64,000 nt of DNA from NCBI GenBank assembly GCA_019155205.2, contig JAHNZQ020000004.1, forward strand, positions 626,658-690,657, in the 5' to 3' direction. Origin of the DNA: Gracilaria vermiculophylla. Lineage: Eukaryota; Rhodophyta; Florideophyceae; Gracilariales; Gracilariaceae. The notes beneath the pieces are model-generated. The model did no database searches. It was not told where the DNA came from and saw only the letters and a program-made list of their open reading frames with translations. Within the stretch, counting starts at the first letter, position 1. Each line of letters opens with the position of its first letter. Positions 1 through 64,000 of this stretch are shown piece after piece. The position numbers were made by a program, and so were the translations under genes.

Positions 1-224
1 TGTTTTTATTTTTTCGATCGGTAAATATGAATTATTTTTGTTTCTTTTTCGGGTACTGTCAAAAATTCATGTCCATGTCCATGTCCATGTATAGGATGCG
101 CCTCGAAGCAGGCAATTTGACCTTGATCATAGTTAAGGATGTTACGGCTCCGATCTGTTTCTTGGATTTTGCTCACTCGGATAGCATGTTAAATTCGTAG
201 TTATCTATCACGCCATACATCATT

Positions 225-884
225 ATGGTATCTCACGTCCGGTTTGGCAATGATAGCGACGATGAACAAAAAACATTTTCCTCTGATGGAGTGCAAGTAT
301 CCTCGAGGAGCAAACTTTCTAACATGAAAATCACTCAGAAGAAAACGCAAATGAAGTCGTCCAGCGAAACCAAAAGAAAGTCACGATCCAAGCTTCCAGC
401 GAAGCAGATTCGAAACCTTGAACGTTTTCTCAATTACAAGGAACACGAGCTACCCCCTGGGGTTGTTAAGAAAAAGAAGGAAGAACTCGAGGAATGGAAA
501 AGAGTGCAGGCAGAACGAGAACGCAGAGCACGTGAGCGGAACTTTGAGAAACGCTATAGAAGAGTCAAATTCTTCGAAATTCGAAAGGTGCAGCGTGTTC
601 TGCAGAATATTGCCGAAAGAGGTGATAGACCCGAAGACCAGGACGCTAAACTCCAAGCGCAGAAAGATTTGTTATACATCCAACAATACCCCAAAGACAA
701 GAAGTACATAGCTTTGTTCCCATCTGGAGGTCACAGTGATGAATCAAAAAAGAAGGTTGAACAGATGCGAGCTCTTATTGCAGGTTCAGGCGTTGCCGCC
801 GAAGAACAGATGACCTTGAAGACGAACAATGCTCTGACTGATGATTTCTTTGTAGATCTAGATATGGATAACGAAAACAAATAA
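225..884 (+). CDS. EFG1: EFG1-like rRNA-processing protein
   Basis: A 219-residue, highly basic protein. The central part carries the pattern of the EFG1 family: a Lys/Arg-rich helical stretch (about residues 50-110) running into KRYRRVKFFEIRKVQR at about 110-125, then a DLLYI...FP-type segment with KKYIALFP at about 160-166. EFG1 is a nucleolar factor of 18S rRNA maturation in yeast, and its length (about 230 residues) fits. The N-terminus is Ser/Lys-rich and probably disordered; the C-terminus is acidic. It is a single exon, and the first ATG of the frame was taken as start. A short CATGTC hexamer repeat lies around 68-90 upstream. The family call rests on motif recognition and is fairly secure; the nucleolar role is taken from the family. 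Confidence 0.8.
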   Translation: MVSHVRFGNDSDDEQKTFSSDGVQVSSRSKLSNMKITQKKTQMKSSSETKRKSRSKLPAKQIRNLERFLNYKEHELPPGVVKKKKEELEEWKRVQAERERRARERNFEKRYRRVKFFEIRKVQRVLQNIAERGDRPEDQDAKLQAQKDLLYIQQYPKDKKYIALFPSGGHSDESKKKVEQMRALIAGSGVAAEEQMTLKTNNALTDDFFVDLDMDNENK

Positions 885-1196
885 TTTGGCTGTTAGAGCG
901 CACCCCGCATAACGGAAATTTAAATATCAAATAAGAAGAGACGCTCAGTGGTCAGAAAGAGTTTCGAGAAGGGAATTGCATCTCTTTCAGATTTGGAGTA
1001 ACACATTCGAACAGAAACGATCTCCAACCATCAGCCAGCGAAATGATCAATAATATCAAAACTTCGTGTGCCCCAAATGGTATTAAACATAAACCACGGT
1101 CTGAAAGCGTATGTCAGGTGTACATTAATCGGTTTTAAAACAAGTTAGGATGTGACGTTTGCAGCTGTATAATATCAGGAATCTTCATTGTGTTTA
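885..1196. other. Intergenic, convergent 3' ends
   Basis: A 312-bp spacer between the 3' ends of the EFG1 gene (+) and the membrane-protein gene (-). AT-moderate, no ORF of note, no RNA gene seen. It should hold the two polyadenylation regions. Confidence 0.5.
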
Positions 1197-2234
1197 TTAT
1201 AATGCGCTTTCATTTCTACCAAACGGGCAGCGAGAGTCGCAGGATTCCTTTTCGGTAGTGGAGTAAGTCGCTCGCCTGGACATCCTGGTAGCTTCCTTTG
1301 AGAACGAAAGCGCTGCATTCGATACATCACGTCCTGAAAAAGTATGAGACGCCAAGAGTGGATGGAGAGGTCTACGCTTCTTTTTGTAGTCTCCAATGTA
1401 ATTGAGGGATATCATCATGTACCCAAGCACCGAATTAAGTCCCCAAATCACTGACGCCGCTGTTCCCATCAAAACGTGATTTGTGAAGAAGCTTTCTCCC
1501 CAAGCATGTCCAAGGATAACAAGAATCATCGTCCCAAGAGCAGTTACAACCTTAACAGAGAAAAAACACTGTCTTGTTCTTAGCGAACATAAACAAGCCG
1601 CCAGAATTGAACTAATAGCATTTCCAATCAAGAATGCACCGAGGAAACGTGAAATGGTCACCGAAATAGAGTTAGGCTTCAATCTGGTTTGCATACGCAA
1701 AAACCCCTGAGGAAAACCAAACCATAAAAATCCTGCCGCGATCGTCAAGAAAAAATCCATCACGAGAAAGCTGGAAATCTGAATAGAATCCGTTCTTCCT
1801 AATGGAAGCGCTGAAACAGCATAAAACACATGCGGAAGAAGCCAAAATAAAGCACCCGTGCATGTATCGAGAAATCCGTCGCTCCATTCAGGGTAATGAA
1901 TCCCCGAGTACAAAGAGATCGTCACAAATAAAAGTGCTGTTATTGCTCTCGAAAGAGTGACGACATACTTGTCAAGCCTATCTCTGCTTGCAAACGCACG
2001 ATGAGAGGCATATGAAGAAGAGAGGAGCATAAGACCAGCAACACGAGTCAAATGAACTGAAACTGGGTCGAGTTCAACGGTTGTTTGGTACAACAGCAGG
2101 AATCTCGGAACAAGTAAGAGCGAGGTTCCTGTTACCATCGTGGCGATGGCATCGGTGAGGAGCCAAGCATTTTGTCCGGCTCTCCATGCAGCAAGAGTCG
2201 CAAAGAGAGCAGCCAACTGCAACGAAGAGAACAT
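1197..2234 (-). CDS. Multi-pass membrane protein with internal duplication
   Basis: A 345-residue protein with about seven to nine hydrophobic segments spread over residues 1-290, followed by a basic, Ser-rich hydrophilic tail (about 290-345), probably cytosolic. I do not recognise a family. The first third (a VPRFLL segment followed by LDPVSVHLTRVAGLML, about residues 40-75) and a later part (a FPQGFLR segment followed by NSISVTISRFLGAFLI, about residues 173-205) look alike, suggesting an internal twofold repeat, as in many transporters. No catalytic motif is visible. Single exon; the first ATG was used as start. It converges on the EFG1 gene. Confidence 0.6.
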   Translation of the reverse strand: MFSSLQLAALFATLAAWRAGQNAWLLTDAIATMVTGTSLLLVPRFLLLYQTTVELDPVSVHLTRVAGLMLLSSSYASHRAFASRDRLDKYVVTLSRAITALLFVTISLYSGIHYPEWSDGFLDTCTGALFWLLPHVFYAVSALPLGRTDSIQISSFLVMDFFLTIAAGFLWFGFPQGFLRMQTRLKPNSISVTISRFLGAFLIGNAISSILAACLCSLRTRQCFFSVKVVTALGTMILVILGHAWGESFFTNHVLMGTAASVIWGLNSVLGYMMISLNYIGDYKKKRRPLHPLLASHTFSGRDVSNAALSFSKEATRMSRRATYSTTEKESCDSRCPFGRNESAL

Positions 2235-3741
2235 GAACAGGCGCTAAAATGTTTTCCTCGTATATCAAAGAGCAACTGGGACTCAACAAAGACGTTTTCT
2301 GTTCTGATCGCTATTGCTTCACAAGCAGTTCTCGATACATCGGCGGATTAATAATTCGCCGAAAGAAGCGACCAAATGAAGTTGCCAGGATAGATCGGAA
2401 GAGATGAGCCATGTTGAGCACCTAACGCCTTTTGGATCCATTCGGAAGTAATGGCACAGTTGTGTACAGAGTACGTGGTTGTCAGCTTTGCGCGACTTGA
2501 GAAGTACGAACAGGCGCGGATAGGCGACAAGTGCACAAAGGGACGTGGTGAGCATGTCTGGACCAGAAGCACGGTGTCTTGCCACAGCAATCGTTTGTCA
2601 GTGAAGTTCATCGCCTCGCAGTCACGGGGATGAGCCACGTCTCGTGCTGTGCTCTACTCTGTTTTTTTTCTTTGTTAAAAAAAAGGATCTGATGAACTCC
2701 GCTTAGAGCAGCTTGCAATACATGGCACAGCAGTTCATTAAGAGACGTAAATATCCCCAGATGAGCATACTTCATATTGTGAACAACCCGAAAGATTCGC
2801 CACCGTTTCCAAAAACAAAGTCGCCGGCAAAAACAATGTTCATCAGATTTGAGACGTCGAATTGATTAGCTACACCGGAACTACGTCTCCGTCCAAACAA
2901 GAACCGGAAACCGAGGTTTGGTCTATTATCCCTTGCAGTAAGAGAACCTTGCCTGGAAAGGGTGTATTGCATTCCATGGTGAAACGGCTGGTATGGTGTA
3001 TGCTTCCGGTACGAATGGATCTGTTTTAATTGCACTTGTCTATCGCTTCATGCTCCTTGATCCATTTGTTGGTAATCCGGAGAAAAGTGACGGACGTACT
3101 GAAGTGAAAACATCACCCGTCGAGTGGCCTTGATTATCGTGAACATGCACTGCAGGCTTTCTGAACTAGGTTTGATCGAAGCGGGTGATCCGGCGGCAGA
3201 TGAAGTCCGCCAAGCTTCGTGCGCCATGAGGCTTCCGTCAATGTGGCGGAAGCCTTACAGTTCACAATCTTTTCAATTCGGTAAGTATCCATAATGGAAT
3301 TTCCAAGCTATTTCCACACTATTTCCACGCTAGAGGGAACGTCTTGTTCCATCCATACCCATAATGCGGCGCAAAATCATCAGGGCAGACAAAGATGACA
3401 TAACACACCACGTAAGACACGAGACCACGGGTTATGGCGCCCTATGCATCCCGCGAATCCTTGGAACCAAAGTCAGATTTGCTCAGGAGCAAGGGATGCA
3501 TTTGCTGCGCTGGTCTCTCACACAGTGCGCACGGATCCCTATCTCTATCTGTTGCAAGCCTCACACAGAAGTGCGAACACCGGATATCCCCGTCGAAATC
3601 TTTTCAACATTATTGGTCTCCCAGCGCACCCCGCTTCCCGAATCTGCGCGCCTTGTTCGTCCGCTCCGAAAAGCACTGATATTTCCCGTTGGATGACTCA
3701 CCGTCTGTCCGCCCCACGCTAAACAATCCCTGCACATCGAC
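2235..3741. other. Intergenic upstream of bZIP paralog 1
   Basis: About 1.5 kb with only short overlapping ORFs on both strands that show no consistent frame or recognisable product. It carries the upstream region of the membrane protein (-) and of the first bZIP gene (+), and one clean hairpin at 3229-3255. Confidence 0.45.
3229..3255. repeat. Perfect 9-bp inverted repeat (hairpin)
   Basis: AGGCTTCCG and its exact complement CGGAAGCCT are separated by a 9-nt loop, about 490 bp upstream of the first bZIP-type start codon. Function unknown; it may be a protein site, a relic of a small mobile element, or chance. Confidence 0.5.
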
Positions 3742-5571
3742 ATGAACCAGTTGTGTGTCCCAATCCCACAGGCTACGGACACACAGCAGATTCTCGAAGA
3801 TGTGTTTGCTTTGTGCAGAATTCCTTGGATTTTCGAGTTCATCTTCAACGCAGACCCTGCAGCCGATATTTCCATGTTGCTCGCCCCCGTCCAGAAGCGG
3901 CACGCACTGTCCGCAAGAATATTCGTCAACGCCACGGAGACATCCTCCCGCTACGCCCACTCCTTCGACTTCAACAAAGAGCTCATGTTCTACTCTATTC
4001 CGGCTTTCTCCGTCGAGCATATTACGGCCGGATTCTGCGTTGAACAGCTCGCCCGAAGCAAGCCCAAGGACGGCCTGCAATGTATTCGTTTCGTTCGCGA
4101 CGACACGAACGGCGTTTTCCTACACGTGAGTGAAAACCAACACACAGGCGTCACGGAGGTTGACTGCCTAACGCACAAGTCGTCCACTCGCCGAACACGA
4201 GTGCGCATGAAGTTTGACTGCCCTAGTTTGCGCAGAGTTTTGCGCACGTCAAAAGGAATCCTACACCCGAGTGACATATCTTCCTCTCTCATATACTACA
4301 ACGTCTCGGACGAGCGTCGAACTTGCCCCGTATGCGGTGACGCGACGGCCGGGGACTGCGCTTGCAAGTTACCGCTGCAACGGCCTTCCCATCCGTTCGA
4401 CTTTCGATTCGAAGCAAGCAACATGCAGTTGTACACGGGTTTTTATCAAGGAGCGACTGTAGTTCGGCTTTGTAGCGTCGGGCATGGTTCTATTAACGCC
4501 ACTTTGCAGTCTGGGAGCGTGATTCAAGGAGAACTGAACCCCGAAATCACTCAACGTCTGCACCGGATGGCCGTAACGGATCGGCTTGCAAAGGTGAAAG
4601 ATAACCTTTTTTCGCTGGTGATGCCTCACGGTCAGACGCCCGCCATCAACGTCGCTGCTCAGGAAGCAGAGGGAGATTTAGGAGTAAACATGACAGATAG
4701 CGTAGCAGTCAATGTGTTTGACATTAGCTCACTCGACGAGCATCGCTTGTCGGCCAATGAAATTGGCGACATGCCAGAGCCGCTAATGGCTGCACCGCAC
4801 GCGGCGGCAGAAGTGGAGAGAATGGCAGAGGTCGCTCACACGGATATGGAGCATAAAACATTCGCCGCCGGTGGTTTATTTGACGTAGGTGCAGATGTGA
4901 CGAACGGGGAGCTTGTCGACGCAGACACACTGATGGAAGCGCATGAAGTTCTTGGGGAAATGCGAAACGAATGCTCATCGACAGTGAACGAGAATGAAAG
5001 CACACACGGCGAGTACACACCACCACCGGAGAAAGACGGCGTTACAGAGTGTTGCACTTCTTCGGGGTCTTTGTCAAGCAAGCGCGGGATGGGGTGCGTG
5101 AATGATAAGGAGGTGGATGTCGACGGTGCACGCGTGCATGCTGGTAGGGGCGGTTGTGGGAACTTGAGACCGTTTGACGGACGATTTCACAAAGCGACAG
5201 ACGAAGATATGCAGGTGGCGGAGTACACTGCTATCAAGGAGAGCAACGAGAGCCCAGCGAACACTGATTCGCAGTTGAAACGCAAGAGACCGCGTATTAG
5301 AAGCGAAAACGAAGGCAGTAACGCTGAAGAGGACAAGCCACAGCGCGTGCTGACTGAGGAGGAGAAGACCGAGATTCGAAAGAAGCGAAATCGTGAAGCA
5401 GCTGCGCGTAGCAACTTGAAGCGGAAACTGAGGAACGAAAAAGTGCGGAAGGATCTGGCTAACCTGACGCAGAAAGCAGTGAAACTTCGAGTGCGAGAAA
5501 TGATGCTTCGCGACGAAAACACAAGATTACGGAACGAGGTGCGAAGAGCGAAATTGCTCGTGCCTCGATGA
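3742..5571 (+). CDS. bZIP-type regulator, paralog 1 (novel N-terminal module)
   Basis: 609 residues. The N-terminal module (about 15-290) has an aromatic helix (WIFEFIF, 29-35), FVRDD at 117-121, a putative zinc site CPVCG (195-199) followed by CAC (206-208), and an NM...GFYQG segment (227-237). A long acidic Ser/Thr-rich linker follows. The C-terminus is a basic leucine zipper: Asn550, Ala553, Ala554, Ser557, but Asn558 where the bZIP invariant Arg should be, then heptad positions Val568, Leu575, Leu582, Leu589, Leu596, ending 13 residues later. Likely a nuclear DNA-binding dimer; the N-terminal module has no family I recognise. First of three same-strand paralogs. The start is the first in-frame ATG and matches the N-terminal length of the relatives. 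Confidence 0.82.
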   Translation: MNQLCVPIPQATDTQQILEDVFALCRIPWIFEFIFNADPAADISMLLAPVQKRHALSARIFVNATETSSRYAHSFDFNKELMFYSIPAFSVEHITAGFCVEQLARSKPKDGLQCIRFVRDDTNGVFLHVSENQHTGVTEVDCLTHKSSTRRTRVRMKFDCPSLRRVLRTSKGILHPSDISSSLIYYNVSDERRTCPVCGDATAGDCACKLPLQRPSHPFDFRFEASNMQLYTGFYQGATVVRLCSVGHGSINATLQSGSVIQGELNPEITQRLHRMAVTDRLAKVKDNLFSLVMPHGQTPAINVAAQEAEGDLGVNMTDSVAVNVFDISSLDEHRLSANEIGDMPEPLMAAPHAAAEVERMAEVAHTDMEHKTFAAGGLFDVGADVTNGELVDADTLMEAHEVLGEMRNECSSTVNENESTHGEYTPPPEKDGVTECCTSSGSLSSKRGMGCVNDKEVDVDGARVHAGRGGCGNLRPFDGRFHKATDEDMQVAEYTAIKESNESPANTDSQLKRKRPRIRSENEGSNAEEDKPQRVLTEEEKTEIRKKRNREAAARSNLKRKLRNEKVRKDLANLTQKAVKLRVREMMLRDENTRLRNEVRRAKLLVPR

Positions 5572-5800
5572 CAAAATGGCGGTGGCGGGCGCGTTTTGGG
5601 TGCAGTCAGTGCTATTGAGGAGAAGACGTGTCCCAGCTCTCGACAGTTCCAGCCAAATTCAGGGTGAGAGTATGTAGAAAGACGGCAACTACTTGTAAAT
5701 TACAATCGGGAAGTTATTGCGATGCGATGAGGCGGGTCCATCCCCTAACATGTGCAGCACGATCTTTTGGTTGAGCGGGATGGTCTCTTACCGAACCGCG

Positions 5801-5902
5801 TGGACACTGTGCACCATCTGCGCGTTGTCCGTCATGGACACTGTGCATCATCTGCGCGTTGTCCGTTTTGGACACTGTGCACCATCTGCGCGTTGTCCGT
5901 TT
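5801..5902. repeat. Three tandem copies of a 34-bp repeat
   Basis: Units at 5801-5834, 5835-5868 and 5869-5902. Each starts TGGACACTGTGCA and carries CATCTGCGCGTTGTCC. They differ only at one C/T position and in the last two bases of unit 1. Each unit starts with GGACA and ends with its complement TGTCC, so each could fold or bind a symmetric dimer. Lies between bZIP paralogs 1 and 2. Confidence 0.9.
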
Positions 5903-6149
5903 TGTAGTATGTCGACGCCGTCCACGCATGAATGGCGAAATGTCCGTCCGTAACTCGGCGAGAGGCGTGGGATTTGAACGGAGTGGCCCGGCAGTATCCC
6001 CGAAAGCTGGGTACGGCCGCATGCAGTGCGCGGCTCGGTTTCAGCTCCATTGGATGAGTCAAGCGAAACTTCTGGAATGGTCGCGAATAACCCACTTGGA
6101 CGTTGCAGATTGGGTGCCGGTGCGGCGCTGGCGGAGAGACGGAAAGCTG

Positions 6150-6157
6150 TGACGTCA
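6150..6157. promoter_or_regulatory. Perfect CRE-type palindrome TGACGTCA
   Basis: The palindrome is the classical ATF/CREB half-site pair bound by bZIP dimers. It sits about 0.9 kb upstream of the start codon of bZIP paralog 2. An 8-mer is expected by chance about once per 65 kb, and another copy occurs inside coding DNA near 38712, so function is only suggested. Confidence 0.3.
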
Positions 6158-7037
6158 CTCTTGGCCGGACGGATGCCGCTGTTCCAAACACGAGCGTTTT
6201 CGCTGGTCCTCTTCGCGAGGGCTCTTCAAACACGTGAACTTGAACGCCACGCGAGGACGCGACTCGCAGACATGCGGCAGACACCCTTCGCATACAGCTG
6301 CGGCGCGCCAGTGGTTGGCCGTGTGCCTTCCATATTCCACGATAGCAGCGCTGATTGGTCAATCTACATGCCACGATGCACAGATGTACACGATACACAT
6401 TGACATCTTGTAGAACGGAGAGCGTATTCATTCAACTTCAGCGCTAAATATCTACCGCACGTTTGACGAAAGGATTCCACCAAAATGGCTGGGAACAGCA
6501 TGCACCCACAGCTGTCACACAAGAGTTCCGTCCGGTCTTCGGATTGGTGCAAACACCCATTATGATGACCATGTCAACATCGATGTCCATCCGTCAAACT
6601 CTCACGATTAGCACATCCATAACTACCAGGAAACAAGCTGACACGATTGATGCCATATGACCCTGAATATCATATAATTATCTCACAGATTGAGCAATCT
6701 ACTGCCCAACTTTCTCGCATTTATGGTGTGCGGGGTTCGATCCCTGATTCATTGCAATCGGTATCTTTGCAGGTTATCCGCCCAACGCTTCCCTACTCGA
6801 ATCACACCATCAACTCGCATCCATTGTCATCAACACAGCCAATCACAACGCAGAACTGCGAATTTGTGTCTTGCAAACAAGTTGCGGCGTAACAGCTCCC
6901 GCACTGCCAATCGACAGTTTGACTTATACCTATCGTCAAAGAAAGCTCGTGGCTCAGAAACGCGCCGCTTCGACCCGACCGCAACGGTTCGACCCGACTA
7001 CATCGGTTTGCGGTTTGTGGAGGCCGTTCACAACAGC

Positions 7038-8345
7038 ATGAATAGTGTTGAGACCGAGACAGAGGTTGTTAATACGCTACACGAAATTTTTTCCATATGT
7101 CGCATGCCCGTTTCCCACCACTTCTTGCTTGGTTGCTACGACAACGCCGAGTCGCACGTCCTACATGACAGGCCAGAGAGCCTCAGCGCGCTGCTACGAG
7201 TGAGCGCCCAGGAAGTGATGCCCATACGATACGGACGAATCTTCGATCATTCACACAACATCAACTTTCGCTCAACGCCTGCTATCAATGTGGGAAATGT
7301 CGCTCTGGGATACTGCTCTGTGCATTACTTGGACGGCGATGGAAGACGACACTTACAAATGCGATACGCTCGCGACGATAGAAACGGCAAGTTTCTGGCT
7401 TTGACCGCCTCAACGCTGGGCATCGTCGAAGTGGAATTGGTGACGTTGTGTTCAGCACGGAGACGGACAAGGGTGAACGCCCGCTTCCAAGCATCAGCTT
7501 TTCGACAGACGTGCGAAACAATGGATCTGAGCAGCGCGGTGAAAGCCTTGCAGGTCATGTCCACCAATCGGCAATGGCGACAGTGTCCGGTGTGCGGGCT
7601 GGGCGGGGTGGTGAACCTGGACGACGGAAGCGGCGACTGTGCATGTGTGTTGCCGATGGTGGTAGCAACCGAAGCATTTGACTTTCGGCGTGATCGAGCC
7701 AACATGGCTTGCCAGGCTGGACGGTTCTACGGTGATTGCGTGATGCAGGTGTTTGAAGAGGGCAAGTTGACGATCGATGCGCGGCTGGCCACTGAAATGC
7801 TGACGACAAGCACGACGGATATCACGCAGTTGATGGGCGCGCGGCTGATGGGCAGCGGCAGTGATATGATGCTAGCGTCGCCGGGGCAGTGGACGGCGCC
7901 GGCGTGGGCGTCGACAGCGTGGGCATCACCGGCGTGGGCGACCGGTATGGTGGAGCAAGGAATGGAAACGATGATGCGCGCGGGGTCCCAGGCTGAGAGT
8001 CATTCGCAGTCGGCGATGAAATCGCAGGGACCGCGAGTCACGCAAGAGGCGATAATTGGCGAAGGAGAAGGGGTGATTGATGAGCGCGCGCGGAAAATTG
8101 AGATGAGGAAGGAACGCAATCGGCTTGCAGCGGCGAGAAGCAACGCCAAACGGAAAGAGCGCACAGACCAGTTGCGCGATGCGCTGCGGGAAGTCGTGGA
8201 GCGCGAGCAGATGTTACGCGAGAGAGAGAAGGAATTGCGCCGCGAGAATGTGAAACTGCGTCAGCTCGTTGGGCAAAGTCATTCTGAAGCAGAGGTGGCG
8301 GCGAGGCTGGCACATGTGGTCGGCAGGAAACATCAAATCGAATGA
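7038..8345 (+). CDS. bZIP-type regulator, paralog 2
   Basis: 435 residues from the chosen ATG at 7038; the frame is open from 6690 but the extra 116 residues lack family similarity. The N-terminal module includes YARDDRNGKFL, a CPVCG motif starting at Cys183 and CAC at 201-203, then NM...GRFYGD. The linker is short and contains Trp-Ala-Ser/Thr repeats (PAWAS, TAWAS, PAWAT). The C-terminal bZIP has Asn361, Ala364, Ala365, Ser368 and Asn369 in place of the conserved Arg, with zipper positions Leu, Val, Leu, Leu, Leu in exact 7-residue register. About 20 residues follow the last leucine-rich heptad, longer than in the relatives. Probably a nuclear DNA-binding protein; target unknown. The 232-bp gap to paralog 3 on the same strand is tight. 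Confidence 0.8.
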   Translation: MNSVETETEVVNTLHEIFSICRMPVSHHFLLGCYDNAESHVLHDRPESLSALLRVSAQEVMPIRYGRIFDHSHNINFRSTPAINVGNVALGYCSVHYLDGDGRRHLQMRYARDDRNGKFLALTASTLGIVEVELVTLCSARRRTRVNARFQASAFRQTCETMDLSSAVKALQVMSTNRQWRQCPVCGLGGVVNLDDGSGDCACVLPMVVATEAFDFRRDRANMACQAGRFYGDCVMQVFEEGKLTIDARLATEMLTTSTTDITQLMGARLMGSGSDMMLASPGQWTAPAWASTAWASPAWATGMVEQGMETMMRAGSQAESHSQSAMKSQGPRVTQEAIIGEGEGVIDERARKIEMRKERNRLAAARSNAKRKERTDQLRDALREVVEREQMLREREKELRRENVKLRQLVGQSHSEAEVAARLAHVVGRKHQIE

Positions 8346-8577
8346 CCGCCATGCGGTGGGCGGCGAGCGTGAGCTATCGTGTGGCCATGACGTTTGCTTA
8401 ATCTCATCAAATAAAGTTTTCGAGTTCATGTTTAACTTTTAACTGCTATGTCGCTTCGCCGAGCCCCCTCCGTGCACGCTGCGGTCCGTCCGAATCGTCT
8501 CTCCTGTGCCGCGTATTCTCGCGCGCCGTTCCCTCCACCATCTTGCTGCCCTCTCGCTCTTCCCGCTCCGCCCGCGA

Positions 8578-10350
8578 ATGGCATCCTTTGCGCCCGTTCC
8601 TCAACCCACTGCCGCCGATGTCGCGAAGTTTCTCTCTCTAGTTCCGACATCGCACGCGCCCCCTCCTTCGCTCCGTGACGCGCTGGCCGAGCTGCTCGCC
8701 GCTTGCCGCTTTCCCGCCGCGCTCGACTTCCTCTTCAACCCCGAGGCCGACCCGTTGTCCATCCTCACAGCACCCTTCAACCGCCACAACGCCGTCGCCA
8801 GCTCCGTCTGCATCTCCGTGTCGGAGCCTGAACCCTCGCCCGCCTTGTCCCCTCACGACGCCGCCGAGTCGCTTTTCCTCGGCAACTACGCCTTCATCCC
8901 CGCCTTCAGTATTGCCGACATTCAACTTGGCTTCGGCATTCGCGAATGCAAAGCGACTCTCAATGGCGTTGCATTGGAGCACCCATGTTCGCCCACCCCC
9001 CGCACCAACATTTTTCGCTTCATTCGAAACGACAGTGCGCATGTACTCATCATTGTTCAAGACTTGGACGAGCCTCTCGTCAAGATTGACTACATGCGTC
9101 TCATCAGCGGGTGCATGCGTCGCCGCAACTATCTGGTAGTCACAAGATCCGGACTGCATGACTTACATCGGACGCACTCCGACTTTGAGCCATCACAACT
9201 TGCCCCCCATGTTGCTGTTTATCGCTCAAGCGTTGAGCGTCGCCCATGTCCCATTTGTGGCAACCAACCCAGCTCTGCGCCTTGTTTCTGCGTCATCAAC
9301 GTCCCAAAGTCTCGCCATTCTCTGGACTTCAGTATCATGGGACCGGGTATGAATGCTCACCTTGGCGATTACGAAGGCTCCGCAGTGCTTAACTTTGCTG
9401 TGAAAGGGCTCAACGCGGGTTCTGCTACGCTTGGAAGTAGAATGGTAATTTCGAAGGCTTCCGAAGAAGAGGACCTCATAGACCGACTTAGTCGTTGTGT
9501 TATTAGAGACGAGCTCTCAAAATCACCTGAAAACCCACTCAAGGACATCCTCCTTCGTCCATTTCAAATGCCCCAAACCCCCTCAAGGAACCAGCCTGCC
9601 TCGGAACTTGATACCTCAAGTTCGTCTATGAGCTCCGAACAATCTCTTTCTGTGTTACAAACAATTCCGGTTATGACTCCCATTATGAACCAGACGCCGG
9701 CATTGTTAGAGGCATTTTGCGATCCGAAAACACGCACTTCGAGCATACATAGCGATCCAATCCAGGGACGAAAAGTGACTCTGCCAAACCCGAGCGAGAT
9801 AGACATTTCGCAGAGTAATGCTTCGCTAAAGTTGCCCTCAATGACTCCTTCATTTTTTACGCCCGATGGCGAAAGCAACAAACTCTCATGGATATCCCCC
9901 GAGTTCAACAACGCCCTTGATGCGACCATGGAAAATCCTATAGCCCCTGAAGGTCTACAGTTTTCTTCAGGGTTTCCTATAAATGAAGACTCAGCTCTCA
10001 CAGATTTGATCGTTCAGCAAGCTGTGTCTGAATACCTCAAGGAAAATGCTGCAGTACCAACCAACGGCATGCAACAATCTGATCCTGTTCCTATTGCTCC
10101 TGCGAACCTAATTCCAGTGCCTGAAAGTTCCAAGTCCAAAGCAGAAGAAGAGAGGGAGCGGAGAGCCGAGTTGCGACGACAGCGAAATCGTGAATCGGCG
10201 CATCGTAGCAATATGAAGCGAAAACACAAGAATGATACTCTCAAAGCAGATTTGAAAAAGTGGCACGGAAAAGTGGCAGAATTACGCAGGCTGGAGGTAG
10301 TACTTCGTGAAGAAAATCTGAAGCTGAGAAGGATGCTATCTAATGACTGA
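8578..10350 (+). CDS. bZIP-type regulator, paralog 3
   Basis: 590 residues from the ATG at 8578; an earlier in-frame ATG at 8506 would add 24 basic, Leu-rich residues and is not excluded. The module has FRFIRNDSAHVL, a zinc-like site CPICG beginning at Cys224 with Cys236-x-Cys238 (CFC instead of CAC), and a GDYEG segment. The linker is Ser/Pro/Thr-rich. The bZIP region at the C-terminus: Asn537, Ser540 (for Ala), Ala541, Ser544, Asn545 for the invariant Arg; zipper positions Leu, Trp, Leu, Leu, Leu, ending about 10 residues after the last. The family seems to tolerate Trp or Glu at the second heptad, which could restrict dimer partners. Confidence 0.82.
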   Translation: MASFAPVPQPTAADVAKFLSLVPTSHAPPPSLRDALAELLAACRFPAALDFLFNPEADPLSILTAPFNRHNAVASSVCISVSEPEPSPALSPHDAAESLFLGNYAFIPAFSIADIQLGFGIRECKATLNGVALEHPCSPTPRTNIFRFIRNDSAHVLIIVQDLDEPLVKIDYMRLISGCMRRRNYLVVTRSGLHDLHRTHSDFEPSQLAPHVAVYRSSVERRPCPICGNQPSSAPCFCVINVPKSRHSLDFSIMGPGMNAHLGDYEGSAVLNFAVKGLNAGSATLGSRMVISKASEEEDLIDRLSRCVIRDELSKSPENPLKDILLRPFQMPQTPSRNQPASELDTSSSSMSSEQSLSVLQTIPVMTPIMNQTPALLEAFCDPKTRTSSIHSDPIQGRKVTLPNPSEIDISQSNASLKLPSMTPSFFTPDGESNKLSWISPEFNNALDATMENPIAPEGLQFSSGFPINEDSALTDLIVQQAVSEYLKENAAVPTNGMQQSDPVPIAPANLIPVPESSKSKAEEERERRAELRRQRNRESAHRSNMKRKHKNDTLKADLKKWHGKVAELRRLEVVLREENLKLRRMLSND

Positions 10351-13140
10351 CCGTGTTCATTAATCGCGAAATCAAATGATTTTCGACCAGAAGGCCTGTG
10401 ATTCCTTTTTTTTTGCTCTGGTTACAGCCACGAGATGTTCCGAAACCATCAGGTTCCTTTTCATTCCACTGCGATCGGAGAAAACCAACAGAATGAGGGC
10501 GAACCGGTTTACAGGGAAGCAATAACAATGCTGCAATGAAATCAATTCGCTTTGGAACCCTTTGTGCAGTCGAGGGAATGCCGCCGCATTCTGGTGTGAG
10601 TCTATCCCCGATGGATTTTTTCGTTACATGTCGGAAAGTATGATTGTGTTTGAGCTTGTCAAGTTGTGAGTTATAGGACGCCTAAATTGTACATTGTCTG
10701 TCTCAAGTAAACGCAAACTCTGCAAACACGGGGATGCACAGAGACATATACTTCTTCATTTTTTTCATATGTAACATAGTAGTTCGTTGAACGACTATAT
10801 CTCCTGTTTAATGGAGATTCGCTCGTCGTTATGGGCAGTGTATGTGACGTGGAAGTGTGCTCCACATTAAAATGGCCCGGTCCCCATGTACCAAGGATGG
10901 AACTAATCCACGGGGGACAGGATTAAAATTCAGCCATGTTCTCTATTCTGCGGTTGCAATCTCATGTTGAACACTAGGAATTAGATTTGCGATCTTCATT
11001 GCTTTGTCGCCATCAGATTGCAATCCTTCTTTCTAAAAACAATCTAATTGTTTATCCCAATTATCGTCTGACTGAACAAACGCCATTGTCGTCGTCACTA
11101 ATCCAAAGTTACAGAAGTGACGACTAAGACGTAGATACAAAATTGCTTCAAACAGTGGAGGACAATTTCTCATCCGATTTTTTCTTTACATGCAAAGCAG
11201 CTGCAATCTGGATGTTAAACTACAGAGCCCCTCGATCGTTTTTTAGTGTGCAGCTTTCTTGCATCCGCATGCAATCTGGAGGGAAGAGTCTTAAAATAGG
11301 ACTCCTCGGATTGCATTCCAATCGATTGCGTTCCGCCCCTGCCTTGTACAAATTTACCTTCCGTGCACTAAAGCGCTGGATCTGCGCGTTCTTCACACCA
11401 TATCATATTTTCACTCTATGTGTTTAACGTATTCTTGAACTGCTTCACGAGAAAAATCACTAGTCCCATTTCGGAATAGTCGAAAGGGTGAGAAGGTAAA
11501 AGCTCGACAATGTTAGTGAGCCTTTACTAGGATTACTACGGCTATTTTTAAACCGATTCTTGCCTCCGTAAATCTTCTATTATACCTGGTCTAGCTTGAG
11601 AGCTCGAGAGATAGCTTCGAAAGACCAGTACAATGTTTGCAGCCAAACGAAAGCTTCAAGTAGCAGGACTGGCAGGTGGTGATGGCTTGTACCTTCAAGG
11701 CAAAGCTGACCCTGTCTCCTGCAAAAAATGGATACGACATGCCCACACGCTCTTAATAAGGATCAGGTAAGGATTACGCTGATGAAACAGCACCCAAAAA
11801 TAACGTTTAAACATATTATTCTTCTCTGTGCGCAGACAAATGCTGTCCGTCAAGAAAAGTTAAAAAAAGTATCTCAGAGAGAACATACCCATTTGAAGAT
11901 GTTATTTGAAATGACTGATTCGATTTATGGCCTTTCCGTATGCGACGGAATTACCTTTGGAGCAACTGAGGCTGGAACCATGAAATCACGGGTCGTATAC
12001 CGTACTCAAAAAGAAGAAGATAACAAGGCAAGCGTGCCGCCTGTGTCTTCTTTGAGAGCCAAAGGCAGCTTAATCCTAAAATACGTCGAGACACCTCGCT
12101 ATGAATTGCGACAGTTCATGAGACTTGAAAGAATATTGTGTGAGAAGACAATTTGTGGACAGGCGTCAATAGAAGAAGATTAGTACCTCAGAGCATGAGA
12201 TGTTTATACAAATAAAATTCCTGCCCGGGATTCCCCGCATCCTACCTGGGTTTAAACATAACTCAACATCAGGTCCACTTCATTAAAATAGAAAAATTGG
12301 AATGAGAATGGTTGCGGATTGATGCACGCTACAGAGGTGGGACATATTATTATAGAATGAACAGCAAAACTAAAATCTGTATCGTCTCACAAGAGTCAGA
12401 TCATCGCAAGGTTCTTGCATATAATTCTGGAACTTTCGTTGTCATCTCTTGACAATGGCGAATACATATCGTAAGGAACTGCGGTAAAATGCAGATCGTT
12501 TTCATCGCATGAGCTCATGTTTACGAGTCGTCCACTGTGCTCAGTTGCGTGTCATATATTCTGTTATGCTTCAAAGATCTCGTTTTACTTCTGGGTTCAT
12601 GTCATTCTTGTCATCCGTTATTCATGGAGAAACGAATGGCTTTGAAATGAATTTGTCATTTGCTGAACACTGTCAACAAACAGAGTACTTCCATTCAGTT
12701 CAATTTCACCCCCTTGACACCATATATGCAGTACCAATTCCAACCTTCATCAGGACGACGAACGCGTGATGAAACTCATCGCTATGGAACCTTGAGGTGA
12801 GATCTAGATGTACACATGAATCATGAACAGAGCCATTTGTCCTTAATGATGAAACACGGAAACCCTGACCATTTTGGGGGAAAAACTGAGCAATCGCGAA
12901 ATCCTGACATGATTAGTAAAGCACAAAAATAAGATATTCAACTTGATACAATATTGGTACAAAAGCTCTAGTGTCGTTTCACAATTCAAACAAGCCCAAT
13001 ATTAATGCTCAGATCATTTCCCCAGCGGAAGCATTTAAGCTAGGATAAGACGACAGAACCACGAAACATGGCTACTAAATGTACACGTGCGGAAAAGAGT
13101 AATACTAGCATCTTTGTATTAGCACTGATGTGCGGACCCA
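10351..13140. other. Intergenic with one weak spliced-gene candidate
   Basis: About 2.8 kb between the 3' ends of bZIP paralogs 3 (+) and 4 (-). Rather AT-rich. The only ORF with any support is the candidate at 11728-12183; nothing else is convincing. Confidence 0.4.
11728..12183 (+). CDS. Possible small gene with one short intron
   Basis: A continuous 151-codon frame contains a textbook intron signature. CAG|GTAAGG lies at about 11766, and a pyrimidine-rich TTCTTCTCTGTGCGCAG ends about 69 nt later. The 69-nt segment is a multiple of three without stop, so both spliced (128 residues) and retained forms would be open. The predicted product is hydrophilic, Lys/Glu-rich and matches no family I know. 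A second ATG frame starts at 11634 but runs into a stop after the splice. Support is only the splice-site quality. Confidence 0.3.
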   Translation: MDTTCPHALNKDQVRITLMKQHPKITFKHIILLCAQTNAVRQEKLKKVSQREHTHLKMLFEMTDSIYGLSVCDGITFGATEAGTMKSRVVYRTQKEEDNKASVPPVSSLRAKGSLILKYVETPRYELRQFMRLERILCEKTICGQASIEED

Positions 13141-14733
13141 TCATTTCTCCAACATTTGCCGCAGTCGCAAATTCTCTTCTCTCAACAGCATTTCTTTTGA
13201 ACGAAGCAAATCCACCTTTTCGCGCTCTGTCTTCAAACTCAGTTTCATCGAATCATTTAAAGCCTTCTTTCTCATATTGCTACGCTGAGCAGCAGCGCGA
13301 TTTTTCTCGCGACGCAAATCGGCTTTGAGTTTACGGATTAAATCTTTGTCACTGCTAGACGACGAGACAATTTGATTTTGATCGGAAGCTGTTTGCAATT
13401 CAGGCGAAAAAGATTGTGGCACATTACCCCCTTCCACCACGGAGTTGTCCTGAGATTGATCCGAGCTCCCCGGAGCACTGGTGTCCATATCTACAGCAGG
13501 TATCATCGGTTCAGAGCCAAACACATCCTGGAGTTCTGGTGCGACCTCAGGTACGACAGCCATTTGAGAAGTAGAATTTAGTTCGTTACCTGCTGATGGA
13601 ATCTCGAGCAGATCAGAAATCTCAACATTGAGATCCTCTGCAAACAATACAGGGGCTCTCGGTGGCTGGCTGGAGGGTTGTGAACTTCGTGTATCGGGCG
13701 GGTTACCATTCCCTAGTGTGATATCGATAAGATCCGTTGCCGTCGGGGGCAAATCGTCTTGTGACGTCGGCAGCGATGAACGGGGTTCTTGAATAAGAGC
13801 GTGTCGACTAATAGCCATGTTACGCAATGCGTTGATTAGTCCGTCCTCTGCACTGTGCGTAGAGCTGAACCTAGTTCCCAGTGCACCCATACACATGCCT
13901 TCATTTTCCCTGTACATTGAGACGTGTGAAACACCGTAGAATGAGCCTAGGCGGGATGACATATTGGCGATAAAGCTGGAGTGATCCAGCGGATGAAGGG
14001 GTTTCACTGTTTTAAGGAGACAATCACATTTGGAAGGCTTTGAGCCGCAATAAATACAGTCGCGATTCTCATATGAGGTTTGAAGCATTAGGAGTGTTGG
14101 AAAGACGGCATCAAAGTTACAAGAACCGCCTTTTGTGGCAGTGCGAAAGAGGGCCAACTTGGTACCGATGACGCAGCGAACCTGACGGGAAGGCGATAGG
14201 GTTTTGATGTACTCGAGGCGAATGCATTCAGTTTCAAAGCAGGAGACGATGAGCATGTATCTTTCATCATCGTTCTTGACAAATCGACATTCACCAAGTG
14301 CATTGCAGACGACTTGAGGGAAGTTCCAGGCGGCAGCAGGGTAGTATATCGCATTCTCAACGCCGATACCATAGGTGATGGAATTGCAGGTGAAAACCGG
14401 GGTGAGAAAGTATGCACTACCAAAGTGGTCTGACATGGAAGTCTCTGTTGGAGAAGTGGGATCAATTTTAGTTTCACGGGATGCACATGCGACGGACATG
14501 CGCTCGATATTTGGGTTCGTAAGGTACGACATTTGAAGCGGTTCCTCCGAGAACAGGAAGTTGTGAACGTCATCATTGTCAAAGATGCGAAGCATTTCAG
14601 AAAAGAGCTGGATGCTCATCATGAGGCTGGGCTTGCTGGTGTTAAGCAAAGACGCGAGCTGGTTGGCTTCCTGCTGCGTGGGAAATATGGCCTCGGAGGG
14701 CGGAAAGGGTGATGGTATGGATGTGGAGGCCAT
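13141..14733 (-). CDS. bZIP-type regulator, paralog 4
   Basis: 530 residues from the ATG at 14733; an upstream in-frame ATG at 14910 would add 59 Cys-rich residues of non-family character. The module contains VHNFLF (56-61), YGIGV, CRFVKNDDERYMLIV, then CIYCG (226-230; Pro of CPxCG replaced by Ile) with Cys236 and Cys238 (CDC), and an HPLD...NMSSRLGSFYG segment. Acidic Ser/Pro-rich linker. bZIP: Asn478, Ala481, Ala482, Ser485, Asn486 for the invariant Arg; heptad positions Met, Glu, Leu, Leu, Leu. It is the only member on the minus strand of this cluster and resembles paralog 8 (from 62865) more than its neighbours. Confidence 0.82.
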   Translation of the reverse strand: MASTSIPSPFPPSEAIFPTQQEANQLASLLNTSKPSLMMSIQLFSEMLRIFDNDDVHNFLFSEEPLQMSYLTNPNIERMSVACASRETKIDPTSPTETSMSDHFGSAYFLTPVFTCNSITYGIGVENAIYYPAAAWNFPQVVCNALGECRFVKNDDERYMLIVSCFETECIRLEYIKTLSPSRQVRCVIGTKLALFRTATKGGSCNFDAVFPTLLMLQTSYENRDCIYCGSKPSKCDCLLKTVKPLHPLDHSSFIANMSSRLGSFYGVSHVSMYRENEGMCMGALGTRFSSTHSAEDGLINALRNMAISRHALIQEPRSSLPTSQDDLPPTATDLIDITLGNGNPPDTRSSQPSSQPPRAPVLFAEDLNVEISDLLEIPSAGNELNSTSQMAVVPEVAPELQDVFGSEPMIPAVDMDTSAPGSSDQSQDNSVVEGGNVPQSFSPELQTASDQNQIVSSSSSDKDLIRKLKADLRREKNRAAAQRSNMRKKALNDSMKLSLKTEREKVDLLRSKEMLLREENLRLRQMLEK

Positions 14734-16069
14734 GGTGCATTGGACAAAGGAGATCTGCGACGATGCAACGGTGAATGTTGTGGCACGGCGATGTAGAGCG
14801 CATTCCGCGAGACAGCAGCGCCCCGGACAGACGAGTGCCGGTTGAAATATCTCCGCGATGCTGTACACAGCATGGCTGGGAAACGAAGCTGCGCAACTGC
14901 CGCGTTGCACCTGTATGCAAATTATTCCACGTCACATGCGTCGGCGCACAAGCTGTGCCGTGGCCACACCGTATGCCGACGTGCGCAGCGGCGCAGCCGG
15001 GCGTAGCCGGCGTAGCCCAGCGTAGCCGCACAGCCGCATGTAGCCGCGCGTAGCCCATGGCAACTACTAACTTAGCTGGGTTACGTGCGGTGCCTCGCAC
15101 GTCGGCAGGCGCTTTAACGGCCAAACGCTTGGCAATGATATCTCGTCGTCGCAGCGTCTTTCATCTTCAGCTGGCATATCTTTCCTGTGTGTATCAACAG
15201 ATTACCAGGGGTATCGCCACATTCCTCGCATCTAACGAGAAAACTTATGGAGGTTGTATGTATGCAGCGCACGATGGCATTTTGGCCAATTGCCGGGGCG
15301 GGGGGTTTTCGAGCGATTAGTGTTCCTCCGGAAACGCTTGTCTACCGCTTGCAGCGCAAAATAGACAGGTGCAATAAATTAAATTACAGACGGAACGGCG
15401 TGAGCAACGTCTGCCATCGGACGCGCCTGGTCTGCTGTGCTCCCGTAGTCTTACAGTAATCTGGAGATATCTGCTTTTGTTTTTCGAAAACCACCGCCCT
15501 CATCGCCAGCGACCCGTTTGTGCCGCTCTCGGGCAGCTGACACAGCCCGCAAAGTTGCAAATTATCTCAAAACTTTTCGCATTCGTCCGACAAAATGTGC
15601 ACTTCACAGAACACTTTCGCGCTGTGAACTGCGCGCTCCACGCCGCGGGACGCGCGTGTGTTGAGCAACGTTGACATGCGCCATCGTCTGCCCCCTGAGA
15701 AAAACCTGTCATCTGCCCCCCAGCTTTCCCTCCCCTCCCCCTCCCCATTCCCCCTCCCCCCGCCTGCTTCCTACCTTTCTTCTCGCTCCTTTTCGCCGCA
15801 TCATCTACCTTCGCATACGCCTCCTCTACAGCTCTCCCCTATCATTTCCCGTACCGAATCCCACCTCGCCTCTTGCTTGCCATCTGTTCGCATTCCCCTC
15901 CTAACTCCTCTGCCGCTTAGGGCTTCACACATCAGTCACATATTCATAGCCGCCACCGTTTCCCCCTTTTTACAGCCATTTTGGCATCTCTTTCTCCGCA
16001 CTTACGCTGTCCTCGTTCTGCTGCGTTTTTTTCAAACTACGCAGGCGCCAGTCGCCCCGCACCAAAACG
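14734..16069. other. Divergent promoter region, bZIP paralog 4 / PP2A B''
   Basis: About 1.3 kb between divergent starts. A run of GTAGCC-type repeats occurs near 14995-15055 and a long pyrimidine-rich tract (C/T) at 15710-15850 precedes the PP2A gene. No convincing ORF. Confidence 0.45.
14928..14934. promoter_or_regulatory. CACGTCA bZIP-type site
   Basis: An ACGT-core element lies about 195 bp upstream of the chosen start of bZIP paralog 4. ACGT cores are typical plant-type bZIP sites; autoregulation is possible but a 7-mer is weak evidence. Confidence 0.2.
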
Positions 16070-19063
16070 ATGGATATTGACACAACGCCTGCAACCTCCT
16101 ATCGTGATGGCGCTCCCGCCATGCACTTAGCAGTGCCCTCCCCCACCGAGCATGTCAATATGGATGTCGACCAAGACGTAACACGTGCCATGGACACATC
16201 TAACACCACTCGAAGCCCTTCACAACTCTCTCCCCTCTTCACTTCCAACTCATTCCCCTCCTCGTCCACCTCCAGTACACCCTCACCTGCGCTTGTAGAT
16301 TCCACCGCTCCGAATTTGCGACCCATACCTTCCCCACCGACGGTACTTCTGCACGCCTCTGACGTACTGGTGTGGCCAAAATTCAAGGTTGACGAGCTCT
16401 TTAACGAGTGGCTTGAGCAACCCGACTCAAAGCCCTGGTTGCAAAAGCTTCTGGACGATGTCCGCGCTGGAAACGTCACAGCCTCCGCGGAGATAGAGAT
16501 GGCCCATCGTCTCGCCAAGCACGATAAGAGCTCTTCTCCACCCCACTCACGATCGCCTTCCTCTTCCCACCAGAACGCGGCGTCTAGTTTACCTCAACAA
16601 GCGCCAAGCTCCCCGATCTCCAGACTGTTTCGTAGTCATGTCCCGTTTGGCGACGCAGATGCATCACCCCGATCTCCGGTTGCCGCTCCGGCTGCCATTG
16701 CCGCCCATCTACGATCATCCTTGCATGCGTCAGTTTCTAGTGACTTTGATCTGGGAAAGAGTGGCCCTGTTACTCCCTTGCCACTTGACCAACGCCTTTC
16801 GCCGATCGTGTTTACACCGCTTGCCAAAACGCCTGAGAAGGCTGCTCGTGTTGCAGCGTTGAGCGATGTTGCGAAGGACATTCAAATGGAAGGTGTTGAT
16901 GCGTCGGCACTTGCGGACGCGGAGGCAAAGGATCAACGTACACGTATGGCTGAAAAGGAGGTCTCTGAGAGCGATGCTGAGGGGATCGCTGAGATAACTG
17001 CCGCAGTCGATAAAGTATCCTCCGATGACGCTACGCCTGCTGATACTGACATGAAGCGCAGCAAGACTCGAGATGAAGAGGAGCTTGTTGCCGCTTTGGA
17101 ATCTGCAAAGAAAGTTACCGGAGACAGTGTACCGACCGTCAAAGTTGATGACGCCGTTCCATTAGCAGACAAGGAGATTGTGAAGACCTCAGATGCTGTA
17201 CCGCTTCGGGATGCAATTGCGACTGAAATTGTGGCAATGGATAGCGCAGAAAAGTCTTTGCCGGTTCCAATCTCGAGCGAAACGAGCCGCATGGAAAGTG
17301 ACACTGCCGCTCTCAAAACGAAAGCTGAAGAGGCCTTGAAACAGGAAACTGCAGAGCCTCTAGGTGAGAAGATGATCAGCGCTGCTATTCCTCCCACAAG
17401 ACCAAAACCAGCTCTTAAGGGAGATGCGACAATGATCGATGCGTCACTGGGCCCTCGCGAGCGCAGTTCTTTGCCACGGTTTTATTATCCATGTGGGAAG
17501 GATGCCGTTGATCGTGAGAGGAAAGAACGCGAACTGATGAAGAAGTTTTTTAAGAGAGTGCGCGAGGAGAAGAACCAGCCGGGAGCTGCGCGTTCAGATC
17601 TCGGAGAACTAGTTCTGGACGTCGTTGGTTTACCGACTTACTTCGCAGGAATTGTTTTCGATGCGGTCTTGAGACTAGGTCTTTCCAATCAGACTGGCAA
17701 AGAAAATTTCCGCGAATCAGCGACCAGTCAGGGTACTGGGAATGACATGCAAGATGATGGGAGTAATCGGAGCACCGGGGAACCTTCTAATGTCACTGAT
17801 GGCATGGTCCAACATTCACCCCGCAGTGACGGTGGAACAAAGTCAGATACAACTATGGGTGACGCTACAGACGGAGACGAAAGAGGGAATGACCCTCGTC
17901 AAATAAATGGATTTCACAGTCTTGCGCAGAATAGTGAAACCTCAACTGGAATGTCTGTCGCAACGGATGTTGTGTCAACCGCGGAGCCGATGAATGAAAC
18001 TGTGTGTAATCATATTACAGAGGAGCAGTTCAAGCACTTTTACGATACCATTTGCGCGGGAAAGTCGAAGGAGGCCAGGCTTTTTGCAGTTCTTCGCGAG
18101 CCCGGAGTGGGTCGTGATTACTTGATCCCAAGTGATTTCAAACCGTTACTTCGTTCGTTGCTTATGTGTCATCAAGGCCTAGCTTTCTTGCACGCAACAC
18201 CGGAGTTTCAGCAGAGATACAGTGAAACTGTAATTGAAAGAATTTATTTCGGATGTACACGGCAACATAATGGACGGTTGACTCTCCAAGACATCCGAAG
18301 ATCGAGACTGTTACAGACTCTTATGGTTGTAGATGAAGAAGAAGACATCAACCGGGAAAGGAAGTTTTTCAGCTACGAACACTTTTACGTTCTCTACTGC
18401 AGATTTTGGGAATTGGACGCCAACCATGATCTCCAAATAGATCGGGAGGATTTAATGCGATACGGAAGTCATTCGCTGACTTCTCGTATTGTGGAACGCA
18501 TTTTTGGCGGATATGCACGTCCTCTTGATTCACCAGAGAATCCCGGGTTTATGTCGTACACTGATTTCATTTGGTTCTGTTTGAGCGAAGAAGATAAAAC
18601 CAGTGATACCGCCATAGATTACTGGTTTCGATGTATTGATATGGACGGTGACGGTTTGATAACTATGTATGACATGGAGTTCTTCTACAAGGAGCAGCTG
18701 CATCGCATGGAATGTTTTGGGCATGAGCCCGTACAGATTAAGGATATTTTGTGTCAATTGCTTGACATGATCAAACCCAACGTGCAACCACCTGTGATCA
18801 GGAGGAAGGACCTGAAACGGTGCCGATTAGCTGGTAACTTTTTCAATGTTTTGTTCAACCTCAATAAGTTTTTCGCCATTGAGGCAAGGGATCCTTTGCA
18901 TATAAGACAAGAACATGCGACCCCAGAGCTCACCGACTGGGACCGCTTTGCTGCGTTGGAGTACCTTAGGCTAAGTGCAGAAGAGGAAGAAGGAGAAGAA
19001 GAAACTTGGGAAGAAGTTGGTGAATGTGCAAATCCATTGATGGCTGGCGAGGCTCCATTTTAG
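16070..19063 (+). CDS. PP2A regulatory subunit B'' (EF-hand type)
   Basis: 997 residues. The C-terminal third (about 660-970) is a clear B''/PR72-type subunit: HFYDTICAG, the GRDYLIPSDF region, FWELDANHDLQIDREDL with a complete EF-hand loop starting at Asp783, and a second loop starting at Asp857 (DMDGDGLITMYD). B'' subunits recruit PP2A A/C core enzyme to substrates and respond to calcium. An about 650-residue N-terminal extension is Ser/Pro-rich then Ala/Glu/Asp-rich and probably disordered; a recognisable DVLVWPKFKVDELFN segment at about 98-112 resembles the short conserved N-terminal helix of long B'' forms. Single exon. The ATG at 16070 follows a pyrimidine-rich leader. Confidence 0.9.
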   Translation: MDIDTTPATSYRDGAPAMHLAVPSPTEHVNMDVDQDVTRAMDTSNTTRSPSQLSPLFTSNSFPSSSTSSTPSPALVDSTAPNLRPIPSPPTVLLHASDVLVWPKFKVDELFNEWLEQPDSKPWLQKLLDDVRAGNVTASAEIEMAHRLAKHDKSSSPPHSRSPSSSHQNAASSLPQQAPSSPISRLFRSHVPFGDADASPRSPVAAPAAIAAHLRSSLHASVSSDFDLGKSGPVTPLPLDQRLSPIVFTPLAKTPEKAARVAALSDVAKDIQMEGVDASALADAEAKDQRTRMAEKEVSESDAEGIAEITAAVDKVSSDDATPADTDMKRSKTRDEEELVAALESAKKVTGDSVPTVKVDDAVPLADKEIVKTSDAVPLRDAIATEIVAMDSAEKSLPVPISSETSRMESDTAALKTKAEEALKQETAEPLGEKMISAAIPPTRPKPALKGDATMIDASLGPRERSSLPRFYYPCGKDAVDRERKERELMKKFFKRVREEKNQPGAARSDLGELVLDVVGLPTYFAGIVFDAVLRLGLSNQTGKENFRESATSQGTGNDMQDDGSNRSTGEPSNVTDGMVQHSPRSDGGTKSDTTMGDATDGDERGNDPRQINGFHSLAQNSETSTGMSVATDVVSTAEPMNETVCNHITEEQFKHFYDTICAGKSKEARLFAVLREPGVGRDYLIPSDFKPLLRSLLMCHQGLAFLHATPEFQQRYSETVIERIYFGCTRQHNGRLTLQDIRRSRLLQTLMVVDEEEDINRERKFFSYEHFYVLYCRFWELDANHDLQIDREDLMRYGSHSLTSRIVERIFGGYARPLDSPENPGFMSYTDFIWFCLSEEDKTSDTAIDYWFRCIDMDGDGLITMYDMEFFYKEQLHRMECFGHEPVQIKDILCQLLDMIKPNVQPPVIRRKDLKRCRLAGNFFNVLFNLNKFFAIEARDPLHIRQEHATPELTDWDRFAALEYLRLSAEEEEGEEETWEEVGECANPLMAGEAPF

Positions 19064-19411
19064 GCTCTGCGGTGACTCGTGCAAGGAAAAGCGTTGCAAT
19101 TGTGGCAGAGAAATCGTCAGAGCATAGATTGTTGGGGGCTTTCCGTGAAGGTCTCAAACTGTGAACAATGAAAGCAGAGTTGATGGAGCTGAATGTTTCT
19201 GCATGTAATGTATGGATGGCCAAGGCTAAAACCTCCCGCGGCGTGAAATGTCGTTTGCGTTTCGGATGATGCGGAGGTGGTTGTTATATACATGTGTTCT
19301 ACGGCAGCAGGCGCGGAAAAGAACGCGCGTTTACTGCCCAGTGTAAATATTGTGATAGAAACTCGAACCGGATTCATGTTTGATTGCGTGCAGCGCAGTG
19401 TAACACGGCAG
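19064..19411. other. Intergenic, convergent 3' ends
   Basis: 348 bp between the ends of the PP2A B'' gene (+) and the HAD gene (-). Short ORFs only; nothing recognised. Confidence 0.45.
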
Positions 19412-20167
19412 CTAGTATTTCAGCGGCGTTCCGTGAGTTTCCAAAATTGTTGCGAGTTGTCTTGTCGCCTGTTCTGCATCTTCAAAGTGGACCGCTGCTA
19501 GATAACCGGCTTGTAAGGCGCCTTCACAATTTATTTGCCTATCGTCAAGTAAAATGCAAGACGATGGATGCACGCCGGCTTTTTCTGCCACTTTTCTGTA
19601 AACGGCCACATCAGGCTTTCTGAGACCCTCGTTTCCACTGACAAAGGTCCATCTCGCTCCAAAGCGCGCATGGAGCTGGGTGGCCTCCTCAATCAGATGA
19701 TCCCATGAGGGATAGTTGCTGCACAGATGCACCTGGACGTCTGCTTCCCTGAGGGCATTGAGCAAAACGTCTGTTCCAGGAATCTGACGATATGTTCGTT
19801 TGAGAAAGGCTTTCAAATGAGGTAGATCTACAAAACGCTTGTCTTTGAAAAAGGACCTTGCGAGTTGGGTTTCGTCGATGAGCCCAAGCTCAAAGTTCAC
19901 CCAGACTCCTGGGGTCTTTGCGTCAACAAAATCTTTGAAGGATTGGAAGCCGAAGTGAGAGGCCATGCCGTTGAAGAAAGGGTCTGTAACTAGGGTGTCT
20001 AGCACATCAGACACGATAATGGGCGTCTTTGATCTGGGGGCTTGTTTAGCCATCGCTGGGGCTGTGAATGTGGGCCGATGCAGCGCGTGAGCCCTGCCAA
20101 GTCTGATGGGTTTGTTGAACACCGGATACGAGCAAAACAACGGCTGCGGCCGTCGATGAAAGCTCAT
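19412..20167 (-). CDS. HAD-family FMN hydrolase-like protein, plastid type
   Basis: 251 residues. Residues 1-45 are basic, Ser/Pro/Ala-containing and free of acidic residues, as in plastid transit peptides. The HAD core begins with SDVLDTLVTDPFF (motif I, first Asp about residue 54), has a helical cap with WVNFELGLIDE, motif II around SNY (about 155), the motif III lysine in RKPD (about 183) and motif IV LLDDR (about 202). The VLDTLVTDPFF start plus the F-x-x-G-L-I-x-E cap element matches the plant chloroplast FMN hydrolase type, which dephosphorylates FMN to riboflavin. The exact substrate is inferred; another phosphatase activity is possible. It shares a divergent 447-bp upstream region with the Ser/Pro-rich repeat protein. 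Confidence 0.75.
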   Translation of the reverse strand: MSFHRRPQPLFCSYPVFNKPIRLGRAHALHRPTFTAPAMAKQAPRSKTPIIVSDVLDTLVTDPFFNGMASHFGFQSFKDFVDAKTPGVWVNFELGLIDETQLARSFFKDKRFVDLPHLKAFLKRTYRQIPGTDVLLNALREADVQVHLCSNYPSWDHLIEEATQLHARFGARWTFVSGNEGLRKPDVAVYRKVAEKAGVHPSSCILLDDRQINCEGALQAGYLAAVHFEDAEQATRQLATILETHGTPLKY

Positions 20168-20614
20168 GGAAAAGTGTTAATTGTTACTGACAGGGTTGCT
20201 AGTTAATGTACGGAGAGCGGTGATAAGTACAGGGGCAGGGGAGGCGAAAATGTCCACCAACGTCAAATTACCTTCGCAGTAATTCATCACAACCATACAC
20301 ATATACACGAGGTGCGCGTTCGCAGGTCAACCGTTCGCAGATCGACCGTGCGCCCCTATGAGTGAACGGGAGATTCGAGCCGGCGGGGCACACGGCGTCA
20401 TGAGAGTCATGCCAGTCATGATTCCTAGCTAGCATAAGGCCTCAAACCGCTTCTGGCATACGTGGCTCCCAGTCCTCACACGTGGCGAGCGCCGTTTGCA
20501 CCGAAGCCGACAGGCTACACCCCCTTTTGCGAAAGCGAAAGCGCATGCTCTTAAATTAGTCTGTTTGAACTTGTCAGCGAAACTTCTGCCCATCCAAACC
20601 CTTCGTTCCGCAGG
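20168..20614. other. Bidirectional promoter region
   Basis: 447 bp between divergent genes. A near-exact 16-bp direct repeat occurs at about 20318-20348 (CGTTCGCAGGTCAACC and CGTTCGCAGATCGACC), a candidate protein-binding pair. Confidence 0.4.
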
Positions 20615-22510
20615 ATGGGCTCCACCTTCCCACCCGCCGCCCCTCAGGCTGCATTCCCCTGTAAAATAGAAGCTGCTTTACAGGCCGTCAACGTCCCCGA
20701 CGCCGTAGCTCCCGCTTCGCGCAACGCGCAATCGCTGACGCCCTCATGGACTCCGACGCCGAATCTGTCAACTTCTCCATTGCGGGCGCCACCGCTCAAG
20801 CGCCGCCGCTCGCAACCTTCCGCGTCCGCTTCCCTACTAACTTCAGAACCCAAGCTTGGCATCGTGCCCCCGCGGGCAGAGCGGCCTCGCGTTGAGCATA
20901 CAGCTCCTGTGCATTCGACTCACATCTTTCCGCAACTCTCACAGACTGGCGTAGGCAAACAATCTTGCACGCCCCAACTTAACCTCAAATCCCCACCCAA
21001 CACGCGATGCACTTCTGCTTCCGCTTTTCCTTCATCCAATTGTGAATATGGAACGCGACGGGAGCGTTTCTCGCAACCTTCTTCAGACCCGATCGTCATC
21101 GTAGATTCCCCACCACCCAAACCATTTCTCTCGCTTGTTCCAAACGTCAATTCCTCTTCCCGTCGCATTAAAACCCCTTTTTCTCCGCCGCGACACTCCT
21201 CTCCTCGTTGTACAGTGCCATCGGATGCGGCACCTATCAGGCGGCGCTCAGCGCCTTCACCACCGTCTTCAATTCCTGTAACAACCGCTCACACACCATC
21301 CTTCGCCTTGTCCAAGCGGTCAATCCCCGTCTCAAATTGTCAACCCTCTGTTGCACTACCGCATAACCCTGTGCTAGTTGAGCACCGTATGCACCCATCT
21401 CACAATGTCATCGTCGTAGATCCTCACGTATCCAGCCCATCACTCCCCGTCACGCGTCGGAATACATCTGTATGTGCCGATGTGCCGTCTAAACGTCACC
21501 GAACACCTATTAATCCTTCTAACTCTACTACTTTCTCGTATCGCCCGATACCCACGGCGTCAAGGTCTGGTGCCGCCCGCATCAATCGGCCGGCCACACT
21601 TACTCAACCTTTGGATAATATTTCAGTCGACGCGGATCATTTTCCATTGGCCTCTCACAGACGTTCAACGCCGGTCTCACATTTCCGACCTCGCAATGTG
21701 CACACCTGTACTTCTACTTCCTTTCAGCGTGACCGACAGCACTCTGACCCTGTCATTTTCATCGATTGCTCTGAACCCGAACCATCTCCCTCTTCGGCTC
21801 CCGTCTCTCATCGAACTGCACTAGCGTCTCGATCTAATCCGTCTAAACGTCGTCCAACAGCTCTTCAGCCGACTTCTAACTCTGCAGACTTTTCGTATCG
21901 CCCAATTCCCACCACACCTTCTTCTGACGCCGCTCCTGTTAACCGTCACCCTACACTAACTCTTTCATCTAACGCAGTGTCTGATACGCATCTTCCGCCA
22001 TTTGCTTCTTCCAGGCGTTCTGCACCGGTATCACATTTCCGACCTCCCGTTGCGCTACCCCGCTCGGCATCTCCTGCCAAGCATCGCCAGCAGCCCGCGA
22101 AGCCTTCAAAAAACTCTGCATCGATTTTACGTCGTACAACAACGTCCTCCTCTTTCGGAAACGCTGTGTCCGTCGCTACTCGCCGCTCAGTTCCCCCAAA
22201 GCCGTTCTCAAATGTTGCAGGCAACCATCGGCGCCGACGGCACCCAAATTCGATCGGGTCCAATTTGAATTCCCGCTATCAAACGACCCATGTAGCGCCG
22301 GCCTCGATACATCCCGTTCCTTCAACGACTGTTCCTAATGTATCTCCCGTTCGACCGCAACAGGTTGCAATGCTTGATTTTTCATCGGTTATAGATGCTC
22401 CCCCTCAAAATAAGTATGATCCAGACCGAATACAACGCACGAACAATATGCGCCGTGTGGGTAACAGTGGGAAACAGCGCCACGCATTTAAGGCAAGAAA
22501 CAAATCGTGA
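20615..22510 (+). CDS. Ser/Pro-rich repeat protein with three SIM-like motifs
   Basis: 631 residues, almost entirely low-complexity (Ser, Pro, Arg, Thr, His), with no globular domain visible. It is built from about three degenerate repeats of roughly 105-119 residues. KRSIPVSNCQP (234), RRSTPVSHFRP (349) and RRSAPVSHFRP (467) recur, as does FSYRPIP (307, 426). Each repeat is associated with a short hydrophobic stretch followed by Asp: PIVIVDS (159-165), NVIVVDP (264-270), PVIFIDC (379-385). These fit the SUMO-interacting motif pattern (three of four beta-branched or aliphatic residues plus an adjacent acid). The C-terminus is basic. A disordered SUMO-binding or nuclear scaffold is an inference; no RING finger or kinase domain is present. 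Single exon. Confidence 0.65.
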   Translation: MGSTFPPAAPQAAFPCKIEAALQAVNVPDAVAPASRNAQSLTPSWTPTPNLSTSPLRAPPLKRRRSQPSASASLLTSEPKLGIVPPRAERPRVEHTAPVHSTHIFPQLSQTGVGKQSCTPQLNLKSPPNTRCTSASAFPSSNCEYGTRRERFSQPSSDPIVIVDSPPPKPFLSLVPNVNSSSRRIKTPFSPPRHSSPRCTVPSDAAPIRRRSAPSPPSSIPVTTAHTPSFALSKRSIPVSNCQPSVALPHNPVLVEHRMHPSHNVIVVDPHVSSPSLPVTRRNTSVCADVPSKRHRTPINPSNSTTFSYRPIPTASRSGAARINRPATLTQPLDNISVDADHFPLASHRRSTPVSHFRPRNVHTCTSTSFQRDRQHSDPVIFIDCSEPEPSPSSAPVSHRTALASRSNPSKRRPTALQPTSNSADFSYRPIPTTPSSDAAPVNRHPTLTLSSNAVSDTHLPPFASSRRSAPVSHFRPPVALPRSASPAKHRQQPAKPSKNSASILRRTTTSSSFGNAVSVATRRSVPPKPFSNVAGNHRRRRHPNSIGSNLNSRYQTTHVAPASIHPVPSTTVPNVSPVRPQQVAMLDFSSVIDAPPQNKYDPDRIQRTNNMRRVGNSGKQRHAFKARNKS

Positions 22511-25500
22511 ATCCGCAAACCATTTTCTTCAACAAGGTAGCCGTCGTGCGTGGTTTGCACTAAAATGGCTCGTTCGTATCCTGGGTAGAAGAGTACAATG
22601 ATCTTCAAGTTCACCATCCGCAATATCAAAACCGTGGTTCAACTTTCACGCTGTTAATTACATAGTGATTTTATGTGAGTTAGCGGTTGTTTCATCTTGA
22701 ATTGGAACCTTGACCTCTATTCATTTCGTTGGGATCCAAATTGGATTCTCGAAGTATGTTTAGAAGTTGAGAAAATCCAGAGCCTGATTCTCTTTTTCTG
22801 AGTCTTCTGGGAAATTATGTTTTTGAAAGCATTGCGTTATATGCTCAAAACAGTAAAGCTCGTGCTAGAAAGGGGCCCGATGCCACAGATAAGTTTGGAC
22901 TCGAGCACATTGATGTCTTGATTGCTTCGGTACGACGTTTTCAACAAAAAGACGCGATTCACGCGTGAAGCAACTTTCATCTCCTTTAAAGAGATTATCT
23001 CGAACGATGGGATAAGAGAGGGTTTGTCTTGAAGTAGACATCCTGTCATTAAAGTTCGAGTCGTCACTGCTTGTTTACCACTGGCATGGGCAGAAATGAT
23101 GGGCAATCCGATAAAATATTGATTGCCACATCATACACATAGCAAACAGCGATCCCATCATGCATTCCAAATGCGATCAGCGATCTCTATTCGACCACAA
23201 CCTCAAACCCCATCACTCAACTTCTTAGTACGAGTTGGAACATGATGATTTCCACCTGGCAAGATAGAGGTTGCAACAACGTGCTACAGCTGCAGTGCGT
23301 TTCAAAAGAATAGGACACCCATAAAGCTCGTCAAAATGTGCAATTTTGCCTACTGCAGCTGTCCCTTTCCCTTAAACCGTTCAATTTCGCGTTTCAAAAT
23401 GATAGGATATTTCGAACTCGAGCGTGATTATTTCCCCCACACGTTTTTTTTCCCTCAAAACGACATTAGATCTTGTAAATTAAAAGCTTATAACACAATA
23501 CTTGAAACATTTCCTTAGATCTGGGCCGCTATTCTCATTTTTATACCATTTTCTGAAATATTTACTGTAATATAAAAAGAATATTTTATTGATAGCCTAT
23601 TAATGCTCAGCTCCAATAATAAGAACAACTGTTTGCAAGACTGATATCCTTGCTATGTATTTTGCAGTAAACACTCCATGAAAAGAACGAAACGTTTATA
23701 ATAAAAAAAACAAAATGGTGATGAAAAACAATTCAAAATTATTTCGGTTTATAAAACAGAACAAACGATCCTTTTGGAAGCTTTAAATAATCAAAACAAG
23801 ATGCCGTAGTATGCTATTAGCACTAACAAAAATGTTGCCCGTGATGAGAATGTATTTTAAATCGAGTAAAACTTTGATGTAGATGAAGTACAGTGCTTTA
23901 TACAATGCTTTTATAAGCAAAGAAAAAGCAAACAACATTTCAACATCATAAAGTTCTATTACAGCTTAAATTATGCTTCATACTGGACTCTCGATGAAAA
24001 GAAATACATAGTATGCCGTTTCAGTAAGCATTATAGACTCAAAAAGGCTTAGAAATGCTTCGACTTTGCTTTTTAAAAACTTTTGCATCTCTCATCAGAA
24101 ATGTAGAATGCTTTTTCACCAAGATAGCGCCGCAGTTTAGCAGTCTACAATAATGAAAAGCGTTGCTTTCTAACTACAAAGTAATGCCGCAGATACTTAC
24201 GCTTAAAGTTCACTTAAACTTTTTTGAAAATGAATACGATGTACTCGTTAGAATGCTCAGTAGCCATTACAGGCATTTCTCAACAGGTTTTGATTAAATC
24301 TTAGTGTTGAAAATAGCGCGAAAACCATAAATATTTTTAGTATTTATCGTTATAGGAACGCGATGCAAAAGCGTTGAATTAGTAATATTTTGTACACAGA
24401 AGCGAAAATCAACTACAAAAGAAGGCAAATGATGTTTGATAGTGAAATGTCCTTTGACTTTGAAACGGTTTTCTAACTTGAAGTTTTTTGAAAACTGATT
24501 TTGTGGCACTGCAGTACGAAAAACGATGATTTGCATGAAATCGCCAGGTGTCCTATACTTTTGAAAAAAAGTTTATATTCGAAATCATTGTACTGATTTG
24601 CAGTTGACCGTTGGAGATCAGATAAGTATAAATCTTTATTGAACCACATAGAAAGCTATGAGAAAGGATTACGAGCTTTAAGGTTTCTGTGAATAGAGTA
24701 AGGCAAAACATTCTTTCAGAAAGACTATGTTCCTCTGAAAGGTCGTGAATAATCTAACAATCGTTTTACATGCGTGACAGCAATAAACTGTAAGACTTCA
24801 TGTACTTTTGAAGCGGATGCTATAGACGCAAAGCATATCTCATTATCTATTTCCTTCAACGTGCATTCGGGGAATCAAAGTGATTGCGAGAATTACAGCG
24901 AACAGCATTCTCCTGCAAAAGATGCAATTGCAAAGTCCTAAGCATCAGATTCCCGTCGATAGCATTTGTACCGTCGGAAAAGCATCTATGTTTGTGAAAT
25001 ATGACGTGTGTGTGTGAATGCCTCTCCGAGGTTACACGGGCGCTCATAGCACGACACGCAATGGCGCACGGCACTACCGGTTGCAAGAGACTGGAAATCT
25101 GGATGCATTTATCGTAAAAGTCTGCCATGCAATACATATGCGGGAGTTAATAATTACAGTGCGCTAGAGAGTAGCTGTATTACTGAGCACCGCAAATGAT
25201 TTGGAAAGAAACGCAATCATGTGGCAATTACGTGGTCAGTTGCCTAGATAGTTATTGAAGTCGAGAATCTTAGACGAAATCCTGAAAATCCAGCCCAAGT
25301 ACAGAACACACGAAACGTTCAGTAAAGATTCTCAGAGTTTCAGTTGTGCTTCGACACTGTTATACGCTCTACCTTGTTAATAATGTTGCATAAATATTGA
25401 ATGATAAATCATTCAAAATGAACGACTTTCCTTTACAAGCCTTTGCAAAAGGTCGCTTTTTCGTAGTGGCCTTGTTTTTACTGAAAGAAAGCTTTGGCAG

Positions 25501-27430
25501 AAGCTCTCTCTCAAAGTAGGTCAAAAACATACGTTGCTTACGTCTACTAATTTTATGTCTAATGATTCTACAGTTCTATTGCATCTCGGTGAATATCTAT
25601 TCATATGTTGCTCTAAACAGCTGGCATCGAAGCTTTGTTGATGGTGGAAATCTTTTTTCTCAATATTTTCCGAACTGCAGCTTATTGCGCTTCTAACTAC
25701 GAACTGGATGGCGTTACCAGGTGTTACTTGAAAACGTGCACCTTATGTAATTATGAGAAGAATACTTCAACCGTTCATGTAGATTTGTCGTCGGTATTAG
25801 AAGTTGGTTTCTGTAGAAGAAGGCATTTGCATCTAAAACACACGCTGAACATTCATCTCGACTTAATGTGTAGTGCAAACTCTGATTACACCTTCACTGA
25901 CATGGAGCGAAGTGAGAATTCATACAGATCTCTCAAGAATGTCAAGAAAGATGTTGCAACCGTCTTCTTGAAACTTCCAACAAGCCATTTTTCTTAGTAG
26001 AAAAGGTTTCTATTCGTTAAATGGGGTTGAGACAAGTCAACGGCGAAAATGAGGCACAGTCTATTCTCGGTTGAGCAGTACACAGTTCTGAATAAACGCG
26101 ATATGGACTGACTCAGAATCTTGGCTTGATGTCTCGGCTTGACCTCTACCATTCATCAAACCTGGGCTTCCGTTCCTTCTGGTATAGTATTCTGTATATA
26201 TATATATACATATATATACACGTATAACAAAACTGGAATTTAGTCTTCCATTCTTTCTTATATAGTGTTCTCATAATGTTTTACTGTGTTTTAGACCTTC
26301 AAATAATTTCTATCATAAAGAATCAAGAACATTCTACACAATTCTTGCATAGAACATTCTAGAATAATCCAGACTTCCGAATTTGGTAGTTGCTTCTAAG
26401 GAGCTTTCAGTTGCTTCTTCAAAAAGGGCTGTAATGCTTTAGGCTTTCGCTCGAAGAGAATTTTGTTCAAGTCAAAATCAGGCATGTCATAATCACACAA
26501 TAAATATCTAACTCAGAAATATGAGCTGGGAAGAACATGGGCGTGAAAAAGCTCCAAAGCATACGCATAGTATTGCTGTATTTTGCATACAGCCATGTAT
26601 TGGTCTGTAACACAATAGGTACGGAGCAGAAAATTGCGCACAGATTTATGCACCCTTTTTTACACGCAAACAGAAACAGATACAATGACATCGTGAAACG
26701 TGATGGACAGCAGCCATCGAGGTTTTCGTTCTTCATTATGAAAGGGCACATTCACGAGATACGATTACTGTCATCATGGAATGGAGATATGAAGACTGTA
26801 GAAAGCTATAAATTTTAATTCCAATTCTTAGGGAATAAATTGATTTTGTTGTCTTCGGTTTATCTCTGGTCTACATGGAAAAAAGATTGATAACTTGAAA
26901 TACATCATGTCCGACAGTCCGAACGAAATTTTCCTCTCCGTTCCATTCAAAAAACGACATATCGTCGTTCCATAACTTTGATACCAAGAGGTTCGTGACT
27001 AAGACTACACGGCACAGTTCAGCACATGAGTGCGTTTCGAAAGGTTTACGGCATCAGTCACATGTGTCTGATGGACCTCGTATGAGGTCAAAACAAACAA
27101 CTTACCCTCTTGTTTTGGTTACTTTGATCGGATTTTTTCGTCTTTTGTACCTTAGTCCTGAAAGCTGGGCAACCTGTCTTTGTAAATCAAAAAATCTAAG
27201 CTTGTGTTATTTTTGCAGGCTAGGTGAAAGACAGATGACAACCTGATCGTTTAATAAATATGCCTGAAAAAATATGTCTAATTTACTGCGTAGCTTCAGA
27301 AAACAGGCTTTCTTGATATCAGGAACATTAAGGTATCAGGAAAACACCGTCTCTGACGCGTCATGAAAGGTTCGAAACCTTCAAAAATTACTCAATTGCC
27401 AACATTGAAGTTCATCCGAGCAGATAGACA
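22511..27430. other. 4.9-kb AT-rich gene-poor region
   Basis: No ORF above about 120 codons and none with recognisable similarity. AT-rich throughout, most strongly at 23500-24800. A TA dinucleotide tract lies at 26195-26219. I looked for transposase, reverse transcriptase or long inverted repeats by eye and saw none. It may be old decayed repeat DNA. Confidence 0.5.
26195..26219. repeat. TA-rich microsatellite
   Basis: Alternating TA with single C interruptions inside the AT-rich gene-poor stretch. Confidence 0.8.
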
Positions 27431-29119
27431 CTACACAGGGTTATTCTTCGGAACGGTGAAATGCACTTTGGCTTCACCGAGATTGGTATGCATGCGAGTC
27501 ACATCTCGTATATAGTTGATCTCGTTTGCCAATTCTACTCCTTTGGACGTTAAAGTCTTTTCATTGAAAATATCAGTTTCAAACAGACGGCTCGCGAAGA
27601 TACCACAGTAAGTCATACCAACGCCAATTGCTGCCAAGAAAGGTCCATGAACACCTCCAAAGTCCTTGTTTTCGGCAAATATGCCAGGATAGTACTCGAC
27701 TTGATCCACATCTTTGTAAACTTGCTTCAACTTGGCCAAGATTGCCGCATCGGTCGTTATTTGTTCGAATTTTTTGACTCGACGAAAGCCAAAGTGCTCG
27801 CGGTAGTCATTGTATGATGCTAATTCGTACTCCCTGCACTTCTTCATTCCTGGCTTGATGACATTCTTGACAAGCCACTTGTTTGTGTTAAGAAGTGTCA
27901 ATTTACCTGCTCTTTGCGATGCAGCTGAAAATATGAGCCTCTCCAACCCGTTCTCCTTTTCAGTTAGCCATTTAACGGCATTCCAGTCCTCGCCGAACCA
28001 CGAGTCGGGGTCCGGGAAGGTGAGAGAGTCGTTGTCGTACTTGTCAATATCAGGAACTAAGGCCTTCATGTCCTGGTTATTCGAGACTGGCAAATCCTTT
28101 ACGACCTTGATCTCTTCCGGGATAAATTGATGCCAGCGGTACAAGAAATTGAATTCTGTTTGAATTGCATTGGACGGGTGATAGGTGCCCGGCCCGAAGA
28201 ATTTCCATATCAACGACTTCTTTACTTTATGGTCAAACTTAATCTTCACATGACTAGACTGCAAACCTTCGGCAACATAATCGTGCATGGTAAGACGAAG
28301 GACATTGATAGCCACAATGATCTTGGCCTTCTGATACATCTCTTCATCGCTCATAGTCTTGCCATTTGCGCTGGCCCACTTGGCAAGTTCACGGCAAACG
28401 TATTGATGTCTCCTGAAAAAGATGACATGCACAGCGGCAAAACATGGGATTGAGTTAGCCATGGGGAAGGGAATATCAAACATCTCATCGCCTGGAATTG
28501 GTATCTTATTCTGGCCACTCTCGTCCTTGGGAATAGGTATGATGGGTGGGAACTCTAATCCGTTTCTTACTGATGACTTGAGCAGACCAAGTTTACCGGA
28601 GCGAAGGGATTTCATTCGCTCGGCCGTGGATCCATACAACTGACCGAGATTGATTCCGACGGGCTGATTCACCTTTGTGTGGTCTTCGGGGTTGGTGTTG
28701 AAGAACTGGTGAGAGAACCACTGAGCATAAAATCCGATCAAAAGAGAGAGGTTACGGTTGGTTTCGGGAACAAAGTTTTCCCGCAGAAAACAGGAAGAAG
28801 CAAGATCTAGGTCAGGAAGACCTTCGGTGTACTCGGGTTGACGAGGAAGTAAGCGAGAATAAGTCGTACGCGACTCGTCATAAACAGTGTACAATGAGGG
28901 GAAATCATTCCTCAAATTATGGTTTGGAAGGCGTGGTACGCTCTTGATGAACTTCTTCAGTAAGGCTGACAAGTAGAATTGGTTCAAAACATCCTTGATC
29001 ACAGGAATGTTCTGGAGCGCAGCCCAAAAGGGCTTGAAGTTGGCACGAAGCCACATTGAAAACGTATTTCCAAGGCCGCCACAGCGCGTTATCAAATTGC
29101 GGAAGTTGTTGAACACCAT
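27431..29119 (-). CDS. Cyclooxygenase-like animal-type haem peroxidase
   Basis: 562 residues. Signature residues of prostaglandin G/H synthase are present: YAQWFSHQFF gives the distal pair Gln133/His137, FNFLYRWH gives the radical tyrosine Tyr327 and proximal haem ligand His330, and the FFRRHQYVCREL helix (234-245) matches the helix of the family between them. Such enzymes convert arachidonate to prostaglandin G2/H2. There is no signal peptide, EGF domain or amphipathic membrane-binding domain, as reported for red algal cyclooxygenases, and the region where mammalian COX has the aspirin-acetylated Ser is not clearly conserved. Length is close to the catalytic domain alone plus a short N-terminal extension. 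Alternatives such as alpha-dioxygenase are less likely given the YRWH context. Divergent from the Sel1-repeat gene. Confidence 0.85.
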   Translation of the reverse strand: MVFNNFRNLITRCGGLGNTFSMWLRANFKPFWAALQNIPVIKDVLNQFYLSALLKKFIKSVPRLPNHNLRNDFPSLYTVYDESRTTYSRLLPRQPEYTEGLPDLDLASSCFLRENFVPETNRNLSLLIGFYAQWFSHQFFNTNPEDHTKVNQPVGINLGQLYGSTAERMKSLRSGKLGLLKSSVRNGLEFPPIIPIPKDESGQNKIPIPGDEMFDIPFPMANSIPCFAAVHVIFFRRHQYVCRELAKWASANGKTMSDEEMYQKAKIIVAINVLRLTMHDYVAEGLQSSHVKIKFDHKVKKSLIWKFFGPGTYHPSNAIQTEFNFLYRWHQFIPEEIKVVKDLPVSNNQDMKALVPDIDKYDNDSLTFPDPDSWFGEDWNAVKWLTEKENGLERLIFSAASQRAGKLTLLNTNKWLVKNVIKPGMKKCREYELASYNDYREHFGFRRVKKFEQITTDAAILAKLKQVYKDVDQVEYYPGIFAENKDFGGVHGPFLAAIGVGMTYCGIFASRLFETDIFNEKTLTSKGVELANEINYIRDVTRMHTNLGEAKVHFTVPKNNPV

Positions 29120-29918
29120 ACTTGTAATGGATTATAGAGACGGTGCGTGCGTGAGGTATTACTACGCCGACAAAACCCAAGATGGAGCAACCGGGAAGGA
29201 ACACGTAACCGGTTATGGTAAGAAATTCACGATCTTACGCTACTCAAGAGGACTGCGGTGATAGAAGAGAATATGTTTAGAAATCTGCTTCCAAAATAGT
29301 TTTGGCTCCGTGAGCTCCCACACGTGCTTCTTTGGTTCCTGACTGAAATATCAGATCTGGGGCAACATCTACCGGCAGCGCTGATGCAGCAGCACCTCAT
29401 TGGCTGGGAATCTGTACACCTCTGAAGGCTCGTTTTTCTTCTAAACGCGATCCCAAGGGGATCGAATTTCGCTTTTTGGTGCTAGCTGTCCTACGTTTCG
29501 TCAGAAAAGACGGAACATACGTGAATTTTGAAGTTGCGTAACCCCATCAGATTAAAACTTTAGGATGCACATTGAAGATGAACGAATACAAGTGAGGGTG
29601 AATAGTGAACATATGACTTGGAGGCTCGTTTCTGGAGACAAGTGTTTTCGATTCTGAATAAATTCTACCGATTGGCGTAGAAGAGAATGCGTGTCTCTAA
29701 TGGTCTCCTACGTTTGTTCGGCATCAGCGCAAAACCTCGCCAACGTCGTATCCGTATGTCCTTTACTTCCATTTCCGGTTTGGGACACCCAAGTAAAGTA
29801 AGTGCCCCCATCGTCTCGATTACTACCGAACGAACATTGCCCATGCGATTTTTCAGGTGAATCTTTCTCACGACACTAGGGCCCCAGGGACTGAAAAGAC
29901 TCAGTTTTGGCATAACAC
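29120..29918. other. Divergent promoter region, COX-like / Sel1 gene
   Basis: 800 bp with only short shadow ORFs; upstream of both divergent genes. No specific element recognised. Confidence 0.4.
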
Positions 29919-32900
29919 ATGGACATAATTGTCCTCGCCGACTCATTTTGGTTTGTTCTTTTAGCTTACGCCGCGGCCTTTGCGCCGTGGACAATAATTT
30001 CTGAGAGAGACTTCATTTCTGAGAAGTGGAGATCAGTTAAAAACACCCGAAGTGCCGCCTACCACAACCTTTTTTGGAGCTGTGTGCCCTTTGCGTACGT
30101 TCTCCTGTATTGCGTCGTCCAGGGAATTTCTGGTGACTATAAAGAAGCATGTGCTGCTCTCATCGCCTCAATGTTTGCTTTGCGACATATGTCCCGTACT
30201 TTATGGGGTTTATGGCAGCTCCAAAATTTTCGTGCATGGGCAGAAAGCTCCATTTTAGCTCTCGAAGCGATAGGTATTAACTATCAACTGCCCGGTACGC
30301 GCCGTCAGAAGCAGAGAAAGAATGTTTCCAACGAGCCGTTTTCTGCGACTTATATGGCCGATCATATTCTAGTCAACGAAAAGATAGTCGACAATCAGAT
30401 CATGCACGGGCAAATGCACACTTTCTTGGCCTACGGAGACATCCACGTACTCACCCATGGCGACGAAAAGCTTCACATCTTGGATCCTGTTTACGGTATG
30501 GCGCAGTGGCTGCGCATAACCTTCACCTTCTTATGTGATCGATTGCGCCAGCTTTTTGGTCATTCCAAACACCGCTCGCTGAGACAGATCCCTCTCAAAC
30601 CAGCTGAAGTTTGGGTGCATTGGGCTGCTGCATTTGCGGCTCAAGGCCTTAAGGACTGGCTTGCTGAATTCGATGTTGTGTCTGACCCGGACGCGCGGCC
30701 TCAAGATCCGAGTCTCTCTGCAATTGATAGACTGCGCCATCGAGGTCGATATTTTGGCACACAGGTGCTGGCTTCGGCAACCTTACAGCTTTGGCCAGAC
30801 TACGAGCTCGGTCAATGCTCCGGGCCCTTCTTATGGGACGAATGGCCCTCTGATTCGCAAATGAGTGATGGGCGCGTCGTCAAACAGGAACTGTTTGAGC
30901 TAGCGATTCGCAGTGGGAAAGGTCTTCCCTTCTGTGTCCCACATCTCAAGGACTTGGAGGGGTTTAAAGAGTATGATGATCTCATTCCCTATGGATATGA
31001 TGCCTATCGCGAAGTTCTCACAGAATTTATCGCGGAACTTCCGGTGAAATCAATTCACACCCGAGAGATCAGAGAGTTTGACATTGATAAATTGGAATGG
31101 CTAACAGTTCTGATTTACATGGGTACCCTTTCTCGTCAATGCGGACCCAAACTACAAAGAAAGCGTGGAGATGATGAGGGGTCATCTTCTAGTTCCAGTG
31201 ATGACAGTGATTCTTCATCTTCGAGTACTGTCTCGTCAGGCTCATCATTATCGACAGAGTTTTTCTCTAAACTGAGCAGTCTAGATAGCGATCAAGCGGT
31301 CGCCACTCTACGAAGTCAGCTCAATATTCCAGGTCAGCATATGTCTCGTTGCACACGGTCCCGAAAACAAATTTATACTACGGACAGCGGGGTCATCAGA
31401 AGCGCGTTCCCGATCGGAATGAATTTGATCTCACTGCCAGCGGCGGAAAATAGACTAGTGGCGCAGGTGGGTGAGTTAATTGATATTTGGGTGGCGCTCG
31501 TTTCTGGAGCTCAAGTATCGTTCGTGCTTGAGGAACTGAATAGCGAATGGGAAAACTTTTGTCTCGGAAAGGACCCGGTAGAGCTGTGTGAAATCGGTCA
31601 AGCTATGCAGGAGTACGATTCGAAGATAAGACAAGTCAATTCTGAATTAGAAAAAAGACGTCTAATGCACCGAATCGCAGATAAGACTCATAAGTACAAA
31701 TTCATGGATCAGTTCGTGACGTTCATGGGGTACCGGATGGAGTTCGTTCGTTCGTCTCTTGCTCGGTGGGTAAGTAAACATCAAGGAAAGTCCGGGGCCG
31801 ATTTCTTCAACAGGAGCAACAAAACGAACTTTAGAGATCTGAATCTTAAAGTGCAGTTGAGTCCGGCAATCTCTTCTGTATTGGGAAAAGAACATTGCTC
31901 AAAAGCTTTAAATCGTCGTTGTGTTCAGTGTCGGCTAATATGGGAGTTGCAAAACTTTTTGGAGTCGGTGCTGCTATCCGAAATACAACATGGTGATTAT
32001 CAGAAATTCACGGAAGAAGACATTTATGTTGCAATGGTTGTTCTATTCGTGTTATCCTTTCCTTCTCTTCGTATGTGCACAGTTAATGAGGTGTCTACGA
32101 CTGACAGGGATATAAACAACGAGCAAGTTCATACGAGAGTAAAAATAATTCCAACATGTGGACCTCAAAATGTTTCGGTATTGCTGAAACTCAGAGCTTC
32201 CGATGTGTGTACCATTGAGATTCTTTCTGATGTCGAAGAATTCCAGTGGCGGTGGTGGCGAGATGCGTTTATAGGAAGATTGGAGGGATTCAGAGACTGG
32301 CAGAAAGGATTGAAGCTATCTTTCGTTGATGTAGACCATTTTGAAAATGAACAACTTTCTGGGATTGCAAAATTACAAACAGCAACCAAATCTTCCTTTA
32401 CCACATGGAACGAATGGCCTCCTTTTCGTGCTGTCATATGCAGATTTGAGCTCGAAAGCGAAGCATTACTGCAACAACCATACATCAAAGAGTATAAGAC
32501 TCCTCTGATGCTTGACGATAGAGTCGGCGTAAAGAGTCATCTTGTGGAGCTGCCCGTGAAGGAAGTACAGGCAGTAAGCTATAGAGATGCAGATGATGCT
32601 GTTCTGATGCATACATGTTTACTGATACAGGACTCGGTCAGGGATCATTACAATCACTTGCACTCCGAGTCATCCTCTGTCATCGAGGGCAACCCTGTAG
32701 ATTTAATGATGCAAATCGCGAAAACTGTAGAACCTTCGCGAGCATCTACTCTTTATGAGATGGCCGCGCTTCAGTATAGAAGATCAGATGCTTTGATGAA
32801 GTGCATGGAGTTACTGCTCGATTCCGGTGAAAGTTCTGAAGACTATTTCCGAGGCCTTGAAATCTTGAGAAGTTTTGTTGCAACAATGTTGTCCACAACA

Positions 32901-34232
32901 GAGGTTTCTGTTGAGATTTCTGACGAAGACAAGGTAAAGTTCCGAGAGCACGTCCTTCCAGCATGTGAGAAGGTATTGCTGCTTGAAGGTGACAAAGGAT
33001 ATGTGTATAGGCCTCTCATGGACATGCTGAACGCTTATTTAATTTGTGATCCAGGAAATCACCAAGAAAAGGCTTTAATAGCCATGCAACAAATGTTATT
33101 TCTCACTCAGACACATAGAACACCTTTACGAGCTTTGTGCGATATTGCCCAAGCAATTTTGTGCATTGAAGCATCGGAATCTGGAAATCAGAGCATCTGT
33201 CGTCTACTTCGAATTGAACCAAAGAAGTTTTCCGTCGAGCATGGGAGAACTCGACTCAGACTGCTCGAGCGAGCAGTCGATAGAGGAACTATTTACTCAC
33301 AGAGCAGAGGGTTGTCCAAAAGGATACTAGCGAAGCAAGCAGGATATGAAGACATAAGAAGTAGTGTCACTTCAAAACAACAGAAATTGGCTATGGAAGA
33401 GTTGGGGTATGTTCGTGCCATATATACTCTGGCAGTACTACTTGATGTTGGTACGGCAGGAGTAGAACAAAATGTCCAAGAAGCGGCTCAGCTATACCAA
33501 CGCCTGATAGATGAGTGGAAAGATCCGTATGCCATGGTAAACATGGCTTCACTTCTCGAGAAAGGAGGTGAGGGTCTCAGCCCAGATATTGAGCGTGCCA
33601 TTCAGTTGTATAAGCGTGCCATTAATGAAGAAGGTAATATCGAGGCCATGTTTAGCCTTGCGCTACTACGGCATTACGGAGCTCATGGAATAGCTCCCGA
33701 TTTGAAGGAGGCTGTCAAATTATACAAACGGGCGATTAACGAGGGAAACCACCTCGAAGCCAAGTACAACCTTGCAACACTTTTGCATACTGGAGGAGAT
33801 GGAATAGTTCCTGATCCGAGAGCAGCAATAGCGCTATATGAACAAGTCATCAGCTCTAGAAAACATATACACGCAATGTACAATCTTGCAATATTGCTCC
33901 AAAGCGGAGAAACCGGGCTCCAAGTGGACATCAAAAGGGCCGTAGCTCTCTATGAGTCGATAGCCGAAGAAGGAGATGTAAACGCCATGTATGCTTTGGC
34001 TGATATTCTACTAAATGGACAAGATGAACAAATAATCGACGTGGCCAAAGCAAAATCTTACATCAGGAAAGCGTTAGAATGTCAATCTACTGTTGACATA
34101 GGCGCACAGCATATGCGAAATGTTTGGGACACGCTAAAAGTTGGTTCGGAACTGGTGCAGGAAGACTTGGAACTTTGTGCTGCCATCAAAGCCCAGGCGA
34201 GACTATCAGATATAGAACTTGATGAGCTATAG
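29919..34232 (+). CDS. Large membrane protein with C-terminal Sel1-like repeats
   Basis: 1437 residues. The N-terminus has hydrophobic segments at about 6-25 and 48-70 and perhaps one around 80-100, suggesting membrane anchoring. A long central region of unknown fold follows, interrupted by a Ser/Asp-rich linker (about 425-450, almost only Ser and Asp). The last quarter (about 1160-1385) holds about six Sel1-type repeats, each with the A..LYKRAI.EG...A..NLA.LL..G pattern; Sel1 repeats form alpha-solenoids that scaffold protein complexes. There is a Cys pair CxxC near residue 672 (RRCVQCRLIWEL). No enzymatic motif recognised. Single exon of 4.3 kb; the start is the first ATG and gives the hydrophobic N-terminus. 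Confidence 0.75.
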   Translation: MDIIVLADSFWFVLLAYAAAFAPWTIISERDFISEKWRSVKNTRSAAYHNLFWSCVPFAYVLLYCVVQGISGDYKEACAALIASMFALRHMSRTLWGLWQLQNFRAWAESSILALEAIGINYQLPGTRRQKQRKNVSNEPFSATYMADHILVNEKIVDNQIMHGQMHTFLAYGDIHVLTHGDEKLHILDPVYGMAQWLRITFTFLCDRLRQLFGHSKHRSLRQIPLKPAEVWVHWAAAFAAQGLKDWLAEFDVVSDPDARPQDPSLSAIDRLRHRGRYFGTQVLASATLQLWPDYELGQCSGPFLWDEWPSDSQMSDGRVVKQELFELAIRSGKGLPFCVPHLKDLEGFKEYDDLIPYGYDAYREVLTEFIAELPVKSIHTREIREFDIDKLEWLTVLIYMGTLSRQCGPKLQRKRGDDEGSSSSSSDDSDSSSSSTVSSGSSLSTEFFSKLSSLDSDQAVATLRSQLNIPGQHMSRCTRSRKQIYTTDSGVIRSAFPIGMNLISLPAAENRLVAQVGELIDIWVALVSGAQVSFVLEELNSEWENFCLGKDPVELCEIGQAMQEYDSKIRQVNSELEKRRLMHRIADKTHKYKFMDQFVTFMGYRMEFVRSSLARWVSKHQGKSGADFFNRSNKTNFRDLNLKVQLSPAISSVLGKEHCSKALNRRCVQCRLIWELQNFLESVLLSEIQHGDYQKFTEEDIYVAMVVLFVLSFPSLRMCTVNEVSTTDRDINNEQVHTRVKIIPTCGPQNVSVLLKLRASDVCTIEILSDVEEFQWRWWRDAFIGRLEGFRDWQKGLKLSFVDVDHFENEQLSGIAKLQTATKSSFTTWNEWPPFRAVICRFELESEALLQQPYIKEYKTPLMLDDRVGVKSHLVELPVKEVQAVSYRDADDAVLMHTCLLIQDSVRDHYNHLHSESSSVIEGNPVDLMMQIAKTVEPSRASTLYEMAALQYRRSDALMKCMELLLDSGESSEDYFRGLEILRSFVATMLSTTEVSVEISDEDKVKFREHVLPACEKVLLLEGDKGYVYRPLMDMLNAYLICDPGNHQEKALIAMQQMLFLTQTHRTPLRALCDIAQAILCIEASESGNQSICRLLRIEPKKFSVEHGRTRLRLLERAVDRGTIYSQSRGLSKRILAKQAGYEDIRSSVTSKQQKLAMEELGYVRAIYTLAVLLDVGTAGVEQNVQEAAQLYQRLIDEWKDPYAMVNMASLLEKGGEGLSPDIERAIQLYKRAINEEGNIEAMFSLALLRHYGAHGIAPDLKEAVKLYKRAINEGNHLEAKYNLATLLHTGGDGIVPDPRAAIALYEQVISSRKHIHAMYNLAILLQSGETGLQVDIKRAVALYESIAEEGDVNAMYALADILLNGQDEQIIDVAKAKSYIRKALECQSTVDIGAQHMRNVWDTLKVGSELVQEDLELCAAIKAQARLSDIELDEL

Positions 34233-35458
34233 AGCAACATCATCTCGTAGGCTACCTGCAACAGATTGCTTTCTCTACATAAGAGCGAACCCATAACGGT
34301 AGAGAAAAGCAGTTTACATTTTAGAGAGCAGCTTTTTGTAATCGTGCGTCATGCGATATTCGATACATCAAGCTTATTAACCGGTCAGTCAACGAAACTC
34401 CTTTACTTGCCCGTTGTTCTTGCTTGTCAAGCTCTCATTCTAACAGGACGGAAATCCGTCGCGTAGGTTACTAATTTCCTATCCAGAAAGGACAAGAGAA
34501 TTCTGCTTCCTATCTGTTCGGGCTTTGCACTCACGTGTTGTACCCCGTTTCTTTCCCGGACCTGTATGGAGAGTAATCGTCAGTGTCAGGGTTGGCTGTC
34601 CGCAGGCCTATATGACTACTCCCAGCTCTACAAAACTGGACTTTTCCTCATGGCCAGAAGCTGGTGTTTAGCGGTTTGCAATCGCGACACCTTTGACAGC
34701 ATCGAGTCAATTATCCGCACCATGCCGTTGCTGAAGCATTTGACGACCAGGGTGAGGTGCTGTGAGTCATGTAATCGCAAGGCTCTCAGAGAGGATGCAG
34801 CGTTTAGGGCTTTTTTACGGAGGTTTACGCTGTCACCACGCGCATTGAGTCGACACGAAGTATGAGACGCTGTGAGATCGCTGCCATCTTCACGACAAAA
34901 ATCGCTGTTGGGCCTTCAGATCTCCTCTCACTCAACACTATGGGTGGAGTCTCTACCACATGCAGAGTGTAGAAACCGTTCATACACAGATCTGTATGAA
35001 CAGCAGCCAAAGCGGTTTCTCGCAGTTGCGAATTAAAACGGCGGGGATAACCAAACCCTTGGTGTGAATGCTTCGAACGGAGTATTGATCAACATGATCA
35101 CGTCTCATGTAAAACAAGCTGCCCCACTGTGTAGGGAGCTTATGGTGATCGTGTGCATCTTTCTGACTTCGTATTTTCGTTGTCGCCCCTGGCTCATGAC
35201 TGGGAAAAATATGCAACACTTGTCACATCCACGTTGGATGCGCGGCGACTTGTCAGTACGTACTGTGCACAGTGCAGCGTTCAGACGCGCGCATCTTCGT
35301 AAAAAGTTTTTCTCGGTCCTCCGGGCGACAGCGAGGCGATAAGGCGTTGTCTATCTTGCCCGTTCGTGTTCCTTTCACTTGTGTGCGACACGAAGGAAGG
35401 GCCGTGTTGAAAGTCAGCCGCGATATCAAAGAAGCATACCATTCGCCGTGTGTCCGAG
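34233..35458. other. Intergenic, nothing convincing
   Basis: 1.2 kb with several short overlapping ORFs on both strands (for example 34566-34865 on +, Cys-rich, 99 codons) that I cannot assign. No RNA gene seen. Confidence 0.35.
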
Positions 35459-35971
35459 ATGGGTAACATATCATCGAAGTCTCCACAAGCGCGTGCCGAA
35501 GATCTTGTGGTGGAGACGATACGCGGGAATAACGTAGTCGTAAGGAACACGTTCCATTCATCGGACTGGTTTCCATGCATCGAACCAACTGACTGTAGTA
35601 TGTAAGCATTTTCCTACGCACCTCAAAAGATATTTAGCAAGAGAAATTGTGGGTATTGTGACGCTGCCAAACGTGCTTTGAGGGCGGAGACGCGGCGTCT
35701 TGCAAGGGAAGGGTGCCACGTTCCGAAGCCTGCGGTTATTGAACTGGACGATGGAAGTGTACCTCCAGAAGTTGCAAAGGAAGTGCAATCTGTGTTGATG
35801 AAAATGACAGGCGCATCGACAGTTCCAAGAGTGTTTCTAAATCAGTCTTTCTTGGGGGGTGCCAGTGAAACAATTCAATACGCAAAGGGTGGTGGACTGC
35901 ATTTTGCCCTTTTGAAGGCCGGGAAGTGCGGAATCGACCTTGATGGCGACAAAAGATTTGAAAGGGCATGA
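35459..35971 (+). CDS. Glutaredoxin (dithiol, CGYC), two exons
   Basis: Exon 1 is 35459-35539, the intron 35540-35629 (GTAAGG...AAAAG, 90 nt, phase 0), exon 2 35630-35971; 140 residues in total. Spliced, the product begins MGNISSK and reads NNVVIFSKRNCGYCDAAK across the junction, which is the beta1-active-site segment of glutaredoxins. Unspliced, the first frame stops soon after and exon 2 alone would lack the CGYC site. Later motifs are TVPRVFLNQSFLGG (cis-Pro and glutathione-binding GG) and a final LLKAG helix. It reduces disulfides or glutathione mixed disulfides, probably in the cytosol. The N-terminal MGNxxS is a possible N-myristoylation signal. An insert between CGYC and TVP makes it longer than minimal glutaredoxins. 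Confidence 0.82.
35540..35629 (+). other. Spliceosomal intron in glutaredoxin gene
   Basis: Starts GTAAGG, ends AAAAG, phase 0, 90 nt. Its removal joins NNVV to IFSKRNCGYC and restores a complete glutaredoxin fold. It is the best-supported intron in the window. Confidence 0.75.
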
Positions 35972-37890
35972 TTGCATCCATCATATGTCCCGCGAATATA
36001 ACGGCTGAATCTTAAACTTTGCATGGGACGGCCTGACTTTTCATTGAGCCTCGTGCAATGCACAATATCCTTTCCATGTCCCAGAAATATGATGGGGTCC
36101 GTCCTGCAGATGTAAGTCATTGCCATCGGTCTTCTTTTTCTTTCCCGACCCCTCTGGACTGCGTTTTGTCGAACATGATTCACGTGTTTGATTTCATGAC
36201 GGTTTTTTTCTTTCTATGACGACCAATTGAGGCCGCCTTTTCCGCACGAGTTTCTAATCCGTCATCCTCTTCTTGTTGCGCACAGCAGCAGAATAATCTG
36301 CTTAGCTCAATATAAACCTTTCGAGGCATCACGTGCACGCAGTCCATCACGTATATAGTTCTGACCACCTCGAGAAAGTTTCGACGTTGGCTTTTGTTTC
36401 CACTTGGTAAAGTCTGGATCTAAATCACAATGCGAGAAGAGTTGACAGATCACACCAGATATGGCTCAAGAGAAGTTTTTATCTCTATGAACTGTCACTG
36501 GTTGATTTCTCTCGATTTGATTTTGCGCAAGGGTCGGAGAGATGGTTTCAGGAAATGCTACGGTTGCAAAGTGCGGGCAACAGTGCCAAAATGCCAATTG
36601 CATGTCGTCTGAAGACAGGAAGGGGCTCGGGAGCTTCAATTGGGCTCAATTGGGGGAGTCCCCGGTTGAGGTGAACAAGACAGAGCGCCGACAGGCTGCG
36701 CAAACTGCTTCACAGAATAATGGGCTGCGAAGTTGTCAAGGTGCATTGAGAAGATCGTCGACGTTTGAACGTGGCATGGGTTCACCGAGCTGACCATGAT
36801 GTCCAGTTCGGAGGGAGATCCCCTACAACTTGACGCTTTCTCTCACGGCAGCTGCGCGCAGAGTTTCACGTAGCGCTGGGGCCGTGGAGCGTTTTCCTCC
36901 TACTCAAGCCCCCAAAGTCCGGGCTGGAGGCGGACCGCCAGCAGCCCTTTGCACCCAAAACGAGGGGCAGAGTCGAAATCGAACACGTCTATCGAAAGTC
37001 ACAGTAGCTGTGCGGCGAAAGGCACTTATGCGACCATATCGAAAATGCTGTTTGAGTGTAATTGTTATCGAGTATCGAGTGTTCCACGTCCACACACGCC
37101 TGCGTCATGTCTGCTCGCAGCTATAATGCTTCGAAAGCGAAGGTTGTCCGCAGGTGGCCGTCTTCGGATGCCACAGCCGTCACGTGCTCTCTCTTTCTCC
37201 CAGCAACAACAGACCCCCCCCCCCCGCCGAACAACAACGCACAGCCTGCACGGTCGGCCCCCGCACCCTTTCCGCACATCCGCAGCCCGGGCGTCGAGCA
37301 TGCGCACAACCGACGAGCAGCCGCCGCCGCCAACCACCACCGCGAGCGGCGGTCGCCGACAACAACACACAGAGCTCCGCTTTTTCTGCGGCAAAAGTGC
37401 TCCACGAGCGGAGGACAAATCGTCAGTATGACCAAGCAGCCGTCCGGCCGCACACCAGTGCACCAGCTGATAGGCGGGAGCAGGACACGGCAAGAGTCGT
37501 GATACGCTCCAAGCACGCGGATCGCAGTCTGTTTTCCCCTTGGATGTTTACATTCCCACCAGCGACGCCCTCTCGACAGCCTTGCTTCCTGGAACGTCGA
37601 CCGGGGGCTCGCCATACATGAAGAACACGAGGTGCGTGCCAACATCGACGGCTTCATCACGAAACCATGCACGTCCCACAGCGGACAAACTGTTTGTACT
37701 GCGATCATAGCGTGCACACAGCAGTCTTGAAAGAAAAAAAAGAAACGATTCTCAGGCCCTTTTTCAGATGAACTCTAATTCTTTGCTTTATTCTCGACGC
37801 TACAAAGGTACGACATCTGCAACAGGTAAAATCTACTGAGTTTCGATGATTACACTTTTCCACGCACATGATACGAACAATAAGCGATAA
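35972..37890. other. Intergenic, partly GC-rich
   Basis: 1.9 kb. Several overlapping ORFs at 36900-37720 on both strands are Pro/Ala/Arg-rich shadows caused by GC-rich DNA; none has consistent coding character. A 12-nt C run occurs at about 37214-37225. It is downstream of the F-box/SPOC gene on the minus strand. Confidence 0.4.
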
Positions 37891-39321
37891 TCATAAAGGC
37901 CCAAGCGGGTTGTAGGCATTTTGCACCACACCCAGAAGACTGCGTCCATGATAGTCTATATGTGTACGAGTATAGTCACACGGCGGAATGAAGATGAACC
38001 TCCGTTGCTCCTCCAACGCAAGTCCAGCTCGTGTTCTCTTGTTCAGGTACTCGATAAACTCATTGAAGCCGTGACGGTCTTGTTCCGATTCGGGCTCAAA
38101 GTAAAGAACAGATGCATCGTGGAGAATAAACGTTCGTAGATGCACAATATTAAACCTTCGCTCCACCACCAAGACGCTGGGCAGGCCGGCGTCTCCAACC
38201 GGTGTTCCAGAAATCTGATGTGCAACCAAGTTACAAATAAAGCGGCCCGTCTTTTGCAGGCGACATGTCCACTTGGGCGTCTTTTCAATCTTTGGGTAGA
38301 TGTTGCGCCAGCAGTAGGGGTCGCCCAGGCTCACCTTCTTGTCCAGAATGCGCCACAGCGCTTGGTCGGTCTCCAGCGAGCTCCAATTCTGCGTGCAAAG
38401 TCTCTTCCACAGGCGCTCCTCGCTGGCAAAGTCGTTCCACCTCCTGCACACCTCGCGTGCGCGAGCCAGGTCCCTCCCGCCGAGAAAGGCAAACACATGT
38501 TTGGCAATCTCATCCGGGATCTTCTTGAACGGCTCCCTCGATTTGCGGCGGCCAGCCACGACCTCTGCTCGGTGGGCGTTGCTGGCGGCCTGAATGGCTT
38601 CGGTTGCAGAGTGGGCGTTTTGCAGCAGCATGGTGCGCAGGTAGTCGCGCAAGAAGCTGGCAGAGCCATTCTGCAGCGACGGCTTGCTCGAGACGTACTG
38701 CAGCATGCGCCTGACGTCATTGACCAAAGCCGGCACCGAGTCCGGGGCGACAACCTGCGGCTCTTCAAAGTCTCTGCAGCTGGAGCTGCCCGCGTCAGAG
38801 TCGGCGGACGATCTCATGCGCTTGGCGCCTGCGGCCGGGCTTCCCAGCAGGGGCTCGTGGAACGGGAAGAGCTGGGACGAGCCGTCGTCGTCGTCGCGCA
38901 GGTCGTGGGAGTGGTGCACCACGTCGGTGCATTCGTGCAGGGGCAGCGCGTGCTGCTGGTGCTGCGAGTGCAGGTCGCGCGGGCATGGCATCTGCGCATG
39001 GTGCGGGCGGTCGTGGTTCTCCAGGTCGGTGAGCATTTGTATTTGGTGCTCTGCGGAGGAGCGCGGGCGGGTGGCAGGCTTGGAGAAGTTGAACATGGGG
39101 GAGGCGGGGCGTTTCCGCGACGACGTTGGGCGGTGCGGAGCGGGGCGGTGCGGGGACGGCGGGTGTGGCAAGGTGGAGGGGTGAGGCGAGGGCGCGGGCG
39201 GCGAGCGCGGGCGGAGGGCAGGGAGCGAGCGGCGGGGGAGCGGGTGAATTGGTTGTGGGTGGTTGAGGTGGAGGTGCGATGGTGGGTGGTGGGCGTGATG
39301 AGACGAGTTGCCAAACCTCAT
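37891..39321 (-). CDS. F-box protein with C-terminal SPOC domain, copy 1
   Basis: 476 residues from the ATG at 39321. Order: His/Pro-rich N-terminus (1-110), acidic Ser linker, a helical segment (195-255; SVPALV...SASFLRDYLRT) shared with copy 3, an F-box (about 265-312; PDEIAKHVFAFLGGRDLARAR, then VCRRWNDFAS) and an FPA-type SPOC domain (348-470). SPOC features are KWTCRLQKTGRFICNLV at the start, LPSVLVVERRF, VLYFEPESEQD, YLNKRTRAGLAL, FIFIPPC and LLGVVQNAY. F-boxes link substrates to SKP1-CUL1 ubiquitin ligases. SPOC domains bind phosphorylated peptides such as the RNA polymerase II CTD. A role as substrate receptor reading a phosphorylated nuclear protein is inferred. The frame is open upstream, but RKRPAS near residue 70 aligns with copy 3, supporting this start. 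Confidence 0.82.
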   Translation of the reverse strand: MRFGNSSHHAHHPPSHLHLNHPQPIHPLPRRSLPALRPRSPPAPSPHPSTLPHPPSPHRPAPHRPTSSRKRPASPMFNFSKPATRPRSSAEHQIQMLTDLENHDRPHHAQMPCPRDLHSQHQQHALPLHECTDVVHHSHDLRDDDDGSSQLFPFHEPLLGSPAAGAKRMRSSADSDAGSSSCRDFEEPQVVAPDSVPALVNDVRRMLQYVSSKPSLQNGSASFLRDYLRTMLLQNAHSATEAIQAASNAHRAEVVAGRRKSREPFKKIPDEIAKHVFAFLGGRDLARAREVCRRWNDFASEERLWKRLCTQNWSSLETDQALWRILDKKVSLGDPYCWRNIYPKIEKTPKWTCRLQKTGRFICNLVAHQISGTPVGDAGLPSVLVVERRFNIVHLRTFILHDASVLYFEPESEQDRHGFNEFIEYLNKRTRAGLALEEQRRFIFIPPCDYTRTHIDYHGRSLLGVVQNAYNPLGPL

Positions 39322-40338
39322 CAGTACATGACCGCTGAGGGCGGTGGGTAGCAAGCGTTTCTCGAAGGGGGTGGGGGACGAAAGAGGGAGGCGACGGGAG
39401 AGGGGCGCGGCGACGGGGACTGAAATGCGGGTGTAGCGACGGGAGGGGGGTGTGCGCGCGGCGGGCGGGCGGGCGACCGCAGAGAGCGCAAGGGTGCAAA
39501 AAGGTTCGAATGAGACGACACGAAATGGAAGCTGCGCAGCACGTGTGGGCGACAAGCTGAAAAAGCAAATTGATTTGAGTTGCGCACACACACGGTTGCG
39601 CGCTGCGCCAACGGCACGGCAGCGGCGGGTACAGCGATGGGCGCTTGGCGACGGGGGCGGCGCGCGGGGGGCGCGGCGGTAAGCAGCCGCGACGGGGGCG
39701 CACAAGCGACGCAGCGCGGCGGGCGGCGGCAGGGCGCGGCGGCGACGAAGGTAAGGATCGGCACGCAAGCGGAGCGCGCGTGCGCGAGCAGCGGCGGCGA
39801 GCACGCGACGCAAAAGCGGCAGCAGCGCCAAACGCAGAGGCAGCGCGGAGCGGCGCGGCGCGGGGCGGCGCGCAACGGGTGCGCGGGGCGAAGGGTTTTG
39901 CGCGCGGGCCGCGGGCAGCGGGCAGCTGGGCAGCTGGGCAGCTGGGCAGCTGGGCGCGTTGGCGGGCGCGGGGGCGGGCGCGGGGGCGGGCGCGGGCGAT
40001 GGGGGCGCTGGATGGGTGCGCTGCAGCCGCGCAGGGAAGATGCGCGCGGAGCTGTGGTACACGGTGGAGGCGCGCGAGCACTACGCACCCGCAGACGGGC
40101 GCAAAGTTATGGGCGGCGGCGCGGCGGACAGGCTGTCGCGCGCGCTGCGTCTCGTCTGGCGGCGCGTGCGCGCGGCGGCGGCTTGTGTGAGGCGCGCGGC
40201 GCGCGCGCGCGGTGTAAACGGGCGCGCGGCGCGCGCCGGACGTAGGCGCGCGCCGATTTTTGCGCGAGGGCGCGCGCCGCGCGGCTGCGCGCCGCCGCCG
40301 CTGCTGCCGCGCGCGGCGGCGACGGCGGTGGCAGCGGC

Positions 40339-40369
<31 letters not shown>

Positions 40370-41295
40370 GCGCTGACGCGCGTGCGGCGCTGCGCGCGCT
40401 ACGTATCGCGCGGAGAAACGTGCCGCGGCTTCCTTGCTGCCAGCCGCGTGCCACGCCGCGCTGCGCCGAGGCGCGCATCTGGCCAGCGTGCCGTTGGCGG
40501 GGCGCCGCCCCGGGGGGGCAGCCATGCTCCGCTGCCGGCGCGCATCGTGCAGCGCCCTTTGGCGCCGTGGCACACAGCCTGCACACGTCTCGGTCAACGA
40601 TGGTCGCAGCTGCATCGGCCGTGCGCACAATCGCAACGGCTCAATTGCGAGCGCCGCTTTCAAACTCAAAATGTGTCGCCAACACGTCGCGCGTGTGCGT
40701 CCCCCTCGTGCGCCGCGCCGCGCCTCGCGCCAGGTGCCGCGCGCGCGCATTGCTCGCGCCCAACAGCGCGCCGCGCCGCGCCGCGCGCGCGCCGTCGTGC
40801 CAACAGCCATCAGCACGCAAACAGAGTGCTCGACGCACAGCGCCCTGCGCAGGCGCTCGCGCAACTGCGTGTTCCCCTGCGCGCGTGCCAGCCATCCACG
40901 CGCTCACAAGCGCCTTTTTCTCCCAAAGTGGAGTGCTCCTTGCATTCAAAACCATCCCAACAAAATCTGTACTCACTCTCCATTAGAGACAAGCACGCAC
41001 GGAACAGAAATGGCGTTCGTACGTTACACTACCTTACCTGTCGTTTATGTTTCATGTACCAAGCCTAACTGCCAAACGCGCTTTCATTGCTTATACCTTG
41101 CGCAATGTACTTGTGTTGCTTGAACCATTTCTTCTCCGACACTACTAATGCAAACGCTCGCAGAGCGTTTGCATTGCCACAAACCAGCCACCATAGAGTA
41201 CTTGACGGCAAGCCTTGCGCTGGCACAGCGCACTCGTTGTCATGAGCTGCCGCGCAAAAATATCAAAATAAGAAAAAAAAACACACAAAAGCGCT
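39322..41295. other. Extremely GC-rich intergenic region between two F-box/SPOC genes
   Basis: About 2 kb. Much of 39600-40400 is nearly pure G/C with CGCG and GGCGG runs. Long ORFs on both strands there are composition artefacts. It contains the promoter of copy 1 (minus strand) and the G-rich tandem repeats at 39921-39996. Confidence 0.5.
39921..39996. repeat. G-rich tandem repeats (8-mer x4, 12-mer x3)
   Basis: Four copies of GGCAGCTG (39921-39952), then three copies of GGCGGGCGCGGG (39961-39996). The second block has runs of three to five Gs and could form a G-quadruplex. About 0.6 kb upstream of the start of the F-box/SPOC copy 1 gene. Confidence 0.85.
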
Positions 41296-41937
41296 TCATG
41301 CGCACATGCCTTGAACAGCCCCGATGAGGCGCTCGCCACAGTAGTTCACCCTCTGTCTCACATCCGTGCATGGCGGAATGAGCATGAGCCTCTTCCTCGG
41401 CAGCAGCACCAGACCCGCCCTGTCTCTCTGCACCAGGTACTGCACGAACTGCTCGTATGGGTGCTTGTCCTCCTCGCACAGCGGCTCCATGTAAAAATAC
41501 GTGCAGCCCGTGCTGAGAAACCTGGGCAGAAACGTGATGTCGAATCGGCGCCGCACCACCACAACCTGCGGCACCTCGGCGTACGGCCCCTTGATCAGGT
41601 GCGCAATCACGTTGCATATGAACCGCCCGGACTTGTGGATCGTCACCACCCCTCTCGGCCGGTTCTGCAGCGTGCGAAACACGCTCCGCCACGGCACGGG
41701 GCTCACGGGCTCGAAGCACGCCAGCAGCGGCCACGCGCTGCGCTCCGTGCGCAGACTTGGCGAGTGGTCGAAGCAGTGCTCCCGCCACAGGCTGTGGTGC
41801 GCCGCGATCGCGTTCCACCTCACGCTCACCTGCCGCATCGTCTCCAGGTCCTCTGCCGAAAGGTGGCTGAACACCTGCCGCAGCACCCCGTCCGGCAGCC
41901 GGTCCACCGTCAGGCGCCGCTCCGTGTCAATGTCCAT
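41296..41937 (-). CDS. Short F-box/SPOC protein, copy 2
   Basis: 213 residues: an F-box at about 11-56 (LPDGVLRQVFSHLSAEDLET, then VSVRWNAIAAHHSLWREHC) followed directly by a SPOC domain at about 95-210 (TIHKSGRFICNVIAHLIKG, VPQVVVVRRRFD, TYFYMEPLCEED, YLVQRDRAGLVLL, LMLIPPC, LIGAVQG). It lacks the disordered and helical N-terminal region of copies 1 and 3 and is more diverged, so it is the minimal form of the architecture. Same strand as copy 1, upstream of it. It diverges from the RFC gene, sharing a 656-bp upstream region. Confidence 0.82.
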   Translation of the reverse strand: MDIDTERRLTVDRLPDGVLRQVFSHLSAEDLETMRQVSVRWNAIAAHHSLWREHCFDHSPSLRTERSAWPLLACFEPVSPVPWRSVFRTLQNRPRGVVTIHKSGRFICNVIAHLIKGPYAEVPQVVVVRRRFDITFLPRFLSTGCTYFYMEPLCEEDKHPYEQFVQYLVQRDRAGLVLLPRKRLMLIPPCTDVRQRVNYCGERLIGAVQGMCA

Positions 41938-42593
41938 GGCGCCCGTCGCTCAAGATGGCACCGCCCAGCGCGCGCGCCGCGCGCGCGGCGCTCCGGGCCG
42001 GTGAGGGGGCGCGACGCTGCGCCCGCACGCAGCCGGTTTTGGCATCAACGCGCAGCGCGGCACACGCCACAGCTGCGCCCTGCCCAGCAGTTGCACACAA
42101 GCGCGCGCCGCGCCCAGTGCCGTCAACGACAGGCGGGTCAACGACGGGCGAGCGCGCTGGAAGCACCGCGCGCCAGCCGCGCGCGCGCTTGCGCGGAAAG
42201 CTCTGCCGAAATACACGCCCGCTGCAGCGCACGGTGCGCAGGTGCGCCCTGCGCCAGACGTGCTGCTCCGTGCCCCTCACACAACAGCCTCAAATTCCGC
42301 GCTCCATGCCATTACTGCGCCAGCTCTGCGCCCACTCCAAAAATTTTAGACGCTGTCCAATTGGAGACCAAAAGCGAGCACCGTTTGAAACGTGTAACGT
42401 CGTCCATGCCACTGCTGCCGCATTTTGGCGCGAGAAGCTCTACCCATATATCGTCCTGTCAAGTTTGTAGCTCCATGCCTCTCCATACCCCCTCCTCCAT
42501 CGTCATTCCCGCATCGCCCCTGCCACATCGCCCCTGCCACATCGCCCAGTCGTGTTACAGACTTTGATCGTTCTCATCCCAAACCTTTCCAAA
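41938..42593. other. Divergent promoter region, F-box/SPOC 2 / RFC
   Basis: 656 bp. GC-rich near the F-box start, balanced near RFC. A near-exact CATCGCCCCTGCCA repeat lies at about 42510-42545. Nothing coding. Confidence 0.4.
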
Positions 42594-43667
42594 ATGGGAG
42601 ACCCACAAGTCATGCAGATTGACCCAGTGCACACACACAAGTCGCAACCACCGCAACTGTCCTCCAACACCAAAAACACGCAATCTCTCATGTGGATAGA
42701 AAAGTATCGTCCAGAGAAGCTGTCTGATCTTTTGTCCCATCATCAAATCATCTCCACCCTGAAAACACTCATTTCAAACAATAGACTGCCTCACTTGCTG
42801 TTTTGTGGTCCACCCGGAACCGGAAAAACATCCACTATACTCGCTTGCGCCAAGGAAATGTATGGACCTTCATACAAGAGCATGATTCTGGAGCTCAACG
42901 CATCTGACGATCGCGGCATTTTAGTTGTTCGCGACCAAATCAAGAGCTTTGCCTCCACTCGCCGCATGTTTTCCTCGGGCGTCAAGCTTGTCGTCCTGGA
43001 CGAGGCCGACGCCATGACCAGCGCCGCTCAGATGGCCCTTCGAAGGGTGGTGGAGAAGTTTGCCGCCAACACGCGCTTCTGTATCGTGTGCAATTACGTC
43101 AACAAGATTATTCCGGCATTGCAGAGTCGCTGCACCAAGTTTCGTTTCGGCCCGCTGCCGCGCGACGATGTGCGCAGTCGTGTCCGTGAAATTGCCCACA
43201 ACGAAAACGTCCCCCTCACAGAGGATGGTCTGCACGCGCTGCTTGATCTCGGCAACGGCGACATGCGCCGCATTCTCAACGTCTTGCAAAGCTCGCACAT
43301 GGCAGCTTCAGCCAGCGGCGCAAGCGTCAACGGTGATGCCATTTACGCCAACACCGGCGCCCCACATCCTGCCGATATTTCTCACGTTTGGAAGCTGTTG
43401 ATGCAGCAAGACTTTGACACTTGTTGTAAACAACTGCATCACCTGACCACGGTGAACGGCTTGGCACTCCAGGATATCATTACCGAGATTCTTCCACACG
43501 TCATAAATAGCGCCATGGGAGCGCAAGGAAAGATGTATGTGTACGAGCGACTCGCCGAAATTGAAGTCCGCCTGGCTGTTGGAGGCAATGTGAAACTGAA
43601 TCTTGCCGCTTTAGTCGGATGTTTTAAACTTGGTCAAGCTATCTCAATGGACAAAATGGTTTGCTAG
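42594..43667 (+). CDS. RFC3: Replication factor C small subunit (yeast RFC3 / human RFC5 type)
   Basis: 357 residues from the ATG at 42594 (AAAATGG context; an in-frame ATG at 42552 would add 14 residues). AAA+ clamp-loader subunit that opens PCNA and loads it on primed DNA. WIEKYRP (RFC box II) at 34-40, Walker A GPPGTGKT at 72-79, LNASDDRGI at 101-109, Walker B LVVLDEAD at 132-139, the SRC arginine-finger motif at 178-180, then GNGDMRRILN (sensor 2 region). The combination SDDRGI-x-x-VRDQIKSFAST is typical of the yeast RFC3/human RFC5 orthologue. Gene nomenclature differs between yeast and human. It ends 82 bp from the 3' end of SLX1, tail to tail; both act in DNA replication or repair, though the pairing may be accidental. 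Confidence 0.92.
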   Translation: MGDPQVMQIDPVHTHKSQPPQLSSNTKNTQSLMWIEKYRPEKLSDLLSHHQIISTLKTLISNNRLPHLLFCGPPGTGKTSTILACAKEMYGPSYKSMILELNASDDRGILVVRDQIKSFASTRRMFSSGVKLVVLDEADAMTSAAQMALRRVVEKFAANTRFCIVCNYVNKIIPALQSRCTKFRFGPLPRDDVRSRVREIAHNENVPLTEDGLHALLDLGNGDMRRILNVLQSSHMAASASGASVNGDAIYANTGAPHPADISHVWKLLMQQDFDTCCKQLHHLTTVNGLALQDIITEILPHVINSAMGAQGKMYVYERLAEIEVRLAVGGNVKLNLAALVGCFKLGQAISMDKMVC

Positions 43668-43749
43668 CACGTGTCGACGTCTGCGTATCAAAGCCTAACA
43701 CCTAATAACTCGTGCAAACAAACACACCTGTGAGCTTGCACATTGGCGC

Positions 43750-44589
43750 TCAGTCCCATTCTTCAAGAGCCTTACAAGTGCGCACGACAACAGACCAATG
43801 CATCTGGTTTTCGCAAGAGGGACATGTCACGCAATCGGGCAACATTCTGCTAGTTGCTCCAGCAGAGCTTCTGGCCATACAAGACAAATGGCTCACTGTT
43901 CCACATCCGGCACAGAAAGTTTGCGCTCTATCGAAAGTTGGCTTGCAACATACGCCACAAGGGCCTTGTATGGGCGTTGTGTTCAACTTTCCCCGATAGT
44001 TGTACGGCCCGCTTCGAAATTCTTCAATAGTTCCATGTTCAACTTGTTTGTGTCCAGGAAACTTTATCTTGTCGATGCCCCACTTGCCCCAATCCTCCCT
44101 TTTCGCCGTTATGGTTGGTGTGAGTGGACAGTGAGACCATGGCGGAACGCTAAGCAATGCGGCAAGCCTTTGTAAACAGCCACTTGGCGTGTGTATTCTT
44201 GTTTTGGGCAACGGCAGCGCGTCTGGTCGCCCATGGTGCCACTTCACAGGAATACACTTTTCTGAGTTCTGCCATGCCCATTCAAATTGCAGTGCCTGCG
44301 TTTTTGAAGAGAAACCATGAACAACAGCTATCATTTCCCATGGTCTGTGCCGTGATGTTCGACGCGCCCCGGCTGTCACTTCTCCGTTGTGTTGACGAAT
44401 TCGACGAGTTGGGTCCACCGTAAAACCTATGTACGTGCGATTCTTTGACCCGCGTTTTGGTGACAAAGACACGAGGAGGTAGCACGCTAGGAGTCGAGCT
44501 GGACCATTTTGAGACGGTAGCTGATCTTGCGATTCCAATGACGATGCTGAATCGTCATCCAAATCGTTCAGCAGGGGATTGCTAGCCAT
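43750..44589 (-). CDS. SLX1: Structure-specific endonuclease subunit SLX1
   Basis: 279 residues. An acidic N-terminus precedes the GIY-YIG nuclease domain: ACYLLVSL at 35-42 (the GIY-equivalent strand), [18 protein letters not shown] at 52-69 with the catalytic Arg, and the catalytic Glu103 in QFEWAWQ. The C-terminus is the RING/PHD-like zinc domain of SLX1 (CGVCCKP...[14 protein letters not shown]...CPSCE). With SLX4 it resolves branched DNA such as Holliday junctions and flaps. Length is close to the family's usual 250-300. Single exon, convergent with the RFC gene. Confidence 0.9.
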
Positions 44590-45106
44590 TTCGCTTCAGT
44601 GTTATGTTCTTCTACCGACAGGATGTCATGAGGTGTATTGAGACCGGTTCACGGCATGGGATGACGCAGATAAGCGATGTCGGTGCTTCACAAGGTCAAG
44701 ACGATTCTGGTTGTGTGGGTGATGTCCGGATGCGAACCATAAAGTCTGATTGCAAAATATAACAAACGAAATTCTAATTCGAACGGTTTAGTTCTGAACT
44801 TGTTTAACAAGTGGCTTTGGTGCACTGCCTGATCGTCTACTTTCTGTAGTGAAGCTTAGTGCTTTAGCATGGGAGCATGTTCACATTCTTACGGGAAAGG
44901 CAGCTAGCTAGCCAGGAAAGAAATGATTCTGAAATCTGAAAGCAACTTGAATTTAAATTTTTGTCGTTTTCAGAAGTCCCAATGGGAATAGTTGTTAACG
45001 GACCGAGTTACAACATGTCCAGAGTTCTAAGCATTAGTACCGAAAGAGGTTTGGGTCATGTTCTCAAACCCTGTGGATTCTTTTCAAGTTGTTTGTTCGA
45101 CAGAAC
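44590..45106. other. Divergent promoter region, SLX1 / small membrane protein
   Basis: 517 bp. An overlapping short ORF from 44961 in another frame is not supported. No element recognised. Confidence 0.4.
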
Positions 45107-45511
45107 ATGGCCTACCTCTACGAAACTGCTACTTGGAGGGCTGTAGTTAAGGCAACTCGCGATCCGAAGATACTGATCGCATTCTCCGCGGCTACAGTCG
45201 CAGGCGGCTACTTGTTTGCGAAAGGATCTCAAACTGCCACAGATGTTGCTTCAGAGAAAACAAAAGAAGAGATTGAACAGCATCTTCGAAAAGATTGGGA
45301 GGCGGCCCGATATGCAAAACACAGTAAGAATGCCCTTGCTGTCATGTTTGACAATGTGAAGAAGGAAAGTGACCCTGGTAACGAGAAACACAAGACATAT
45401 CCCGTCAAACTACCGGGAGTTATGTGGCACCCCAAGGTAGCAGAACGAGAACGAAAATCGGCTGAAGCAAAGAAACAGGCCACAAACAATGAGCCTCATG
45501 AAAACAAGTAG
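45107..45511 (+). CDS. Small single-pass membrane protein, unknown
   Basis: 134 residues from the ATG at 45107 (good context AACATGGCC; an in-frame ATG 18 nt upstream exists). The N-terminus is amphipathic and weakly basic, a hydrophobic stretch runs over about residues 23-38 (ILIAFSAATVAGGYLF), and the rest is charged, Lys/Glu-rich, with a KLPGVMWHPKVAERERK segment near the end. Layout fits an inner mitochondrial membrane protein, but I recognise no family. Divergent from SLX1. Confidence 0.55.
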   Translation: MAYLYETATWRAVVKATRDPKILIAFSAATVAGGYLFAKGSQTATDVASEKTKEEIEQHLRKDWEAARYAKHSKNALAVMFDNVKKESDPGNEKHKTYPVKLPGVMWHPKVAERERKSAEAKKQATNNEPHENK

Positions 45512-45811
45512 ACACTTGAATACTTGCCGAGCTGCCTCAGGATGTGAAAAGCTCATGCTTTTACATATTGAAGAGGTATGTGCCCTGTTCTGAAACAGTT
45601 TTGCATTCGGAGGGTAGAGCTGGTAGGAGGGCTACTCTTGTTTTGGATAAACACGATCGTAAATGCGCGTTTCGGACAATGGCTGATTTGGTTACCAATT
45701 CTAAATTACCTGTCCGTTCTCAAAGTTGATATCAATGCGGAACCATGAGTTCAAAACACAACGATTTGGACATGATCGACAGGGTTTCAAGAATGTGGGA
45801 AGAAACGGTCT

Positions 45812-46243
45812 TTATATCATTCTGGGCTTCTCATCTTTCTCTGACGCAGGCTCAGACGGGTCATTAAGGACACTCTTCATCCACAACTGCAAACCCTGCT
45901 CCCCGCCCCTTTTTGCTTCTCGCACTCCTTCCTGAGCATTTGTCAAAAGTTTTTCCAGAGTTAGCTCGTTTTTTTTCACGACAAGATCTCTTTCTTCTTC
46001 TAGTTGCTCTATTATCAGTTCTAATCTTTCGCGGTTTTCCTCGTATGCATATTTGTTCTTGACAGCCGTCGCTGCGACAGCAGTGGAAAGTCCTACAACG
46101 ATAAGATCTGCGTATTTTCGCAAGCCTCTTGATCTCGTTCTTTGACGCTGCGAAACACGCCTTGCAGCTTCGGCTAGTACTCGTGATGCTTCTGGGGATG
46201 TCATTGCTTGTGTCGCTCGAAGTAGCTGAGATGTCACACGCAT
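45812..46243 (-). CDS. Small membrane-anchored coiled-coil protein, unknown
   Basis: 143 residues. A basic, Arg/Ser/Ala-rich N-terminus without acids in the first 15 residues resembles a mitochondrial presequence. One hydrophobic stretch (about 46-62, LIVVGLSTAVAATAV) is followed by a predicted coiled coil (about 66-100, ENRERLELIIEQLEEERD) and an acidic tail. Family not recognised. It lies convergent to the preceding small membrane-protein gene with a 300-bp spacer that shows nothing else. Confidence 0.55.
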   Translation of the reverse strand: MRVTSQLLRATQAMTSPEASRVLAEAARRVSQRQRTRSRGLRKYADLIVVGLSTAVAATAVKNKYAYEENRERLELIIEQLEEERDLVVKKNELTLEKLLTNAQEGVREAKRGGEQGLQLWMKSVLNDPSEPASEKDEKPRMI

Positions 46244-46316
46244 AGTGCAGCTCGTTGGGTCTGTGTGAGTGGATCGGATGGTTGCGGAAACGTTCTCGTG
46301 TTGTGTCTAACCTTAA

Positions 46317-46638
46317 TTAAATGCTTCTTGATGTTTTTCCCTCTTCACTCTCTGGCTCGAAACGCCTAGCTGTTGTCATCCACGCTTCCAAGACGCGAGA
46401 CACGCGATTGTTCGGAGTGTACGACTCAATCGTGTACCGGCCTACCGTGCATGACATCGGCCGACTCCCCCCCTTAGCTAACGATTCTCTGATGGGCAAA
46501 AGCTGTTCAATAGGTCCGAGTGCTACAGAAGCAAAAATGCCTACCGCTACTGCCATTTTGCCACCCTGAAAAAACACAAAGTTTCAGAATTGTGCGGCGG
46601 ATTGATTCCTCTACTGTAAACAGGCGTACGAAAGGCAT
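46317..46638 (-). CDS. Possible two-exon small membrane protein
   Basis: Exon 1 46638-46615 (MPFVRLFT), intron 46614-46566 (GTAGAG...TTTTTTCAG, 49 nt, phase 0), exon 2 46565-46317; 90 residues. Alternatively translation starts at the Met inside exon 2. Hydrophobic stretch KMAVAVGIFASVALGPI near the N-terminus. Support is the acceptor sequence TGTTTTTTCAG|GGTGGC and the open frame of exon 2. It would be divergent from RPB3 with a 193-bp shared promoter. Family not recognised. Confidence 0.3.
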
Positions 46639-46831
46639 GAATACAATGTTTGGACTGCTTTGTTAGATATGTTGCGCAGAGTCCTCCCCCTCCCGCTCGC
46701 ACCCTCTTGTCGTCTTCGCCCCACGTACACGCGAAGACACGCTTCTAAACAAGAAATTAAGGGAATTTCAAGCGCTTGACTCAGCTTGCGTGACATTATA
46801 GAAGTTCGAACCCCAGAGGGAAGCATACACC

Positions 46832-47755
46832 ATGCCGTTCGGAAGACAACCAAACCTGGACATAAAAGAGTCCAGTCGCTTTTACATGGGGTTTTCTTTG
46901 ACAGGGACAGATGTCTCTATGGCAAATGCGATTCGACGAACTATGATCTCAGAAGTTCCGTGCATGGCAATCGATCTCGTAACCGTAAAAGAAAACACTT
47001 CTGCCTTGCACGATGAATATTTAGCCCACCGCCTTGGGCTTCTCCCCTTGTATTCGGAAAACGTGGATCGCTTTGACTATGGTTTTGACTGTGAAGAATG
47101 TGAGGATTATTGTGCAAACTGCTCCGTGTCTTTCGTGCTTCAAGTTCATGTACCGGGCACTGACAGCGTGCGCAACGTTACCAGTAAGGATTTGACTTGT
47201 TCTAACAAAGAAACCGAAGATTGGTGCCATGAAGTAAGACCTATACATGACTCTGGGGACGAAACCGACACAGGAAGTGGTATTCTGATTGCTCGTTTAT
47301 CTAGTTCACAGCGTCTTGACATTCAGTGCATTGCGAGAAAAGGCATTGGCAAAGATCATGCGAAATGGTCTACGGTGTGCACGGTGTCGTATAGAATTCT
47401 CCCGCCAGCCGTGGAGCTGGTGCTTGACAAGCTGAACTCCATGCTTGACAATGATGCGAAGGAGGACTTGGCGCGATACTCTCAAGGGCTGTTGAGATTT
47501 TCTAACAACCAACTGCAATACGAAGAACCGTTTCTGAAAGGGAGAATTGGAATCACACCGGATACGACAAGAAGAGCTGGGGAATTAATCACTGCGGCCG
47601 GTGGGCAGCCAAGCGAAGTGGTCAGATACAACTCAAAGCCAGAACGTTTTGATTTCACTGCCGAGACAACCGGGTCCATTACTCCTGCCTCTGCACTTCT
47701 CATGGCCCTGGATCTGTTAAAAAAGCGCGTTGACAATGTGATGGCGCACATATAA
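46832..47755 (+). CDS. RPB3: RNA polymerase II subunit RPB3
   Basis: 307 residues. Alpha-like subunit: GTDVSMANAIRRTMISEVP at about 25-43 (dimerisation domain signature), AHRLGLLPLYS at 65-75, and a zinc-binding set Cys87, Cys90, Cys94, Cys97 (CEECEDYCANC) typical of RPB3. The insert domain follows and the C-terminal long helix (ALLMALDLLKKRVDNVMA) completes the dimerisation fold. RPB3 pairs with RPB11 to nucleate Pol II assembly. The Cys spacing and WSTVCTVSYRILP segment favour RPB3 over the Pol I/III subunit RPAC1. Single exon, start at first ATG. Confidence 0.9.
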   Translation: MPFGRQPNLDIKESSRFYMGFSLTGTDVSMANAIRRTMISEVPCMAIDLVTVKENTSALHDEYLAHRLGLLPLYSENVDRFDYGFDCEECEDYCANCSVSFVLQVHVPGTDSVRNVTSKDLTCSNKETEDWCHEVRPIHDSGDETDTGSGILIARLSSSQRLDIQCIARKGIGKDHAKWSTVCTVSYRILPPAVELVLDKLNSMLDNDAKEDLARYSQGLLRFSNNQLQYEEPFLKGRIGITPDTTRRAGELITAAGGQPSEVVRYNSKPERFDFTAETTGSITPASALLMALDLLKKRVDNVMAHI

Positions 47756-47796
47756 TTGAAGGAAGCGCTCAGATGCCAGCATTCTGGTGTCGAGTG

Positions 47797-48009
47797 TTAC
47801 ATATACAATCCGTCGCTCTCATGAAGACTACGCTGTTTCCGGGCGATGTGCTGGTATAGTTTTCCAATGAATGCGCATGAATACAATAAAGTTATCACAG
47901 TTTTACAAGGAGTTAGATTTAAGGGTCCAAGGGCAACGGAAATGCTAGTCACTATCCTTGCGACGGCGACAAAAGTGAGCTGCTTGATGCTCTTCCCTCC
48001 CTGGGCCAT
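47797..48009 (-). CDS. Possible 70-residue membrane protein
   Basis: From the ATG at 48009 (the frame is open further upstream) a 70-residue product with a basic start (MAQGGKSIKQL) and two hydrophobic stretches separated by a Pro turn. Small organelle or ER membrane subunits look like this, but I recognise no family. Tail to tail with RPB3, 41 bp apart. Coding status unproven. Confidence 0.35.
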   Translation of the reverse strand: MAQGGKSIKQLTFVAVARIVTSISVALGPLNLTPCKTVITLLYSCAFIGKLYQHIARKQRSLHESDGLYM

Positions 48010-49189
48010 GATGATAAAAGAAACAGAGTAATCTTTCTTCACGAGCAAGTGCGGCTTATCTTTTCTTGAGCTAAGGACAATCTGCGGAAGTAATCTTGTG
48101 ACATACGGGCCACCGTGGATGTATATCCTTCTGATCAATCAACAGGACGCGCACAAACCAAAATTAATATAGACTTGCGCGATCTCAAAAGGACAAGGCA
48201 TTCGATTCACATCGGTCGCTTCATGCCAGAAGGCACGCTAGAGCACTTCTGCGGTAGCTACGAAGCTTTTCGCCAACACAATACACAAGCAATGGAGAGA
48301 AAAGGCGTCAGTAAACGGAAAATGGATGGAGACTGAAAAAATGTACACTAGGTATGGTTTCACCCGTGCCGGCATGACGAAACTAAGCCGTTCCGACCAG
48401 ATCATAGAATATACCGTGCTGGAGTTTGATCTACAGTCTTCCGTAAGGGATTCCGACGCCATTGATGTGACGTTCCCGCGGACGTGTAGGATAGCAGAAC
48501 GGAACGGGAACAAAAGCATCACGCAAAAAGCGGAGCATTTGCTCACCGCGGCCGCTGTGACCCAGACTGAGACGAGTTTGAAACGCGACGTAGAATTTGA
48601 AGACTTACGTTGTATGAAATGGAATCACGAAAAAGAGTCTCTTGAGAGATGACCGCACTTCGGCGGGCGGCACGATGATGCGATGATCATGGGGGAGACG
48701 ACGGCGAGGAAGCAACGAACCAAGTGCTTAAAAAGCACAAATGGCGCTGCGCTCCAAATCCTGGATCAAGTTTTGAAAAGTTTTGACAAAATCTATTTCC
48801 GAACTTTTCAGCGTGCGAAGGGCACATACGAGAGTTCACCAGAGAGTTCGACAACGCATAATACGTTTTGAACACGTGGTCGGAAACATAAATTGTGGAC
48901 AGCTGCTCTTAATCGCATTGCACTGAAAGCTCTGCCACACAAAAAATATCCACCAAAGTACAGTAAGCCTCCACTTACATGGCTCTGCATGCACGTGCTC
49001 GACGGGCGCAGCTGCCAGTAACAGCACGGGATTGGTCGAATACAATGTGCGAGAAACTGCCGTTTTGGGATTCATTTTCCGTAGGTTCCGCCCGTTCCGT
49101 GCCCGACGGGTGCCGCGGCGGTGGCATGCAGATAAAAAGCAGATAGGCACGCTCATGGCCGGCGGCCGGCGCTCACATTTGCATCCACG
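48010..49189. other. Intergenic upstream of GNL1
   Basis: About 1.2 kb. A 108-codon ORF at 48326-48652 (+), hydrophilic, is open but shows no recognised features and no clear start context. The region before GNL1 is more GC-rich. Confidence 0.35.
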
Positions 49190-51001
49190 ATGGGCAAGAA
49201 ACCTTTCTCTTCGAAGCAGAAGCGCGAGCAACTCAAGCAGAAGCGTCTGGCCGCTACTTCCAAGCACCCGTCCAACCTTCCCCACACATCCAAGCCTTCC
49301 CTCTCAGCCAATGCTGCCAGTCTGCCGTCTCTTCACGCTTCCTCGGCCGCCGCCAACAATACGGCTCGCCGTGCGCGCGGTCGAGCTCCCCGCCAGAACC
49401 CCCAGCGCTACCGCCTCCACCTTACCGAGTCTCCCTCGCAGAACCGCGCCCATGACCGCCAGCTGGCTTTTGTCCCACTGGAGCCGCACAAGCTGCCAGA
49501 GACATCGGTCCCCGAGGTGAGACCAGACGGCTTTCACATGCCGCGAAGACCAGCCTGGAGATATGACGATAGCGTAGAGCAACTCGACATCCGCGAAAGG
49601 AAAGCATTGCAAGCATGGATTCAGTCCGTAGACACAGACTCGTACTTTGAACGAAATTTGGAGACTTGGCGACAGCTGTGGCGCGTGATTGAGCGATCGG
49701 ACATTCTGGTGCTTGTGGCGGACGTTCGTTTCCCAGCGCTGCATTTCGTCCCAGACCTGTACAATTACTGTCAGGAACTGGGCAAGGGCATGGTGCTGGC
49801 GCTCAACAAGTGTGACCTTGTGTCAAACAGCCTTTTGCATGCGTGGCGATCGTACTTTGAGCGTCTCTATCCCGAGCTGGCTATTGCCATGTTCAGTTCG
49901 TTTCCGGATGCAAAGCTGCGTCCAGAGGACGCTAACTCTGAGTTGCTTAGCAAGCGCGAGAGAAGGATGGCTCGAGCAAAACTGTCCGCATGGGGCGCTG
50001 ACCAGTTGCTGGCTGCAATCAAGTCTTTACCGTTGGATGCGAAAAGAAGAGCATATTTGGACGAATGGCGGTCTCAGTTGGACGACTCCGACGATGAAGG
50101 TGCTACAGTGCAGATGCAACGCAGACCCAGGAGTACCTCACGACACATGAACCATGACAGTGACAGCTCAGACGAGGAAGGTTACGCAAGAAACAGCGCA
50201 GAGGGCGAGGAGGGATACAGAGTAGGCGAGGCTGGGAAAGACATCACTCGTACCGACATGATTACTATTGGGTTTGTGGGACACCCTAATGCGGGCAAGT
50301 CAAGCCTTATCAATGGCATTTTTCAGAAGAAGGTTGTGAGCACGAGTCGTACTCCAGGACACACTAAACATCTACAAACAATTTTTCTTTCGGAAAGCGT
50401 GCGACTGTGCGACTGTCCGGGATTGGTGTTCCCAGGACGCGCGCCTCGCGAACTTCAAATTCTTTCAGGAATGTTCCCTATTAGCCAAGTGCGAGAACCG
50501 TATGCCGCCGTCAGGTATCTCGCCGAACGCGTCCCGTTGGTGGATATACTCGGATTGAGCGTCGTTGTGGATCGACTGGAGAAGTACGTACAGGAAGAAG
50601 GGTACATTCGCGAGGGATGGACTGCATGGAAGATTTGTGAGGCATGGGCTGTGAAGAGAGGGTTCCGAACCGCAAAGGCGGCGAGACTGGACGTGTTCCG
50701 AGCGGCCAACAGCATCTTGCGGCTGGCGTTGGATGGACGGATTGTGCTGGCTACTACTCCGGTGGGGTATGTGGAGGATGAGAAGACTGAAGAAAGTGCT
50801 GAAGTGATGTACAGCAAGGGTGAGAGTACGACCATGGCCATTGACGGGCATGCCAATTGCGACAGTGTGAATATGATTGACAGTGAGCACGTAATTGACA
50901 GCGATGATGGTAGCAGTGTTGAAAGCGTCGACGATTCTTGTGAGGAAGAGAGTTTGTCGCATGCAGGGCGCAACGTTTTCTTGTTGCTCGAAAATGAGTA
51001 G
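49190..51001 (+). CDS. GNL1: GNL1-type circularly permuted GTPase
   Basis: 603 residues. The N-terminus MGKKPFSSKQKREQLKQKR is the basic nucleolar-type start of GNL1. The G motifs are in permuted order: G4 NKCD at 206-209, G1 GHPNAGKSS at 364-372, G2-like Thr in TPGHTKH, G3 DCPG at 408-411. The stretch FERNLETWRQLWRVIERSD at about 155-173 is characteristic of GNL1 rather than LSG1 or NOG2. An acidic linker (about 300-345) separates G4 and G1. Members of this YlqF/YawG family act in ribosome assembly; GNL1 itself is less well studied. Length agrees with animal GNL1 (about 600). Acidic C-terminus. Single exon. Confidence 0.9.
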   Translation: MGKKPFSSKQKREQLKQKRLAATSKHPSNLPHTSKPSLSANAASLPSLHASSAAANNTARRARGRAPRQNPQRYRLHLTESPSQNRAHDRQLAFVPLEPHKLPETSVPEVRPDGFHMPRRPAWRYDDSVEQLDIRERKALQAWIQSVDTDSYFERNLETWRQLWRVIERSDILVLVADVRFPALHFVPDLYNYCQELGKGMVLALNKCDLVSNSLLHAWRSYFERLYPELAIAMFSSFPDAKLRPEDANSELLSKRERRMARAKLSAWGADQLLAAIKSLPLDAKRRAYLDEWRSQLDDSDDEGATVQMQRRPRSTSRHMNHDSDSSDEEGYARNSAEGEEGYRVGEAGKDITRTDMITIGFVGHPNAGKSSLINGIFQKKVVSTSRTPGHTKHLQTIFLSESVRLCDCPGLVFPGRAPRELQILSGMFPISQVREPYAAVRYLAERVPLVDILGLSVVVDRLEKYVQEEGYIREGWTAWKICEAWAVKRGFRTAKAARLDVFRAANSILRLALDGRIVLATTPVGYVEDEKTEESAEVMYSKGESTTMAIDGHANCDSVNMIDSEHVIDSDDGSSVESVDDSCEEESLSHAGRNVFLLLENE

Positions 51002-52268
51002 GGAAATATAGTTTGCTACTAGTTAGTTTCTAGAGATAAACCCATGGGCATTTGCAATAATTTTGCTGTTTACTGACGAAAAAGACAGCGAGCGATGAAT
51101 ACGGAGGAAGTGGGATTTAAACAGATTACGTCAAGTACGGGAATATAAAGAAAAGATTATGGTTTGACACCGCAGAAACCGCGAGTGATCCTCACCGCCA
51201 CTCGGACTCGTTTTCCTACAGCCAGCCACTGCGTGAAATCAAGGTGCTCCAGTGATGGCCTCCCCCGGTGCTTCCAACTTTGCACTAGCGTCAAGCCCCG
51301 CCTCCGCGGGACATGTCACCAGTACAGAGGCTTCCGTAGGGCAAGTCTTCTACGTGCACAAGAAAGGGCTTTCGATCCTGCTGAGGCATCCACATAACCA
51401 CACCTCCGCTTGGATGACAGCAGGACGCGACGCCCGCCGGTGGAAACGGGGCGACTCCGTGTTGTATATATTGGTGACTACATGGGCGACGCGGAGTGGG
51501 GGGTCGTGGGTTCGAGACTGTGCGGCGGTGTGTAAGTTTGGCGGACTTGTTTTGGCGGGGGTGCGCTGGGGGCGGCGGTTTGCGGGCGCGCAAATTGACG
51601 GCGGCGGTGGAGGAATGCGTGGCCAGCGAGTGAAAGCAGTGAAAGCAGCGCGGTGGCACCCAAATATCTACTGTCGTCACGCGGCCGCCCGTTCCACAGC
51701 ACGTCGAATAACGGTCGGCCACCAACGCAATATCGCTGCCTTCCACGTGTCCAGCGCCCTGCAGCGCGCGTGCTTAAAAACAAGGTGCAGCGCACGCGTG
51801 AGCGCGCCCGTGCCGCCTCTGCGCTTCACTTTGAAATACGCGCTGCCGCGCGTCTGCTACGCCCGCCAGCGCTTGACCGTCACCGCGCGCCCCACCCGCC
51901 CCACCCGCCCCCGCCCGCCCCGCCCGCTCCCTGCCTCGCCGCCCTCGCTTGTGCGTCTGCGTTTCGCGAGCAACTTTGCGCTTGGGAACGTTGTTTCTCG
52001 GCTCGTGCTGCCGCGCCTTTCGTTCGCGTCCGCTGCCGTTCGCCAACCTTCCCGTTCGAGCCGGGCCGCTCTTGCACAGCTTCCGTCCTTTCCGTCGCGC
52101 TTCGTCTCGCGTCCGCCCCCTGCAACCTTTCTTTGCCTCAAAGTCATCCCCCGCCCCCCAAATTCGCCCCTCTGCCCCCAGCTCGCCTCGCTTCCCCCTC
52201 CCCCCTCCTCCCCCGCTGCCTCTGTTTTGGCGCCCTACCACTGTCATTCTCGCTCCGGCGATGTTCTC
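51002..52268. other. Intergenic and leader of F-box/SPOC copy 3
   Basis: 1.27 kb. The F-box/SPOC frame stays open upstream to 51252, but the extra 339 residues are Arg/Ala/Pro-rich and lack similarity to copy 1. Strong pyrimidine-rich tract 52100-52230 just before the chosen start. Antisense ORFs here are shadows. Confidence 0.45.
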
Positions 52269-53378
52269 ATGACGCTTCGTCGCCAAACACCGACAGAGCA
52301 TCAACAACAAACCTCCCAGTCCCATCCGTCGAACCCAAGAAAGAGACCAGCCTCAATGTTGTCTCCAAAGCCTCAGCCCGGAGAGCTCGAGATGCTCATC
52401 CTCCCGGAACCCGCCGTGTACCGTGTCCGCGTTGAACTCTCGGCCCCGCCTTCGCCAAACTACAAGCGGCAGCGCGCCGCCGAGAGCGACGCCAGCTCAT
52501 CGGTCAAAGACATTGACGAGCCTGACCACTTTCCGCCCGATTCCGTGCCCGCCCTCGTGCAGCAGCTGCACACCCTTCTCAATTACATCGCCGCCAAACC
52601 CGCTCTTCACCACGCCTCTGCTAGTTTTCTGCGCGACTCGCTTCGCACCTTGCTGTTGCAGAACGAGAAAGCGGCCGTCGACGCCCTCAACGCGGCTGCA
52701 AAGGCGCACCGACACGCGTTTTTGGCCGGGGTGGCGCCGCCCCAACAGCTTTTCTCCAATTTGCCGGACGAAATCACCAAGCACATATTCACTTTTCTCG
52801 ACGGTAAGAATCTCGCTAGGTGCCGAGAAGTGTGTGCCAAATGGAATGCGTTTGCGAGTTGTGAGACGCAATGGAAGAGCTTGGTGACTGGACAATGGCG
52901 CTCACTGCAGTCGGACCTTCACGCGTGGAAGCTGGTGGACAGCACTGTGGACCCGCACTCGCCCAACCGATGGAGAATGATCTACCCGAAGGCGTCACGT
53001 ATTCCCAAGTGGCGCTGCCGACTGCAGAAGACCGGCCGCTTTATGTGCAACCTGGTGGCGCACCAAATCGGGGGCTCGGCCATTGGAGAGTCTGGGCTGC
53101 CCGAGGTTCTTGTGGTTGAGAGACGCTTCAATCTGCAGCACTTGCAGGCGTTTGTGATGGCCGAAGCGACGGTTCTGTACTTTGAACCGGAATCGGAGCA
53201 GGACCGCTCGGGGTACGAGGATTTCATCGAGTATTTAATCAAGCGTACCCGCGCCGGACTGGCGCTTGATGATCAGCAGCGCTTTATTTTCATTCCACCG
53301 TGTGAATATACTCGAAGCAATGTGAAGTATGAGGGTCGGAGTCTACTGGGTGTGGTGCAAAACGCATATCCGCCATAA
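52269..53378 (+). CDS. F-box protein with C-terminal SPOC domain, copy 3
   Basis: 369 residues from the ATG at 52269, chosen because NPRKRPAS at about 22-29 aligns with RKRPAS of copy 1. Order: short Pro/Gln N-terminus, helical segment 92-150 (DSVPALVQQL, ASASFLRDSLRTLLLQN), F-box at about 164-210 (LPDEITKHIFTFLDGKNLAR, VCAKWNAFASCETQWKSL), SPOC at 247-366 (KWRCRLQKTGRFMCNLVAH, VLVVERRFN, LYFEPESEQD, YLIKRTRAGLAL, FIFIPPC, LLGVVQNAY). Very similar to copy 1 over the helical segment and SPOC, so these two are recent paralogs although on opposite strands 13 kb apart. Likely an SCF substrate receptor with a phosphopeptide-reading SPOC; inferred. Confidence 0.82.
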   Translation: MTLRRQTPTEHQQQTSQSHPSNPRKRPASMLSPKPQPGELEMLILPEPAVYRVRVELSAPPSPNYKRQRAAESDASSSVKDIDEPDHFPPDSVPALVQQLHTLLNYIAAKPALHHASASFLRDSLRTLLLQNEKAAVDALNAAAKAHRHAFLAGVAPPQQLFSNLPDEITKHIFTFLDGKNLARCREVCAKWNAFASCETQWKSLVTGQWRSLQSDLHAWKLVDSTVDPHSPNRWRMIYPKASRIPKWRCRLQKTGRFMCNLVAHQIGGSAIGESGLPEVLVVERRFNLQHLQAFVMAEATVLYFEPESEQDRSGYEDFIEYLIKRTRAGLALDDQQRFIFIPPCEYTRSNVKYEGRSLLGVVQNAYPP

Positions 53379-54545
53379 CCGCGTGCTTTGCGTCGGGTGC
53401 GTTTCTTTCGACGCAGGTGACTTTAGCTCACATTCTGACTGGAAACGCAGTCTTGGAGATAGCTTTGGATTAGTTTTGTTATATCACTGGCGATGGGACA
53501 ATAGGGGCACGCTTTCTGAGCCTCTGGCGCGCGGTGGCTGTTATGCCGCGCACTGGATTTTTATCCTTTTTGGCGCTAACGATGTGCATCGCGGTACGGA
53601 ACTCGGTACACTGTGGTCTCCTGCACTGGAACAGGAGAGCCGGCGTGCATCGCGCCGACACCGCTATGCATTGTGCTGAAAGTAAAAGAACGATGTCTCG
53701 TCGCAGTTTAAGCTGTATACTGTTATTTGGCGCCGACACTGCATGTGGGTGCCGACGCTATGACCGAATTGCACGACAGCCACGCCGAACTCGAGACGGG
53801 GACGCGCCGGCGGGACAACAAGCGTTCCGCGCACGGTGGAAACGCGTCGCGAGAGCGCCGCGGGTCCGCAGTGCGCAGCCGACGAGCGGCGGGAGAGAGA
53901 AGGCGCGCGCGCGCGCGTCGAGGGCGGGGGGGGGCGGTTGGAGGGTGGGGGGGGTTGGAGGGGGGGGGGTGGTTTGAAGTCGCTGTGGGGGCAAATTGCG
54001 AAAAAGTTTTGCGCGCGGCGCTGGCTGCGCGCGGACGGTGGGGGGGCCGGGGCGCGGGGGGCGTGGGGTGGGGGCGCGTCTGCTGCCAGCTGGAAGGGGA
54101 GGGGCGTGGCGTGTCGTACCGAGGCGCGTTGCGAGAGGGCGGCGCGCGGCATGCGGCGGCGCGCCGGCGTCTTGGGCACGCGCGCACGCGCGCACGCGCG
54201 CACCGGCGCGCCGACGCGTTGATTGACGAGTCGCGGAACGGGCGTGCGCGCGCGCGCGTGGCCACGCGGCGCCGTGGCCACGCGGCGCCGTGGCCACGTC
54301 AGCCGCGCGGCGGCGCGCGCCGCACTGCGCGCCCGACCGTCGCACGCGCCTCCTTGTGCGCCAGCGCCAATGGCGGCGCCGCGCGCGCGCCAGCTTGTCG
54401 GCGAGCGCCAATGGCGGCGCCGCGCACGCGCCGTTCTTCGCCGCGAACGCGCGCGCGTATCTATCGCGCCCGCCGCGCCGCCAGCGCGACGCGCGCCGCG
54501 CGCTCCGCGCCCAGCGCCCAGCGCCCCGCGCCCCGCGCCGCCGCC
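53379..54545. other. GC-rich promoter region of bZIP paralog 5
   Basis: 1.17 kb. From 53880 on it is almost pure G/C with G-runs (53930-54070). GTGGCCAC occurs three times spaced by GCGGCGCC (54258-54297), and GCCAATGGCGGCGCC occurs twice (about 54366 and 54410). The frame of paralog 5 is open upstream to 53727 but the extension is low complexity and not family-like. Confidence 0.45.
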
Positions 54546-56033
54546 ATGCCGCAGGCAGAGGACTGCATCCCGCGCGCGTTCGCACTGCTGCGCAACCAGT
54601 GGGCGGCCGACTTCCTCTTCTCCGACAACGATGAGCTGATGCACGGCGCGTTGATTGCGTCGCAAAAGGTGTTTGGCACGTTTTCCGTCGTCACGGACCC
54701 CACGCTGCCGGTGCGCTCGGACCACGACCTCGACGAGGCTGGCACCATGCTGTTCGCGTCCGCGTTCAACAGGGGCCTGCACACGGCGGGCTATGAAATC
54801 TGCCACAGGAAGAAGAGCGTGCAGGCTGTGAGCATCAACACGCGTTACATTGCGAAAACGATTCGCGACGACCAAACCGGGCAGCTGTTCTCCGTGGCCA
54901 GACACGCGCACCTGCGCGTCACCGAGGTGTCGTTCTGCCACCCGCAAACGCCGGGGTACCGTCAACAGGGCATTCTCATGTTTCGCACGGACATGTTTGA
55001 TGCGGCGATTGACAGGGCACGGCGCGCAAACGGCGCCGTTGACTTGCAGGCGGTCAAGCAGGCGCTGGTGTTCAGTTTCCTGTCCACTGAGTGGCGGCAA
55101 TGCCCAAAGTGCGGCAGTTACAACTCGGAGGTGTGCGGCTGCCCGGTGGAGAGCCGTCTCAAGATGGGGCCGCACGACTTTGGCCACGACCGCGACAGCC
55201 TGCTGCTGCACTCGGGCGCGTACAGCGGAGTTGTGGATGTTGCCGTGCACGCGATGCCGGACGCGCCGCCGCTGATTCGCAGAAGCGTGCGATCTTCCTC
55301 TGTGGTGGGCGTGTTTGTGGACGAGGCGGAGTCGCATTCCATGTGCACGTGGGCAATGTCGACGCTGTACGATAAATACGGCGTGGGGATGGCACGCATG
55401 AGCGTTTGGCGCGGTGCGGACAGCGATGGGGTGGGCGACGCGGGCGGGCAAGTGGTGAGCGCTGCGGGCGGGCATGTGGTGAGCGCCTCGGGCGGCAGCA
55501 GTGCGTGCGTGGATGCGGAGGAGGCGCTGGCGTTGTTTGCGGGGTGGGACGCTGCTGGGGACGACGACGGCGGCGGCGGGCAGTGGGACGGTGCGGAGCT
55601 GCAGCGTTTGCTGAGGTGGTTTGAGGAGGAGAGCGGCGCAGGTGGGGCGCCTGAAGCGCTGCGCGCGGTGTTACACGAGGAGGCGCGCGCGGGGCATGCG
55701 CCGCACGCGGGCGTGGGCGCGGCACACGTGGCGGGCGCGGCACACGTGGCGGACGCGGCACGTCGCGCGGTGCGCATTGCGCCGGCGCGCGGCGGCGAAG
55801 GCGCGGCGCAGCGCGGCGGCGCCGACGCCAACCAGGTGCGCGCCGAGCGGCGCAAGGCGCGCAACCGCGCCAGCGCGCAGCGCAGCAACGCGCGCAAGAA
55901 GGCGGCGCTGCAGCGGCTGCGCGACGAGCTGGGCGCGCTGCGTGCGCGCGAGCGCGAGCTGCGCCGCGCCGAGCGCGGCGCGCGCGAGCGCAATGCGCGC
56001 CTCCGCGAGCTGCTGGCCGCCGCGCCGCGCTAA
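54546..56033 (+). CDS. bZIP-type regulator, paralog 5
   Basis: 495 residues from the ATG at 54546 (CCGCCATGC context), where family similarity begins. Module: QWAADFLF (18-25), AKTIRDDQTGQLFSV, WRQCPKCG with Cys186/Cys189 and CGC 197-199, then a GAYSG segment. Linker contains Gly/Val/Ser repeats (GGQVVSAAGG, GGHVVSASGG) and Ala/His repeats. C-terminal bZIP: Asn440, Ser443, Ala444, Ser447, Asn448 for the invariant Arg; heptad positions Leu, Leu, Leu, Ala, Leu. Codons are almost exclusively G/C-ending, unlike paralogs 1-4. Clusters with paralogs 6 and 7 by its tight N-terminal start and the WRQC context. Confidence 0.8.
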   Translation: MPQAEDCIPRAFALLRNQWAADFLFSDNDELMHGALIASQKVFGTFSVVTDPTLPVRSDHDLDEAGTMLFASAFNRGLHTAGYEICHRKKSVQAVSINTRYIAKTIRDDQTGQLFSVARHAHLRVTEVSFCHPQTPGYRQQGILMFRTDMFDAAIDRARRANGAVDLQAVKQALVFSFLSTEWRQCPKCGSYNSEVCGCPVESRLKMGPHDFGHDRDSLLLHSGAYSGVVDVAVHAMPDAPPLIRRSVRSSSVVGVFVDEAESHSMCTWAMSTLYDKYGVGMARMSVWRGADSDGVGDAGGQVVSAAGGHVVSASGGSSACVDAEEALALFAGWDAAGDDDGGGGQWDGAELQRLLRWFEEESGAGGAPEALRAVLHEEARAGHAPHAGVGAAHVAGAAHVADAARRAVRIAPARGGEGAAQRGGADANQVRAERRKARNRASAQRSNARKKAALQRLRDELGALRARERELRRAERGARERNARLRELLAAAPR

Positions 56034-56921
<888 letters not shown>

Positions 56922-56940
56922 CCGCCGCGCGCTGCCGTAC

Positions 56941-58313
56941 ATGCTCCCCCCGCCCGACCGCATGAGAGACGCCGCCGACGCGTCGCTGCACACCGCCCTG
57001 TCCTGCCTCCGCCATGACTGGGTGTTCGACTTTGTGTTCGGCGACCACCGCCACCTGCTGCGCCGCGCCCTGCTGCACAGCGCCCATCTCGGCGGCTCGT
57101 ACCTCGTGCAGACGCACGCCGCCGCCGGCGCCCCGCTCCCGCCCCCGCCCGCCCGCGTCTGCGAGAGCGGCACCATGCTCTTCATGAGCGCCGCCACGCG
57201 CGGCGCCCGATCCGTCGGTTTCGAGGTCGTGCGCCGCAACCACTCGCTGTCGCCGCTGCACCCCAACGACCTGTACCTCTCGCGCATCGTGCGCGACGAC
57301 GACACCGGCGTGCTGCTCTCCGTCGCCGACCTGCCCGACACCGGCATGATCCAGCTGTCGTACTGCAATATCGTCAGCCCGCGCCTGCGCGAGCACGCCT
57401 TTGTGCTGCTGCGCAAGGACCGCTTTCTGCGCATGGTGCGCCCCTCGGCGGGCCGCTTCGACCCCGACGCGTGCAGCCGCGCCATGGCGTACCGCCTGTT
57501 CGGCACCGAGTGGCGCCAGTGCGCGCAGTGCGCGCAGTGCGCCAGCGCCGACCCGGCCGCGTGCGCCTGCCGCGTGCGCCCGCTGCCCGCGCGCAGCGCC
57601 CTGCACCCGGCGCGCGAGATGGAAAACATGCTGGCGCACGCCGGCTCGCACGCGGGCGTTGCGCAAGTGTCCATGTTCGCCACCGACAGCGGCGAGCAGA
57701 TCTTCGCCGCCACCGTCGAGTCGCGCTCGGAGATCAGCGTGCTCGCCGACGCCGACGAGGAGCAGCGGCTCGCCGCGTGGGCCATGCGCCTCGCCGCGCC
57801 GCCCAGCCCGCTGCCGCTGCTGCGCGTGGCCGCGCCCGACGCCGGCGGCGCGCTGCCGTCGCACGACGTGCTGTTCGGCAGGGCCTGCATGTCGATGGAC
57901 CTCGGCGACGCCGCCGCCCTCTTCGAAGACGTGCTGAACTCGCCGCGCGCGCCGCTCGGCGCCGACGGCGCCGACGGCGCGCCCAACCTCGGCACGCTGC
58001 TGGACGACGTGGTGGGCGTCGACGTCAGCGGCGGCGCGCGCGCGCGCGAACGCCACTGCGCGCGCTCGCCGCGCAGCCCGCTGCTGTCCGCCGACGACGG
58101 CGAGCTCGGCGGCGGCCACGACGGCGACGGCGCGATTTCGCTGCTGCTGGAGCGCGCCAGCGGCGACGGCGACGCGCCGCGCGATGAATGGGCCAGCTGG
58201 CGCGCGCACCCTGCGGCTGGCGAGGCCGCGCCGCGCTGGGCTGGCGCGAAACGCTGGCCGCCGCCGCACCGCGTCGACAGTGGGCGCAGCAACGAGCGCG
58301 AGAGCGGTGCGGC

Positions 58314-58350
<37 letters not shown>

Positions 58351-58632
58351 GCGGCGGCGACCGACACGGCCAGCGCGCGGCGCGCGGTGCGCATCGCGCC
58401 GGCGCCGTACAGCGTGCGCAGCGAGCGCGTGGACGCGACGCAGCGCAAGCTGGAGCTGAGAAAGGCGCGCAATCGGGCGAGCGCGCAGCGCAGCAACCTG
58501 AGGAAGAAGCTGGCGCTGCAGAAGCTCAAGGACGAGCTGCGGCGCATGAGCCAGCGCGAGCGCGACCTGCGGCGCAGGGAGCGGCTGCTGCGCGAGCACA
58601 ACCTGCGGCTGCGCGCCGCAGCGGGCGCATGA
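56941..58632 (+). CDS. bZIP-type regulator, paralog 6
   Basis: 563 residues; a second Met at residue 8 is a possible start. Module: HDWVFDFVF (25-33), SRIVRDDDTGVLLSV (114-128), then an altered zinc site WRQCAQCAQC (191-200) with CAC 208-210. The CPxCG motif appears replaced by a duplicated Cys-Ala-Gln unit, leaving Cys194, Cys197, Cys200, Cys208, Cys210. Linker rich in Ala/Gly/Asp with an Ala run. bZIP: Asn511, Ser514, Ala515, Ser518, Asn519 for the invariant Arg; heptad positions Leu, Met, Leu, Leu, Leu. Extreme GC at third positions. Preceded by the 102-nt C run. Confidence 0.82.
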
Positions 58633-59642
58633 CAGCGCCGCGCCCAGCGCTCGACACCATCTAAGCCAACAGTTGACTGTGTAATGTGTCGGAAAGCTAA
58701 TTTGACTTGGAACTTGACGAGTGAGGCCAACCTCATTGGCGTTGTTCTGCAGTACTGATGTTCGATACGTCTTATGAAAGCTGGGTGTGTTGGCTTTTTT
58801 GTGTACCAAATGTTGGCTTGTAACATAGAAAGCAAAACGTCGTGGTACGTGAAACAGTGAAGCGCCCCAAATGGTACTGTTTTTGCACAGAGGTTTAATG
58901 TGCGGCGCGTGCCAAGCTCGTGTGCACTGACGGCACCAGCGCGCACAGAGCCGTTGATTAGGCTAAGCCGCTCGGTCCCACCTCGAGCATTTCAAGCCAT
59001 GAGATCAACAAAGGACGATGCATCGACTTACTTGGCGACCGCATCGCTCGCTGCATGTGCCAACTGTAGAAGCACAGTTGAGAGCGCGCTTCTGAGCGGC
59101 GCGAGAAGCAGCAATCTTGCAATACACATCCCCTCTGCGCGGGGGAACCTACGGGGGGGCACAGGCGCGAACTAAGAGCGTCCCCGCCATCTTTGCCTGC
59201 GCGAGACGAAAACACCGCACCGCGCACCTCTTTCGACTCATTGTCGGAGCTACCGAACAGCTGCGCCGCCAACACTGCCGCAGTTACTTTTACTGTGAAC
59301 AATTGGTGCGCGCAAGCCACGCGCGTCGTCGTCTCTTCCCGCGTCGTCTCTTCCCGCGTGGCCGCGTGGCCGCGTGGCCGCAGCGTGGCCGCGAGGCCGC
59401 GAGGCGCCGCGTGGCCGCGAGACCGCGGGTCCGCGAGGCCGCGTGGGGGCGCCGGCTCCTCGAAGCGGTGCCAGCGCCATTATGGAGGCGAGCTTCGCGG
59501 CCACTGGCTGTTCCCGCCAGCGCAGCGCGCGTGCTGCAGGCGCGTGGCGCGTGCTGACTATGCGCATCGCCGCCGTTGATAACGCCGCCGCCTCGCCGCG
59601 CGCCGCGCTGGCCGCCCCTCCGCCCCGACGCGCGCCTCTCCC

Positions 59643-59688
<46 letters not shown>

Positions 59689-59723
59689 ACAAACGAGCTG
59701 CCGCACCGCCCCCTCCCCGCCCC
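58633..59723. other. Intergenic upstream of bZIP paralog 7
   Basis: 1.1 kb. Composition drops to balanced at 58650-58900, then rises. GTGGCCGC-type repeats at 59350-59440 and the CGCCCAC repeat at 59644-59685. No supported ORF. Confidence 0.45.
59644..59685. repeat. Six tandem copies of CGCCCAC
   Basis: A perfect 7-bp repeat unit, six copies, ending 38 bp before the start codon of bZIP paralog 7. A likely length-variable element of the leader or core promoter. Confidence 0.9.
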
Positions 59724-61270
59724 ATGCAGCCGCCCGCCGCTGCCAGTGGGGCGCAGCTTCCCGACGTCGAGCACCTGCTGCAAGTGCTGCGCCACGACTG
59801 GGTGTGGCGCTTCTTCTTCGAGTCCGACCACCTGCACGCCGACATGTTCGCGCTCGCCGCGCAGGACCGCTTCTCCATGATGTTCGACCTGACCGTGCAG
59901 ACCGAGCACGGCAGCGACGCGCACGCCAACTCGTACGCCGTGCGCGCGCGCCACCGCGCCCTCATCCTGCGCTCCTTCTCCAACGGGCCCATCACGGTGG
60001 GCTTTGGCGTGTGCGACCGCGTCACGTCGTCGCTGTCGCTCGCGTGCCGCCAGCGCTACTTTGGCAAGGTGGCGCGCGACGACTCGCGCGCCGTCGTGTA
60101 CTTCATCGCCTCCGACCGCGCGCTCAACTGGCTCGAGATCAGCACGTACTCCATGCTGAGCCGCGCCACGCGCGCGCACGCCTTCTCCATCTTCCGCCGC
60201 GACCGCTTCATGAGCGCCGTGCAGTCGCTGCGCCAGCCGCCGTTCTGCACCGCCGCCGTGCGCGCGTCGCTGCTGTACCTGTACGAGGCGCTGGAGACGC
60301 GGCCGTGCGGCGGGTGCGGCGGCGCCGCCGCGCCGCGCGCGTGCGCGTGCGAGCTGCCGCTGCGCACCAAGAGGCACGCGCGCGACACGGCGGCCGACGT
60401 GTGCAACATGCGCCTGTACACGGGCACGTTCCGCGGCGCCGCCTCGCTCACGCTGTGCTCCGACGCGTCGCCCGTGTTCTGCAGCACGTACCGCTCCTCG
60501 TCGCGCGTGCACCTGCAGCACGCGGACGCGCACAGCAAGCGCGAGCTCGTCGAGTGGGCGATGGGCTACATTGTGCGCGCCGCCTCGGTGAGCCCGCTGC
60601 AGCTGGTGATGGCCGAGACGGCGCGCATGAAGTGCCGCCTCGTCACGCCCACCGACACGTTCCTGCTGGCGTCCATGGCCGAGTGGGTGCTGTCCTCGCC
60701 GCCGCGCGCGCACGGCGTGCACACGTTGCCGGACGGCGCGCACACGTTGCCAGACGGCGTGCACACGTTGCCAGACGGCGCGCACACGTTGACAGACGGC
60801 GTTGCCACGTGCGCGGACGGCGTGGCCACGTGCGCGGACGGCGTGCACACGTGCGCGGACGGCGCCACGGCGAGCGCGGGCGCGCGCGGCGCCTTCGCGG
60901 CTGGCGCCGCTGCGCTGGACGCGCTGTGGCAGCACGCGCAGCTGCAGCGGCTGCTGGGCGACGAGCAGTGCGCGCTGCCGAGCAACGTGCTGCTGAGCGA
61001 CGGCGACGGCGACGGCGCCGACGCGGCGGCGCTGGATGCGTGCGCGCTGGCGGCGCGCGCGCTCGAGGACGGGCCGCGGGCGCGGCGCGGCGGCTGCGCG
61101 CTTTCGGCGGCGTGCTCGCGGGGCGGGAGCGGGAGCGCGAGCGCGAGCGCGAGCGCGAGCGCAAGCGTGAGTGCGAACGCGAACGCGAACGCGAACGCGA
61201 GCGCGAGCGAGGGCGCGGGGCGGGCGCGGGCGCGGCTGGCGGTTCTGGCGCCGGCGCGCGCGGCGCAGAG

Positions 61271-61303
<33 letters not shown>

Positions 61304-61529
61304 GGAGGCGGCCAAGGCGCAGATGGAGGAGGAGCGCAGAAAGCGGATTGAAGGGCGCAAGGCGAGGAACCGCGAGAGCGCGCAGCGGAGCAACGCGCGG
61401 AAGAAGCGGCAGCTGCAGCAGCTCAAGGAGGAGGTTGAGGCGGCGGGGGCCAGGGAGGCGTGGCTGCGCGCGAAGGAGAGGCGGCTGCGAGAGGAGAACA
61501 TGCGGCTGCGGGCGGCGGTGATGCGGTGA
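59724..61529 (+). CDS. bZIP-type regulator, paralog 7
   Basis: 601 residues. Module: HDWVWRFFFES (24-34), GFGV (93-96), FGKVARDDSRAVVYF (113-127), CGGCG at 195-199 (Pro lost from CPxCG) with CAC 207-209, NMRLYTGTFRG. The linker carries seven tandem 7-residue repeats (GVHTLPD type, from 60714) and an Ala/Ser/Asn hexanucleotide tract (61130-61210). bZIP: Asn549, Ser552, Ala553, Ser556, Asn557 for the invariant Arg; heptad positions Leu, Ala, Leu, Leu, Leu, ending 9 residues later. Start ATG is the first of the frame and aligns with paralogs 5 and 6. Confidence 0.82.
60714..60860 (+). repeat. Seven tandem 21-bp coding repeats
   Basis: Seven in-frame copies of a 21-bp unit (GGCGTGCACACGTTGCCGGAC-like) encoding GVHTLPD, GAHTLPD and GVATCAD variants within paralog 7. 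Copies 5-7 contain CACGTG. Units 1-4 and 5-7 form two subtypes, indicating stepwise expansion. Confidence 0.9.
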
Positions 61530-62864
61530 GCGCGCGCGGGGCCGTGCTTGACAGCACATTTTTGGTGATGGGCGCGCTGCACGACAGCGCGCAAACGTGT
61601 GGCGAGCTGCCGGCGCTGGCGGCGTCAGAGCTCGTGAGGCGCACGCGCTGCGGCAAGCGCCGAGTGTGAGAGGAACGTTAGGACTTGTTGTGGGGGGCGG
61701 CGCGCGTCAGGCGGCGGGGACCGTTTCACAGCGCGCAGCTGACGGCTGGCAGCTGACGGCAGGCCGCCGCCTCTCGCACTGCGCCTTTGACACGCTGCAT
61801 GTTTGTACTCGCTCTCGAGCTCGGCGCTGAGCGGCGCCTCGCGCACGCGAGGCGCCAGCAGCGCGCGCGCCCGAAGCTGAGTCAGCAGCGCCGCGTACCG
61901 CGCGCGCGCCCTCGCTGCCGCCGCGCCGCGACGCGGCTCTCCGCGCGCGCGCCGCGCGCGTGCCGCCTCGCGCGCCGCGCCAGCGAGGCCTCCTGCCGCG
62001 CGCGCGCGCGCCGCGCTGTGGAACGCGCGCGCGCGCGCCGCCGCCGCCGCCGCCGCCGCCGCCGTCGCCGCGCACGCCCCCAAGCACGTCAGCACCAACG
62101 GCGCGCCGCCGTGCCGCCGCGCCACGCCCGCTCGCATATGCCGCTCGTTGGGGCTTCGTCATCCCCCCTGTCGTCGCGATGCTTCATCTCGTCGCTAATT
62201 CACCTGCCGCGTGCTGCGCTCGCTCCAACCTCACGCGCGCCTTGCCGTTTGCCCGCGCCGCCCGCCCTCGTGCTCGAGAAACTAACGGCACACCGCGCCG
62301 CTGGCGCGCGCTCACCGCCGCCGCCGCGCGTGCGCTGCCTTCCACCCGTGCGCTCGCGCCTGGCAGTGCCGCCGTCGTCGCAAAACGCGCCCGCGCTCTC
62401 GTTGCTCTTTCCGTGCCGTGCCGCGCCGCTCCGCGTTGCAGTCCGTCCCCGCGCGCTGCTTCCACCAATGCCCTTCGCGCTGCGCATCGCCCTTGGCGCT
62501 CTCCGCCCCGCTCCCCCTCAACCTCCACGCGCAACGCCGCACGTCACGCAGAGCGTCTGCGCGCCCCACAGCCGCAGCGCTCTCGCCACCAACATGCCGC
62601 GCCGCCGCGTGCACACCGCGAATCGCCGCCGTGGCGACGAGCGCCACGAGACCGACCAGCGCATTTTAATATTCCGTCGCCACTGGCGCGCGCCGCCGCC
62701 GCCGCAGCGCCGCGCGCGTGCCATCCGCACTGCACCCACATAAAAGCCGCGCCAGCGCGGCAACCCACTGACTACAACACGACACGGCGCCGCAACCTCC
62801 CGCTCTCTCACCTTCCCTTCCCCCCCCCCCCCTCCCCCTACCTACCTCCTTCTACTCGCCGCCC
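61530..62864. other. GC-rich intergenic upstream of bZIP paralog 8
   Basis: 1.3 kb. Highly GC-rich with GCC/CGC repeats at 62037-62070. A TATA-like CATAAAAGC lies at about 62738 and a 13-nt C run at about 62820-62832 close to the start codon. Several long ORFs on both strands are shadows. Confidence 0.4.
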
Positions 62865-64000
62865 ATGCACCGCCGCCTCGCCCGCCCCATGTCCCCTGCC
62901 GAACTGCTGCCCCCCACTGCGGAAGAAGCGCGCGCACTGGCCTCGCTCGCATTGCACCCCCACCTCGCCTCCTACCAAACCATTCTTTCGCTCCAGGGCG
63001 TTCTCGACTTCCTCTCCCAAACTGATGTCTTCGACTTCCTCTTCACCGAGCAGCCGGTGCACGTCCGTCACATCGCCATGACCAATGTGCTGTCCAAGTC
63101 CATCGCCGGCCACTTCACCAAGACCCGCATCGAACCGGGAAACTGCTCCAACGACTCGCTTTCGCACCACGCCTCCGGCTCGTATCTGCTCATGCCCGCC
63201 TTCACCGTCAACCACACAACGTACGGCTTTGGCACCCACACCTACTTCCACACCTTTTGTCAAACCGCTTCGCGCCCGCGTCCGCCCGCCTTTTACACCG
63301 CCGAGTCCAAGTTTGTCAAGAACGAGGCCAGTGGAATTCTGCTCAACGTCATCGACTCGGAGCAGTCCGGCATCGTCACCGTCGAGTACTCGCACATGGC
63401 CGCCTTCACCCGCCTGTCCCGCTCCTCCGCCACCTTCAACCGCAACAAGTTCCGCTCCGTCATCAAGTCGGGCGCCCTCGACATGCCGCGCGTCCTGTCG
63501 TGCATATCCGAGTTTTACACCGCCGACCAGTACCGCCGCTGCCCGCTGTGCGCCTGCGTCTACAAAGTGTGCGCCTGCGTCCCGCGCCCTGCGCACCCGC
63601 GCCACCCGTTCGACACCACCGCCTTCCTGCAGAACATGTCCCTGCGCTTCGGCAAGTTTGAGGGCGTCGCAGGCGTCACGTGCTACGAGGACGGCAAGCA
63701 CAGCCGAAAAGCCCTGCTCGGGTGCCGCTACGCCATCGACGGCCACCTCAACATTTCAAAGGTCGAGCAGATGCGCTCCATGGCCATTGACAAGCTCATG
63801 GGCCGCTCCAGCCCGCGCGACATCTTTGTCGCCCCCGAAATGCCCGCATCCAAACCGAGCCCGCCGCCGTACGCCGACGAGCAGCCCGGCGGCGACATTC
63901 TGTTCGAGCTGTTGTCCAAGCAAAACGAGAGGAGGATGGCAATGCGCGCTGGCTGCGACGGCGACCCCGCGCGTTTGCCGGCCCCCGCGCACCCGGCCGC
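62865..64000 (+). CDS. bZIP-type regulator, paralog 8 (truncated by window edge)
   Basis: 378 residues visible, open to the window end; the bZIP region would lie beyond. ATG at 62865 (a second at 62889 is possible). Module: VFDFLFTEQP (55-64), SGSYLLMPAFTVNHTTYGFG, SKFVKNEASGILLNV, RRCPLCAC with Cys226/Cys229 and CAC 236-238, then HPFDTTAFLQNMSLRFGKF. Over the whole module it matches paralog 4 (13141-14733) better than its neighbours 5-7, including the HPxD...NMSxRxGxF segment. Assignment as bZIP rests on the module, since the zipper is not in the window. Confidence 0.75.
   Translation, partial: MHRRLARPMSPAELLPPTAEEARALASLALHPHLASYQTILSLQGVLDFLSQTDVFDFLFTEQPVHVRHIAMTNVLSKSIAGHFTKTRIEPGNCSNDSLSHHASGSYLLMPAFTVNHTTYGFGTHTYFHTFCQTASRPRPPAFYTAESKFVKNEASGILLNVIDSEQSGIVTVEYSHMAAFTRLSRSSATFNRNKFRSVIKSGALDMPRVLSCISEFYTADQYRRCPLCACVYKVCACVPRPAHPRHPFDTTAFLQNMSLRFGKFEGVAGVTCYEDGKHSRKALLGCRYAIDGHLNISKVEQMRSMAIDKLMGRSSPRDIFVAPEMPASKPSPPPYADEQPGGDILFELLSKQNERRMAMRAGCDGDPARLPAPAHPA

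What the first reader, a model, noticed from the sequence alone, without database searches (positions are those of the whole stretch)
3742..64000. Eight-member bZIP-like family with an undescribed N-terminal module
Eight ORFs (3742, 7038, 8578, 14733 reverse, 54546, 56941, 59724, 62865) share an ordered set of motifs over about 280 residues. These are an aromatic helix (W/F-x-F-x-F), a GFG/GYG strand, an R-x-x-R-D-D/N-E-x-x-G motif, a CPxCG...CxC site and an NM...G-x-Y/F-x-G segment. The seven complete ones end in a basic leucine zipper. I recognise no described domain with this motif order. The module may be a ligand-sensing or protein-interaction domain fused to a DNA-binding tail, and the family looks locally expanded.
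Basis: partly seen in the sequence, partly recalled or inferred. Interest (0 to 1): 0.88.

Follow-up and report, generated by a model that had tools for sequence, protein, structure and literature searches.

The report
Red algal beta-barrel bZIP transcription factors
A red seaweed carries a cluster of likely gene-switch proteins that join a barrel-shaped module with a four-cysteine site to a DNA-binding zipper in which a nearly universal DNA-contact amino acid is replaced; relatives occur in other seaweeds and no function is known.

Summary
The eight ORFs share one module of about 280 residues, and the eighth, read past the window edge, also ends in a bZIP. Pfam, NCBIfam and PDB sequence searches find no known domain in the module. 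AlphaFold gives a confident fold with the same element order for two divergent members (pLDDT 88.5, 88.2): N-terminal helices, a ten-stranded antiparallel barrel, a C-x2-C...C-x-C loop between strands 8 and 9, a C-terminal helix. Soluble look-alikes are calycin-type barrels (nitrobindin, CpeS, AttH), at scores that show common architecture only. The zipper is odd: the invariant Arg of N-x7-R is Asn in 53 and His in 1 of 54 family bZIPs, whereas 32 of 33 readable other bZIP matches of this genome have Arg. Gene a (3742) is 60-94% identical in the module to eleven orthologues; a second paralogue, with which gene b groups, seems linked to it in 6 of 8 cases. At least ten module genes plus a divergent Cys-less branch lie on one contig. 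Best reading: red algal bZIP regulators with a beta-barrel regulatory domain and altered DNA readout. Ligand and target site are unknown. Asn at this position was noted in passing in Neopyropia; my searches found no description of the module.

The parts
3742..5571 (+). gene a (alpha paralogue): module residues 1-290, linker 291-535, bZIP about 536-600
   Evidence: ORF; against 11 orthologues the module is 60-94%, the linker 15-63%, the bZIP 46-100% identical
3742..4641 (+). module of gene a, predicted ten-stranded beta-barrel with N-terminal helices and C-terminal helix
   Evidence: AlphaFold2 pLDDT 88.5, pTM 0.87
4324..4365 (+). C195-x2-C198-x7-C206-x-C208 site of gene a, in the loop between strands 8 and 9
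   Evidence: alignments; model; zinc itself inferred
5347..5541 (+). bZIP of gene a, basic region NREAAARSN (N-x7-N), heptads V-L-L-L-L
7038..8345 (+). gene b, fast-evolving member that groups with the second conserved paralogue (beta)
   Evidence: inside the clade of P0035-P0042, support 89/94, long branch
8578..10350 (+). gene c, module plus N-x7-N bZIP
13141..14733 (-). gene d, module plus N-x7-N bZIP; orthologues named in Agarophyton, Gracilaria and Gracilariopsis
   Evidence: 5 proteins, 57-80% identical; fold pLDDT 88.2, pTM 0.88
54546..56033 (+). gene e, module plus N-x7-N bZIP (inside ORF 53760-56033), GC3 0.84
56941..58632 (+). gene f, module plus N-x7-N bZIP, GC3 0.95
59724..61529 (+). 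gene g, module plus N-x7-N bZIP, GC3 0.96
62865..64000 (+). gene h, cut by the window edge; continues to window position 64409 and ends in an N-x7-H bZIP

Best explanation
A red algal class of bZIP transcription factors. [quoted passage not shown] A fast-evolving linker joins it to a C-terminal bZIP that dimerises in normal register but reads DNA with Asn instead of the otherwise nearly invariant Arg, so it should recognise a half-site different from canonical bZIP sites. The barrel most likely acts as the regulatory domain, by binding a small molecule or a partner and so changing activity or dimerisation. Shown here: one family, predicted module fold, Cys site, Asn replacement, zipper register, relatives in other species, clustering. 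Inferred: zinc, nuclear DNA binding, altered specificity, regulatory role of the barrel. The zipper carries Glu at one core a position (+28) in 52 of 54 and Lys or Arg in two divergent C17 paralogues, which suggests preferred heterodimers between the two types (inference).
For: Module fold at high confidence in two members about 20% identical, with the same element order. The module is well above the linker in identity in all 15 orthologue comparisons made (11 of a, 4 of d), which argues that module and bZIP are both functional units. C-x2-C...C-x-C in 44 of 44 aligned modules; these rows were picked by that motif, and of the 56 proteins 12 were left out: own ORFs k, l, m, n and eight truncated models P0022-P0029. 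Zipper positions +10/+17/+24/+31/+38 from the Asn fit GCN4 spacing (recalled), so Asn truly sits in the Arg place. N 53, H 1, R 0 of 54 family bZIPs, against R 32, L 1 of 33 readable places in the same genome (37 non-family places examined, 4 without a readable basic region). Two more N-type bZIPs lie outside C17.
Confidence: 0.62

Rival explanations
1. The proteins are dominant-negative or dimer-only bZIPs: the Arg-to-Asn change abolishes DNA binding, and the family works by titrating other bZIPs, with the barrel as a partner-binding platform.
For: The Arg is one of the two most conserved bZIP residues in eukaryotes (PMC4736632 section 7). Glu at a core a position in 52 of 54 disfavours homodimers (coiled-coil rule recalled).
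Against: In the 54 rows the rest of the basic region (Asn, Ala at +4, Ser at +7, dense Arg/Lys) is kept (the finder asked for Asn, a small residue at +4, S/C/Y/F/T at +7 and nine Arg/Lys, so this is partly built in). Asn itself is kept in 53 of 54 rather than drifting.
Confidence: 0.2
2. The barrel is a tetrapyrrole (haem or bilin) sensor, giving a seaweed counterpart of THAP4 (DNA-binding domain plus nitrobindin barrel).
For: Nitrobindin-type (2fr2, 2a13) and CpeS lyase (4tq2) barrels are among the soluble fold matches. THAP4 is a precedent for a haem barrel fused to a DNA-binding domain (PMC6275384 passages).
Against: No invariant His: the only His column kept in 30 or more of 44 rows is residue 217, in a loop, missing in 4. 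No Pfam match to either family. Fold scores do not single these families out.
Confidence: 0.12
3. The module contacts nucleic acid or a chromatin protein, with the Cys site as its contact surface, and the family is an ordinary lineage-specific transcription factor expansion with no small ligand.
For: Arg-rich strand 7 (one face with mean hydropathy -3.07) and Arg193 beside the Cys site, kept in 44 of 44 rows that were picked by a motif holding it.
Against: In 7 of 10 strands the more hydrophobic face is also the more conserved one (faces taken from residue alternation, not coordinates), which fits core or pocket packing. This does not exclude the rival.
Confidence: 0.3

Closest known systems
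bZIP superfamily, N-X7-R/N bZIPs of Neopyropia yezoensis (PMC11533322)
   Same: Red algal bZIPs; that paper states an invariable N-X7-R/N motif, so Asn at this place has been seen in print (section 12)
   Different: No statement on an N-terminal barrel or Cys site in sections 12, 13 and 20 or the passages seen; whether the Neopyropia Asn proteins carry the module is unknown
THAP4 / nitrobindin
   Different: Zinc-finger DNA-binding domain, not bZIP; barrel at the C-terminal end; no invariant His here; no Pfam match
Aureochromes (bZIP plus LOV)
   Same: Algal bZIPs with an added signal-input domain (abstract start of PMC9416419 in a search listing)
   Different: LOV photoreceptor domain, stramenopiles; no LOV match here
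S-type phycobiliprotein lyase CpeS (4tq2)
   Different: An enzyme; the match is no better than other barrels; no Pfam match of the module to it
Yap8 (yeast bZIP with Asn31 where Yap1 has Arg)
   Same: Natural Arg-to-Asn change in a bZIP basic region (PMC3865217 passages and section 13)
   Different: Leu26 stands where Yap1 has Asn, so Asn31 is five after that place, not eight (spacing is my inference)

Membership tests
bZIP transcription factors | basic region followed in register by a leucine heptad zipper | tested here: met
   54 of 56 proteins examined; the two without are own ORF n_280943 and the Chondrus gene model P0020
bZIP transcription factors | invariant Arg in the basic region (N-x7-R; Lys in some plants) | tested here: not met
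   Asn 53, His 1, Arg 0 of 54
bZIP transcription factors | curated Pfam score for bZIP_1 or bZIP_2 | tested here: not met
   window members below cut-off or unmatched; the ninth member i passes bZIP_2 only in the six-frame search (22.4 against 22.3) and not as a protein (19.8)
bZIP transcription factors | sequence-specific DNA binding as a dimer | not testable with these tools
   no binding data
nitrobindin / THAP4 | ten-stranded antiparallel barrel fold | tested here: inconclusive
nitrobindin / THAP4 | conserved proximal His for haem | tested here: not met
   no invariant His column in 44 modules
phycobiliprotein lyase CpeS | sequence family membership | tested here: not met
   no CpeS model among the 16 Pfam families matched by any of 32 members at E up to 1; only as sensitive as hmmscan
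phycobiliprotein lyase CpeS | barrel fold with bilin pocket | tested here: inconclusive
calycin / lipocalin-like barrels in general | closed antiparallel meander barrel of 8 to 10 strands with a ligand cavity | tested here: inconclusive
   ten strands in order in two models; closure judged only from barrel matches; cavity not examined

The most novel reading that the evidence does not exclude
An ancient red algal class of ligand-gated transcription factors: a calycin-like barrel with a zinc knuckle is the receptor, fused to a bZIP that has given up the near-universal Arg for Asn and so reads a DNA site that no canonical bZIP reads. Two linked paralogues (alpha and beta) are kept across florideophytes, and Gracilariales expanded the set on one chromosome, with Glu-type and Lys/Arg-type zippers pairing as heterodimers.
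Probability: 0.17. Interest if true: 0.85.

Novelty: new variant of a known kind. Interest (0 to 1): 0.62.

Why it matters
Signal-responsive regulators of multicellular red algae are little known; the Neopyropia survey read here could fit only a small part of red algal bZIPs into plant groups and says functional studies are lacking (PMC11533322 sections 13 and 20). A conserved regulator with its own candidate input domain and an altered DNA contact gives a concrete place to start, and a natural test of what Asn does at a bZIP residue that is nearly invariant in eukaryotes.

Tried and rejected
Chance resemblance of GC-rich ORFs: rejected, since the e-h modules match a-d and each other by BLASTP and keep the invariant residues. 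The long opposite-strand ORFs at 53664-55475, 56334-58826 and 59250-61559 lie in GC-rich sequence (0.66-0.73) and were taken as by-products of high GC3 without further test.

Known domain for the module: Pfam, NCBIfam (built for bacteria and archaea) and the PDB sequence search gave nothing for it. The fold lists are dominated by outer-membrane barrels; a membrane porin reading was set aside because the protein carries a bZIP and a Cys site, not by a coordinate test. Viral structure library: one match at E 0.001 or below, an uncharacterised phage protein, not pursued.

Yap8 as a precedent for the same substitution: set aside, different position. Link to Gracilaria sex chromosomes: the main text of PMC12502185 has no bZIP or zipper mention; not pursued. 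PMC10853006 on Gracilariopsis diurnal rhythms: no bZIP mention in the main text.

The protein searches with A1 and A4 each scored only the 7991 candidates sharing most words, so absence outside red algae or in Bangiophyceae is not shown. In one search the d orthologues were missed although d was in the alignment; they appeared only. Most hits come from assemblies without an organism name.

Full report
What is there. The window is C17:626658-690657 of a 44.84 Mb genome in 27 contigs. The eight ORFs are members of one family: each, used as query, finds another member by a module-only BLASTP match at E 4.1e-22 or better. The eight modules share invariant M1, F33, G97, R193, C195, C198, C206, C208, G233 and G237, numbered on gene a. 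The ORF at 62865 runs to C17:691066, window position 64409, and ends in a bZIP like the others. So all eight have the plan module, variable linker, bZIP. Pfam finds no domain in the module and only sub-threshold or no bZIP matches.

The family beyond the window. Six-frame searches of the same genome with members a, d, f, k and j and reading of the places found add a ninth full member, i, at C17:762579-764213, a tenth, j, at C17:178590-180893, a bZIP-bearing piece, m, near 183391, and a divergent group at 278-286 kb: k 278127, l 283653, n 280943 without a bZIP, and a further match at 284841-286145 that I did not read. The module matches in these searches all lie on contig C17; the searches score only their best candidates, so counts are lower bounds. 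ORFs k, l and n lack the Cys motif, yet their joint profile aligns to the module profile with hhalign probability 94.2 and E 1.1e-7, while 20 of 20 column-shuffled controls gave at most 1.5.

The basic region. In GCN4-like bZIPs the pattern is N-x7-R. In this family the last residue is Asn in 53 and His in 1 of the 54 proteins with a bZIP, Arg in none (56 examined: 14 own, 42 from searches). The heptad places +10, +17, +24, +31 and +38 from this residue are hydrophobic in most rows, so the register is kept; some members have a polar residue at +17 (Glu, Thr, Asn or Gln), P0016 has Thr and k and l have Gln and Lys at +10. Of the 44 places matched by the two Pfam bZIP models in this genome, 5 are family members, 2 are the Asn-type bZIPs on C9 and C1 described next, and 37 are others: 32 of these have Arg, 1 has Leu and 4 have no readable basic region. 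The two Asn-type bZIPs outside C17 were not hit by the module searches with a, d and f. PMC4736632 (section 7 read) reports only three departures at the two key positions in 896 bZIPs from 49 genomes, and Asn at this place is not among them. PMC11533322 (sections 12, 13, 20 and passages read) states an invariable N-X7-R/N motif in Neopyropia yezoensis, so the substitution is in print in passing. PMC10696790 (passages) gives N-X7-R for Neoporphyra haitanensis.

Zipper. The a position at +28 is Glu in 52 of 54 and Lys or Arg in k and l; +35 is Asn in 54 of 54. Glu facing Glu is unfavourable in a homodimer (coiled-coil knowledge, recalled), so Glu-type with Lys/Arg-type pairing is a testable guess.

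Orthologues. Three protein searches returned 42 proteins. In the tree of 44 modules gene a sits with 21 others (92/97) and gene b inside a second group with P0035-P0042 (89/94, long branch), d with P0030-P0034 (99/97), and e, f, g together (98/96); the tool warns that long branches may be misplaced. For 6 of the 8 proteins P0035-P0042 the longest-contig length equals that of an alpha protein (70452, 10531, 13376, 23154, 75039, 25156); equal lengths are a proxy for the same contig, one of them only 10.5 kb long. So an alpha-beta pair appears to be kept in linkage, as genes a and b are here. Gene a against 11 orthologues: module 60-94%, linker 15-63%, bZIP 46-100% identity; gene d against 4: module 57-80%, linker 23-42%, bZIP 82-94%.

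Conserved positions. In 44 modules the Cys columns and R193 are invariant, but rows were chosen by a motif that holds them; 12 of 56 proteins were left out by the cut, four own ORFs and eight truncated models. G97 and G237 (44 of 44), G233 (43), E191 and D220 (42), R116, P87, F89, G124 and M228 (41) are also kept. The only well-kept His is H217, 40 of 44, in the loop, so a haem site of the nitrobindin kind is not supported.

Mechanism. Most likely the barrel is the input or partner-binding domain, the Cys knuckle stabilises its long loop, and the bZIP binds a site other than the usual ones. Shown: architecture, conservation, substitution. Inferred: zinc, DNA binding, changed site, input role. 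THAP4 is the nearest working analogy (PMC6275384 passages).

Novelty. The listings of the paper searches (open-access papers only) and the passages read showed no account of this module. The proteins themselves are in databases, some already named bZIP. It is a new variant of the bZIP kind, not a new kind.

Neighbourhood. Between the two gene groups lie ordinary genes: an EF-hand_13 protein, a HAD hydrolase, a haem peroxidase, a Sel1-repeat protein, an RFC subunit, an SLX1-like GIY-YIG protein, an Rpb3-like subunit, a GTPase and two F-box plus SPOC proteins. Genes e-h have GC3 0.84-0.96 (h for its part in the window) against 0.50-0.64 for a-d; j and m, also in GC-rich sequence, have 0.92 and 0.96, while i has 0.39.

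Noticed in passing
window 37891-39321 (-) and 51255-53378 (+): Two ORFs each join an F-box-like domain to a SPOC domain (Pfam E 3.2e-14 and 3.4e-10; 7.4e-11 and 8.4e-12). One paper search gave 130 papers with two of its three terms; none of the six listed holds 'SPOC domain'.
   Followed up: partly
window 36001-44000 and 52001-64000; C17:176001-186000: GC content jumps from about 0.48 to 0.59-0.73 (0.73 in L066), GC3 up to 0.96. Fast-evolving members e, g, h and j sit in GC-rich parts, but b, c and i, also on long branches, do not. GC-biased gene conversion is one possible cause.
   Followed up: partly
L070 (C9:1260676) and L071 (C1:2378766): Two more N-x7-N bZIPs outside C17; their N-terminal parts were not read, so whether they carry a module is unknown.
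   Followed up: partly
L072 (C14:1897840): A bZIP match with Leu at the invariant Arg position (NRESAMKSL).
   Followed up: no
C17:284841-286145: Three further pieces of a divergent family match, one with stops inside, possibly a decayed or intron-bearing copy.
   Followed up: no
L009:4081-6675 and L010:4987-6243: A glycosyltransferase 61 and a protein kinase lie on either side of the window; a kinase and a glycosyltransferase are also listed among conserved male genes of Gracilaria (PMC12502185 section 7). No link was tested.
   Followed up: no
P0020: The Chondrus crispus gene model of the gene a orthologue has no bZIP, possibly an annotation fault that would hide it from bZIP surveys.
   Followed up: no
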